A DNA stretch of 64,000 nucleotides from Sapria himalayana (Eukaryota > Streptophyta > Magnoliopsida > Malpighiales > Rafflesiaceae): contig JAREIK010005782.1 in NCBI GenBank assembly GCA_029783825.1, forward strand, positions 174,260-238,259. The letters run 5' to 3'. A program made the position numbers and the translations under genes. Positions within the stretch are counted from its first letter, which is position 1, and each line of letters begins with the position of its first letter. Below are positions 1 through 64,000 of the stretch, one piece after another. Below the pieces are notes generated by a model. That model did no database searches and was not told where the DNA came from. It saw nothing but the letters and a program-made list of their open reading frames with translations.

Positions 1-384
1 AGCAATTTTTTATTAAATCTAAAAATTTAACTTAGGAATTACCGACCAAATTTTTGGTTGGTAAATAGTCGGTAATTATGACGTTATAAATAATTTGGAA
101 AGCCACTTTACCGACCATTGCATGGTAATATATTTCTGGTCATTAAATGGTCGGTAATTTGTTGGTAATTTTTATTTGCTAATTCCCTACTAATTTATAG
201 ATCAATTTCTAACCATAAATATTTGGTCGATAAATATGATCGGTCTTTGGTCGAAAAATTGGTAAAAATTATTTTTTTTTCGAACCCCATTTTTGGTCTC
301 TAAATGGTCATTATTTCCTAAGTAATTACCGACCAATTTTTTAGGTCGGTACTTTGGTCATTATTCTTGTTATTTTTAGTAGTG
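1..384. mobile_element. Terminal region of a CACTA element (family with GACC/GGTC subterminal repeats)
   Basis: The stretch ends at 384 in TTTTTAGTAGTG, which read on the minus strand is CACTACTAAAAA, a standard CACTA terminus. Inside it, ACCGACCAA / TTGGTCGGT motifs recur in both orientations (for example near 41-60, 107-125, 150-165 and 325-352), the dense subterminal repeat pattern expected of CACTA ends. The rest of the element lies left of the window. The flank begins TAT, the presumed 3-bp target duplication. The subterminal motif differs from the TAGC(T/G)A(G/C)GG type of the other CACTA elements here, so this is a separate family. Confidence 0.75.
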
Positions 385-2704
385 TATCTATCTATCTACC
401 TATCTATTTGTTTGTCTATCTATCTACTTGTCTATCTATATATCTATCTATCTATTTGACTATTTATCTATATGTATATCTATCTACATATATACATATC
501 AAACTCTCTATCTATCTATCTATCAATCTATCTGTCAATCTGCCTATCTATTAATTAGTCAATATGTCAATTGTCTATCTATATATCTATCTCTCTATCT
601 TTATATCTATCTCTCTATCTTTATATCTCTGTATATATTTATATATCTTTCTGTATATCTTTCTATCTATCTATATATCTTTTTATCTATCTATCTGTCT
701 TTCTATAGATAAATCTATTTGTCTATATATCCTTGTCTATATCTCTATATGTTAATCTATATATTTGTCTAACTATAAATCTTTTCATCTCTATATCTCT
801 GTATCTATCTATATATATCACTATATGTTTATATGTCTTTATGTCTATTTGTCTAGCTGTCTATATATCTATATGTCTATCTATCTTTATATCTATTTAT
901 CTATCTATTTGTATATATTTCTATCTATTTATCAATTTGTTTATCTTTTTATTTGTCAATCAATCAAACTGGCTATCTTTCTACTTGTCTAAATATCTAT
1001 ATATTTATTTATCTATCTAAATAATTATTCTATCATTCTATCTATATATCTATCTATTTATCTATTATACTTGACTATATATCTATATACCTATCTATCT
1101 ATCAAACTACCAGTCTATCTGTCTATCTGTATATCTATTTATCTATTGATCTATCTATCTATTTATCTGTATATCTATTTATCTATTATAAGTATCTATT
1201 TGTTAATGTGTCTATATGTCTATCTGTCTATCTATCTATAAATCAATCAATCAATCAATGATCTAACTATCGATCTATCTATTTATCTATCGATCTATCT
1301 ATCTATCTCTGTATCTATCTAATGATATATTTATCTATCTATCAATGAATAAATCTACCAATCTATCTAACTATCTATATATCTATTAATAAGACAACCT
1401 ATATATCTATATATCTATATATCTATCTATCTATCTATCACTTTGTCTATCTTTCTATTTGTCTATCTATCTATCTAGCTATCTGTCAACCTCTTTATTT
1501 ATCTATTTGTCTATCTATCTATAAATCTATCAATTTTTCTATATTAATATTTTCCTAGCTGTCTAAATTTCTATCTTTTTATTTGTTTTACTATCTATAT
1601 GTTTATCTATCTTTCGATTTTTCTTTCATTTTATCATTTTTCTGTGTATCTCTCTATTTATCTATTTATCTATTGATCTATTGATCTATTATTTATCTAT
1701 TATTTATCTATCTATATATGTATTTATCTATCTATCTAGCTATCTGTCCATTTCTCTACTTGTCTACTTGTCTATCTTTTTATCATTCTATCAGTCTAAC
1801 TATCTCTTAATCTATATGTCTAATTGTATATCTATCTATCTTTCTATTTGTTTATGTGTCTATCTATTTAACTATCTATCTTTCTATTTGTCTATCTGTC
1901 TATCTGTATCTCTGTCTATCAATCTATCTATCTATTTGTCTATCTATTTTTGTATCTATCTATTTTTATATCTGTCAATCCATCTATTTATCTATCTATC
2001 TATCTATCTATCTGAATATCTATCTATTTAATTTTTTATCTGTCTACCTATCTGGTTATTTATCTATTTATTTTATTATCTACCTATTGACCTATTTAGC
2101 TATATACCTATCTACCTACCTATCTACCTATCTATCTATCTACCTATCTATCTATGTTTTTATCTATCTATCTATATATTTGTCTATAAATTTACCTAAT
2201 TATCTAACTATCTATCATTCTATCATTTTGTTTATCTTTCTATCTATCAATCTTTATTTCTGAATAATTATTAAGCTGTCTATCTATATGTCTACCTATC
2301 TATCTATATATCTATATATATGTATATTTGACAATATTTCAATCTGTGTATCTACCTATCTTTCTATCTATCTATCTATCTAAAAATTATCTATCTATTT
2401 ATATATCATTCTATCTGTCTATTTATCTGTTTCACTTTTTATATCCCTTTCAACCTATATATTTGTCCATTTTTCTATCTATGTATCAGTCTATCAATCT
2501 ATCAATCTATTAGTATATATGTCTTTCTGTCTATCTGTCTATCTGTCTATCTATCTATGTGTCTATATGTATATATGCCTATTTATATATATATATTTTA
2601 TAATCAATTAATCAATCAACAAATCTAACTATCTATCTATCAATATATCTAACAATCAATCTCTATATATAATTACCTATTTATCTATCAATCAATCAAT
2701 CAAT

Positions 2705-2740
<36 letters not shown>

Positions 2741-5652
2741 ATCTATCTTACTACCTATTTTTCTATATATCTAGCTATTAATTTGTCTATCTTTGTATCT
2801 GGGAATATTTTTATTTGACTTTCTATAAATATCTCTATCTTTCTATTCTTTTATTTGTCTATCTACCTATCTTTCAATATGTCTATCAGTCTATATATTT
2901 ATCTATATATCTCTTTGTCTATCATTATATCATTCTATCTATTTATATATCTATTTATCTATTTATCTACTTGGCTATCTATCTATATATCTATCTATCT
3001 ATGTATTTATCTATCTATCTATTTGTCTATCTATCTAAAATCTATATATTTATCTATCTATCTATTTAACATTCTATCAGTCTATCTATCTATTTGTCTA
3101 TATGTCTATGTATTTATCTGCTTATCAATTAATCTGTTTATTTGTATATCTATTTATCCGTATATCTATCTATTTCTCTATCTATCTATCTATCTATTAA
3201 TTTGTTAATTAGACTATCAATCTATTTACCTATCTATCTATCTATCTATATATCTTTCTATTTGTCTATATGTCAGTCATTCTATCTATCTGTTTGTCTA
3301 TTTTTTTGTCTATCTGTCAATAAATCATTTTATCTATCTATCTATCTATCTAAATACCTATCTACCCATCAAACTTTCTATATATCTTTCTACTTATCTA
3401 TCTATATATCTATCTGTCTAACTACCTATCTATCTATCTATGTATATATATATATCTATTTTTTTCTTTCTACCTATTTATCTATCTATCAATTTATCTA
3501 TCAATATTGACTATCTTTTTTTTTCAATTGCCTATATGTCTATCTATCAATCGGTGTATATATTTATTTATCTGTTTGTCTATCTGTATATTTCTCTATC
3601 TAACTATTTATCCTTTTATCTATCTATATTTTTATATGTTTATCTATCTATTTGTCTATCTATCTGCCTATTTATCTAACTTTCTATCTATCTATTTATC
3701 TATTTATCTACTTGTCTATCCATCTATCTAACTATCTATCTATATATCTGTCTGCTAGACTATCTATCTATCTATTTATCTAACTTTATGTTTATCAATA
3801 TAATAGTCTATCTTTCTATCAGTCTATATGTCTATCTTATATAATTGTCTATTTATCTATTTGTCTATCTATTTATCTATTTATCTATCTATCCATATAT
3901 CTGTCTATCTATCTAATTATCTATCTATTTATTTATTTATGTATCTATCTGTCTAATTATCTATCTATCTATCTATTTGTCTATTTTGTTATCTCTTTTT
4001 TTCTATATATATATATATATATCTGTCTATATGTCTATATGTCTATCTATTTATCTATGTTTTTGTCTATATGTCTATCTATCTATCTATCTTTCTTTCT
4101 ATCTATCTAAATATTTATCAGTCAATCTATCAATCAATCAATCTGTCAATCAGTCAATCTATCGATCTATCTATCTATCTATTTGTCTATCTATCTATCT
4201 GCCTATTTGTCTATATGTTTATCTATCGATTACTCTATCTATCTATATGTCAGTATGTCTATCTATTTATCTGTCAACTATTTTTCTGTCTATCAATCAA
4301 TCAATTTATCAATGTTTCTATCTATCAATGGTCTATCAAACTATCCATTAATCTATATATTTAACTTTCTATCGATCGATCTATCTATCATCTATATTCC
4401 TATTTGTCTATTTGGCTATCTTTCTATCTGTCTATCTTTCTATTTATCTATCTATCTTTCTTTCTTTCTATTTGTCTATTTATCTATCTTTTTATCTTTC
4501 TATCTATTTTTATATCTAATATTCTATATGTTTTTCTATCTATATGTCTATATGTCTATCAATCTATTTGTATAGTTATCTTTATGTCTATCTTCCTATC
4601 CATCATTCTATCTATCTATCTCTATATATCTATATATCTATCTGTCTATCTATCTATCTATATCACTATCTATCAGTAATATCTATCTATCTGTATATCT
4701 ATCAAATTGTCTGTCTATCTATTTGATCTATTAATGTATATATCAATATATCAATCAATCTATCTATCAATTAATCAACCAAACTATCTCTCTATTTATC
4801 TATCTTTCTATCTTTCTATCTATCTATAATTTTATCTCTCTATCTATTTATCTATATATATACATATCAATTTATTTAATTATCTATTTATATATATTTC
4901 AATATATCTATCTATCTATCTATTTATCTTTCTTTTTACCTATTTATCTATATTTCTATCTATCATTTTGGCTATTTCTCTATCTATCAATATTTCTATC
5001 TTTCTATTTGTTTATCTATCTACATGTATATGTGTCTATAAGTCTATTAGTCTATTTATTTATATGTTTATCTGTTTATCTATCTATCTATTTATCTATG
5101 TATATATCTATCTTTCTATTTATTTATTTGTCTGATTTTCTATCTCTCAATATATCTACCTATCTACCTATCTCCCTAACTACCCATCTACTTGCCTACA
5201 TGTATACCTTTCTACTTATTTTTCTATTTATCTATCTATCTATCTGGCTGATATGTCTATCTATCTATCTAACTCTTTCTATCTGGCTTTCTGTCCATCT
5301 TTCTTTCTATCTGTCTGTCTATTTTTCTATCTGTCTATATGTTTATCTATTTGTCTATATAACTATCTATTTATCTACTTATCTATCTATCTATTTATCT
5401 ATCTATTTATCTATATATTTATTTATCTATCTATCTACTTGTCTACTTATATACCTATCTATTTGTCTATCTATCTATCTATCTGTCTGTCTGTCTATCT
5501 ATTTATTTATATATCTGTCTATTTATTTATCTGTCTATCTATCTATATATCAATCAATCAATCTTTCTATATGTCTATCTATTTATCTCTCTTACTATCA
5601 ATATGTTTATATGTATATCTATCTATCTGTCTATCTATCTATATATCTATTT
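385..5652. repeat. 5.3-kb degenerate TCTA/GATA tetranucleotide tract
   Basis: Almost the whole interval is built from TATC/TCTA units with frequent variants (TTTG, TGTC, AATC, TTTC) on the plus strand. Because the unit is four bases and poor in stop codons, long Ser/Ile/Tyr/Leu reading frames open in all three forward frames; these are by-products of the repeat. A pure (TA)n run lies at about 2706-2738. The tract starts directly after a CACTA end at 384 and stops directly before another at 5653, so transposon ends form both boundaries. Confidence 0.95.
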
Positions 5653-6080
5653 CACTATAAGAAATTATCTTTAGCTATAAAAATTTAATTAAAGAAATAA
5701 TCTCTAGCTGATTTGTGAGGAATTAACTATGGAATTGTAAGAGAAGTTTGATTTTACATTAAAAGACAAATTTATGATGGATTTGTGACTGATTATAGAT
5801 GGAAATATTTTTTTTGATAAAAATCCCAAGCTAATATTATCGTAGATTTTGGAACAAAGAATGACGACAAATTTAGCAATTACTTGAGAGATGGATTTTT
5901 CCTAGCAAATTAGCTCGAGAAAAAATCCCTCACTAAATCATTATTTGGAAATCTTTTTTTACAATTTTATATTAATAGCAAGCAATTAGTCCTTAAATTA
6001 TAATTTTCACAAAATATATGTATTTCACTAGGGATATTTCCCTAGCTATTTTGCTCGAGATTATTTTAGTTGTTAATCTA
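5653..6080. repeat. CACTA-1 left subterminal repeat region
   Basis: Short motifs such as CTAGCTGATTTGTGAGG, AACTATGGAATT, TAGCAATTACTTGAGAGATGG and CCCTAGCTATTTTGCTCG are variants of the TAGCTAGGGA / TAGCGACGGA repeats seen at 22991, 34198, 55468 and 63113. In CACTA elements such repeats are transposase-binding sites; that role is known for the superfamily and inferred here. Confidence 0.65.
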
Positions 6081-7933
6081 TACTTAATTATTTTTTATTT
6101 GTTTTATATATTATTTGTTTTAATATTTGATGTAATTTTGTTCATTAAATGTTTGTAATAGTCTATAGATGAGGGATCCTTTAAAAACACTTTCTCCTCA
6201 TATAATTATAAAAATAGGATATTATAAATAAATAATTACAAAAATTTATATATAAAATAAAAATTTATATTTATAAAGTCTAAATTAACTATTTATAGGA
6301 TTTTTAAATTTTAAAATATTTAAAAAATAATATTTTATTTTATTAATAAACATATTTATATATTTGTATTAATAAAACATAAAATAATTAATTCTATAAT
6401 TATAAATAATTTTTAATTTTTTGAATTAATAAATGAATATACATTAACTTTTGTATTAATAAAAACATAAAATTATTATTTGTATGATAATAATAAAAAT
6501 ATTTACAAAAAATCTGAAATAATAAATATATTAATATTAATAAAACTTTTAAAAAATATTTTATGATTATAAAAATCTTTTAAAAAAATACTTACAAAAA
6601 TATTTGAATTAGTAAAAGAACACTTTAAGTATTATAAAAAAAATATCTCCAAGTGCTTATTAAAAGAACACTTCAAGTATTTTTTTACAGTTATATTACT
6701 AATGATATTTTTTTATACTATAAATACTTAAAATAAAATTTTGCCCTATTAATACTTTTTAAAAGCACTACCAAACTGATCCTAAGTTTATTTGAATTCA
6801 AGCTTTATTTTTGTCTCTACTAAAATTTATTAGAATTAAACCATTGTATAAGATATTTAATATTAGCTTTTTATATTCCATTCTTATTAAAATACTAAAT
6901 ACATCTTTTTTTATGATCTTCTCACTTAAGCTAATTTAGGATTTTTATAAATTATAAAATATATCATATAATATGGAATTTTATGCCATAAATTTATTTC
7001 ATATTATATTCATAAAAATATTTTGAATTCATTACTATTTATAACCATTATATATATATATATATATAATTCTTTTTTATAATTTCATATTATTTTTTTT
7101 CTTTATGAATTACTATTAAAAATTTATCTATATATTATAAAAAATTAAAATCTTATAAATTTTGTATGGTTATAGATTTATACAATTAATAATGGTTATA
7201 TGAAATAATAGATTTTTTTTCAATAATACGAAATAATATAAAATTTGTTTACTAATTAATAATTTTAAAGGTTATTTAGTGTGGGCAAGAAGGGACAACA
7301 ATTCATATGTACCATTGTCATGATGAGATCTTTCCCCTCTACTATTGGCTTTAGGAAGGAGCTTTCAAATCCACCCACAGACAAAATTTTAAACCTGTAA
7401 TTCTCTAATTATAGCGATTGTCTGTATGGATGATGCCGTTCTCCAGTTTGTTGTTTTATAGTTTTTCCTTAATTCCTTTGTCATCCATAACTGGAAATTT
7501 CAGTTTTATGGGATATCCCACTAATATTTCATGCATTTACTTCTTTTTCACATGTTGCCTTGCTGTCTCATCCTAATACTACATATTGATAATAGACGTA
7601 TTATAATTGTAATTTTTTTTGTAATATTGCTATTATACTCCATGTCCTCATGACATACATAGTCTCTTCTTGATTTTGTTGTTGAATTTGTGTATGTGAT
7701 ATGTGGTGGAGAAAGAATGAGAATCAAGTGGGAAGATGGGCGAGTTAGATTCTTTTGAGATTGAAGGAGAAACAAAGAGTGAAATGCTTCAAAATCTGAC
7801 CGAGTTTTAGTTCTCCTGTGTAAACAACCTCGCTCTCCAAAATGAGTAGTAGTACCATAATATTCATCTCCCACAAAAAAAAATGTATTATTATGTTTTT
7901 TTCCTTCCATGTTTTGTTCAATTGTCAACACAG
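6081..7933. other. AT-rich CACTA internal segment, no recognisable gene
   Basis: A 20-base motif at 6161-6180 (GTCTATAGATGAGGGATCCT) recurs at 50071-50090 and, inverted, at 62416-62435, each time followed by similar AT-rich sequence, so this is family-specific CACTA interior. A TA microsatellite lies near 7051-7069. From about 7270 base composition becomes more gene-like, possibly further captured gene sequence, but no protein was recognised. Confidence 0.5.
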
Positions 7934-8185
7934 TGCTGGAGAATGCTTGCACCGAACAGGGAGCTAGGATGGCTGCCATGGATAGTTCTATCAAAAATGC
8001 TAGTGAAATGCTTAGCTGCCTCAATCTCACTTATAACAGTCCTTTCTCTCTCTCTCTCTCTCTCGCTTGCTCTCTCGGTTCATTTCTCCCAAACCAGTAT
8101 CGATTGGCTAGTTTTTTGGCCACTAGACTCGTCAAGCTTCAATCCTGATAGAACTAATTAAGATCATCTCTGAAACTTCTACACT
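7934..8185 (+). pseudogene. Mitochondrial ATP synthase gamma subunit, C-terminal exon fragments
   Basis: The exon at 7934-8039 follows a clear 3' splice site (AACACAG) and reads LENACTEQGARMAAMD...NASEML...LTYN, the conserved C-terminal helix of the F1 gamma subunit that turns inside the alpha3beta3 head of mitochondrial ATP synthase. A second piece at about 8127-8183, after an AG acceptor, reads TRQASILIELIKIISETSTL and corresponds to the last residues of the protein. Between them is an 87-base intron-like stretch with a CT microsatellite; its 5' splice site has decayed (AACAG followed by TC). No upstream exons were recognised, so this is a 3' gene fragment with its intron, consistent with genomic capture by CACTA-1. 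It cannot make a functional subunit. Family assignment is confident from the match pattern; the capture mechanism is inferred. Confidence 0.8.
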
Positions 8186-10402
8186 GAATGAGCAGAAGCT
8201 TCTTCACGAACAAATTGGTCTTTTTACAATGTTTCCTTGATCAAAATTATATCAAAATTATATGAGAAAATTATTTCTGACTTTCGGAGCACTGCATTGT
8301 GGGACCAGAGCAAGAATCGAGATCCAAGTGGGTGAGTTCATTCAAGCATCTTGTGCACGTCACCTTTGTTAGTGAATTATACTCTCTAAAAAATTGAATG
8401 TACACAGCACATGCATTACATTTACATTTGTTTTGTACCGGGCACAAAAATTCACATAATGGAAGTTGGCTTGCCAGAGCAACATCATCAAAACCTCCAA
8501 CAAGTTGTTACCATGGAGAGGCTCAACCACATAGTATAGGATCAACTCAACTTGGAGGGAGTGAAGTCTAGAGCTATTAGCCATTACAAAGCAATCAGTT
8601 GCATTCTAGAAGACTTTGATGCTTACTCCTGAACTTAAACAATTCCCAAATGGCCATTCTCAACCTAATAGTCCCTCTTTAATGCATATTCAAATGCACA
8701 AGCACCATCTCCAAGAAAGAAAATACTGGATATATGTGTTGGTGTTGCATTTTTAACGGTGCAATTGAACTACATACTCCAACCATGAATAGCAAAAATT
8801 TTGAAAAAAAAATGTTTTAGAATTTACTATTACAACTTGCATTGAATGTTCTAGGACTAAAGTCAATAAATATAACTCTGAGATGAGTCCATTTTAGTTT
8901 TTTAATCTATTTGTCCACAAAACTGGCTCAACGCAGCATTTCTGGTTCCATATGGAAATGGCATCTGCACATATAGAATTATCAATATCAAAAACTAATA
9001 TAAGGCCATGGCTGATAGTTAGAGGTTTTGTTCTTCCACACATTAAATAACTTGAGAAGTGTAGAAGAATGAAAAACTGGTTTAGAACGTCCAAAATCAC
9101 TATCTAAACTCACTAGTGCAAGGATTTGAAAAAAAAAATACAAGAAATGCTGATTAACTTCTGTATCTGCAAGCTTGTTCTATACTTTTTTTTTGAATTT
9201 CTTATAGAATTCTGTAAGTTCCTTGAAATTTTTTAGACATGAATCAACACTCACACATATGACCCATGTTGCATGTAGCTTTATCATGATTTGCAAATTA
9301 GCATGTTTCGTTGTTTCTGTGATGACTACTGACCAATTAGATATTGGAACTAATGATATAAGATGCATGTTTTATACATCAAGAAAGATATTATGAGATA
9401 AAATTCCATGATAAATTTCAAGCTTTTCAACATTTTCGATGAGATCAAGGTGTCCAAGGCTTTTGTTGCCCATCCAAAGATTGCTACTACTGAAACTGCT
9501 GGTAGTATGCTATATTTTTGTCACCAATTTGAAGATATCAATTATTTTCATGTGTTGCAAGGCATCTTGTTGCTTATATTTTTGATAACCATGAGCATCA
9601 TCGAGCCATATTAGGTATCTTGATTACTTCCATGTCGAGGAAGGAACACCCCTCCCCCCCGTTAAGTCTCATACATTTTGTTGTGTTTTAGATTGGATAA
9701 TTCTTACATGATATAGCTATTGTTTTTTGTAAGTAAAAAGAACGTATATTTTCCCAATGATGGTTGGTCTTGGGTTTAAGCAAATCAGATACAACATCTT
9801 GACTCTCTGTGGTGAAGAAGAGTGCATCCTCTAGCAATATTTTTTTTGTTTTCAAAATCTTTCTTTGACAGCAAAAAATGTTATAGTGAACAACACTTTA
9901 TGTGACTGAATTTGGTTTTCATTTGAAAAGTGATTCTTTAAGACTCCAGGTAGTTGCCTTTGATTTTAATTGACACTTGATTTCTGCACTTGTGGATTGT
10001 TCTTGTTGATATAGTATTACCTGTCATGCTATCCAAAAAATCACTTCGTTAAATGGAAATTAGTGACATCTCCAAGAGAGATCAATTGCTGCATGGAATG
10101 AAAAACTTGTCTATATCATATCAAATTTAGAAGTTAAAGGCAAGTTTATTTTTTTCACAAGGCATGTGTGTTATTAATGAGATACTCTTATGAGGATTAG
10201 TATATTTTGTTCTACAGAACAGAATTAACATGATTGGTGCTGCTTGCGAAAGTGCTGAAAAGGTGATGGCTAATACTCGAAAAGCCTATCAGTTTGCGAA
10301 TTGACAATAGCCAACATTTGTTCCAACTCTAAATAAGGGTCAAACTACTAAGATTCAAGAGCAAGAAAATTTACTTTGAGTTGTTGTAGATTTTGGGGAA
10401 GG

Positions 10403-12388
10403 TTGCTTGATTACTAATTTCATGTCACCCATTCTTTACATTTTGAAATAAAATTGGACATGCTTAATTATATATTTTCTATCGCATGGAGATGTTGGGT
10501 AGATGTTTATAGCATTGTAATTATTATATGTTTGTTATGATAGTTTATTTAATGTTTTAAAATGAGGCATTGATGCTCCAAAAGTCTCATTTAAGTGCTT
10601 TTATAATGTTTTAATTATTGTATGTTTTTTATAATGTTTTAATTATTGTATGTTTTAAATTTAATATTTTGCTAAATTTAAGATTCTGGGAAAGAGAGAG
10701 GGGGGAGGAGAGAGAGAGAGAGAGAGAGGAGGGACGAGATAGAGAGAGAGAGAGAGAAAGGGCGGGGGAGGAGAGAGAGGGGGGAGGATATAAAAGAGTA
10801 AATTAGAGAGAAATAAAAAATATTATATTTTTATTTATTACTAAATTTTGGAAACAACAATTTAATATACATAATTTGTGCTGTTGAGACAACTTATATC
10901 GAGTGTTCTCATATAGACTAAAATAAAAAGTGGATAAAATAAATAATAAATGACATCAAACTTAAATATTTTATTCCAAGCTATTGCTTGGTGCACACAA
11001 TGTTGTGAAAAATTGGCCTCTTGGCTTTAGCATGACACGCGGCATGATCCATAGCACGATCCAAAAAAGCCTACCTAGGCATGATCCAAAATGGTGGAAT
11101 GCTTTGGGCTATGTTAGACCAAGAAGACTGACCCAAGTGCTACAAAAGTAGGTGGTACAACACAATTAGAAATTAACCCATAAATAGCAAGGACTGAACT
11201 AGACTAGCCTAAATCAGACACATGCTATCCCAAGTTTAAATTCTTATTGGTAGGCCCATAACTAGTATCTATAGATTTGTTTTGAAATTTTTCAATTTGA
11301 AGTGATAATCAATCTCTATATGTTTTATTTTCACGTGAAATATTGGATTGATAGTAAAGTATCGAGTTGCTTGATTATAATAATATATATCAATCTATTT
11401 GAGAGAATTTAGGAAATAACTAACTATACTAACTACATAAATAATATAGTATAATTATTGTTAGATAATTAAGTTAAAATATATATTTTTTTATATTTGG
11501 AGGAGTCAATTGAAGAGGAGACGATACTTGTGGTTAAGTCTATGTTTTGATCAAGTAGTGAGTACACTAGTACATGTTTCAATATGCCAAAATATATTCT
11601 TTATAATTATTGGAGTCCAGCTGGAATTTGAGTGAATCTCTACCTGTCTATGCTTTTGATTTATAGATTAAATCTTATATCATGGAGCTATGTTCATATA
11701 TCTGAAAATTTTGAGAATTATATCTATATGAGTATGTCGGAGAGAATATAAATAATGATTAATTCTACTAATAATAATAGTGATATTTAGTCTAGTCATA
11801 ATTTGATAGTTTAATATTTTTATATGATTCTTATATATTTGGAGGAATCAATTGAAAAATTTGTACTTGTGGACAAACATACATTTTGATGAAGAAGCAT
11901 GTAGGTTACAGTGCATTTCATCATGTGAAAATTAAACAAAATATCTAAAATATATTTTACCTAAGAAATAAAAATTAAAACTCATAAGTATGCAATTTTA
12001 ATACGAGAGATTTCTTCCTCTTAATTATACTTTATGGTAGCTAGTAGTATTGGAATGTAGAATTATAAAAGATAAATATCACTAAAATATAATAATGCAA
12101 TACATAAATATATTTGTGAAATAATATATGTATGTTTACGTTCAATGTGAAAGATTTCTCTCATATCTAAATCCATGTTTGTGTTAGAGGATAAATAAGA
12201 ATTGATATAAAAAATAAAAAAAAAATTTGTGACCAAAATTTAATATTGATTAGTTTCAAAGTAAGAGCTCGTGAGATGAAGTTAGTTAAATATCACCTGA
12301 TCATGTTCATATGTTTAACCATCTGAACATGTTTGGTTTTCTTTTTCATGAATTATTGGCCTGTAAGTAACTTGCTGATCTCAATTAG
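10403..12388. other. MED8 intron interval with GA tract and a small duplication
   Basis: Non-coding. A 110-base GA-rich purine tract occupies about 10689-10798. Around 11035-11095, GGCATGATCC / GCACGATCC motifs recur and resemble hAT subterminal repeats, but no terminal repeat was found. A segment of about 120 bases starting near 11492 (GGAGGAGTCAATTGAAGAG) is repeated imperfectly near 11833. The interval lies between two MED8 exons and is long for an intron, so it probably includes later insertions. Confidence 0.5.
10689..10798. repeat. GA-rich purine tract
   Basis: Runs of GAGAGAGA with GGGGGAGG and GGGCGGGGG interruptions on the plus strand. Reading frames through it encode only Arg/Glu/Gly repeats and are not considered genes. 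Confidence 0.9.
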
Positions 12389-13031
12389 GCTCCTATTGCA
12401 TCATTTATTGGAAAATCAATTGCATCTCCTTCTATTGCTACTAATGCAGCTTCATTTGACAACAGTTCCCCTCTGCCATATGCTATTTCTCCTAGGGCTG
12501 GAGTGAATATGTTGAATGCTTTTTCTCCTCAGTAAAGTGTGCAACAACAACTATTGGCACAACAACAATCCAAACACCAGCAAAATGTAGCACCATTACA
12601 TCAACAGTAGTAATTTAGGCAACCATTAATGTAGGGATTAGGATAGATATGGCCAACTTTAATAATCGAAATGGCTAAATATTTTGTTCTACTATCTTTG
12701 GGCTTGTTTTTGGTCACATGGGTTGGGCAACCTCAAATGCAATTGTCAGCCACTAGGTCACCTTCAACTGCAACAGTCTAGGCAGCTATCTTTTGTTATG
12801 CATAGATTGGGTCAGAGCTAGCTAAACCAAGCAAATCAACTGAATCATCATCTAGCCCAAGGGCTGCCTCATAGCCAGATGGTAAACTCTTGTATGATTG
12901 CATTGGTTTTTAGTAGTTTTCAAATTTGCTAATCTTGATTATTGTGTAAATTGTAATGCAGTTTGGAATAACCAGTAGCAATCCCCAGGAGACTCATACC
13001 TTTCAAATGCTAAATGAACAATCTATGTCTT

Positions 13032-14358
13032 TGTTGTGTATCAGTTTTGATGTGTGCAGTATTGTCCCAAAGGTGTGCTTGTGTCACATGTCACAGTGCT
13101 TCAATAACATTGTGCGTGCGCATGTGTCATAGAGTGTAGACATAAGTATAGCTACATGTGACCTTGAGCTTGAAGTTTTTCTCCTCACGTGTCTGAAGTT
13201 GTTTACTTTTGTCACCTATAAAATAAATATACAATCAAACCAAACATTAGAGAAGTTTTAGAGAGAAATTTTAGAGAGTAATTCTATAGATTTTTCTCAA
13301 ATCTTTAAATAGATACAAGTGTAGAAAGAATTTTCTTAGATGGAGAAGCCCCTCAACATCAAATTTCAAAAGCACGCTAAGTGTTGTGATCTTATATCAA
13401 AAGAAATTTTTGGGGGTTCTAAAAATTCTAAATATTTTATAATATTCTAGAATCATATAATACCTTTATGAAGGAAGGGTCCATCCTATTTTGGATATGT
13501 ATGGGTAAAGAAAATCCTTCCCATCTAATTTGGTGATGTTCTTGTCACATGTTTATTATGAAATTTGATCGTATCTTTTTGAAATTATCATGATGTTCTT
13601 GTCACATGGATATTTTAACATAATATATTAATAGGCAAATAATAATAAAAATGAAATTAAAGTTTAATAAACATTATAAAGTTATAATAAATAAAAGTAG
13701 TATATGCATTATATAATTTATGTTTTATAATTAAATCATGGTATTTAGTCAAAAACATTATTTTTTAATTTTGTTTATTTATTATAAAAGTTTTAAAATT
13801 TTTATTTAAAGGTAGATATTTATGCTATAATTTTATTTATTTATATTTGGATGTATTTGCATATATAAAGATATTTTCATGAATGTTTTAACATAAAATA
13901 TCGAAAGGTAAATAAAAATAAAAATGAAATTAATGTTTAATAAACATTTTTAAATTATAATCAAAAAATTAGTATATATTAAATAATTTATAATACAAAA
14001 TTATATCATATTGTTTAGTAATAAATATTAATTTTGTAATTTTATTTAAATGTTATAAATGTAGTAAATTTTTTATTTGATTATAAAATATTAATGCTTG
14101 ATGTAGCCATGGTGGAATGTGTGTAACATGTAGGTTGTGTTCATTGGGTTTTTTTTATATGAATCAAAGAGAGTGATTTTCCATGTAGAATTAAGTCAAA
14201 AAAAAAACTATATAGTTGTTAGTAAAGTGGCCATTGTTTTGGTGGTTCCATCACTATTTGACTACAATAGTAAATATTACAAGTTAATGCATAATTAAAA
14301 ATATTATATTTAATTTATTTATATCTAACATAGCTTTTTATTTCATGTTTTATCACAG
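13032..14358. other. CACTA-1 interior with direct repeats, no gene seen
   Basis: A TATA-like CACCTATAAAATAAATA stands near 13217. GATGTTCTTGTCACATG occurs twice (about 13535 and 13591). Two AT-rich copies of a segment of about 280 bases, recognisable by AAATGAAATTAA.GTTTAATAAACAT, start near 13604 and 13888. No protein-coding similarity was recognised. Confidence 0.5.
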
Positions 14359-14575
14359 GAACTCATGGAGGAACATATGATTGCTGCTTCTCAGCTAGTT
14401 GAGGGTTCTATGGATCTTCAGATAACTCTTTTGAAGGAAGAAATGCAGAAAATCAAAGAAGTGAATGATGAGATGAAAAAAATAAAGAATGTAATGCACT
14501 AGCATATGACATATATGGAGTCACAGTTAGTGGCCTTAATGAGACATATAACACACAGAGTTCCAGCAGAGCATT
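14359..14575 (+). pseudogene. TNPA-type CACTA protein, C-terminal coiled-coil fragment
   Basis: The plus-strand reading ELMEEHMIAASQLVEG... followed by LKEEMQKIKEVNDEMKKIKN and, after one stop, TYMESQLVALMRHIT matches the Lys/Glu coiled coil at the end of the CACTA-2 TNPA gene (25690-25960, minus strand: EEMQEIKEMNDEMKEIKNVM and VESQLAALTQHIA). TNPA proteins bind the subterminal repeats of CACTA elements. The rest of the gene is missing and the frame contains a stop, so this is a remnant. It fixes the orientation of CACTA-1 as plus. Confidence 0.7.
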
Positions 14576-14727
14576 AATGCTGGAAAGTCGAGCACAAATA
14601 CATCAATGAATGATGAGGATACTGATTTAGTTTTAAATGATTATATACCTATGTTACTTGTGAATATAGCTTTGGAATGAAAATAATTTTGGAATAAAAA
14701 TAGCTAGAGATTTTTACTGATTTACCT

Positions 14728-15214
14728 CTCTACATGTCTACCTATTATCTGTCTATCTGTATATATGTTTATATGTTTATCTGTATATCTATCTATCTAT
14801 CTATCTATCTATTTGTATATCTATCTATCTGTCTATATGTCTATCTATCTATTTATCTATCTATATGTCTGTCTATCTATCCATCTTTTTATCTATCCAT
14901 CTGTCCATTTGTCTTTTTGTCTATCCATCTGTCCATTTGTCTTTTTGTCTATCTATCCATCTGTCCAATTGTCCATCTATCCATCTATCCATCTGTCTAT
15001 CTATCTATCTATCTATCCATTTGTCTATCTTCCCATCTGCCCATTTTCCCATCTATAAATATGTTCATATGTCCATCTGCATATCTATCCATCTATCCAT
15101 CTGTCCATGTGTCCATGTGTCCATCTATCCATCTATCAATCTATCAATATGTCCATTTGTCTATCTATCAATCTATCTATGCATCTACCTATCCATCAAT
15201 TTATCTATCTATCT
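14728..15214. repeat. Second TCTA/TCCATCTG tract
   Basis: TATC units grade into TCCATCTGTCCATTTGTC variants from about 14878. It resembles the 385-5652 tract and probably was continuous with it before CACTA-1 inserted. The first copia LTR begins exactly at its right edge. Confidence 0.9.
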
Positions 15215-16735
15215 TGTTGTGGTTCTGGTAAATTTCATATCAGAATTTAACTATGGACTTGAAACCCACTAATGATCCAAGTGAATATAATTAAATGGTG
15301 GATAATGATATTACCTACTGTAGCACAAACTTAAAATTTGATTTTGATCAACTTATTGAATCCTAGCACAATCAAGTATCCATGCTTGTAGCGATATCCA
15401 CACAAATATATTTTCATTATATATAATTTTTCATTTTATATCTCTCCTATTTTATATAATATTTTGGTTTTTCACACATTTTATTAATAGGATGTGTCAT
15501 TAATGAAAGATTTTGATTTTTCACACAACTTTTCAAAAGGATGTGTCATTAAAGAAACCTTTAGTTTTTCACACACCTTTATAAAAGGATGTGTCATTAA
15601 TGAAAATGATGTCATTGATGAAAATAATGTGTTATTAATAACACACCTTTCTAAAAGAGTGAAACATGGGCTTTAAGTTTGGGCCAGTTTTAAAGGTCCA
15701 AATATATACTATTGGACTAAATTCTTTAGTCTAATTAGCTTAAGGTCTAAAAGAAATTTCAAACTTAAATTAGGCCTAGTATATTTTAGTCTAACTAAAA
15801 TAAAACAAACTCACATTATATATACATTTTTATGTGTGTGACACATTAGCTTCTCATAATGTTGGCAGCTAGTCTAAAATCTCATTTTAAAGAAATAAGA
15901 AATGAATAGCATTTTGCAATATATGATTATTACCCAAGTGTTGAAAATATAATAATTTCAATTAAACCTAATTTTATGACCAATTTTATTTGATGACTTA
16001 GTCTTTTTGTCCTTGATATCTAGATTGATTTATGAGACATTGATCATGTCATCCTCACGTCAATCTATATGTTTCTTGATCTTTGAGTAGACTAACTTAA
16101 ACAAACATGTTTAATATTTCATATTGACTTATTGCAGTATTGCCATGCATTTTAATAGTCCTACTCAATTAAGGGGCCAACTGATATTACTTCCATTATA
16201 TAGAAGGGACAAATTCCATCTACATCAATCACATCCCTTTGCATAATTTATTGTATACCTAGTAAACAACTTTATAACTATCCTTGTTACATATAGCATT
16301 TATTGAATATAAAGTATACAACACCTTATGTAGGGAACCATAGTGACTTTAGGTCAAAGGACAATTCATACTAATAATCGCTATGAGAATATGTATGACA
16401 CTTATATAACAATCCATGCAACATTCTCTTAGCGGGTCAGTTCAGTATATGTCCTCCAACATATACTCAAGTTTTCACTTAATATCCATATTAGTTAACC
16501 TGCATGCTAGTCTTAATGTATTAATATTTTCCTTGATTATTAATACTTGACTAGTGATAATTTATAATAGTATTCCTAGAATATATCACTCTAAGGCATT
16601 ATTTTTTTCATCTAATATTTTCATAGATCTAAATAAATTTAATGATCATAAAATAATATCATTATACATATAAGATTTGATACAAAAATCCCAAAAGAAT
16701 CATTTAATGATTGACTTTTGGGGCATACTCTAACA
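15215..16735 (-). mobile_element. Ty1/copia LTR, copy B (solo or duplicated)
   Basis: On the minus strand the unit starts TGTTAGAGTATGCCCC (16735) and ends ACCACAACA (15215), with TGTT...AACA termini. It is about 1,521 bp and collinear with LTR copy A (16765-22159 without hAT-1). Flanks are TATCT on the left and TATAT on the right, an imperfect 5-bp match. No internal copia sequence adjoins it on the left. Copies of GGATGTGTCATTAATGAA recur at about 15491-15602. It is either a solo LTR or a duplicated LTR, now separated from copy A by 29 bases of TCTA sequence. Confidence 0.8.
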
Positions 16736-16764
16736 TATATATCAATTTATCTATCCATCTATCT
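16736..16764. repeat. 29-base TCTA spacer between two LTRs
   Basis: Sequence of the form TATATATCAATTTATCTATC... separates the LTR copies and closely resembles the 25-30 bases left of LTR copy B (about 15190-15214). It therefore belongs to the same tetranucleotide tract or to a duplicated junction. Confidence 0.8.
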
Positions 16765-16938
16765 TGTTGGGGTTCCCATAAATTTTATATCAGAATTTCG
16801 TAATGGACTAGGAACTCACCAATGATCCAAGTGAATACAATTAAATGTTGGACATTGATGTTATCCATTGTAGTACAAAATTAAATTTTTGATTGCAAGT
16901 GTTCGTGCCTCTAGCAGTATCGACACAAACATATCTTC

Positions 16939-16982
<44 letters not shown>

Positions 16983-18171
16983 TTCTATCTCTCTCATTTT
17001 ATATAACCATTTAATTTTTCACATACCTTTCTATAAGGATGTGTCATTAACTAAAAGTATATGTCAATAATGATACTTTTTGGTTTTTCACACACTTATA
17101 AAAGGATGTGTCATTAATGAAACCTTTTAGTTTTTCACAAACAATTTTAAAAGGATGTGTCATTAATGAAAAGGATGTGTCATTAATGAAAAGGATGTGT
17201 CATTAATAACACACCTTAATAAAAGAGAAAAATATGAGCTTTAAGTTTGGGCCCATATTAAAGGTCCAAATATCTACTATTAGTCAAAACTCTTTATTCT
17301 AATTAGCTTAAGATCTGAAATGAATTTCAGACTTAAGATTAGGCTTAATTTATTTTAGATTAACTAAAATAAAACAAACTCCAAATATCTATATGTTTTT
17401 ATGTGTGTAACCCAATAGGTTCTCGTAACATTGGTAGTAACTTTAAATCTCATTTTAAAGAAACAAGCAATGAGCATCATTTAGCAATGCATCATTGCTA
17501 ACCAAGTGACAAAAATAAAATAGATTCAACTTAACCTAATTTTGTAACTTATTTTATTGTATGACTTAGTCTGTTTGTCCATTTTATCAAGATTGATTTA
17601 TGAGGCATGGATCATGTCATTCTCACATCAATATATATATATTTTGATCTTTGAGTAAACTAACTTTAATAAATAAGCTCAATATCTCAAATTGGCTTAT
17701 TTGAGCATGGTTGTGCATTTTAATTGTCCTCTCAATAAAGGGGCCAACTTATATCACTTCGTTATATAGTAGTGACAAATTCCATATACATCAATCACAT
17801 ACCTCTGCACAATTTTTTGTATACTCGGTAAATAACTTTATAACCATCCATGTTACAGGTGGTATTTGCTAAATTTAAAGTTTACAACTCCTTATGTAGG
17901 GAACCATAGTGACTTCAGGTCAAAGGATAATTCATACTAATAGTCATTATGATATGTGTATGACACTTATATAACAATCCATGCAACATTCTCATAGTGG
18001 GTCAGTTCAATATGCGTTATCCAACATATACTTATGTATTAACTTATTATCTCAAAATAGTAAACCTACATGCTAGGCTTAATGTATTAATATTGCCCTT
18101 AAATATTAAATCTTTACTAGGGATAATTTAGAGTAGTTTTCCATAGAATATATCATCCTAGAACATTATTA

Positions 18172-18179
18172 TATTCATC
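18172..18179. repeat. hAT-1 target-site duplication, left copy
   Basis: TATTCATC, identical to 22031-22038. Eight bases is the length diagnostic of hAT insertions. The uninterrupted paralogous site in LTR copy B (around 16606-16620, TTTTTCATCTAATATTTTCA) carries it once. Confidence 0.95.
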
Positions 18180-18200
18180 TAGAGGTGTCAAACGGGCCGG
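18180..18200 (+). repeat. hAT-1 left terminal inverted repeat
   Basis: Begins TAGAGGTGTCAAACGGG and continues CCGG; a perfect 21-bp inverted match to 22010-22030. The sequence type is shared with the older copy hAT-2 at 37696 (TAGGGGTGTCAAGTG). Confidence 0.95.
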
Positions 18201-18535
18201 GCCGGCCCGGCCCGGCACGAGGCACGGCACGGTTCGGCCGTGCCTGGGCCGGCCCGACACGTTAAAAAACCGTGCCCGGGCCCGTGCCGTGCCCGGTCGA
18301 AGCAAGGCACGAAACGTGCCGTGCATGGCACGAGCCGTGCCGTGCCAGGCCCGGCACGGCTCGTGCCTAGGCACGGCACGCCGGCACGGGTCCATCCCGT
18401 GCCGGTCCCGCAGGCACGCGTGGCATGCCGCCAGTGCCACGCGTGCCGTGGCGTGACCGCGTGACCCCTGACTCGTGAGTCGCGACTCACGGTCACGGGT
18501 CACGACTCACTGAGTCGTGACTCGTGCTCGAACCA
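18201..18535. repeat. hAT-1 left subterminal GGCACGGCAC array
   Basis: About 20 overlapping copies of GGCACGGCACG / CGTGCCGTGCC variants in both orientations, followed by repeated GACTCGTGAGTCGCGACTC palindromic sequence around 18467-18525. In Ac/Ds such subterminal hexamer clusters are transposase-binding sites; the same role is inferred. Long reading frames on both strands here follow from the absence of AT-rich stop codons and are not genes. Confidence 0.85.
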
Positions 18536-18558
18536 CCAGCACTAGGGCCCCCCCGGAA

Positions 18559-18604
18559 AAAAGACCGCGGGTCGGGTCCAAACAGACCCGACCCGCGGTC
18601 TTTT
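18559..18604. repeat. Perfect 20-bp inverted repeat (stem-loop potential)
   Basis: Arms 18559-18578 (AAAAGACCGCGGGTCGGGTC) and 18585-18604 are exact reverse complements with a CAAACA loop. On either strand it would form a very stable GC hairpin followed by T-rich or A-rich sequence. It lies between the subterminal array and the transposase promoter. Confidence 0.9.
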
Positions 18605-18810
18605 CCGCCGAAAACCGAGAAAAATGAAAAAAATAACGGGAAAAAAAAAAAAATTTCAAACGTAGATCGATTTTCAGCCGTTGGATTCGACGCCAATGGC
18701 TAGGGGGTAGAATCCGACGGTCCTCGTGATTCTGCCCATTAAATTTAATAAAAAAATTCAAAAAAATAATAAAAAAATAATTTTTTTTTTTAACAAAAAC
18801 TTTTTTTAGG

Positions 18811-18818
18811 CTATATAA
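18811..18818 (+). promoter_or_regulatory. Probable TATA box of the hAT-1 transposase
   Basis: CTATATAA followed by TCTACCCCCCTCCC, about 290 bases before the chosen start codon, with a CT-rich leader (TCTCTCTCTCAC near 18880) typical of plant 5' leaders. Prediction from position and sequence only. Confidence 0.5.
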
Positions 18819-19105
18819 TCTACCCCCCTCCCTATAGAATTTATGTTTTTCAAAAACATTAATCCTCTCAATTTTTTCTCTCTCTCACATAAACCGTGCT
18901 TTTCTCGCTCGGCCCTCGTTTTATTGATTTCGGCTTGAATTTTCGTGAAACTCAATTTGAGTTTTGAACTTCAAAGCTTCCTGCGGGCTTCGGTGCATCT
19001 TTCACGTGAGAGACCTCTTTGCTTTTACCGGGTAATATAATTTACTTTTTGTTTTATTTTCTCTCTCTAAATCTTCACTCTCTAGAAAAACGTACGAAAA
19101 AAAAA

Positions 19106-21229
19106 ATGACGAATTCACCTAACACATATTTAAATTTGGAAAATGAAAATGTTAGTGTTACACAAACGTCCGTGGCTCCTGAAACTTTGGTTTCTCCTGT
19201 CATGTCAGCCCAAAGTTCTAAAAAACAAAAAACTAGGAGGACTTCTGTAGTTTGGACACATTTTAAAATCATAACACAATTAGATGTTAGGGGTGAGGAA
19301 CATGAAATGGCACAGTGCAAATATTGTATGCGACTTTTAACATGCAAGAGTACATGTGGGACTGGGCACCTAAAGAGGCATTCTGAAATATGCTCCAAAA
19401 AACATGGACCGTTAGATCCTAGGCAAACCCAACTTGGCACTACATTTTTTGAGACTGGATCGAGTTCAGTCTCAAAGTTTAGTCCCTTCGTATACTCCAA
19501 CGAGTTGGGTAGGGACGGCATGGCCAGGCTCATCACATTGATGGGTCTTCCGATCAGATTTTCGGAAGATCCGAGGGTAGTCCGCATCATGCAGACTTAT
19601 TTTCAGCCATCCTATCGTAGGATTCCTAGGTCCACATCTAGGAGTGACATACTAAAGATATATAAGTTAGAAAAACAAAAAATAATTAATGAATTTTTGG
19701 CATTTAGTGGAGTGGTGTCCGTGACGTCCGATATATGGACATGTCACGATGATTCTTCTTATGCATGTATCACGAGTCATTATGTCGATTCAAACTGGAC
19801 AATAAATAAAAAAATATTAGGATTCACTGAGATTCTTCATCCTCATGATGGCCCGGCCATTTTTGAGTGTATGATGAAAATATTTAGGGAATATAAAATT
19901 CAAAATAAAATTTTTAGTGTCACTTTCGATAATGCTGCGAATAATGGAGTAGCGATCAATATGTTTGTTAGGAATATTAGAGACGCACCTTTAGGAGAGA
20001 TATTTCATGTCAGATGCATGTGTCATGTTATTAACCTTATAGTTCAAGTGGGTATGAAGGTGTGTTCCACCGCGTTGGAACATATACGCAATGCACTCAA
20101 GTATATTCGCACTCCTCGCAGACTACAAGAGTTTGGTAATCTCTGTTTGTCTGCGAATCTTAAGAAGAAGAAATTCCAATCTGATGTGAGACATCGTTGG
20201 AATTACACGTACCTGATGTTGGAATCATGTGTTGGATACGAACACGTGATATCCGACTACGTCAATAGTAAGAGTGGCGAACTTATTATTGACGACACTG
20301 ACTGGGCTTCAGGAATTTCATTTATGAAATTCCTGAAGATATTTTATGACACGACGAACATGTGTTCGTCGGTTTATACACCCACCACTTGCATTGCACT
20401 CCGTTGCATATGCAACATTAGTAGCATGTTTAGGATGTATCGAGCGGACCCGACGCTCAGCCTTATGGTTGCAGAGATGGAGACCAAGTACCTGAAGTAC
20501 TGGTCCACCATTCCATCTCTTTATTGCCTCGCAGCATGCATGGACCCTAGGGCTAAGGTGGAAGGGGTTGAAAACACCCTGACTTTCATTTCCTCGTGCA
20601 TGAACCTGGAAGAGCCACCTCAAGGGTTCATTTACGAGAAGTTGACAGACCTGTTCACATACTACGATACTAGGTATGGTGGTGGTGGTGTTGAGACTGT
20701 GAGTACGGACTCTGATACCTTGTTCGGAGATGACCCATATTCCATTAACCTAGCGAGGGGGAAACGTAGGGGTGGACCTTCACATAGGAGCGAGCTGTCT
20801 CGGTACTTAGATACCGATTACTGCTCAATCCTATCACCATCTGACAATAAGAATCTTGATTTATTACAGTGGTGGAAATCATATGAGTCCGCCTATCCCG
20901 TGCTATCTAGGATGGCACGGGATCTACTGACTCCTCCGGTGTCGAGCGTAGCATCGGAGTCTGCTTTTTCTGTTGCAGTGAACGTGATTTCGGATAGGAG
21001 ATCGAGATTACGTCCAGATATGGTTGAGGCCTTGGCATGTTTGAAGGATTGGGAGGATTCGAGATTTAGCATCAGTGATCGTGCTGAAGCTGGGACTGTG
21101 ACAGACACTGCAGTCGCATCCACATCCACTACGATGGCGGAGGAGCTGATTGCCGATGATGATGACCCATATGATACTGATCTTGATGTTGCGGCTGATG
21201 ATTCTCATTATATGCCGCTTGACGATTGA
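19106..21229 (+). CDS. hAT family transposase (BED zinc finger, hAT dimerisation domain)
   Basis: A 707-residue protein that would cut at hAT-1 ends and reinsert the element. The start at 19106 (MTNSPNTYL) is preferred over an in-frame ATG at 19019, whose 29-residue extension is hydrophobic, lies in leader-like sequence and precedes the conserved region. Domains in order: BED zinc finger at residues about 48-97 (CKYC at 71-74, H88, H92, then C96); RNase H-like catalytic core with Asp209 in TSDIW and Asp275 in TFDNAANN; the RCMCHVINLIV motif at 303-313 typical of the family; RHRWN at 363-367; and the C-terminal hAT dimerisation region from about 580, with DLLQWWK, YPVLSRMARDLL and VASESAFS, where Glu618 is the expected third catalytic residue. 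The tail is acidic (ADDDDPYDTDLD). No stops, frameshifts or introns are seen, so it looks functional. Length and motif order match plant Ac/Tag/ZBED-type transposases, including DAYSLEEPER-like domesticated relatives, but the flanking repeats show that this is an element gene. Confidence 0.95.
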   Translation: MTNSPNTYLNLENENVSVTQTSVAPETLVSPVMSAQSSKKQKTRRTSVVWTHFKIITQLDVRGEEHEMAQCKYCMRLLTCKSTCGTGHLKRHSEICSKKHGPLDPRQTQLGTTFFETGSSSVSKFSPFVYSNELGRDGMARLITLMGLPIRFSEDPRVVRIMQTYFQPSYRRIPRSTSRSDILKIYKLEKQKIINEFLAFSGVVSVTSDIWTCHDDSSYACITSHYVDSNWTINKKILGFTEILHPHDGPAIFECMMKIFREYKIQNKIFSVTFDNAANNGVAINMFVRNIRDAPLGEIFHVRCMCHVINLIVQVGMKVCSTALEHIRNALKYIRTPRRLQEFGNLCLSANLKKKKFQSDVRHRWNYTYLMLESCVGYEHVISDYVNSKSGELIIDDTDWASGISFMKFLKIFYDTTNMCSSVYTPTTCIALRCICNISSMFRMYRADPTLSLMVAEMETKYLKYWSTIPSLYCLAACMDPRAKVEGVENTLTFISSCMNLEEPPQGFIYEKLTDLFTYYDTRYGGGGVETVSTDSDTLFGDDPYSINLARGKRRGGPSHRSELSRYLDTDYCSILSPSDNKNLDLLQWWKSYESAYPVLSRMARDLLTPPVSSVASESAFSVAVNVISDRRSRLRPDMVEALACLKDWEDSRFSISDRAEAGTVTDTAVASTSTTMAEELIADDDDPYDTDLDVAADDSHYMPLDD

Positions 21230-21689
21230 TGCTCATCTGCTCTTTTTTTTCGATATATTTATTTTTTATACGCTTTGTTTGTACTTTGTATTATACGTTG
21301 TGTTGAAGTTGAAACTTATACTTTTTTTTTTCGGAGTTTTGGTTTCAAAAGCATGAATGGTAATTTTTATTTGCGTAGTTTAAATTTTTTTTCATTAAAA
21401 TTTTTACTAACTTAATGTATTTAATTATTAATTTAAGATTTAAATATTATTTTAAAATTTATTAACTTTAAATCTTAATATTTAATTAATACATTATAAT
21501 ATTAAAAAATGCTAAACTTAATTGAAAAAAAAAATAAATTTTCTAATTTTTTTTTACATACTTACATTTAATTTTAAATGTAATATTTTTAAACAAAAAA
21601 TTTTATTTTTTTTTATTACATAAACTTAAATAAAGATAAACAGAAAAATAATAAAAAAATTTAAAAAAAAAATTTATTTCAAAGTGCCA
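21230..21689. other. hAT-1 3' non-coding region
   Basis: AT-rich sequence between the transposase stop and the right subterminal array, with several T runs and ATTAA/TTAAT repeats. It presumably holds the transcript end; no single polyadenylation signal stands out. Confidence 0.6.
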
Positions 21690-22009
21690 AGCCAACTGCC
21701 AAGTGCCAAGCACGGGCCGTGCGCCCGTGCCCGTGCTTGGCTGTTGCAACACGCAACCGGCAACAGTGTTGCCGGTTGCGTGTTGCTGTTGCCTCTTGGC
21801 TCCCGGGACCCGGACCCCGGTTGAGCAAACGTGCCCGAGCGGGCCGGGTACGGCACGGCACGTCCGAACCGTGCCCACGGGCCGTGCCGTGCCCGTGGGA
21901 TAAAATACCGTGCCGTGCCGGGCACGGCACGGAACAGTGACCGTGCCGTGCCCTGCACGGCACGGTAGCACGGCGGGGCACTGGGAAAAACGGGCCGTGC
22001 CGTGCTGGG
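21690..22009. repeat. hAT-1 right subterminal GC-rich array
   Basis: Repeated GTGCCAAG, CCGTGCCGTGCC and GGCACGGCACGG units in both orientations mirror the left array. GCAACCGGCAACAGTGTTGCC around 21751-21785 forms an inverted repeat. Inferred transposase-binding region. Confidence 0.85.
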
Positions 22010-22030
22010 CCGGCCCGTTTGACACCTCTA
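22010..22030 (-). repeat. hAT-1 right terminal inverted repeat
   Basis: Ends ...CCCGTTTGACACCTCTA; perfect 21-bp reverse complement of 18180-18200. Confidence 0.95.
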
Positions 22031-22038
22031 TATTCATC
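22031..22038. repeat. hAT-1 target-site duplication, right copy
   Basis: TATTCATC, identical to 18172-18179. Confidence 0.95.
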
Positions 22039-22159
22039 TAATATTTGCACAGATCTAAATAAATATAATAATCATAAAATAATGCCTTTTACATAAATGA
22101 TATGATACAAAAGTCCAAACAAATCATTTAATGATTGTATTTTAGGGTATACTCTAACA

Positions 22160-22170
22160 ATCTCCCACTA
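22160..22170 (-). promoter_or_regulatory. Copia polypurine tract
   Basis: On the minus strand TAGTGGGAGAT lies immediately before the LTR start TGTTAGAG. This is the standard plus-strand primer position of Ty1/copia elements and confirms both the LTR boundary and the element's minus orientation. Confidence 0.85.
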
Positions 22171-22990
22171 GCACTAAAGCTAATCACTAAAGTATCTGAT
22201 ACCTAGTGACCAAGTGTGACCATCATGCTACCTCTATGCTAAAGCCTTGGTCAATGGGTCTGTTATGTTGTCATCTGTAGGTACTATGCATATCTTTATA
22301 TCTCCTCTATTAATAATCTATCAAATGAGATGGAACCTCCGAGGTATGTGTTTGGATCATTGATGAGATCTAGTTTCCTTAGCCTATGCAATAGCCTCAT
22401 TATTGTCACAATAAAGGTGTATTTGATTAGTTTTTCTTGGAACTAAATCAAGTTCTATGATAAAATTTCTGATCCAAATAGCTTATTTTGCCACATCAGA
22501 AGCAACAATACACTCAGCTTCTATAGTAGGATCAATAACTATATATTTCTTTGAACTCTTCCAGCTCATAGCACCACCATTTAAGCAAAATACATAACCT
22601 AACTATGATATTGAATCATCCCTATCCGTTTGGAAGCCTCCATTTCTACACCACTTTACAACAAGCTCCTAATCACCTTCATATATCAAGAAATAATTTG
22701 GAGTCCTTATTAAGTACTCTCACCTAGATCTAACTAGTATCTTTTCATCATGCTTAATGCATATGAGACATTAGGATGAGTACAAATCATGACATACATG
22801 ATAGACCAAATAGCAGATACATATGAAATCTTATCCATGCATTTTATTTCCTCTTTAATAGTGACATAGAGCCTTAGAAAGGCTCACTCCATGTGACATT
22901 GGCAAGAATCCTTTTTTAGAATTCTAGATGGCAAAATAATTAAGTACTTTATCAATATGTGCACTCTGACTCAAGGCAAGAAATCTTTTT
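22170..22990 (-). pseudogene. Ty1/copia pol, 3' part (end of reverse transcriptase and RNase H)
   Basis: Minus-strand translation gives, from 22990 downward, KRFLALSQSAHIDKVLNYFA, then the GFLPMSHGVSLSKA region. After that come the RNase H segments: a sequence around NGGxxxxWKSSKKYIVIDPT, IEAECIVASDVAK and LYCDNNEAIA (about 22388-22417), which includes the RNase H Asp, ending before the polypurine tract with TDPLTKAL-like residues. RNase H degrades the RNA strand of the cDNA hybrid. Several stop codons and frameshifts are present (for example around the TWLSIY-like region and near the C-terminus), so the gene is dead. The reading frame stops abruptly at the CACTA-2 insertion at 22991 and is picked up at 63114. 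Confidence 0.88.
22988..22990. repeat. CACTA-2 target-site duplication, left copy (TTT)
   Basis: TTT before CACTACAAG, matched by TTT at 63114-63116. It lies in a run of five T, so its exact phase is ambiguous, but excision with one copy keeps the copia frame open. Confidence 0.8.
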
Positions 22991-23420
22991 CACTACAAGA
23001 AAAATCCCATATATCAAGGGATAATTCCCTAACTAAATGGGCATTTTCTGTCGGTAAATGGGATATAGCGATTTATTAATGAATGAACTATTCCAAATCT
23101 AAAGTGCTCATCGCTAAAATTTAGTGAGGGAAAGTATCCCTAGCTAATAATTTAGTGACGAAAAACTCCATAGCTAAAAAGAATAATTTTTTTAGCTAAA
23201 TTAGCAAGCTAAATGAGAGTTTTCATTGCTAAACAGATATAACAATGGATGCTTTCCTAATCTCAAGTGCTCATCACTAAATATTAGCAATGGAAATAGT
23301 CCCTCGCAAAATAAATTCGACGGAAAAAATCGTTTGCTATAATAAAGATATCCCTAGCTAAATTAGCTATGGAAACATCCCTAGCTATTTTTAGAATTTA
23401 ATTTTTTTAAAAAAATTTTA
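22991..23420. repeat. CACTA-2 A-type terminus and subterminal repeats
   Basis: After the terminus, motifs such as ATAGCGATTTATTAATG, TAGTGAGGGAAAGTATCCC, TAGTGACGAAAAACTCC and TAGCTATGGAAACATCCC recur. The first 90 bases align closely with the reverse complement of the CACTA-3 right end (55379-55468), which identifies both as the same terminus type. Confidence 0.85.
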
Positions 23421-23539
23421 ATTAAAATAGAAACTAAAAATGATACTTTATAATTAACAAAAAAAAATTATTTAATAAATTATTCTAATACAATAATTTA
23501 CATAATTAAAATAAAAAAATAACAAAATTTTATATACTA

Positions 23540-23745
23540 TTCATTAATGTATCTACCAACAGTGCATAAATTATAATCTATCCATGCATTCACATTGTTT
23601 TCTTTCCCTCTTCTCCTCTGATCACCATCTTTCTAATGTGACAAAGCTGTCCGAGTCACGGTGCGTTATGTCTAGTGAAAAATCCCTTCACTTATACAAG
23701 CTTCGTATGGGGAACTATACGGTACCATATATGTAAGAAATTTAA
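23540..23745 (-). repeat. Conserved 200-bp block of the CACTA A-arm
   Basis: The reverse complement of this segment is closely similar to 53325-53530 and 54595-54800, including TTTCTTACATATATGGTACC, GTATAAGTGA.GGGATTTTTC and GGTGATC.GAGGAG. It is far better conserved between the two nested elements than the surrounding AT-rich DNA. No protein was recognised in it. Confidence 0.75.
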
Positions 23746-23814
23746 ACCACTCACTCAATTCAAAATAAATAAATAAAAAGTTATGTTTTGATAAATATAT
23801 AATATTGTAGTATA

Positions 23815-24745
23815 TATGTACATATATACTTGCATTTCACTTGTACATATATTACTACAGTATATGTACATATAAACTGTAGTATTATGTGTATATATAT
23901 CCTGAGTACATATATACTCATTATATATGTACATAAAATACTACATTATTATATGTGCGAATAACACCATCTACATAGGTATCATCATCATCATCATCAT
24001 CTTAAGACCTAGTATAATTAGAACCAATCATTGTAGAACCTAGAGTAAAAAAACATATTTACTCATACGTTCACTTTGTACTATGTGATAATTGCATATC
24101 AACACAATTACCAAGATTTTTAAGACCAACCTCTATCTGCCTCGCTGGACTTGACTTGAAATATCTTAATCCCAGAGCTTTAGAGAAAGTCTATAATCCA
24201 TGGCTTTTATTACCTGCATCAATAAGTAATGCACAATGATGATCAGACCAGCCCTAGCAATTATATATTCAAAAGTATGTATGTGTGTAAATGGGTGTGT
24301 ATGTATGACAATATATACATCTCTACAAATAAATATATGTACCCAATTATATATATACTCGATTTATACGTACGTATATACTATAGAATAAAAGTATGTA
24401 TATATTGAGTATATACTTACGTATATACTGAGTATATACTTAGGTAAATACTAAGTATATACTTACGTATATACTGAGTATATACTTAGGTAAATACTGA
24501 GTATATACTTAAGTGTATACTACAGGATAAACATACTTACATACCAAATATATACATACGTATATACTGTAGTATATATTTATGGATATACTGAGTATAT
24601 ATGTACAAATATACTCAGTATATATGAACATATATACTCGGTATATGCATACTTATATACTCAATATATGTAGATATATACTCAGTATATATGTAATTTA
24701 TACCAAGTATATATGTATGTATATACTATAGTATTATATATACGT
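23815..24745. repeat. TATATACTGAGTATATA array
   Basis: Dozens of copies of ATATACT(G/C)AGTATAT, an interrupted palindrome, joined by TACGTA or TTAGGTAA links. The most regular part is 24360-24520, where a unit of about 44 bases (CGTATATACTGAGTATATACTTAGGTAAATACTGAG region) repeats. A (CATCAT)n stretch lies at 23978-24002. The same palindromes recur after the conserved block's copies at 53090-53290 and 54375-54560. Confidence 0.8.
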
Positions 24746-25679
24746 ATGTATAATCACATAGCCTTAGATGACACACATACTTGTACTTTCATGCAAATAG
24801 ACATATCATCAAAGTCAACAGAATAAAATATTATAGGACTTTAAAACACACATATATGTCTCTCAAGCATGGTTAGCATTTCTAGTTCTTTTTCCTCTGG
24901 TACTTCACGCAGATTGAGAACATTATTACACCTGCACATGGCGCATAACATACTACATTTACAAACCAATAACCAATAACAAGCAGTTGTAGATCTAAAC
25001 TACGATGACGTAGATCTGCACAAAATAAGAGTGTCAAAAACAAACCTACGTTTGCGTGGAATTAATTTTTTGTTGCATCTCATAGCTTAATAGGCTAAGG
25101 TGTTGTTCCCAGCACCATGAAGGAACAGCCATGCCTTTTACATACCTATAATAGGCTAAAACTCTACCCACCAAATTTAGGGACAACAAACTTATTCACA
25201 GATATATAAAAATAGTTATTGTAGACATGAACAAACACAAATTAAAATTGATAGTCATATAACTTTAACAAAAATCTAAAAGATGTCCAGCAATGATGTT
25301 TATAGAGAAAGAGAGTGGAAAAATAAAATGTTTTAGGAATAATGATGATAATAAAAGTTAGGCCTCCTTTTGATCAAGCTGAAATCTGTAAATACAGAAC
25401 CCATGCAATGGAAGCACCATGGCAATGTCTGAATGCTTTGAATCATAATTTTTTCATGCATCTCACATCATGTGTCCTATAAAGATTCATTATTAGGTTA
25501 ATCAGCAAAGCAAAGAACAAAATCAGAATAAAAAAATTGAAGCCTAGAAAAAAATCACATCAAGTTTTGCTACACATAAACAAAAATCAATAACAGTTCA
25601 GAAATAATTCTGATACGAAATCATCCTCATAATTAGTAGGGAATTTTGTGAAGCTTTTCCTGTGTGGTTTGATAGCTGG
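24746..25679. other. CACTA-2 sequence between TNPA and the A-arm, no gene seen
   Basis: Downstream of TNPA on the minus strand, so probably its 3' non-coding region. Patches of mixed base composition (about 24880-25150, and 24110-24260 just left) look less AT-rich than surroundings and might be captured host sequence, but no protein could be named. Confidence 0.45.
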
Positions 25680-27598
25680 ATCTCATAATGCTATATGTTG
25701 CGTCAATGCCGCTAATTGTGACTCCACATAGGACATCTGCTATTGCATTACATTCTTAATTTCTTTCATCTCATCATTCATTTCTTTAATTTCTTGCATT
25801 TCTTCCATCAAATAAGTATTTAGCTCCTCCTTTTCTTCTTTCATTTCTTGTATGTCTTCCTTCAAATTAGTATACTGCTCATCTTTGTGTTCTTTAATTT
25901 TATATATTTCTTCCTTCAAATGAGATATCTGCTCATCATTTATTTTTCATTTCGGTCTCCATAACTACAATATGTTCATTTGTTTCCATTGCTTGTTCAA
26001 CCGCCTCATCCACTATTGTTGAGACAGATGAATTAGAAGTACAACTGCTACAACAAAATGCCACTCCCTTCGAGCCAATTTCGTACACTCACTGCTTCTT
26101 ATGGTCTCCAAATAAATAGGATCATAGTCAATTGGTTGAAGATCCATATAACACTTAACTTGTTGAGAAGTAGTTGTCACACGTTCCTCCAAATGTTCCT
26201 GAGATAAAATAATGAAAAATACTATTATAGATATACAAAAAATAAAATAATTATTTTGCATTCCAAATAACTTTCAAAATGTATTGTATTATTATAAAAT
26301 TTTATAAATATAATAGATTCTTACAGCAATCATCTGAGTCTTATTGTCAAAAAACTGACCATCCACTTTCTTCACATGCATCTTCTTAAAAATCTCATAA
26401 AATTGGGATCTCAACCCAATTATCCAGCCTAAAATATGTATTTATTAAGTAATAAAATAACAAATGATCAAAAATTTTAACAAAATTAATAAAACATTGC
26501 ATATATTTGATTTATTAGAATATTAGGACAACCACTAAATATATAAATGTTTATAATTTTAAAATTGTACAAAATCTTGAGCGTGCTCAATGCTCTACTT
26601 CAACCATCTTGTGTGTCGATAGTTTCTTCTACCTAGTCGAGCTACCTCACTTTGTCAATTTTTGCTGGCAATATCTGATTTTTTTTTCACATCTAGCTTC
26701 TCCCAATACTTAAGCCACTGGGGCCAGTCATCAATGGATATTAAATCAGGTCTTTCTTTCATATTATTCAATTTATGGACAAAATCAAAATACCATTGAT
26801 TAGCTTTGATCTCCCATAATGACGTTATCTTTACATCAAATTTGAGTGCCCATGTGTACTTATTCTTTATATTAAAAAATCACAAAAGAATTTATATTAA
26901 CAAGAACATATTTACTACTTGAATAATAACCAACATAATAGTTAAGTAATTAGATAATTATTTTTCAATGCTTTTGTTTTGTTATTTTTTACCTATCATT
27001 AAAAATAAGACTCTTTTGTTGATTCGAAAACTTTCTTTCAAGAGAATACTTTAGAATCATCCATTTTCTTGAAAGACTTTATAATTATAGTCAAGCACTT
27101 GTGAGATGGAATAAAACTATACAAATAAATAAATAATATTGAAAACAAGCAAATCATAACTATATATTTAAAAAAAAACTCCTGACAGTAACATCAGATT
27201 TTTTTTTTCAAGTCATATTTACATTTGTTTACCTCCCATCCATAATCTCAATTATTAACTTAGACTGAATGTAGAGGAAGACACAACATTTGATGATGTC
27301 ATTGGTTTTGTAAATTGGGAAACTATCGGTCTAAAATGTGGTGTAAGAGATAGAGATGAATCAAAAGTGTGTGCATGAAGCATAATGGATGGTGGGCTTA
27401 TATCTAATAAAGGTGATAGTAGAGGTCACAATGATGGTGATGCTGATAGAAATGGAGATGGTGATTGTGATGTTGAAATCTGGATATGATGGAAATGAGA
27501 TTGTACTGATTCTACAATATGATGTAACATACTAGATGAATTTGGTTCATTTTTGCATCCACGTCCAACTCCACCATGGCCACATCTTTTATGCGCCA
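25680..27598 (-). pseudogene. CACTA TNPA-like protein gene (Transposase_24 type), broken
   Basis: TNPA proteins bind subterminal repeats and assist TNPD in transposition. The start codon is at 27598 (MAHKRCGHGGVGRGCKN), a basic N-terminus usual for this family, followed by a Ser/Pro-rich stretch to about 27290. Recognisable exon pieces follow: about 27010-27120 (KMDDSKVFS region), 26580-26880 (a conserved segment around WYFDFVHKLNNMKERPDLIS and DDWPQWLKYWEKLDVKKKSD), 26330-26430 (FYEIFKKMHVKKVDGQF and DNKTQMIA), about 26015-26205 (EERVTTTSQQVKCYMDL onward) and 25690-25960 (Lys/Glu coiled coil with EEMQEIKEMNDEMKEIKN). Stops and frame changes occur within the exons, so the gene is unlikely to be functional. 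It lies directly downstream of TNPD in the usual CACTA order. Exon boundaries are approximate. Confidence 0.75.
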
Positions 27599-27894
27599 TT
27601 TGCTGTACAAATTAAAACATAGAACAAATAATACAAATATGATGAACAAGCATGCATTTTAGAATAAAACATACTGATAGATTTCAACAAAATTTAGAAA
27701 CTCTTTGATAGTTTAATATTATAATACAATTATAATAGTTTAATTATCGGCATCATTGTCCAATGGATCTTCTGATATTTTCTCTGATTCGATAGAAGTT
27801 CAAACTCATCTTTAGATAGAAATTGATCATCTTCAATTTCTATTAGGCCACTATTTGAGTAAGATAAATTTTCTTAATCTTCTTCTATATGCAC

Positions 27895-30800
27895 AGGCTA
27901 AATATTATATATGGCATCTTTCTGCAATACCGGTGCAATATCTAAGTCTGCACTTCTTTGTTGTGATGTTGGTACTTCAAAATTTGATCGAGCTTTGATT
28001 TTGCAAATCAGGCACCAATCACTCTTATCACGAGATAAACTCGGATATGTATAATAATATACTTGAGTGGCTTGAACTACCATAATAAATGGCTCATATC
28101 AATTATATCTTCATTTATGGTTAACATCTAATAACTTATAATCCGAATGAATCTTTGTTCTCACATTTCATGTAGGATTTAACAACTCGCACTTTAATAA
28201 TACAATCCTATTATTTTCGAGTCCAAGATACTCTAACTCATAACTTGTTTGAGTTGACCATGATAATTAATATCATCTACACTATAACCTGAGCCTTTAT
28301 GCATACACCAATATTCATTATTATTTTAGAAGAACCATGCTCGATTGTGTTAAATTTATATCCATTGATAAAATACCAAAGATAGGTTATCACATATCTA
28401 AACGGGCTTTTACTTAGATTCTGAATAAAAATATTTGAATCTCCATTTGAAGGATCAATTGCCTGTGATATAAATTTAAAAAATGATATTAACAAATAAA
28501 AGATACTAATAAATTAAATAATTCAAAAATTTAAAACTTAATAATTCTCACATAATTTTTGAACCAATTCGCAAATTCAGTTTCTAGCATATAATCGACA
28601 TAATTGCTAGAAATTGCTAGTTGCCTATATTTTAATTGCTAAACATAAATAATGCACAAATATAAAAAGGGAGAGAAAAATGTACATCCATTTTTAATAA
28701 TTCCTATTAAAGATAAAATTAAAATATGATTAAACTTGCAACCATTTTGGGTATAAATACTCAATATGCGGTGCAACCTCCTCACAATTAAGTAAAACGT
28801 AGTTATGGGTTGCTTTGTACTTTTCATCTATCATACATCTTTTTATTGCTCTTCCAAATGTTCTTCCAGGGTGCTTGAAGATAGATAGTTTGTCCACAAA
28901 ATCATCTTCTACCATCACATGACCTTCATCATTCCAAGACACATTACTATTATTTGTATTAACATGATCCTCAAAATAATAAGAACAAAATGATGATGCT
29001 TCTTCTACTAAATATGCATTACAAATTGAATTTCATCTTTTGTCTTGTTTCTAACATTCAATTTCAACTTACGAAGATACCTACAATCACAATGTTAGGT
29101 TTCAATTATATTATATTATAATATTACTTTGTATATGAAATAATAAAACAAAGCAATTTATATGTATTTACCTATCTTCAGGATACATCTACTTATATTG
29201 CACTAGGCCTGTTTTCCTTGCTTCATATGCCAAATGGACCGGCAAATGCTCCATTGAGTCAAAAAAAACTCAGTGGGAATATCTGCTCAAGCTTACAAAT
29301 AATAAGTGGAATGTCATTCTCCAACCTCACAATGTTATCTATTTTGATTATTGTTGTAGTTAGCTGTTTAAAAAAAAAAAAGTTCTGTAAGGACCTTCCA
29401 AATACTTAGGGGATGTAATTCACAGAATGCAATAGGTATTAATATTTATATAAATACATGATCATCATGACTTTTCATTCAAATTTGTATATCTGTGCAT
29501 TTACCCATATTTAACACATATCCATCAGAGAAATTCAAATTTTTAATCCATTCACACAATATATATCTTGCCTTTTTATCAAGTGAGTAGCGAGCTTTAG
29601 GGAATTTTTTTGTTGCCTCATTCAATTTAAATTCAGGACGCCGACATTAATCATTCAGCTTTTGTCTTGATTTTAAAGTATCTTTTATTTTTCCATCTAC
29701 ATTAAGGAAAATATTGAAAATATTATCAAACACATTTTTTTCAATATGCATTACATTTAAGTTATGATGAATTATATAGGAATTCCAATAGGGAAAGTCC
29801 CAAAATATACTACGTTTACTACAACCAAATATTTTGCCTATCGATCCATTACTTCCATAAGCATCCTTTTTAGTTACCTTATTCAAACCTAAACTCTAAA
29901 TCTCTGTCATAATCATCTCCTGAATGAACTGCTGGTGCAACTGTCATAACAGTTTTATTTTTTTGAAATGCAGTTCTATTTCTTTGAAATGGATGATTCG
30001 TATGTAGAAACTTACGATAGTTATCAAACCATGACTATTTACCACTAAATTTGAGGGTAAATGCATCATAATTCTTTATGCAATGTGGGCATGCGAATCA
30101 TCCTGAAATACTCCAGCCATACAACATTGAATATGAAAAAATATCAATTACTGTCCACATAAGGGCCGCCTAGATAAATAAATTTTGCTTCTTTAAGATA
30201 TCATATGTTTTCACACCAACATCCCACAAATGATTTAACTCTACTATAAAAGGCTGTAAAAAAATATCCAGCATGTCTTTCGGTTTTTTTGGCCCTGGAA
30301 CCATTTTTGACAAAAACATATATTACTCCTTCATACACAACCATAGAGGCAAGTTATAATGTGCCACTATCATTGGTCATGTTGAATACTATATTCTATA
30401 TTGCTCAAACGGTTGAAATCCATCTATGAAGAGACCCAATCTCACATTTCGACTTTCACCTACAAAATCTTGATGTATATAATTAAAATGGTTCCAAGCA
30501 AGTGAATATGATGGATGACACATTATCCCTTCTTCAAACACATGCTCAGAATGCCACCTCATATCATTGCTATATCATTTGATGCATATAGTATGAGTAA
30601 TCGAGGAATTAATATAAATTATACATCTTTTTAAATGCAACCTTTAATTTTTGTCACGTATCTACAACACGAGATGCCTTCTTAAATCAAGGATGATAAC
30701 AAAACTTACAGCTAATATATCACTATCACCACCCCAATATAAAATACATCTATTAAAATAACAATCAATTTTTTCCACTGGTAGACCCATTCCTCGTAGT

Positions 30801-31351
30801 AACTTCTTAGTGTTGTAAAAGTTATTAGTGATCAAATTATTATCAGGGACTATCTCCTTCATCAGTTTTGACATTTGATCAAATAATTTCTCAAACATAT
30901 GATTTTCTGACTTAATGCTCATAAGTCGAGCCACAAGTAACAATTGCAAATATGTTTTACAACTAGACTATAACTCTTTATCTTCAGCTTTAAGCATTTC
31001 ATAAAATTTATGAGCTTCAGGCTTAGGTGGTTCATCCATGTAATCCTTATTGAAGTCAGCACCAGCAGCTTCCATGATCATTCTATGGTATGTGTTTGAT
31101 GCTTTTTCACCACAAGCAAACGATTCAATACCCTCATTTTGGTCAATGTTCCGAGCCATTGTACTTTCCCCATTACAAATCCAATCAAAATAATTTGGCA
31201 CAAAGTCATATTTAGCCAAATGGTATCTTATAGTGTTTACATCACGAAAAGGGATATTCTGACAATTACGATGATTACATGGACACTTAATCTTTTCTCC
31301 ATCCATCCATCTAGATTGACTACATGCAAAATTGATGAAAATTTTAAGCCA
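27895..31351 (-). pseudogene. CACTA TNPD transposase gene (Transposase_21/TNP2), broken
   Basis: TNPD is the catalytic CACTA transposase. From 31351 downward: transposase-associated domain (NFACSQSRWMDGEKIKCPC, then CQNIPFRDVNTIRYHLAKY, about 31160-31351); a linker with an in-frame TAG near 30968; then NNFYNTKKLLRGMGLPVEKI (about 30760-30830). The Transposase_21 core (about 29640-30560) has recognisable segments MRWHSEHVFEEGIMCHPSYS, NVRLGLFIDGFQPF, VPGPKKPKDMLDIFLQP, SMLYGWSISG and CPHC, and HHNLNVMHIEKNVFDN. After further pieces (MEHLPVHLAYEARKTGLVQY, about 29170-29260), the C-terminal domains of the family follow: a DUF4218-like part at 28730-28942 (FKHPGRTFGRAIK, HNYVLLNCEEVAPHIE) and DUF4216-like parts at 27898-28600 (VITYLWYFINGYKFNT, VVQATQVYYYTYP). 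At least a dozen stops or frameshifts make it non-functional. Upstream is a long GA/CT tract that could have been its leader. Confidence 0.85.
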
Positions 31352-31690
31352 CTAAAAAAATATTTATTCAAAATTCCATTAATAAACCTTTAGTATATCT
31401 ACTAATGATATGAACTCATTTTGCCCTGTTATATTTACAAAAAACAATCCTCAAATATTATTTTGAATTAAACATTCTATTACTTCAAAATATACTAATA
31501 ATTAAATAAAATTACTTACAAATGAATATTTAAAAATTAAATAACATCAATATCGAGGCAATGCATTTGCAGAATTTATATGAATAGATAAAGTAATTTT
31601 AGCATTATAAAGATTAATAGATATCATGGTATTACTAGATAAAGGGCCCAAAATATGATAATGTACAAGAAAGGAAAGCAAGAATGAAAG
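31352..31690. other. AT-rich region upstream of TNPD
   Basis: Between the first recognised TNPD exon and the CT/GA tract. It probably holds TNPD leader or first-intron sequence; nothing specific is visible. Confidence 0.4.
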
Positions 31691-32080
31691 ACATTTAAAG
31701 TTTGAAGGGGGAGAGGGATAGAGAGGGAGAGAGAAGGTGGGGAGAGAGATAGGGACAGAGAAATGGAGAGATGGGGAGAGAGAGAGAGAGAAAGGGAAGA
31801 GGGAGAGGGAGAGAGAGAGAGAGAGAGAGAAAGGGGGTAGAGAGAGGGGGAGAGAAATGGTGAAAGGGAGAAAGAGGGAGAGAGAGAGGAGGGAGAGAGA
31901 GAGATGGAAAGAGAGAGAGAGAGAGCTAGAGGGAGGGAGGGAGAAAGAGAGAGAGAGAGATAACAAGTAAGAAAGGAGAGTGAGAAAGAAAAAAACAAGA
32001 GAGAGAGTGTGTTACATAGAAAGAAAAATAGGAAGAGAGTGACACAGAATGAATTAGAGAAGGAGAGAGAGACTCACATA
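31691..32080. repeat. 300-400-bp GA/CT-rich tract upstream of TNPD
   Basis: Plus strand GAGAGAGA with GGGAGA variants; on the TNPD strand this is a CTCTCT pyrimidine tract starting about 340 bases before the first recognised exon. CT-rich leaders and GAGA-type sites are common in plant promoters, so a promoter role is possible. Reading frames through it (Ser/Leu/Pro or Arg/Glu) are not genes. Confidence 0.85.
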
Positions 32081-32379
32081 GAATGTAGTGTTAGAATGAG
32101 GAATTACATAAAAGAAAAACAAATTTTATTCTATACAAAACTATTAGATATTACATCTTTTGTCATACACAAGTTCATATATGAGTCTGAGGCCTAAGGG
32201 CTGGGATTAGGTAAGTGTACCTTAATTGTAGTATATCATATATGAGCCTGATCAACGGACACTCTCATGCTATGTGCTTACATATTGTTGATTATATATC
32301 TTTTGCCATTTAATCAAGTTAGTGCAACAAATTAGAATTATCCCATTAATAATTATGTGTTAGTATACACATAGTATAT

Positions 32380-33930
32380 GTAGTCATAAATAATTATATA
32401 TAGTTAAACATATAGTTATATATAGATACATGCATACAAGTAATTATAAGTAGTTATACATAAATGTATAGTTTTAAATAATTATATAGATTTACATACA
32501 TTTATACATATATGTATTCATAATTAAAAATAAAGTTATATTTATTTATATAGAGTTTTTTATAGTTATACAAATATTTATATATAGTTATACACATATA
32601 GTTAAATTTATGTTGTATGTTTTTATATATAAAATTATAAATATAGTTACATGTGGTTATACATATAGTTACACGTATAGTTAATCTAATATTTATACAT
32701 GTATGTATGTATATATATTTTTATATAATTTCATATATTTATACATATAGTTATGTATAGATATAGATATACTAAAATACATTTTTTATACTAATATATA
32801 AAAATGTATATTAAATATATGTTGTTAAATATATATTTAAATATAGTTATGTATAAATTTTTTATAGGTATACATATAGTAAGATAGAATTATTTATAGC
32901 TAATTGTTATATACATATAATATATCTAGTTATAAAAAATTATATATCATTAAACATTTAGTTATATATATATATATTCATATGAGCAGTTATATTTAGT
33001 TTTACATAAATATATACATAGTTATAAACAAATATATAGATTACATATATGTATAAATAGTTAAAAATATAGTTATATTTAATTATATAAAGTTTTATTT
33101 AGTTTTACAAATATTTATATATAGTTATACACATAATTAAACATAATGTTGTATGTTGTTATACATGTAATTATAAATAAAGTTACATGTAGTTATACAT
33201 ATATACCCATATAGTTTAACTTATATTTATACATGTAGGTATATATATATATTTTTATAATATCTTATATTTATACATATAGTTATGTATAGGTATATAT
33301 ATACTAAAATACATTTTTTATACTAATATATAAAAATATTTAGTAAATATATGTTGTTATTTATAAATTTTTATATATTTATGTATAATGTTTTTATAGT
33401 TATACATATAGTCAAAGACAATTATTTATAGTTATATGTTCTTATACCTATAGTATATATAGTTAAAAATAGAGTTATATATAGTTAAACATATAGTTAT
33501 ATATAGATATATTCATAGAAGTAGTTATAAGTAGTTATATAAAAATGTATAAAAGGTTATAAACAAATAAATAGATTAATTATAAGAATACATATCTATA
33601 TACATAGTTACAAATATAGTTATATTTAATTATATAGAGTATTACATAGTTATACAAATATTTATATAGTAAAATACAATTAAATATTGTTATATATTAT
33701 TAAACATATAGTATATTTTGTTAGAAATATAGTTATATAGAATTATACATATAGTTATAAATTATAATTAAGTTAAAAAAATAGTTATATATAGTTGTGG
33801 ATATAGTTATAAAATTAGTTTACATAGTTACAAATATAATAAAATATAGTTATAAAGAGCTTTATATAATTATACAAATATTTATAAATAATTATACATA
33901 TATAGTTAAACATATTGTTATTGATCATCC
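32380..33930. repeat. Higher-order repeat of about 540 bp made of TATAGTTATACATA units
   Basis: Short TATAGTTA(T/A)ACATA units form a larger period: blocks starting near 32385, 32930 and 33470 align over at least 200 bases (each passes through GTTATACAAATATTTATATA-type sequence), and a block with ACTAAAATACATTTTTTATAC occurs near 32770 and 33305. Related sequence recurs at 60600-60720 in the other half of CACTA-2. Confidence 0.75.
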
Positions 33931-34197
33931 TCAAGATCATCCTAGCTTTTAATCAATACAGGACTTTTAACATTTGGCTATCTCTCAAAGCGGCAACTTA
34001 TGTTTGTTTATTTATTAGAGGTTAATCACCATACAATTAGTCCAACATGATGTTCATCATAAAATTTGCCCACTAAATCACTATTATCCTGTAGAAAGTA
34101 GCATTCTAGATTTCTATCTATGGCTATCACATATTTTTTATGAATTAACAATATTATGGCATATCATCATTTTATTAATTAAATATCTCAACTATTT
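33931..34197. other. CACTA-2 sequence left of the CACTA-3 insertion
   Basis: Mixed-composition DNA with no recognised gene. It ends in TTT at 34195-34197, matched by TTT at 55469-55471, the target duplication of CACTA-3. Confidence 0.6.
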
Positions 34198-35250
34198 CAC
34201 TACAAAAATATATCAATTTAGCTAGGGAATTTTAGCTATGGATCAATCCATAACTAAATTATAAATGATTAGCTAGGGAATAGTAAGGAATTTATGATCT
34301 TTTTCTGGAAAAATAAATTAACAATAGATTAGGGAGAGAAAATTTTTTGAAAATTTTGCTCAAAAAAAGCGGGGAATTTAGCAACAGATTAGCGACGGAA
34401 AATTTTCATAAAATCCGCTCAAAAAAAGCGGGGATTTTAGCAACGGATTTAGTAACGGAAAATTTTCATAACTTCTACTCAAAAAAACTGGGAATTTAGC
34501 GACGGATATTGCGACAGACTATCCCTTTCTAATAAAAGCATGAAATTAGTTACAGACTTTCCCTAGCTAATTTTTAGCAACGGATTTATCGATAGATTTT
34601 TCCTTGCTAATATAATCCATGATTTAGCGATGGATTTAGCGACAGATTTACCCTTTCTAATAAAATTCATGATTTAACGATGGAATTAACGATGGATTTT
34701 CCCTTGCTAATAAATCAATAATTTAGTGATGGATTTAGCGACGGATTTTCCCTTGCTAATAAAATTCTTGATTTAGCGACGGATTTAGCGACGTATTTTT
34801 CCCTTGCTAATAAATTCATTGATTTAGAGACGGATTTTCTTTGCTAATAAAATCATTGATTTAGTGATGGATTTTACTTTACTAATAAAATCCTTGATTT
34901 AGCGATAGATTTAGTGACGAATTTTTACTAACTAATAAAATCAATATTTTAACTACGGATTTAGCAAGCGAATATCACTAACTAATAAAATCCATAAATT
35001 AGTGACGGATTTAGCGATGGAATTTCACTGAAATTAAAATCATTAATTTTGCGATGGATTTAGCGATGGAATTTCCCTAGCAAATTATTAGTAACGAATT
35101 TTTTCTAGCTAATTATATCCCGACATAATCTGCCACTGAATTTTCATAATTTCTGCCCAAAGAAAAACGGAGAATTTAGCGACGGAATTTTCCTAGATAA
35201 TTATTAGCGACGGATTTTCTCCAGCTAATTTAAATCTGTCACTACATAAT
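34198..35250. repeat. CACTA-3 B-type terminus with about 1 kb of subterminal repeats
   Basis: A regular succession of TTTAGCGACGGATTT / TTCCCTTGCTAATAAAATC units, with a period near 45-60 bases, runs from about 34360 to 35230. It is roughly twice as long as the equivalent CACTA-2 end (62510-63113), suggesting repeat expansion. Confidence 0.85.
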
Positions 35251-35402
35251 TATCTAAATTTATTTTTTTATTAGTTTATATACAATTAGAATCGATAATT
35301 CTTTAAATATTTTTTTTTCAAAATATATGCATTTAGCTAGTAGTTTTTTTTAGCTATTTGGGTTAGTTATACTTTCATATATAGACCAAGACATACCTTT
35401 CC

Positions 35403-35408
<6 letters not shown>

Positions 35409-35482
<74 letters not shown>
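35409..35482. repeat. (CA)n(TA)n microsatellite
   Basis: About 24 AC units followed by about 12 AT units; a (GT)n run follows at about 35565-35591. Confidence 0.95.
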
Positions 35483-37695
35483 GAGTTTTCGATAATATTT
35501 ATATATGTTGATTTATATATATAAGTTTTCAAAAATATTCATGGATATAATTATATAAATATAAGTGTGTGTGTGTGTGTGTGTGTGTGTATGTTTTAAA
35601 AAACTTTTGTACATTAACTTATATATATATATATACATATAATCTAACTATATTTTTGAAATTTAAAATTATTGTACAGGCTTATATATTTAATCTAAAT
35701 ATATAATTGAATTTGAAAATTACTGTAAATGCTGAGGTATTTTCATGTTTGACATTTTAAATGCATTAATATGTAAATATATATTTTTTTTGTTTAATGT
35801 TTTTAAATATCTAAAGACATGCATTTTTTCTTTTGTAAATATTTTCAAGTAGGGTATAAAAAAGTAATGTCGCATTTTTTTTTAATATTTTCAAATCTAG
35901 GTTTAAACTCACCCGAACCCCAACATGGCGTAGTCATGTTGGGTGAAAAGCTCACCTGAACCCGAACATGGCAGTTGGCTGAAGTAATGTTGGGTGCAAA
36001 GCTCACCTGAATATTGTCATATATGGCTAAAGTAAAGCAGGGTGTAAACTAATTTGAACACCGTGACTCACACTGGTTTACTCTGAAAACTAATTTGAAC
36101 ATCTAGACTCACTCTAGTTTTACTCCTATTATTCGATTACAAAGTGAATTTTCGCTACAAATTGGTGCCCCAAGTGTTATATGATAGACAGTCAATGCGA
36201 TATAGTTGAAGTTCAGATAATCAACAAAATCTTCACCTTAGATGTTTAATTTTTCTTTTGGAGTTAAATGGATGCATAACTGGGGGTTGAGTTTTGTTGT
36301 GATTTTAATTACCTTTTTTTTCTTTTTATTTCATGTTATTTGATGGGATCACCCAACTTGATATTGAATGTTTAATTTTTTTTTCTACATTTTAATTGTT
36401 AATATGGTATTAAAGACAGATATATATATATATATGTGATTTAGGGATTACAAATTATAGAAGGGCACTTACACTCACCTCTAACAAAAAAAATAAACAC
36501 AGTAAGGGCAACATGTGCTCGCATAAGGGCAGCAGGCAGTGTGCGACAAGAGGTGTGTACAATGTACAACAAGGGGCACACAATGCTAGACAAGTGGTAG
36601 TGGAGGCATAATGCATGATGGAGGCATTATGCATAGTGGAGGCATGCAAAGTGCAATGGGTTTTTAATTAAAAAACCCTAATGGTGCACAACAACATATG
36701 GTGGTGAGTGGTAATGGAAAATGGTAATTTTGTGTAGAAATCCTAATTAGTGTTTTTGTAGTTCTATAAAAAAAGGAGAAAAGAATTAAGTATAGTTACT
36801 TTTGTAATTTTTTGAGAAATCACAATTTTGTGATATTGTCTGGATTATCACGGTAGAGGTAGATAGAAGAAAGTCTTAATTCAATGAATTCATTATTGGA
36901 GGATTAGGCATATTAAAAATAATTATTATATATTATTTTTAGAGAATAGATCGATAGTATTATCTTGTAGTGAAAGAGATAGACTTTTAGTCAGAGCTAT
37001 CTAGGGGTCTTCATAGAGTCAATTCGTCACAACACATACTAAGAATGAGTATACAAAATTTTTCTCTAAGATAATAATAAATTATTCGTTTCTTATAAGT
37101 ATCAATGATTATTTTATTTCTACTCTCATTTCATATTTATTGATTATCAGCACAAGAGTAAATATTTATATCATTGGTAAATATATTTTATTTTTAATAA
37201 TCTTTTCTTATTTTGAAAATATTATTATTACCAATTGAAAAATATTTAAAAGTTTCTTGATTATTCTATTATTCAGCTTTAATCTTTATTACTTATTTGT
37301 ATCATATTTATTTTTGATTGTCCTATTAGTTTATTTTATGTGAGTTATCTTTTTAGATAATTAAATTATAGCTTTATTTTTATTTCTATTATTATTTATT
37401 TGAATAATTGGTAGACTCTGAGGAAGATTCTATTTGAGATTAAGTAGGTTGAATTATATATTTTTTCTTTAACAATAAGATCTCTCTTTATATATATGAG
37501 TATTTTGAATTTATTACTTATGCATTACCAGCTTGAGTATTTATCACTAGTTAACTTGAGAATACTATATTATTTTTTAAGGATATTTTGATTATATAAT
37601 ATGAGACATATCAGCTACAAAAGCTTACTAATATTTTGCATCCTATATGCTAGTTTGATTTGATTAGGTACTTATGCAATCTTATACAATAAAAT
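35483..37695. other. CACTA-3 interior, possible LTR remnant, no gene seen
   Basis: Around 35900-36130 the phrase CTCACCTGAACCCGAACATGG and close variants recur about four times. TTGGTGCCCC at 36162-36171 resembles a retrotransposon primer-binding site following an LTR end, but no coding retroelement sequence follows. An 18-base unit (GGAGGCATAATGCATGAT) is repeated about three times at 36602-36645. CTATAAAAAAAGGAG near 36766 is TATA-like. No protein was recognised. Confidence 0.4.
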
Positions 37696-38499
37696 TAGGG
37701 GTGTCAAGTGTGCTGGGTAGCTTGAGCACGACCCATGAAATGACACAATTTAGACATATCAGGTTTGACATGGCATGGTTCAAAATAATGTCTAGGCCTC
37801 ACTCGTGCTAGCCTATGGCACTACTTTTGTGGGAACACACGAGCCTCATGTCATATTAGGTATGGCCCATGAGGCAGGCACATTGACATGAAATGTGGCA
37901 TGACCACATCTGTAAAAAGCATTCATTTTAAAATGGTTGCTATTTGCTGATTGGAAAACACTTGTTGCTGTGCTGTTGGCCAAAATAAAAAAAAATCTAA
38001 TAATTTTATCTATTGGATTACATCCGAATCCAATGGTTTAATGGGCAAAATTCGATATATGGTTGTTAAATGGATAAAATATTATTTATAGATATAATGT
38101 TATTTTATCTATAAATAATATTTTGATATATTTTATTTTTCATTATTTATTTGTAATTATGTCTTCTCTCCCCTCTTCTTCTGGCTCTTCTTTTAAATTA
38201 TAAAAGCATCATAGTATCCTGTTTGTGCCCATAATTTTTTTTTAATTATAATTTTAATTTATTGGAATGTCAGAGTTATTTTTATGATGAGCTATGACTT
38301 CAAAGGATGAGAATCTGATGTAGAGCTAAAAAAATACATGATGCCCACATAAAATAAAGATACATATTTCATTGCATATATTGTATTTAAAAATTTTTAT
38401 ATAAATAAATAAATTAACAAAAAAAAGTAAAGGATTAGAAAAATACTATTCTTCTTCTCATGCTTTAGTCTCTTAAATTAAAAAATAACAAATAATAAA

Positions 38500-40400
38500 T
38501 ATTATTAAAATGAATTAGACTTATATATAGATAATAGGGGTAACTTGATAGAAATGTTTGAGGTCGAAACTATGTTTTCTTTTATGACACTGAGTCATGT
38601 GACTAAAAAACATAAAAATAAGCAAACTTCAGTAGTATACACACATTTTAACATAATTTAAAATAAAATTTTAGAGATATCGAAGAAGATTCGATATAAT
38701 ATATATATATATTATGAAAGATATATTTATGTAGGAGGGGTTGTTGGTGGCATTGACCACTATAAGAGATATGCCAATTAATACACTAAAAAATATGGTG
38801 CATTAGATCTCAGACAAACTTAATTGACCGGTGAAATTTTGAAGTTGTATCAACTTAAGGTTTATTAACTTCATTTATGACAATGAGTTTGGAAGGAAAG
38901 ACTTGATAAAATTCATATTAAGTAAACTTACTTTTAATTTATTTATCATAGAATTTCTAGGTTAAATTAGTAGAAATAACATGTTAATTAGTAATTAATG
39001 GACTTAAAAAACAATGAAGTGATTTTTGTGACTTTCGACATTTAGATTTGTTGTGATGATGTATTCACATAAGTTATCACCCACTATATTGATTTTAAGT
39101 AGAAAATTAAATAAAAAAATTATATTTTCATAAGATTGTTCATCATCATTATGACTCTCTATATATGATTGTTTTTCAAAGATCTTTAGAGAATATGATA
39201 TTCAGAATAAAATTTTTAGTATTATATTTGGTAATGTTTCAAATATAAGTGTTGTGATTAATATGTTTGTGAGAATTAATAGAGATGTATCATTAGATGA
39301 TATTTTTTATGTTAGGTATATGTATCATATAATTAATCTAATAGTGCAAGTATGAATAAAATTGTTTTATTCATATTTGAAAATATAAAAAATTGACTAA
39401 AAGTTAAATATATTAAGATACCTAGCAGACAATAAGATTTTTACATTTTATGTTCGTAAGTAGGCTTAAAAAAGAAAAAATTTTAAATGAATGTTAGACT
39501 CCATTAGTATTATACATAGTTCATGTTGAATTCAAGTGTTGGATATCAACACTTGATATTTAACGACGTCAATAGTAAAATTAGTAAAATTATTATTAAT
39601 AATTTAGATTATAAGATAAAAATTTAATTTTTGAAATTCTTAAAGATTTTTATGATATGATAAATATGTCTTAACTTATGTACACTCTTACTATATGTAT
39701 TGTATTTAAGTGTATATGTAATATTAGGTATACATTAAACAAATATAGAAGATATATATTATGAATGTTTACTTTTTATTATTTGATCGCATCTTTGGAT
39801 AATAATGTTAAGATGGAAGAGCTATAAAACATATTATAATATTTATTCACATGCATGAATAAAATAGAATAAACATATTATAGGATTCATGAATGATTAG
39901 ATAGTATGTTTAAATATCATGACACTAAGTATTATAGTTTTAGTGAGTCTTTTAGTTAGTTTTTGAGAATAGATATGAACAAATTAATTGAATACAATAA
40001 TTTATTAATACTGTTAGCTAGAGGTAAATGATGTGATGGTTCATCGAATAAGAGAAAGCTATCTCGATACTTAGATATTACTTATTGCTCTATTTTATCA
40101 TATGATTATATTAAGAATTTAGATATAATAAATTAGTGAAAATAATATAAATCCATCAATCTCATATTATCTAAGATTATATGTGATCAACTAACTCATC
40201 TGATATCTAACATAATATTGGATCCTATTTATTCTGAGATTATGAATATTATTTTAGATAAGAGATTGATATTGTGACCATATATGATAAAAGTATCCTT
40301 ATGCTTAAAAGACTGAGAGGATCCATAAATAAGTTTTTAGGATTAAGTGAAATAATTGCTAGTGAATGATGACTCACTCGACATCAATGATATCGAGGTT
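38500..40400 (+). pseudogene. hAT-2 transposase pseudogene
   Basis: The plus-strand translation with many stops follows the hAT-1 protein. The segment near 39180-39340 reads FREYDIQNKIFSIIFGN... INMFVRINRDVSLDDIFYVR, next to the hAT-1 region around its second catalytic Asp, which is here replaced by Gly (FGN for FDN). MYHIINLIVQV follows (RCMCHVINLIVQV in hAT-1), and the C-terminal MARDLL...SDRR region is represented near 40180-40325 by stop-riddled sequence ending CLKD.EDP. A BED-finger region is only vaguely visible near 38590-38700. Non-functional and much older than hAT-1. Confidence 0.75.
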
Positions 40401-42790
40401 TGACTATAAGTTTGAGATGTGACGATATGAACCATACAAATTTATTGTGGATATTAGAAGACTGACATGTTATTATTGCTAATTACTATTGATTGTCATG
40501 ATTTTTACTTAGTTTTCTAATTTATTATTATTTGTGATATCATGATGAAATCAAAAACATGAAATAGAAAAATTTTTTATTGAGTTATGATTTTTATTTA
40601 TTTTTATTTTAATAATTAAAATCCTATTTTAAAAACTAACATTATTTGACAAAGTTAATGCCTATGGCTCCCCGCCTGATGCCTAATGGCTGCTAGGCAT
40701 TGGCAGATGGGTTAGCCTGGCCAGTACAGTTTAGTGGCAGTGGTCACAGGCCATTGGGCACCAACTAGCTACCAATAAGCTAGTGTTAGCATCCAGTAGC
40801 CAGGAGCCAGCCAACTAGCTAGAGTGAGGGGGCACAGGTAGTGGCCAACCCAACACACCAAGCTGAGAAAAATGGGCCTCTGGGCCATGTTAGCACCCAA
40901 CAGCCAGGCACTCCTTAGTCATGCCTTAAGAGCAGGAATGCCTTAGGCACTCAATAAGTGCAGGCACCACAATGCCCTTGCCATAGTGCCTCGCTTGGGG
41001 GGAGGCATGTCCATTTGTGAAAGACAAAAAGGCATGAATTACTTCAAGCACTCCTAATGAGAGGCAAACACTTTAAATGCCACCCCCCTCCCGCCACAAA
41101 AATTAAACCCGAAGAAAAGCATTATCTTTCTCCTTTCTTCATGAAATTACTAAATATCATACAAATTCATCTATCTCATATTATCTAAGATTATACGTGA
41201 TTTACTAATCCTTTTGTATCTTTCATATTATTGAGTTTATTTTTTTGTGAATATTTATATTATTTCAGATAAGAGATTGATATTGTGACCATATATCATA
41301 AAAATATTCTCATGCTTAAAAGACTGCGATGATTCATTAATTAGTCTTTAGGATCAAGTGAAAAAATTACTAGTGGATTATGACTCATATGACATCGAGG
41401 GTATCGAGGTTTTGACAAAAAACATGTGAAGTGACAATCCGAACCATAGAAACTTATTTTGGATATTACAAGACACACATGTTATTATTGTTGACTACTG
41501 TTGATTATTGTGTTTTTTACTTAATTTTTTAAATTATTATTATCTGTGATATTGTGATAAGATCAAAATCAAAATCATGAAATAGATATATATTTTTTGA
41601 GTTGACTCTTATTCATTTTCATTAACAATATAATATAGTTTATTTTTAATATTTAAATTGTTAAAAATAAAAAAATATTTCAAAAAAAAACTCTATATGA
41701 CAAAGTTAGTGTCTATGACCACTAGCCTAATGCCCAATTGCCACTAGGCACTAGTTGATGGGTTGGCCTAGCTAGTATAATTTAGTGGATGTGTCCATAG
41801 GTCATTGGGCATTGGCTAGCTGCTAGTCAGCTAGTGTTAGTACCAGGAACCAGCCAACCAACCAAGGTGAGGTGGCATAGGTTGTGGTCAACCTGACCTT
41901 GTCCTACCCAACACGTTTGGTTGGGAAAAGTGGGCCTTTGGGCCATGTTAGCACCCAACAGCCATGTGTGCCTTAGGTAGGCCTTAAGACACTAGCTAGT
42001 ACAATCACGTGGTTGTGGCCATAGGCCACTGGGAATTGGCTGGCTGCTAGTAAGCCAGTGTTAGCACCCAACAGCCAAGGACCAGCCAACCAACCAACCA
42101 GGGTGAGGGGGCATAGGTAGTGGTCAACCCGATCCTGTCCTACACAACATGCCTGGCTGAGAAAAGTGGGCTTTTGGGCTGTGTTAGCACCCAACGCCCA
42201 TGTGTGCCTCATACATGCCTTAAGACTCACATGTTACCATTGTTGACTATTGTTGATTGTCGTGCTTTTTACTTAGTTTTTTAATTTATTATTATTTGTC
42301 ATATTATGATGAAATCAAAATCATGAAAAAGATGTGTATTTTATTGAGTTGATTTTTATTCATTTTCATTTACAATGCAATACAATTTATATTTATTAAT
42401 TAAATTTTTAAAAATTAAATTTCAATTTTAAAAACAAACTCTGTATGACAAAATTAGTGCCCATGGCCCTTTGCTTGATACCTAATGGTCACTAGGCATT
42501 GGTTGATGGGTTGTCCTAGCTAGTACAATCTAGTGGATATGGCCATAGGCTACTGGGCACTAGTTTTTTGCTAGTCAGCCAGTGTTAGCACCCAATAGTC
42601 AGGAATTAGCTAACCAACTAGGGTGAGGGGGCATAGGTAATGGCCAACTCGACCATGTCCTACCCAACACATCTGGTTGAGAAAAATGGGCCTTTGGGCT
42701 ATGTTAGCACCCAAAGGCCATGCGTGCGACAAGCATGCCTTGAGATCAAGCATGCCTGAAGCTTGTCATTTGCACTGGCCCCACAATGCA
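40140..42790. repeat. Direct multimer of the hAT-2 3' end
   Basis: The transposase C-terminal segment (marked by AAGAGATTGATATTGTGACC) occurs at about 40260 and 41272. A 3' non-coding segment (TTTTTACTTAGTTTT... GATGAAATCAAAATCATGAAA) occurs near 40500, 41510 and 42265. A GC-richer block (CCTAATGGCCACTAGGCATTGG ... GTGTTAGCACCCAACAGCCA type) occurs at about 40650-40925, 41700-41990, 41995-42225 and 42448-42760. Copies differ in length and divergence, so expansion was stepwise. Confidence 0.75.
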
Positions 42791-42835
42791 TCACTCTCAA
42801 TAATACTTACAAGTAAGAGGTAAGGAAAGAGCCGA

Positions 42836-43196
42836 TATTTTATTTTGTAGATGATTATATGATGTTGCAATTCATTTAATATAGTGAACTATATTAGTTC
42901 TTAACCAATGCTTGAGATAATCAGGTAATATGATTTGAAATATAAGAGATCTAACTTTCATGATGTGTGAGTTACTAGTCTAAATAAAGAATTAATTCTT
43001 ACAAAGAATTTAATATTTTATTTTGTAGATAGTTATATATTACTGTAATTCATTTAATATAGTCAACTATATTAGTTATTAACCAATGCTTGAAAGGCAA
43101 ATGGGCAATATTATTTGAGATATAAGAGATTTAATTTTTATGATGAGAGAGTTACTAGTCTAAAAAAAGAATTAATTCTTATAATGAATTTGATGA
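42836..43196. repeat. 180-bp tandem duplication
   Basis: Two adjacent imperfect copies sharing ATTTTATTTTGTAGAT, CAATTCATTTAATATAGT, TTAACCAATGCTTGA and GAGTTACTAGTCTAAA (first copy about 42836-43014, second about 43015-43196). Confidence 0.8.
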
Positions 43197-43649
43197 AGAA
43201 TCATTTATAATGGAAGTAAAATGAATATTTAATTATATCAAATGAATGAACTGATAGGAAAGAAAGAATGTTGGTGAATTTCATGGTGAATTTATAAAGA
43301 AAAATCATGTATTCATGTTTATAAAACCTATTGATATTTTTTTATGTTCAAGACGAGAGATAAATTATTTGAATTATTTGATAGTTAGGTGAAAGAAGTT
43401 AACAAAGATAATATTAATCAAGTTATAATAAATAATACTTCAAATTATGTGATAGTAAATATTTAAAATTTAATTTGATTTTTTTATTATTTTATTTAGG
43501 TTATTACACATTATATATTATTTCTATATTAATGTTTAACTTTAACTTATATAGGTAGATTTTTGAAATAAAAAAGACAATATTTTTAATGGATACTATG
43601 TATTGCATATTGTCTTGACTTATTGTTGAAAGATATTGAAAAACTATCA

Positions 43650-45070
43650 TATATCAAGAAGAGAATAAAGTGAGTTATATTTATATGTGGGTGTATTTAT
43701 AATAATGTGAGATTGCTTAATATGATTAGATGATTTATTGAGCAAAATTAGTTGTTGAGGCTTACAAAGATGTGGTTTGTAATGGCTTCATCACCTTATC
43801 TCGTATTAATAAATAAAAAAAATAACTTGAGGAAGTTATAAATTGGCAAAAGAGGAAAAGAGAACAAATATAATTTTTATGCCTCATTTTTAGAATACTG
43901 TAATATTTTGTTTGAAGGTGTCAGACCCTCTTGTGCATATTCTTTTCTTGGTGGTTGGTGAAAAGAGGCATACATTGAGTTACATTTATGTTTTCATGCA
44001 ATGACAGAAAATAATTATCAAATGCTTAAATGAGAGTGAAAAGAAGTATAAGGAAATCATGAAAATCATTAATAGGCGGTGAGAGATTCAGCTTCATTAG
44101 CCTTATATTCAACTAAAAATTTTTGTTCACAGAGTTTTATTATGATACAAAAGGATTATTAGTAAATCTAGATTCAAAAATCTTTGAAGATGTATGTAAA
44201 TGTATGTTGAGATTGATGAAATAGAAAGGTGAATAATATACAATTATATCATAATTGGACTTGTACGTGCATTCTCAATACCTTTTTGATTATGATTTTT
44301 CCATACGAACAAATAAGTCTTAACTATTAGGTTAGTTTATTAATTTAGTTATTTATTGTATTTAAATTAATATATTTTTTATTAAAATATATGAAATTTT
44401 AGCTGATAATTTATTTATATTAATTATAATTGAATAATAAAGTATATTTGGATCTAATATTAATAGTTTGTAAAAATTTGTATTGTGGCATCTCAACCTA
44501 AGATACAGTGTATCTGGTTGTGAAATAAATTAAAATATCTTCGAGAATGTAAATTATTAAAATAATTACGAAAAATTAATATCTTTATTATATTATTTAA
44601 TATAATATATAATCTAATAATCATGATTTTTTAGATTTATAACAAGAGGAGAAATAAGTTGGAATATTAATGCTTGAATGATTTGATGTATATTAAGTAC
44701 AATTGAGCCTTGATAAAAAGATTCAATGAGCATCATATTAAACGATTTTATTTTTTTTGGAAGATATAAATTATAACAATAAATAATGGATGAAAAAAAA
44801 AGAAGATGAAGATTTTACAAAATATTAGCATTTGAGAGTAATGATTTAACTTGTGGTGTTGTTGTAAGAACTAGAGGAGTTAATGTTTTATATAAAAATT
44901 AAAGCAAGTTCAAGCAAAATATAAATATCAAAGTTAATATCATCAAGAAAAATGACCCAGTTATCAGGAGATGAAGATTAAGGCAAGTGAGAGTTCAAGA
45001 GTGATGATGAAACAAATGATAGTCATGATGATTTTATGGATTTAGAGTTTGAGCAAGATCTATAAGTATT
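43650..45070 (+). pseudogene. hAT-type transposase remnant (DUF659-like), second lineage
   Basis: Between about 43900 and 44200 the frame reads FWNTVIFCLKVSDPLVHILF, then RHTLSYIYVFMQ, LNESEKKYKEIMKIINRR and, after a stop, EIQLH. This is the pattern of the plant hAT-like proteins that carry a DUF659 N-terminal core and a late dimerisation domain (the SDPLVxxLRLVDGD / IxxRWxxQLHxPLHAA region). The acidic C-terminal tail is visible near 45005-45060 (DSHDDFMDLEFEQDL). Many stops and frameshifts; not functional. It differs from hAT-1 and hAT-2 and represents a separate element whose ends were not found. Confidence 0.65.
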
Positions 45071-45454
45071 TATTTTGTATATCTTTTTAAATTTTTAATT
45101 TTTGTTATACAAGAAAAATTAATGATATTTTATTTTTATTATTGATATGCTATATTTGAAGTTTAATTTTTTAACTTTATTTATTGGATTGTTAAAATTC
45201 AATTATTTTATTCTATTATTCTTAATGATATTGATGTTAAGAAGTACAAATAATATATATATTTTTACGTTTAATGTTATTTTTTTTGATTTTATTTTAT
45301 TAATAGATAAAAATTATAAATAATTCTTTAGTTAAATATAAAAATTTTATGTAGTTTTATGTAGAGTATGTCCAAAAAAAAATTTTACCTTTATTGCCCC
45401 TTAAGCTTCCATGCTCCAAAAGGGTTTTGTGCCTCGATTTTCATTTCCTTGGTT

Positions 45455-45800
45455 TGCCTTGCATCTCGGTGTGCTTTGTGCCAAGGTGCGCCTTGTGCCT
45501 GGGCGCGCCTTGTGCCTGGGTGCGCCTTGTGCCTGGGTGCGCCTTGTGCCTGGGTGCGCCTTGTGTCTGGGTGCTCCTTGCCCAAGGGTGCGCCTTGCCC
45601 AAGAGAGCGCCTTGCCCAAGGGCGCGCCTTGCCCAAGAGAGCGCCTTGCCCAAGGGCGCGCCTTGTGCCTGGGTGCGCCTTGCACTTGGGTGCGCCTTGT
45701 GCCTGGGTGCGCCTTGCGCCTGGGTGCACCGTGCACCTGGGTGTCACTCGCACCTCGGTGTGCCTTTCACCTCGATTCACTTTGCATCTCGATGCATATT
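45455..45800. repeat. GC-rich tandem array of a 17-bp unit
   Basis: About 20 copies of GTGCGCCTTGTGCCTGG and variants (GCGCCTTGCCCAAGGGC) in an otherwise AT-rich stretch. Because 17 is not a multiple of three, each frame cycles through the same phases, so long Cys/Pro/Trp-rich or Arg/His/Gly-rich reading frames open on both strands; they are artefacts. TTGACATCTTTA at 45865-45876 just to the right resembles a worn hAT terminus (compare TTGACACCTCTA at 22019-22030), so the array may be a subterminal region of the preceding hAT remnant. Confidence 0.85.
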
Positions 45801-45899
45801 GCGTCTCAAATAACTATAGACGAGCCTACCTCCTACGATGCTATGTCGAGATGACACGACGTGATTGACATCTTTAACTTAAACATATGAAAACCTAAT

Positions 45900-46730
45900 A
45901 GAAATATGATTAAAGAGAGATTTAAGTATCTGATCATATTTGTTGTTGACTATTCAATATATATTTGGATATATCTATTTAGTGATAGATCAGAAGTCTT
46001 CTTTTGTTAAAATTTTTTATAAATTGATAAAAACTCAATTCCATAAAATTAAAAAAAATTTAAAAATAATTATATATTCTAATTTATGTCATATCAATTT
46101 AATATTTATTATATAGATCATCAGATTACATACTAGACTTTTTTGTAATATCATACCTTCAACAAAATAAGGTGGCTGAAGGAAGAATAGACAACTAATT
46201 GAGATGACTCATATTTTTACTTGGAAAGTGTATTCCAAAATTGTTGTATTCTAGAGTTTTTATTTTCACTTTTTTTTTGATTGTTCTCTAGGATGAGACA
46301 AACTAGTATCCAAGGCCTTGAGTTATGTCTTTCTTGGATACTTTAGTTCCAAAAGAGAGTATATTTTTTACCATAGATTGATAAAATTTTAATGAGTTTA
46401 GATGTTAATTGTTTAATAATGATTTATTCTTTAACATGCTTAGGAAGAGTGTGGATATATATATATATATATATTGCATTTGGATTCATCACTCTTTGTC
46501 TCTTATCTATAACCCTGCATCGACTTTTAGTTGATAGAGATAGTCACTCATTGACTATATTTGATCATGTTGGGTTTGAGCATGATATTTTTCTCATAAA
46601 ATCAGCGTACTTGCCAACAAATTCAGACTATAAAGAGTCTAGTGAAAGTAAGAGTTCTCGAGTAGAAAGATTTTTTTCATATCTAGATTACATAGTTTAA
46701 TAAGTGTGTGCACCAATACAAACTCATACT
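45900..46730 (+). pseudogene. Ty1/copia integrase region remnant
   Basis: Plus-strand frames give FVVDYSxYxWIYLxxxRSEVF (about 45938-46005), FYKLIKTQFHKIKKNLK (about 46014-46070), a TPQQNG-like zone read as IIPSTK.GG.RKNRQ (about 46150-46190), and a downstream CLSWIL...KREYIFY zone (about 46335-46370). These correspond to the copia integrase core and its C-terminal GKG-type region. Heavily mutated, and in opposite orientation to the copia element of 16765-22990, so it is an independent remnant inside CACTA-3. TGTTGGAAATTATGAC at 46731 could be an LTR start. Confidence 0.5.
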
Positions 46731-49700
46731 GTTGGAAATTATGACACTTGAACATTCATAACTTAGAATATATACTAGATGAGAGTAACATGCCTAGTTT
46801 GATAGGATAAGAGGCGATCCTATCGAGGAGCCAAACAATTTTATAGGCAGTTCCTCTTACCTTGACCTTTTGGTTGCTCTATGAAAAGGAGAGAAGAAGT
46901 GTACTCGATACTCGATTTCACATAGTTCGTTGCACTTTTATTTTATTTTATTTTATTTCTTTTATAATTTCTCTTGATGATACTAGCATGATCTTTTTCT
47001 GAGATGTTATCTCATTTAAGAATGTGTCAGACTATGATAGATGAGATGTATATCCTTAATTATAATGAGATCAGACAACTGATATCATGATCTTCGAGAA
47101 AGTCTGTCGTTGGATGCATTTTATTATTTACTATGAAGGCAAGTTTTGACGAAAAATCATATCAACTTAAAATTAGATTTATAGTGATTTGATACAATCA
47201 TATATTTGGTATGAAATATCATGATACTTACTCTGCAGTGATCAAGTTGACTTCGGTATGTATTTTCATTTTTTTACAATATCTCATGGTTAGAGTATAC
47301 ACAAACTAAACTTGAAAAAAATATTTTTGTATTATAAACTTGAGATGGAGGTATATATGAAGCAACTACTAGTGTTTTGGGTAGTACAATAAAGTGTGGT
47401 TTGCAGATTGTATAATGTATTATATGGTCTAAAGTAGTCACCTGAGCCTGGTTTGCAAGGTTTTTTCTTGTAGTCACTTTATTTGAGCTAATCAAATACA
47501 TTATTGATTTTTATCTGTTCTTTTTGAGGATGCATATTATCTCATGTAAATTTTATCTATTGGTAGATTTAATAAAAAGGGTTTAGGAAATATTTCCTTA
47601 TATAAATTTTTGGACTACTTGGAATGAATGAAATGTGAGTGATTAAAAATAGTTGCAACAATATTTTGGCAACAATATTTTTGGATGTGGGATTGTTTCC
47701 ACAAGGAATTAGTGTAGTGCAGTATCAATGCAAATGCACCATCAATATAACATGGGATCTATTTTGTTTATTTTTATTTTAATTAATCTTTTATCTTTTT
47801 TGTTGAATCATATTTCTTGGATATTCATATATATATTCCTAAATTCATTAAAATTTTCATATTGAATTTTATATATTCCTCTGTGATAGAAGAGTTGGAT
47901 TTTAATAATTTAATTTCTTAAACAACTATAATTTTTTTTAGGCAATAAATGGACAAAAATCATCTTTTAAAAAATTATTTTTCAAAAAATTATTCTAAAA
48001 CTATCATCGATATAACTAAGTCTTTATTCTATTTTCCTTTATTTCCATATACAACTTCAGTAAATTTAGTTATAATTTTTTTTTTGTTTTTCATTTATTT
48101 CTTTTTACTTTGTTTTTAAAATATCCAAATGAATTTTTCTTTTTTGGCATGATATATTGGAAGTCTTATTGCAACTTTATTCAACATGCAACACTTGGAA
48201 TGTTTAATTTTTTCAACTAAGATTGATTTTTTAGGCATGGATATCAAATTTAGTAGGAATGGAAGTGAACATGCATAAAATATGGCACTATTAAGCAATG
48301 TCACATCACACGTAGTTACCTTTAAAGATTTTCATCAACCAGCTATTATTGTTGGAGGATGCTTTGCAATTGTAGCAGTGATAATCGCTATTTTCTTTAT
48401 ATTTCAACATCTTAGATCTTATTCCACTCAAGAGGTTTCCTTTTAAGTTTATTATCTGACAATGTAAATTTTCATTTATCATCATGATCATTATTCGGAC
48501 TTTACCTTGTCATTTGGAACTATTAAAACTAATCCATGTTCTAATCTATTCCAATCCATATATAAATATTTTTATTTTTTTATATTTTTTTGTAACTTAC
48601 CTAAATAAAAAATAGATTTAATAGTAGACCTATCTATATATAATTAAATTGATTCTCCGATATAATTATTAATTATTTTTGAGTTTTCATTTTATTTCTC
48701 TCCCAAATCTTTACCTTATGACTCATCAATAATATTTATTTATAATTTGAACATTTTTGAATATCACTGTTATAATTTTATGAGTGTTTATTTATTATAT
48801 TATTCTTAAAAAAGGTTGGGTGAAATAATATTGAGCTAATTGATTACTTGGAATTTTTTTGCGTTACATATATATTGGAGGTAATGCATTTGTACAATGA
48901 TAAATATCTATAGATAATGGCAGTATGTCTCAGGGTGGAGACTTTTTAGATGAAGTCTCTATAAAATTTTGGGAGGTAAGACTATCAATATATTAAAATC
49001 TCTCAGATCTCTCATTAAAATGAGAATCTTGTATACTGGGTATGACTTCCACAACCTCCATTTATTATATATATTTTTTAATAATAGGAACACCTGATTT
49101 ATGGTCTGCTCATATTTTTTTTTTATAATTAGGTTTGCTGTTTGAGTTATGATTTAGTGTTTTATTTTCTTTTTTCCATCATAATATTTTCTTCTTTAAT
49201 TTATAAGCTAGGGTTTGCAAATCTTAAAAGTATGTTTGCATTTACACGGTGTTACTATACAAAGTGTGCACTTAGTTTATGCAGTAAATCTACATGGTAA
49301 ATAGCTGCCGTGACTGCAGAGTGATGTCGATGTAGTGTTAGTGTTGATGTGGAACAATGATAGTGTGTGTGTGTTTGTGTGGAGGACAAGATATTAATGG
49401 ATTATCAGCATGGTTGTGCCATAGACGTAGTGTTTGTGCAGTGACATTGACAATGTGATCGTATTTGTGGTGGTGAGGCAAAGTGTATGCAGTGTCTGAT
49501 AGTATGGCAGTGGCAGAGGTGTCAACATGGTATTAATGTGTATGGTGTAGTGTTGTGTTGTGTTGTGTGCACAATAAGAGTGAATGTGTAATAGTTTGGG
49601 CATTATGGTGTAAGTGTAATAGTGCAATGTGGTGTGAAGTGTAGTGCAGTGTATTGTAGTGCACTAAGGTATGAAGAGTGATGTAATGTGTAGTTCACAT

Positions 49701-50070
49701 AAATCTTATATGGAAATCAGTTTCTTTAACTTGGCTGTATATTTTTTAATTATTGGGATCTTATTAATTACTTAAAAAGTCAGAATTGCTTAGTTGTATG
49801 TTTTTTACATAGCTGTAGCTTAGTCATAATTGTTCAACTATATGTTTTATTTACATAACTGTACCTTTAATGTTGGTCATACACCTAACTTTTATTTATT
49901 TTCTTTATGCTGTACTAAATTTGTGAGATGACATAATGATTTTGTCTTCTCTATAAGTGTTTTTTATGTATGTTTTTAAATTCATTTTTTCCCGTTGCTA
50001 ATCTTCAATGATATTTTTTTAAGCATTATTTATTTTAATATTTTATTTTCTATATTAAAGGTATGTCATG
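46731..50070. other. CACTA-3 interior, no gene recognised
   Basis: AT-rich. A short inverted repeat (GATAGGATAAGAGGCGATCC and following TATC) lies at about 46800-46825. Between about 49240 and 49700 the plus strand is rich in GTGTAGTG/TGTGCAGTG units, a cryptic simple repeat. Short reading frames on both strands show no family resemblance. Confidence 0.4.
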
Positions 50071-50960
50071 GTCTATATATGAGCGATCCTTGAATTACAC
50101 AAGCTTCTCATATAATAATTTAAATTTGATATTATAAAAAAATAATAAATATATAAATACTAGTAAAAAGTTATATTAAATATGATTAAAATAACTATTT
50201 TTTGATTATAATTTAATTAAAATTTTATACTTAATTTTATCTGAAATATTTATTTATGATATTCAAATATTTGTATTACAAAACATTTTATAATTTATTA
50301 TATAATTATAATATTGATAAAATATTTTAATTAATATATAAAAATTACAACTAATATAAACAATTATTTGATTACAAAAAATATATAAAATTATATGAAT
50401 AAACGAATAAATAAGTAAATATTTATAAAAATAAAAGTATAAAATAATATTTTTATTATTATAGAAATTTTTAAAAAATATAATGACTAAAAGAATTTAA
50501 ATATTTGAATTATTAAAAAAATTTTTAAATTTTTCATAAAATTTAAAAGCAAAAAAAGTTGATATTTTAAAATTAATATATTGTTATTTTAATTACATCA
50601 AAAAAATTAATATTTCAGTGTGGTTATTAAATGAACACTTCAAACATTAAAATTTATAATGATTAAAAGATTTTAATTATATGCTTTTATAATTATTTCA
50701 TATTATATTAATAAAAGATAGATTGAATTCTTATAAATATATGACCATATAATACACACACACACACACATATGAATACTTTATTATAATATAATATTAT
50801 TTTATTTATTTATTAAATAATATAATTTATGGTTAAATAAAGATCTATTTATATTATTTTATTTAAATTATTTATTTTTTATAATTTAATTTTAGTGTTA
50901 TTTTTTTATATTTTATTTTATAATAGTTTAGTATATATATAAGGTTTTATTAAAATGCTT
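50071..50960 (+). repeat. CACTA internal segment homologous to 6161-7260 and 61740-62435
   Basis: It starts with GTCTATATATGAGCGATCCT, nearly the motif at 6161 and at 62435 (inverted), and is followed by similar AT-rich sequence including a dinucleotide repeat at about 50755-50770 in the position of the TA repeats at 7051 and 61797. Its position about 16 kb from the CACTA-3 B end, rather than 0.5-0.7 kb as in the others, suggests it belongs to another partial family copy within CACTA-3. Confidence 0.55.
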
Positions 50961-51385
50961 TTTATCAAAAAACAGAGCCCACACTTCAAACTATGCGTTT
51001 AATGGTAGCAATAACAATGTTTTAGGGTTCTCACAGGAGATCTACAATGTCATAGCTTACGATGGTGTTCATATAGACATGAGAACAATGCTTGTAGATT
51101 GGGCTCCCATCTACAGGCTCTTCGTGAGGGTAAAACCTCCTCTGCCAGCAATTTCACATCATGGACACTCCGGTAAGCTCAGATAGGTAAAAGATGTTGT
51201 GTGGACTATATTCATCAGTGGGGGCCATAACAACTACTATTGCTCCAGGCAACATAATCTAATACGAGTAATGAGTGTGCAGATCAACTGATGACAAGAA
51301 GCAGCTCTATGATGGATGCACATGAATTCATTAGTGGTGACATGGAGAGTGGTGTTCAACATGTTGTTTCACAGGTGAGTAATTT
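50961..51385 (+). pseudogene. Unidentified captured exon-like sequence
   Basis: Base composition here is clearly less AT-rich than on either side. One frame at about 50980-51180 stays open and reads TSNYAFNGSNNNVLGFSQEI, then YNVIAYDGVHIDMRTMLVDW and APIYRLFVRVKPPLPAIS. After a gap, another at about 51285-51374 reads CADQLMTRSSSMMDAHEFIS followed by GDMESGVQHVVSQ and stops exactly at CAG|GTGAGT, a good plant 5' splice site. This looks like an exon pair or an exon with a frameshift taken from a host gene. The protein was not recognised. It could also be part of an unrecognised transposon gene. Confidence 0.4.
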
Positions 51386-52429
51386 CTTGCTCGTTGCTTG
51401 ACCCTTTTTCTTTTTATTTTTGAGTTTCCTAGAAAATGTTAAAAAAATTAGTATCTCTATTTTATCTAATTTAGAAATAACAACTTACTTTTTTTGAAGA
51501 AAAAGTCAATCATAAAAATCATACATAAGAAAAAATATTTGGGTAGATATCACATTTGAATTACAATGCAATAATGTCATGCTGAGCTTTATCTAGAAAT
51601 TAGGAATTGAGAATAGACTAGACATAGCTTGGCCAATCCTATTATTTTTCATCACATATTTGTATAATTCAAATTGAATGTACATACTCGTTCTTGTGTT
51701 GTCATATGCATTGTGAGGAGTCCCTACTTAATGCATATCTTAATAGTCTTATCTCTAAAAATTAGAGAGATTATGTTTGATGAGTCTTAAACTTGATATT
51801 TATTGTCCCTGGACAAAAATATTTGTTATTGTGTCAAGATATGATCTTCACTATATTCATGTGATATATATTTTCATAATGATTAGTTATTTTAGTATTC
51901 TTTTTGCACAAATATATTTTATTTTAAAATTTTTATGAGATTTAGTGAGGTGAAGTTTATGTTTTGTTGCATATTTAATTATTTTGCCTTTGCGTGCTTA
52001 TGTATACAACCGATGATGAAAATTATTATTCTAGGTCAAGAATAGAATATCATGTATTAATTTTTATTTTGAATGATTATAGTTTTGTTAAACTTGCATT
52101 TTTTATGTCTGTTTTAATGATGTTATTTTTGAGATTTATTGCCTAGTGAGATGAGACCTAATACTTAATGATAAATTGATGGTCAAAAATTAACCAATAT
52201 GAAGAATATTGAATATTAATAATTTTATCTCCTAATTTTCTAGTTGTCTTGATTATACGAGTCTACTAAAAAAATTAAGTTTTATTCTTATCTTTAATTT
52301 TATTCTTTATTTTTAAAATTCCAGTGTTGTTCTTAAAGAGCCTATATTGCAAGATTTTCCTAAAATGTGATATATATAGTAAGGTGCATTTTATTTTGCA
52401 TTTAATTATATATAAAAACGTGAATAATG
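51386..52429. other. AT-rich sequence after the exon-like segment
   Basis: It follows the GTGAGT splice-like site and could be intron. No features recognised. Confidence 0.4.
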
Positions 52430-52439
52430 TTGAATTTTA

Positions 52440-53075
52440 TTTTGGCAGCGGCGGCGGCACCAGTGGCACCAGCATTACCGGCCGCACTGCTAGCAGTGGT
52501 AGAGGTGGCAGAGGCGGTAGCAACGGCGGCAGCGGCGGCAGCGGCAGCAGCGGCGGCAGCGGTGGCAGCGGCGGCAGCGGCGGTAGCGGCAGCGGCGGTA
52601 GCGGCAGCAGCGGCGGCAGCGGCGGCAGCAGTGGCATCAACGGCAGCGGCGACATCTGTGGCAGCACTAGCAGCAATGGCTATGGCGGCGGCACCGGCAG
52701 CACCGGCATCACCAGTCGCACTAATAGTAGTGGTAGAGGTGGCAAAGGCGGCAGCAGCAGTGGCAGCGGTGGCATCAACGACAGTGGCGACATCAATGGC
52801 ATCAACGGCAGTGGCGACATCAATGGCAGCACCGGCTGTAGTGGTAGTAGGGTGTGCAATAGTGGCGGTAGTGGCTGCAGTAGTGGCTGTGGAGGAAGCA
52901 GTGTCGGCAGGAGCGACAGCACCGGCAGCAGCGACAACGATGGTAGTAGTAGTGGCAGCAGTCGCAGCAGTAGCGGTGGAAATGATGGCAGCGGCGGCAA
53001 CGACGACACCAACGGTAGTAGCTACGGCAGTAATAGCGGTAGAGGCAGCAGCAACGGCAGCAGGAGCAACATAAA
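52440..53075. repeat. GGC/AGC trinucleotide array 1
   Basis: About 630 bases of GGCGGCAGC / GGTAGTGGC units. It translates as Gly/Ser in one forward frame, Ala/Val in another and Leu/Pro on the reverse, all open because the array lacks stop codons. There is no conserved start, promoter or domain, so it is treated as an expanded trinucleotide repeat. It stands immediately left of the palindrome array and the 200-bp block at 53325. Confidence 0.85.
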
Positions 53076-53089
53076 TGACAATAAATGCG

Positions 53090-53560
53090 GTATATACATA
53101 CGTATATAGTCGGTATATAAGTACATATAATACTGCAGTATTTTATGTGTATATATACTGAGTATATATGTACTCAGTATATATGTACACATAATACTGT
53201 AGTTTATATGTACATATACTGGGATAATATATGTACGAGTGAAATGCTAGTATATATATACATATTTACTGCAGTAATATATATAAATATATATTAAAAC
53301 ATAGTTTTTTTATATTTATTTTGATTAGATTAAATGGTTTAAATTTCTTACATATATGGTACCACATTATTTTCCATTCGAAGCTCGTATAAGTGAAGGG
53401 ATTTTTCGACAGACATGATGCACTGTGATCGGACAGCATTTTTGCAGCAGAAAGTTGGTGATCGGAGGAGTAGATGGAGAGAAAGCAACATTAATACATG
53501 GATAGATTATACTTTATGCACAGTCAGTAAATACATTGATTAATAAGATGAAATATAATT
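53090..53560 (+). repeat. A-arm module copy 1 (palindromes plus 200-bp conserved block)
   Basis: TATATACTGAGTATATA-type palindromes at 53095-53290, then the conserved block at about 53325-53530 matching inverted 23540-23745. Confidence 0.8.
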
Positions 53561-53859
53561 TTGTTTTATTTTTGTTGCAGTTATTTAAAATATTGTATTA
53601 GAATAAGTTATTTAATGAATTTTTTTGTTTACTTTAAAATTTTCATTTATAGTTTCTGTTTTTATTCAAATTAATATAAATATATTAAATTATTTAATTA
53701 AATTTTTGTTGAAGCTATGTTACAATCAACTTTAATATATGTTTGTTCATGTCTATAATAACTATTATTATATATATGTGAATATGTTTGTGTGTCTCCG
53801 AATTTTTTGGGTAGATTTCAGCCTATTATAGGTATGTAAAAACTGATTATCAGCAACAG

Positions 53860-54370
53860 TAGCAGCGACATCGGTGGCAGTGACGGTAGCGGTGGCAGTG
53901 ACGGTAGCGATGGCAATGGAAGCAGAAGTTGTGGTAGTGGGGGTAGCAGCAGCGGCAGAAGCAGCAACACTGGCTGCATTGGAAGGAGCGGCGACAGCGG
54001 CGGTTTTAGCAGCTGCAACTGAAGCATTGGCAGCATCGGAAGTAGTGGCAGCATCGGAAGTAGCGGTAGAGGCAGTAGTGGCAGCAGCGACTACAGCAGT
54101 AGCAGCAGCGACAGTGGTAGCAGCGGTAGGGGTGGCAGTGGCAGCACCGGCATGCATCGGTAGCACCGGCAGCATTAGTAGCCACTCCAGCGACCAGCGG
54201 TAGTAGTGGGCAGCGGCGGCAGTAGTAGAGGCGGCAGCAGTAGAGGCAGCCACGACAGAGTCAGTAGTAGAGGCAGCGGTGGCAGCGGCGACAGCAGCAG
54301 TGGTATTGGCAGCAACATCGGCAATGGCAGAAGCAGCAGGAGAGGCAGCGGAAATAGCAGCAACAACACC
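53860..54370. repeat. GGC/AGC trinucleotide array 2
   Basis: A second array of GGCAGC / GTAGCAGCG units. Together with the following palindromes and block it repeats the module 52440-53560 about 1.3-1.4 kb further on. Open frames encode only Ala/Val, Gly/Ser or Leu/Pro runs. Confidence 0.85.
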
Positions 54371-54374
54371 AAAT

Positions 54375-54830
54375 GAGGTATATACGTATGAATAAAGTTA
54401 GTATATACGTACATTTAATACTATAGTATTTTATGTACGTATATACTGTGTATATTTGTACTTAGTTTATATGTACACATTATACTGTTGTTTATATGTA
54501 CATATACTACAGTAATATATGTACAAGTGAAATACAACTATATATTTATATATATACTGCAAAATTATATATGTATCAAAACATAACTTTTTTTGTTAAT
54601 TTGAATGAGTTGTTTACTTTTCTAAAAAATATGATACCACCTTGTTCCTCTTACAAAGCTTCTATAAGTGATGAGATTTTTCACTAGATATTACGTGATG
54701 TTACTCGGACAACTTTGTCACAGTAGAAAAATGATGATCGGGAGAGTAGAGGGAGAGAAAACAATGTCAATGAATGGATATATTATTCTTTATGCAATGT
54801 CGGTAGATACATTGATGAATAAGATCAAAT
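54375..54830 (+). repeat. A-arm module copy 2
   Basis: Palindromic TATATACTGTGTATAT-like repeats at 54375-54560 and a second copy of the 200-bp block at about 54595-54800 (recognisable by TATAAGTGATGAGATTTTTC and AAATGATGATCGGGAGAG). More diverged than copy 1. Confidence 0.75.
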
Positions 54831-55029
54831 AAAAGTTTGTTGTTTTTTTTGTTTCAATTATGCAGAATATTAAATTTACATAAAGATTTTAAATGATTTT
54901 ATTTTTTTTATTATAAATTATTTATAGTTTCAATTTTTATAAAATTTGTTATAAAAATATTAAATTATTTAATTAAAAAATTTAAAAATTTTTAAATTCT
55001 GAAATTATTTTTGAAATTAAAATGGCTAG

Positions 55030-55468
55030 TAAATATTTTCTTGATAAATAGCAAGGGAAAAATCCCTTGCTAAATTAGCGAGGAATTTTTCCTAACTAAT
55101 TTAGCTAGGGACATATTAAAATTAGCGACGGATAATTTGTTGCTAACTTTATTTAGCTATGGACTATATCCGTCACTAAAATTTATAGACAACACTTTAG
55201 CTAGGGAATAATTCGTCATTATTTTTGTTTAGCGATGGGATATCTCGTTTATCTTGCTAATTTAGCGATTGAATTTTTCTTTTTTAGCAATTGATTTTTC
55301 CGTGGCTAACTTTTTAGCTAGGGACACTTCCTTCGCTAAAATTTAGCAAGAATCACTTTAGATAGGGAACCAATCCATCCGTAATTCGTCGCTATATCCT
55401 GTTAAGGTATTGAAAATGCCCATTTTGCTAGGGAATTGTCCCTAGCTCATGGGATTTTTCTTGTATTG
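55030..55468. repeat. CACTA-3 A-type terminus and subterminal repeats
   Basis: Motifs such as TTAGCGAGGAATTTTTCC, TTAGCGACGGATAATTTG and TTAGCTAGGGACA recur; it ends in GGGATTTTTCTTGTATTG. The last 90 bases align with inverted 22991-23080. Confidence 0.85.
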
Positions 55469-57567
55469 TTTGATGTTAGCGGTGCTAATCATATTTTTTC
55501 AATTACTTATTTTTAAAATTATTTATACTTTTAATTATTTAGTTTTTGAGTGCACTCTATTTATAACATGATACATTACATATATTTATTTATTAATTTT
55601 TTTTATCTCATTATAAAATTTTTAATTTTATTATAGTTTATAATATTACTATGATGCTTATTTAGTATAATAGTATCAATGTTCATTTTATTATTTTGGT
55701 ACAATTATTTTATCTTTTCTATTTTCCACTTAACTTAAAGTCTTTGAATTTTATTCTTTAACAATTCAATTTTACTATTGGTATAGTATAAAATTCGTCG
55801 AGCATGCCACTAGGGTTTTTGAGAATTCACCACATAATGTGCCAACAAATACTATAAATTTCTTGAGTGAAGTATTTTAAAACATTCTCTAAGTTTGTCA
55901 CATTCTTCATCTTCTCACGATCTTAAAGTTTCTTAATATTTTTTTTTCAAATTTAATTATTAACTTTTGCATTATTGATCTGTGAGTTAAAAATTTTTTT
56001 TTGGTAAATTTCTATTCTTCTTAAATCTTTTTTTATAATAGCTGATGCCCTACCAGCTTATGCTAATATTATATGATCTACAATGTGTTATAACATTATT
56101 GTTAATCTTATTATTTTGAGTTATCATGCTAAATAACTTAATTTTAATTTTAGAGTAAACCATGTTTTTTTAAAATATTTTTGTAGGATTTATATAACTT
56201 TGTGGATGACTTTTCTAAGAATTGATCATGTTGTCTATCCATATTTTTGTCATATCAGAGGATAAATTAGATGCTTAGTTTTCATTAATCTTTTTTTATT
56301 CACTATTAGTTTAATTTTTTTGTTTTGATAAATTTAAAACTTATGAAATCAAGCATAAAGTATATTATTTATATTAATAATGAGGTACACTTAAGAAAAT
56401 ATGCTAGTGTTTTTATAGTATGTCAAGAAAATATTATTAGAAATATATTTTATCTAGATTACCTAGAATATTATATAATATTATTATGTAAGATGACTTT
56501 TATTATTTTGTTAATTATTTTTATAAATAAGTATTATCGCATTACATAATTCATATCTCATAAAGAAAAAAATAATTTTTATATATTTATACTTTATTTT
56601 TAAAAAATGATTGATATTCACTAAAAATATGAAATAAATATTCTTAAAAATTATATTATTATATAATATACATTGTGAGAATTTGTATTTTTCTTGAAAA
56701 AACATAAAGTGATTTATCTTATATTTTAAGTAGTCATATTATTTTCATATTGAAAATTTAGAGATTATAAAAAATATCCAATTAAGACAACTTTAAAATG
56801 TTTTTTTATAAGACATTTTAGGATGAATCAATTATGATTACAAATTACTTAATCATATTGATATCTTCTTTTATTTTTATCAAATTGTATTTCTTATCAA
56901 TTATTTAATCACATCATTTATCATTCGTGTTGTAAGGGGTATGAATTTTGTTCAAATGTTTCTTTAAAAGTAAAAAAATAAATTGTCATCTCATGTCTTT
57001 CTAGGCCATTATAGTATTCAAAAAAATATAACTGCAATTCATCATTACCACAGATTAGTAATTGAGTGATAAAATTTCTTTAAATATACTTTTTGTCATG
57101 GCAATCTATGTGAGGCTAAAAAGATTATTTTCAAGTTAACTCACATTTGGGTTTTCTTAGGAATTTTGTGGACATTTTTTTAATGATTTTCTTAATCTTA
57201 AATATCATTTAGCCAGAACATATAATAATATGAGTAAGTTGAGTTTGCCATGAATTATTATAGATAAAAATTCATATAAATTGTGATGATTTAATATTTA
57301 TTTAATATGAAATCAATCATTTGATAGTAAAAACTTTCTAACTACTTATATTCAAGATAAAAATAATGATGATATTAGGGAAGAGAATTTATGTTAAAAT
57401 ATTTTAATCATATATATTTAAATCCACTTTTATGTTATGTAATGATTATGTTTTTTTATAAAAAGAAATATTATTATAATTTTATTTTTTATTTTGTTAC
57501 TTAATTATGATTTTTTGAATAAGTAAGAAACTAATAATATTTTTTTTTTATTTTGATGAATTAATTT

Positions 57568-57619
<52 letters not shown>

Positions 57620-59310
57620 CTCTCTCTCTCTCTCTTTGATCTTATTTTGAATTAAAAGTTTTTATATCAATGTCTCAAGAATTATGTCTTAACTTACTAA
57701 TTATTCACCTTGTTATTTTATGCTTTTGCCTCTATAGGTATTTAAACTTATAGTATAAATTATATCTCATTCTTGTTTTATTTAATTAATAATTAATTTT
57801 TAATAATACACTTAATCATAATGATTTAAATAATGAAATGTATTTGGAAAGTCTTCAAGATTCACATTTTTATGATTTTTTTGAGTTAACATATATTATT
57901 TCTATAAATATGGCTTGGAGGAAAGTTGTGTTATATTTCTGTAGTTGATACTATTATTATATATATTAATGAAATGAATAATTTTATATTCAAATATTTT
58001 TTTTATAAAAGTTTCGAATAGCTCAATGATTTAAATATTTTTTTAGTTTTTAAGTAATATATTTAAATGAAAACTTATTTTATTTCAGCTTATGTTTATG
58101 TGATTATTTATCGATGGGCGTTCCATTGTTATCTCTACTAGATATAAAGAAAAATATGAGAATATAGTTTCTCTTATTCTTTAGGATTGATATTAGAAAT
58201 GTTTTCAATATTGTAAATCTTTTATTAGGTTTTCTCAAGAAGATGTATGCTGTGGTCCTATTTATATTCACAAATATATGAAAATATGTATGGAATTGCT
58301 TTTATTCTCTGAGTGATTCAAGATATTTTTGATTATTTGACTATTATTATTATTATTATTTTTGTGTTTCAATAATAATAAACCATAATATCAATTAATA
58401 TTTTTGTATATTTTTCTAAAAAAAAATTTATATATTAGAAAATATGTTGTTATATACACACTACAAATATTTATAAATAGTTATCATATATTATGATAAC
58501 AACACACTCTCAAATGCCCAATTGAATTACACCACTATAGTGAAAGAACTTGTATCAACAATCTTTTCTTTTGACAAGTTAATATCATATTTAGTGGGAA
58601 CCAAAGTCATAGTATATACTAAATATTCTATAATCAAATATATCATAAAAAAGAAAGATGTCAAGTCTAGATTGATTTGATGAATTTTACTATTAGAATA
58701 GTTTGAACTAGAGATATTAGGTAAGAAATGTACATATAAGCAAAATTGAAAATAGCTTATCAAGACTAGAAAAAAAAGATAGAAGAGTTGTTGAAGAAGA
58801 TATTAGATAGATTTTTTTATTTGAACAAATTATAATATTGAATGAAAATTAACTCCATGGTATGTAGTATTGAATTAACCTTATCATTGCAAGTAGTACT
58901 TTGATCAAAATTTGAGGCAAAGTGTTATAGTTGGGAGAGTAGTAGTATCTTGTAATAAGGTCACTTTTTGCTCCTGCTCTTACAAATTTGTGGAACATGT
59001 TAATATTTATGTGCTCAAGTATTTTTCTTCTCAAAATCAATGTTGATATTTACATATATATGCATAAATATATATGTGCATATACACTACCCTACACACA
59101 CACACACACTCACATTTATCCATCCATATACATTATTATTCATTATATATCAGCACACATATTTGTACTTTTGTATATATTCACACATGTATCTACATTT
59201 TCAAAGTAGTGTGTATATACTTGTATGCATGCATATACTACTGTAACCCCCACATACACACACATATACCTATATACATAATGTATTTTTAAAGTTACAC
59301 ATAAAACTAT

Positions 59311-59355
<45 letters not shown>

Positions 59356-59927
59356 AAATGTATTTAAAATTTTTTGATTTTGAAAATTTAATTAAAATAA
59401 AATATTATATATTTCACATAATTTATAAAATATTATAAATTCTTTATGATTAATTTAAATATTTGTGTGTGTTTGTATGCATGTGTCCGTGTGTGTGTGT
59501 GTGTGTGTGTGTGCATGTATGTGTGTGAGTGTGAAGCATATGAATGCATAAAATTAAACTATGAATTAAATATATGAGCTTCTATATTATTCATATAGTT
59601 GTTTTTTAATATTTATATTAAAATAACTATCATTATACTTATATAAATAAATGAATTTGTCAAATTTGTAAGTTATTTTTTTTCTACAATTATGTTAAAT
59701 ATGAAAATATAGTTCATAAATAGATAATATTATTTTTGTTTTTCGATATAATTTTTTTATTAAAATATTAATGACTGAAAAATTTCTACCAATTATTTAT
59801 TATTATTAATAAATTTTTAGAAACTTTAATATTCAAACAAATATAATGTTGTGCATATAAATACATGCCTTTAATGTTTTGTAAAAAATCAATTATTTCT
59901 TTAATTATGTTCAAACAAAATAGATTA

Positions 59928-60004
<77 letters not shown>

Positions 60005-60766
60005 TAAATTGTTCTACAAGTAATTATTTATTTTTATTTTATTCAAAATATATAAATGACCATATAAATATATGAATTTTTTTTTTAATAATTATTTTTA
60101 AATTTTTTTTCAAGTTGAATACATGACGATGTTTTTTTGTAATTAATATATACATTTCAAACATTATTTATTTATGATAAATATAACATATTGCATATTA
60201 TGAAGTACAAATTTTATTTTGTAAATGAATTTTATTTTTAAAGCTTTATCTTTGTAAATTGAAACTACGGCACATATATATTTTAAAATTTTTTTATAAT
60301 ATTTATTACACAAACATATTATTATTGTTTAGAAATTTACAACATGAATTTAAATAAATGAACATTTTATTATAAATCAATTTTAGTTAAATGATATTAA
60401 GTGAAACAAAAATACAAACCCTAAACATGTTAAATCATAATGATTTATACAAACATATAAAAATACAATAAAAATTCATTTAAGGTTGAAAAAATTAAAT
60501 TTATGTTCCTAAAATATATGGAAAATGATATAGATTAATACAATATCCAAAAAAAAACATGTATGAATGAGATGAATGATATGAATGGATATTAAGTTTC
60601 TGAAGCATGTACTTATACATGTTGCAGATCTAGTTATATATAGTTTTTCATGTAATTATATATATTTAGACATATGACTATGTATAGGTATTGATGTAGA
60701 TAAATACAATTATATATAGTAATATGTTGATATATATATTGTTAACTACATTTATATATAGTTTTT

Positions 60767-60843
<77 letters not shown>

Positions 60844-61778
60844 ATGTATATTAAATATATGTTGTTATATCTATATATAGTTATGTTCATGTATATTATT
60901 TTTATAGTTATAGATACAGTAAAATACACTTATATATTTATGTCTTATTACTCTTGGGATTATCATATTTAAATATTAAATATATTGTTATATACACACT
61001 TCTCACCACAAACACCAACACCCATTTTGTGATTTACATTTAAAATCACAAGGCTATCGAGTGGAAAAAAAATAAAAATCAAGTCAGCATACCTGCTGTG
61101 CAGCATCAACATCCACACAATGAGATGGCATTATATCACACATGCATGAAGTATATATACAAATCAATTTATAAAAGAAATCCAAGCATACCATGGTGAT
61201 TAATGAAGAAGAATTTCGAAATAAAAAATAAAAGGATCAAAACACACACTTTTCCTTTAAAATAATCAATGAAGAAATAGGGTAGAAAACATACTTCAAA
61301 TCAATAAGAAATTCTCACTTACCCTTCGATTAGGTTTTGATGCATCGGTGTCGAGAGATAGAGGCGGACTGTGAAGGACTTAGGCACTAGTTAGAGTTGT
61401 CTCTTGAGTCTCGACAACAAGTGACTATATATTTTACCATAATATTTAAATTTTTCATTATAAAAACATTAAATAAACAATAAATATATAATTTACAAAA
61501 AGACTCATTTTTTTTATTTATTATCAAAATAACTTCAACAAAATTCATGTGCATGTAGCAAGTACACATGAAAAACAAACACCTTATTATTTTTTATTAT
61601 AAAATTAATTAAACAATAAATATATAAACAATTTCAAAAAAATATATGTTTAGCCTTATAACAAATAAAATCAAATAGCTACAAAATTTATAAACTTCAT
61701 ATAATAAGACATATATGAAATGATAATTTGTCTTCTAGTCACTCTTCTAAGAGTTATAAAATATTTTTTATGCTAAAA

Positions 61779-61812
<34 letters not shown>

Positions 61813-62509
61813 TTTATTTATTTTTTTAATAAAGACAGAATTTTAAAAGCTAATAGTAAAATTATTACTCATTTAATTTTTATATATTTTAGTATGAGCA
61901 CACATCTATGTATTTATTTTTAAATAGTAATTTATTTTCTTTTAAATTTTTTAAAAAAATTAAATTATTATTATAATTCAAGATTTTCAAATTTTCTATT
62001 AATTATTTTTTTAAAAGTTTCATATAATCATAAATTTTTTTTATACTTATAATAATATTAATATTTACTAGTTTATTCGTCAATTCAGATATTTTTGAAA
62101 ATATTTTTTATTTAATCATACAATGAATTATTTTACATTTATATTAGTTGAATTTTTAATGTATGTTCATTTAATTTTTAAAATATCTTAAAAAATTATT
62201 ATAATCATAGAATTAATTATTTAATCTTACTTTAATAATAAGTTTATAAATTAAAAATTTTAGAAAAATTTTTTGTATAATTTTTTTAAAAATTTATAAT
62301 CATAAAAATAGTTATTTTTCCTTATTAATATATATATTTTTTGTATTTTTATATATTTTAAATTATTTATTTTTATATCATTTTTTATAATTTTACGAGG
62401 AGAATGTGTCTTTCAAGAATCACTCATCTATAGACCATAACATATATTTGATAAACAAAATTAAATAAAATAGTAAAACAAATAATAAATTTAAAAAAAT
62501 TAAATAGTT
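55469..62509. other. Right half of CACTA-2, no gene recognised
   Basis: It begins with the TTT duplication copy of CACTA-3. AT-rich throughout. Microsatellites: (TA)n then (TC)n at about 57573-57634; (AC)n at about 59093-59109; (TG)n with a GCGCGCGCG run at 59322-59355; (TG)n at about 59487-59514; (TA)n at 59930-60001 and 60773-60829. TATAGTTATA-type repeats at 60600-60720 resemble 32380-33930. From about 61740 to 62435 lies the inverted copy of the CACTA internal segment seen at 6161 and 50071. Short reading frames show no family resemblance. Confidence 0.5.
59322..59355. repeat. (TG)n(CG)n alternating purine-pyrimidine run
   Basis: About 10 TG units, then GCGCGCGCG, then TGTGT, directly after a (TA)n run. 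Alternating purine-pyrimidine sequence of this kind can adopt left-handed helix form; that is general knowledge, not shown here. Confidence 0.9.
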
Positions 62510-63113
62510 AAAGATTGGCTAGAGAAATTCAATCTCTAAATCTATAGCAATATTCCGGATGTAATTAGTAGGAAAGTTCCGTCGCTAAATTCATCATTAT
62601 ATTCTTTATTTTATTAGCTAGAGAAATTTCATTGCTAAAACACATCACTATTTTCCAGATGAAATTATCTAGGAAAATTCCGTCGCTAAATCAGTTGCTT
62701 TATTCTGGATGAAATTAGCTAGGGAAATTTCATCGCTAAATCCATAAATATATTCTACATGTAATTAGCTAGGTACTTTCCATCACTAAATCCATCACTA
62801 TATTTCAGATTATATTTGCTAGGAAAATTCTGTCACTAAGTCCATTGCTATGTTTCATATGAAATTAGGTAGGGAAATTGTATCGCTAAATTCATCTCTA
62901 TATTCCGGTTGAAATTACTAGAGAAATTACGTCGCTAAATTCTCGTTTTTTTGTGCAGAATTTACATGGCTATTCTGTTGCTAATCCATTGCAACTTTTT
63001 ATCTCAATGAAAAATCAGAAATCCCTTACTATTCACTAGCTAATCCCTCGCAATTTAGCTAGGGATTGATCCTTAGCTAAAATTCCCTAGCTAAATAAAC
63101 ATTTTTTGTAGTG
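62510..63113. repeat. CACTA-2 B-type terminus and subterminal repeats
   Basis: Regular units such as GAAATTAGCTAGGGAAATT followed by TCGCTAAATC.AT repeat about every 60 bases from 62530 to 62950. It ends in TTTTTTGTAGTG. The terminal 120 bases align with inverted 34198-34320. Confidence 0.88.
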
Positions 63114-63116
63114 TTT
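63114..63116. repeat. CACTA-2 target-site duplication, right copy (TTT)
   Basis: TTT directly after the terminal GTAGTG; pairs with 22988-22990. Confidence 0.8.
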
Positions 63117-64000
63117 GCTCTATCTTTATAGATCTTTAAGCTTAATATATAGGCAGCTTCACCTAAGTCTTTCATTGAGAAACAATTTCCAAGCTACGCC
63201 TTTATTTATTGTAGAAAGAGATATCATTTCTAATGAGAAGTTATATCATCTATATATAACAATAATAAAGATACTGTACTACCCTAATCCTTTTGAGACA
63301 TAAGGTTTATCTTCAATCTTAATAAGCCAAACTCTTTGATTACATTATCAAATCGAAGATTCCAACTTCTTGAAGCTTGCTTTAATCCATAAATAGACTT
63401 ATGCAACTTACATATCTTTGTAGCATCCTTTAGATCAGAAACCTTCAGGTTGTGTCTTGTACACAACCTCAAATAAATTCCGATTAAGGAATGTAGTTTT
63501 GACATTAGCCAGATTTCATAATCATGGTAAGATGTAATCACAAGTTAGATTCGAATGGAATTAAGCATCACAACTAGTGAGAAGATTTCATCATAGTCTA
63601 TACCATGACTTTTTTAAAACCTGCAACCAATATCCTTTAAAGGTATGTACATTACCATCCATGTTAGTTTTTCTTTTAAAACCCCATTTGTACCCAATGA
63701 GATTTATCCCTTTAGGTGGATCAATCAAGACCATGCTTGGTTGGTATACATTTATTCCATTTCAGATCTCATGGAAACCAGCCATTTCTTAGAATATGGA
63801 CTCAATGCTAGTTTGTATATCTCAAATTTCTTTAAGATCATCTTTTCTCCCACTAGTTTTTCTAGAAATTAATTCTCTTCCTAGAAAAACACCATTCTAG
63901 TGACAACCACTTTTCCTTGTGTGTGAATATAAAAGTTGTATCCTTTTGTTTATTGGGATATCCTAAAAAATAGCATTTGTCTGAATGGAGTCCTAGATTC
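63117..64000 (-). pseudogene. Ty1/copia pol, reverse transcriptase part (continues beyond window)
   Basis: Minus-strand translation from 64000 downward shows GYKWGFKRKTNMDGNVHTFK (about 63640-63700, the region before the RT fingers), IYGLKQASRSWNLRFD (63347-63394), the catalytic YIDD (63245-63256), and KxAYILxLKIYKDRA just before the insertion, all in copia order. Reverse transcriptase makes cDNA from the element's RNA. Stops and frameshifts interrupt it in several places (for example a broken region near 63480-63580), so it is dead. Its frame ends at the same codon at which the 22990 segment resumes. The upstream part of pol, gag and the 5' LTR should lie right of the window. Confidence 0.88.

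What the first reader, a model, noticed from the sequence alone, without database searches (positions are those of the whole stretch)
22988..63116. A 40.1-kb CACTA element splits a copia reverse transcriptase with the reading frame preserved across the junction
Seen: copia pol on the minus strand stops at 22990 and resumes at 63114; the interval begins CACTACAAG and ends TTGTAGTG with TTT on both sides. Counting one TTT, the two copia pieces continue in the same frame and in the conserved order (YIDD region, then KIYKDRA, then KRFLALSQ). The host frame gives independent proof of both ends of a very long element.
Basis: partly seen in the sequence, partly recalled or inferred. Interest (0 to 1): 0.8.

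Follow-up and report, generated by a model that had tools for sequence, protein, structure and literature searches.

The report
Two nested CACTA transposons splitting copia
A long stretch of DNA that interrupts an old copia retrotransposon, probably in a plant genome, is best read as one ordinary-sized CACTA jumping gene with a second, related CACTA element lodged inside it back to front, rather than a single giant element.

Summary
In detail: the junctions lie at 22990/22991 and 63113/63114, TTT flanks both, and the span is 40,123 bp. In all 55 copia relatives that could be scored (of 120 examined), the two copia pieces abut with no residue gained or lost when one TTT is counted.

The reading as one 40.1-kb element is not supported. 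The interval holds two further CACTA ends, at 34198 and 55468, each with TTT outside. Ends 22991 and 55468 form one sequence class (A); 34198 and 63113 form another (B), with 50-bp subterminal arrays. Copia ties A(22991) to B(63113), leaving B(34198)...A(55468) as a second, reversed element inside.

The outer element is then 18,849 bp and carries a decayed tnp2-type transposase gene (Transposase_21, E 1.2e-56). The inner one is 21,271 bp, has no CACTA transposase that Pfam recognises, and shares its ends but almost nothing of its core with the outer one. Both sizes are near a published 20.5-kb soybean CACTA; wheat CACTAs reach 30 kb and nesting is common there. No copy lacking the inner element was found, and the host genome could not be reached. 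This is a clear example of a known kind.

The parts
22991..63113 (-). Outer CACTA element with the inner element inside; 40,123 bp in all, 18,849 bp without the inner element and one TTT. Strand given is that of its transposase gene.
   Evidence: exact CACTA termini, TTT on both sides, copia offset 0 in 55 of 55 scored relatives of 120
22988..22990 (.). TTT, left copy of the outer target-site duplication
63114..63116 (.). TTT, right copy of the outer target-site duplication
22991..23391 (+). Class A end of the outer element
   Evidence: 72.9% identical in reverse to 55072-55468; score 232 against shuffle maximum 32
62514..63113 (-). Class B end of the outer element, with 50-bp subterminal array 62514-62940
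   Evidence: 62931-63113 is 77.7% identical in reverse to 34198-34385; array
34198..55468 (.). Inner CACTA element, 21,271 bp, reversed relative to the outer one, non-autonomous
   Evidence: two termini with TTT outside, classes B and A; no CACTA transposase family
34195..34197 (.). TTT, left copy of the inner duplication (inferred)
55469..55471 (.). TTT, right copy of the inner duplication (inferred)
34198..35085 (+). Class B end of the inner element, 50-bp arrays 34573-34837 and 34858-35079
53098..55468 (-). Class A end of the inner element; terminus reads CAATACAAG
   Evidence: reverse matches to 22991-23982 and 25136-25279
28015..31348 (-). Decayed CACTA transposase gene of the outer element: Transpos_assoc 31166-31348, Transposase_21 29912-30529, DUF4218 29162-29275, DUF4216 28015-28239
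58480..58704 (+). Gypsy-type RNase H relic in the right arm of the outer element
   Evidence: RT_RNaseH E 4.6e-10
63117..64000 (-). Right copia piece (reverse transcriptase), cut off by the window's end
   Evidence: RVT_2 E 2e-19
22160..22987 (-). Left copia piece (end of reverse transcriptase, then RNase H-like region to the LTR)
   Evidence: 141 relatives found, best E 7.7e-80; LTR start at 22159 read by hand

Best explanation
The interval is two nested insertions. An 18.8-kb CACTA (En/Spm) element with its own transposase gene moved into the pol gene of a copia retrotransposon and duplicated TTT (shown by the exact ends and the copia residue register). A second element of the same end family, 21.3 kb, without a recognisable CACTA transposase and in the opposite orientation, moved into an AT-rich part of the first and again duplicated TTT (inferred from its two ends, their classes and flanks). 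It was presumably moved by transposase supplied in trans by an autonomous relative, since it keeps the terminal and subterminal sequences (inferred). Copia and the outer transposase gene have since decayed.
For: Five sites combine TTT outside (on the + strand), CACTACAA with at most one mismatch, and at least 4 subterminal motifs in 250 bp: 5653, 22991, 34198, 55468, 63113. End classes with the first 13 bases removed: 22991 with 55468 scores 232 (maximum of 200 shuffles 32), 34198 with 63113 scores 143 (31), the four mixed pairs 26, 44, 29 and 37 (32, 29, 41, 31). Along the map the classes run A, B, A, B. Copia pairs 22991 with 63113, and nesting then accounts for both remaining ends as one intact element. 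G+C steps at both inner junctions: 0.169 to 0.305 and 0.264 to 0.207. Inner and outer cores share one 33-bp match. Unequal subterminal regions at the two ends are known: 159 bp and 732 bp in soybean Tgmt* (PMC2613891, passages). Related CACTAs with the same ends and unrelated cores are known (PMC8195511, passages).
Against: No copy of the outer element without the inner one was found; outer flanks joined in a script matched nothing else in the window across the join. The inner end at 55468 reads CAATA. TTT lies outside every CACTA end here, so it cannot choose between pairings. Two mixed pairs score a little above their shuffle maxima (44 against 29, 37 against 31), so the classes share motifs. 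Without the TTT condition one more motif-rich site appears, 55174 (one mismatch, 13 motifs), inside the class A end region of the inner element.
Confidence: 0.88

Rival explanations
1. One long CACTA element of 40.1 kb that carries internal copies of both of its end regions, made by internal duplication and inversion.
For: The outer ends are a valid pair at one copia site; a 40,619-bp CACTA span has been listed in Ipomoea nil (PMC5105172, passages).
Against: The internal ends are not just subterminal copies: each runs exactly to a terminus with TTT outside, one of each class and facing each other. Internal duplication would not be expected to stop at the exact termini with TTT twice.
Confidence: 0.06
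2. Like ends are partners (22991 with 55468, 34198 with 63113): two overlapping elements, with the copia insertion made by the outermost ends of two different elements (a macrotransposon).
For: Like ends resemble each other most, and maize hAT termini of separate elements are known to act together (PMC4270019, PMC9910405, seen in the listing only).
Against: The two pairs cross, which two intact insertions cannot do; it needs extra rearrangements. Unequal ends within one CACTA element are documented (PMC2613891, passages).
Confidence: 0.04
3. An assembly join at one of the junctions.
For: No reads were available and the host genome search did not complete.
Against: A random join would not fall exactly on CACTA termini with TTT on both sides and leave copia at offset 0.
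Confidence: 0.02

Closest known systems
Tgmt*, a 20.5-kb CACTA (En/Spm) transposon of soybean (PMC2613891, passages read)
   Same: Imperfect 13-bp CACTA inverted repeats, 3-bp duplication, unequal subterminal regions, tnp2 transposase, similar size.
   Different: Here the transposase gene is decayed, the element is interrupted by a relative, and no second (TNPA-like) gene was recognised.
Tpn1 family of Ipomoea nil, longest 40,619 bp of 339 (PMC5105172, passages read)
   Same: A terminus-to-terminus span of about 40 kb, AT-rich 3-bp duplications, non-autonomous copies that keep their ends and replace their cores.
   Different: Those were called by pairing termini and duplications; the word 'nested' does not occur in that paper's main text, and whether its longest copy is nested I do not know. 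Here the span resolves into two elements.
Nested transposon clusters of wheat chromosome 3B (PMC4290129, passages read)
   Same: CACTA, copia and gypsy elements in nests; 30,199 nested insertions, up to 8 layers; CACTAs up to 30 kb.
   Different: Here a coding register at one junction confirms it; the kind is the same.

Membership tests
CACTA (En/Spm), outer element | CACTA terminal inverted repeats | tested here: met
   11 of the first 13 bases agree, counted by hand
CACTA (En/Spm), outer element | 3-bp target-site duplication | tested here: met
   TTT on both sides; offset 0 in 55 of 55 scored copia relatives, 65 of 120 not scored
CACTA (En/Spm), outer element | Subterminal repeats at both ends | tested here: met
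   motif clusters in the bins at 23.0 and 62.5-63.0 kb; 50-bp array 62514-62940
CACTA (En/Spm), outer element | TNPD-type transposase (tnp2) | tested here: met
   Transposase_21 E 1.2e-56, with Transpos_assoc, DUF4218 and DUF4216; broken by stops
CACTA (En/Spm), outer element | Second gene for a subterminal-binding protein (TNPA-like) | tested here: inconclusive
   no such Pfam family in the parts of the two arms scanned; such proteins share little similarity (PMC2613891, passages)
CACTA (En/Spm), inner element | CACTA terminal inverted repeats | tested here: met
   CACTACAAAAATA and, reversed, CAATACAAGAAAA: one change in the CACTA core; 10 of 13 agree, counted by hand
CACTA (En/Spm), inner element | 3-bp target-site duplication | tested here: inconclusive
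   TTT at 34195-34197 and 55469-55471, but 2.8% of random pairs agree, every CACTA end here has TTT, and no empty site was found
CACTA (En/Spm), inner element | Subterminal repeats at both ends | tested here: met
   motif clusters in the bins at 34.0-35.0 and 55.0 kb; 50-bp arrays 34573-34837 and 34858-35079
CACTA (En/Spm), inner element | TNPD-type transposase (defines autonomous members only) | tested here: not met
   no CACTA transposase family in six frames of 35.1-54.9 kb; so filed only as a non-autonomous member
Ty1/copia retrotransposon (host) | RVT_2 reverse transcriptase | tested here: met
   E 2e-19 in the right piece
Ty1/copia retrotransposon (host) | LTR beginning TG after a purine-rich tract | tested here: met
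   GTGGGAGAT then TGTTAGAG at 22159, read by hand; the 5' side lies outside the window

The most novel reading that the evidence does not exclude
The inner element was already in place when the outer one jumped into copia, so the whole 40.1-kb composite was cut and pasted as one unit between its outer A and B ends. That would be about as long as the longest CACTA span I saw reported (40,619 bp).
Probability: 0.2. Interest if true: 0.35.

Novelty: new member of a known kind. Interest (0 to 1): 0.15.

Why it matters
It replaces a claimed 40-kb single transposon by two elements of ordinary length. It also shows a practical trap: pairing CACTA termini by equal 3-bp duplications (TTT at every end here) can turn a nest into a giant element, while the class and orientation of the ends resolve it. 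The nest also gives a partial order of events: copia before the outer CACTA, and the outer CACTA before the inner one entered it. If the composite moved as a unit (the novel case), it would bear on how long a CACTA element can be and still transpose.

Tried and rejected
Pairing of like ends was considered first and rejected because the pairs cross and because copia fixes 22991 with 63113. Inversion of one end region was rejected because the ends at 55468 and 63113 face the same way. An empty-site search for the inner element within the window found only its own flanks and short, mostly AT-rich matches on one side of the join. A Pfam scan of the left arm's + strand, to see whether the gypsy relic continued across the inner junction, found nothing. 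Searches of PDB, Rfam and tRNAs gave no match. The window's own genome could not be searched. The literature search for macrotransposons listed two maize papers and mostly unrelated ones; I opened none of them. The searches gave listings that I did not open.

Full report
Observation. The sequence reads TTT (22988-22990) then CACTACAAGAAAAAT, and ...TTGTAGTG (to 63113) then TTT (63114-63116). The interval is 40,123 bp. On the minus strand the right flank reads ...YIDDITSH...MKDLGEAAYILSLKIYKDRA and the left flank KRFLALSQSAHIDK.... RVT_2 is matched in the right piece at profile positions 43-210 of 244, ending three residues from the junction; the left piece matched no retroelement family in Pfam in the three frames given. 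A protein search with the left piece, stops as X, found 141 relatives, of which 120 were listed. Each copia piece was aligned to each of the 120 separately: 55 scored on both sides and all 55 put the pieces side by side at offset 0, counting one TTT. Of the 65 not scored, 40 were low on both sides, 24 on the right only and 1 on the left only; they are shorter (median 224 residues against 342), and with a looser cut 61 of 61 gave offset 0. Copia thus holds a clean insertion with a 3-bp duplication. The copy is decayed: 13 and 17 stops in the two frames used.

What the interval contains. Self-comparison showed that 22991-23391 is matched in reverse by 55072-55468 (72.9%) and that 34198-34385 is matched in reverse by 62931-63113 (77.7%). 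Both internal positions are CACTA-like termini with TTT outside: TTT|CACTACAAAAAT at 34198, and TTGTATTG|TTT at 55468. Of the rows that passed a scan for TTT-flanked CACTACAA-like termini, five had at most one mismatch and at least 4 subterminal motifs in 250 bp: 5653 (4 motifs), 22991 (11), 34198 (13), 55468 (11) and 63113 (11). Two two-mismatch rows also had motifs: 35026 (11; inside the class B array) and 35345 (5). Without the TTT condition one further motif-rich site appears, 55174 (one mismatch, 13 motifs), inside the class A end region of the inner element; three exact octamers at 36972, 49661 and 58459 have no motifs.

Two classes of ends. With the first 13 bases removed, 22991 and 55468 align with score 232 (200 shuffles, maximum 32) and 34198 and 63113 with 143 (maximum 31). 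The mixed pairs score 26, 44, 29 and 37 (maxima 32, 29, 41 and 31), so two of the four are slightly above chance. Class B ends carry 50-bp tandem arrays (34573-34837, 34858-35079, 62514-62940); no 50-bp array was reported at the class A ends at the score cut used. Soybean Tgmt*, 20.5 kb, has unequal ends of this sort: 4 repeats in 159 bp on one side and 24 in 732 bp on the other (PMC2613891, passages). The simplest reading is that A and B are the two ends of one element type. The outer element is A(22991)...B(63113), paired by copia; the inner is B(34198)...A(55468), reversed, 21,271 bp, with TTT at 34195-34197 and 55469-55471. Without it the outer element is 18,849 bp. G+C steps at both inner junctions, from 0.169 to 0.305 and from 0.264 to 0.207.

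Contents. The left arm of the outer element carries on the minus strand Transpos_assoc, Transposase_21 (E 1.2e-56), DUF4218 and, in another frame, DUF4216 (coordinates). A protein search gave 290 relatives, 120 listed; the best is 54% identical over 66% of the query (source without an organism name), the next is from Ipomoea nil (53%), and the organisms named in the list are plants. That, with the copia and hAT relatives (one copia hit is labelled as a bacterium), is why I take the window to be from a plant; nothing names the species. The right arm holds a gypsy-type RNase H relic. The inner element shows no CACTA transposase family in six frames of 35.1-54.9 kb, one weak TNPD-fragment match (E 0.08, 16 residues, of 30 fragments tested), and a core that shares one 33-bp stretch with the outer core. 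It holds hAT-type relics (the output was cut). Related CACTAs with the same ends and unrelated cores are known (PMC8195511, passages; PMC5105172, passages).

Mechanism. Shown: the outer ends, the outer duplication, the copia register, four CACTA-type ends in two classes, and a transposase gene in the outer element alone as far as Pfam can tell. Inferred: that the inner ends belong to one insertion, that it moved by transposase supplied in trans, and that it entered the outer element. Not known: whether that happened before or after the outer element entered copia. If before, the whole 40.1-kb composite moved as a unit; this is the most novel reading that the evidence leaves open.

Against this reading. 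No uninterrupted outer element was found in the window. The 55468 end is CAATA. TTT is outside every CACTA end here, so duplications cannot choose between pairings. The host genome was never reachable.

Known or new. CACTAs up to 30 kb and nests up to eight layers deep are reported in wheat (PMC4290129, passages), and a 40,619-bp terminus-to-terminus span in Ipomoea nil (PMC5105172, passages). A phrase search for 'nested CACTA', 'another CACTA' and the like listed three papers, of which I opened one, for other terms. I make no claim that CACTA-in-CACTA nesting is unreported. Verdict: a clear, ordinary example of nested CACTA transposons.

Noticed in passing
18180-22030: A 3,851-bp hAT element in the copia 3' LTR: TIR TAGAGGTGTCAAACGGGCC, 8-bp duplication TATTCATC (18172-18179 and 22031-22038, read by hand), and a 739-codon frame without stops (19010-21229) with zf-BED, hAT RNase H-like and dimerisation domains. 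It looks complete; activity not tested.
   Followed up: partly
5653-14718 (right end approximate): A third CACTA element: class B end at 5653 after TTT, in a (TATC)n array that resumes near 14735; 14298-14567 matches the outer element at 25675-26257 in reverse. The right end is degenerate and was placed by eye.
   Followed up: partly
7879-8040: Stretch resembling part of an ATP synthase subunit (PF00231 positions 211-265 of 285, E 9.1e-9, 35.9 bits, below the curated cut-off of 39.9) inside the third CACTA element: a possible captured gene piece.
   Followed up: no
385-5650: A 5.3-kb degenerate (TATC)n array (64% matches); further pieces at 14735-15217.
   Followed up: no
15215-16735 and 16765-22159: Two LTRs of the same copia type head to tail, 29 bp of GATA-rich DNA apart; the second belongs to the copia studied here and holds the hAT element, the first looks like a solo LTR (ends read by hand).
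   Followed up: partly
52443-54397: GC-rich triplet-repeat stretches in the inner element, open in several frames with low-complexity translations; probably not genes.
   Followed up: no
38509-41394 and 43545-43673: Decayed hAT-type relics in the inner element, for example 63% identical over 65 residues to the hAT frame at 19010-21229, and a DUF659 match.
   Followed up: partly
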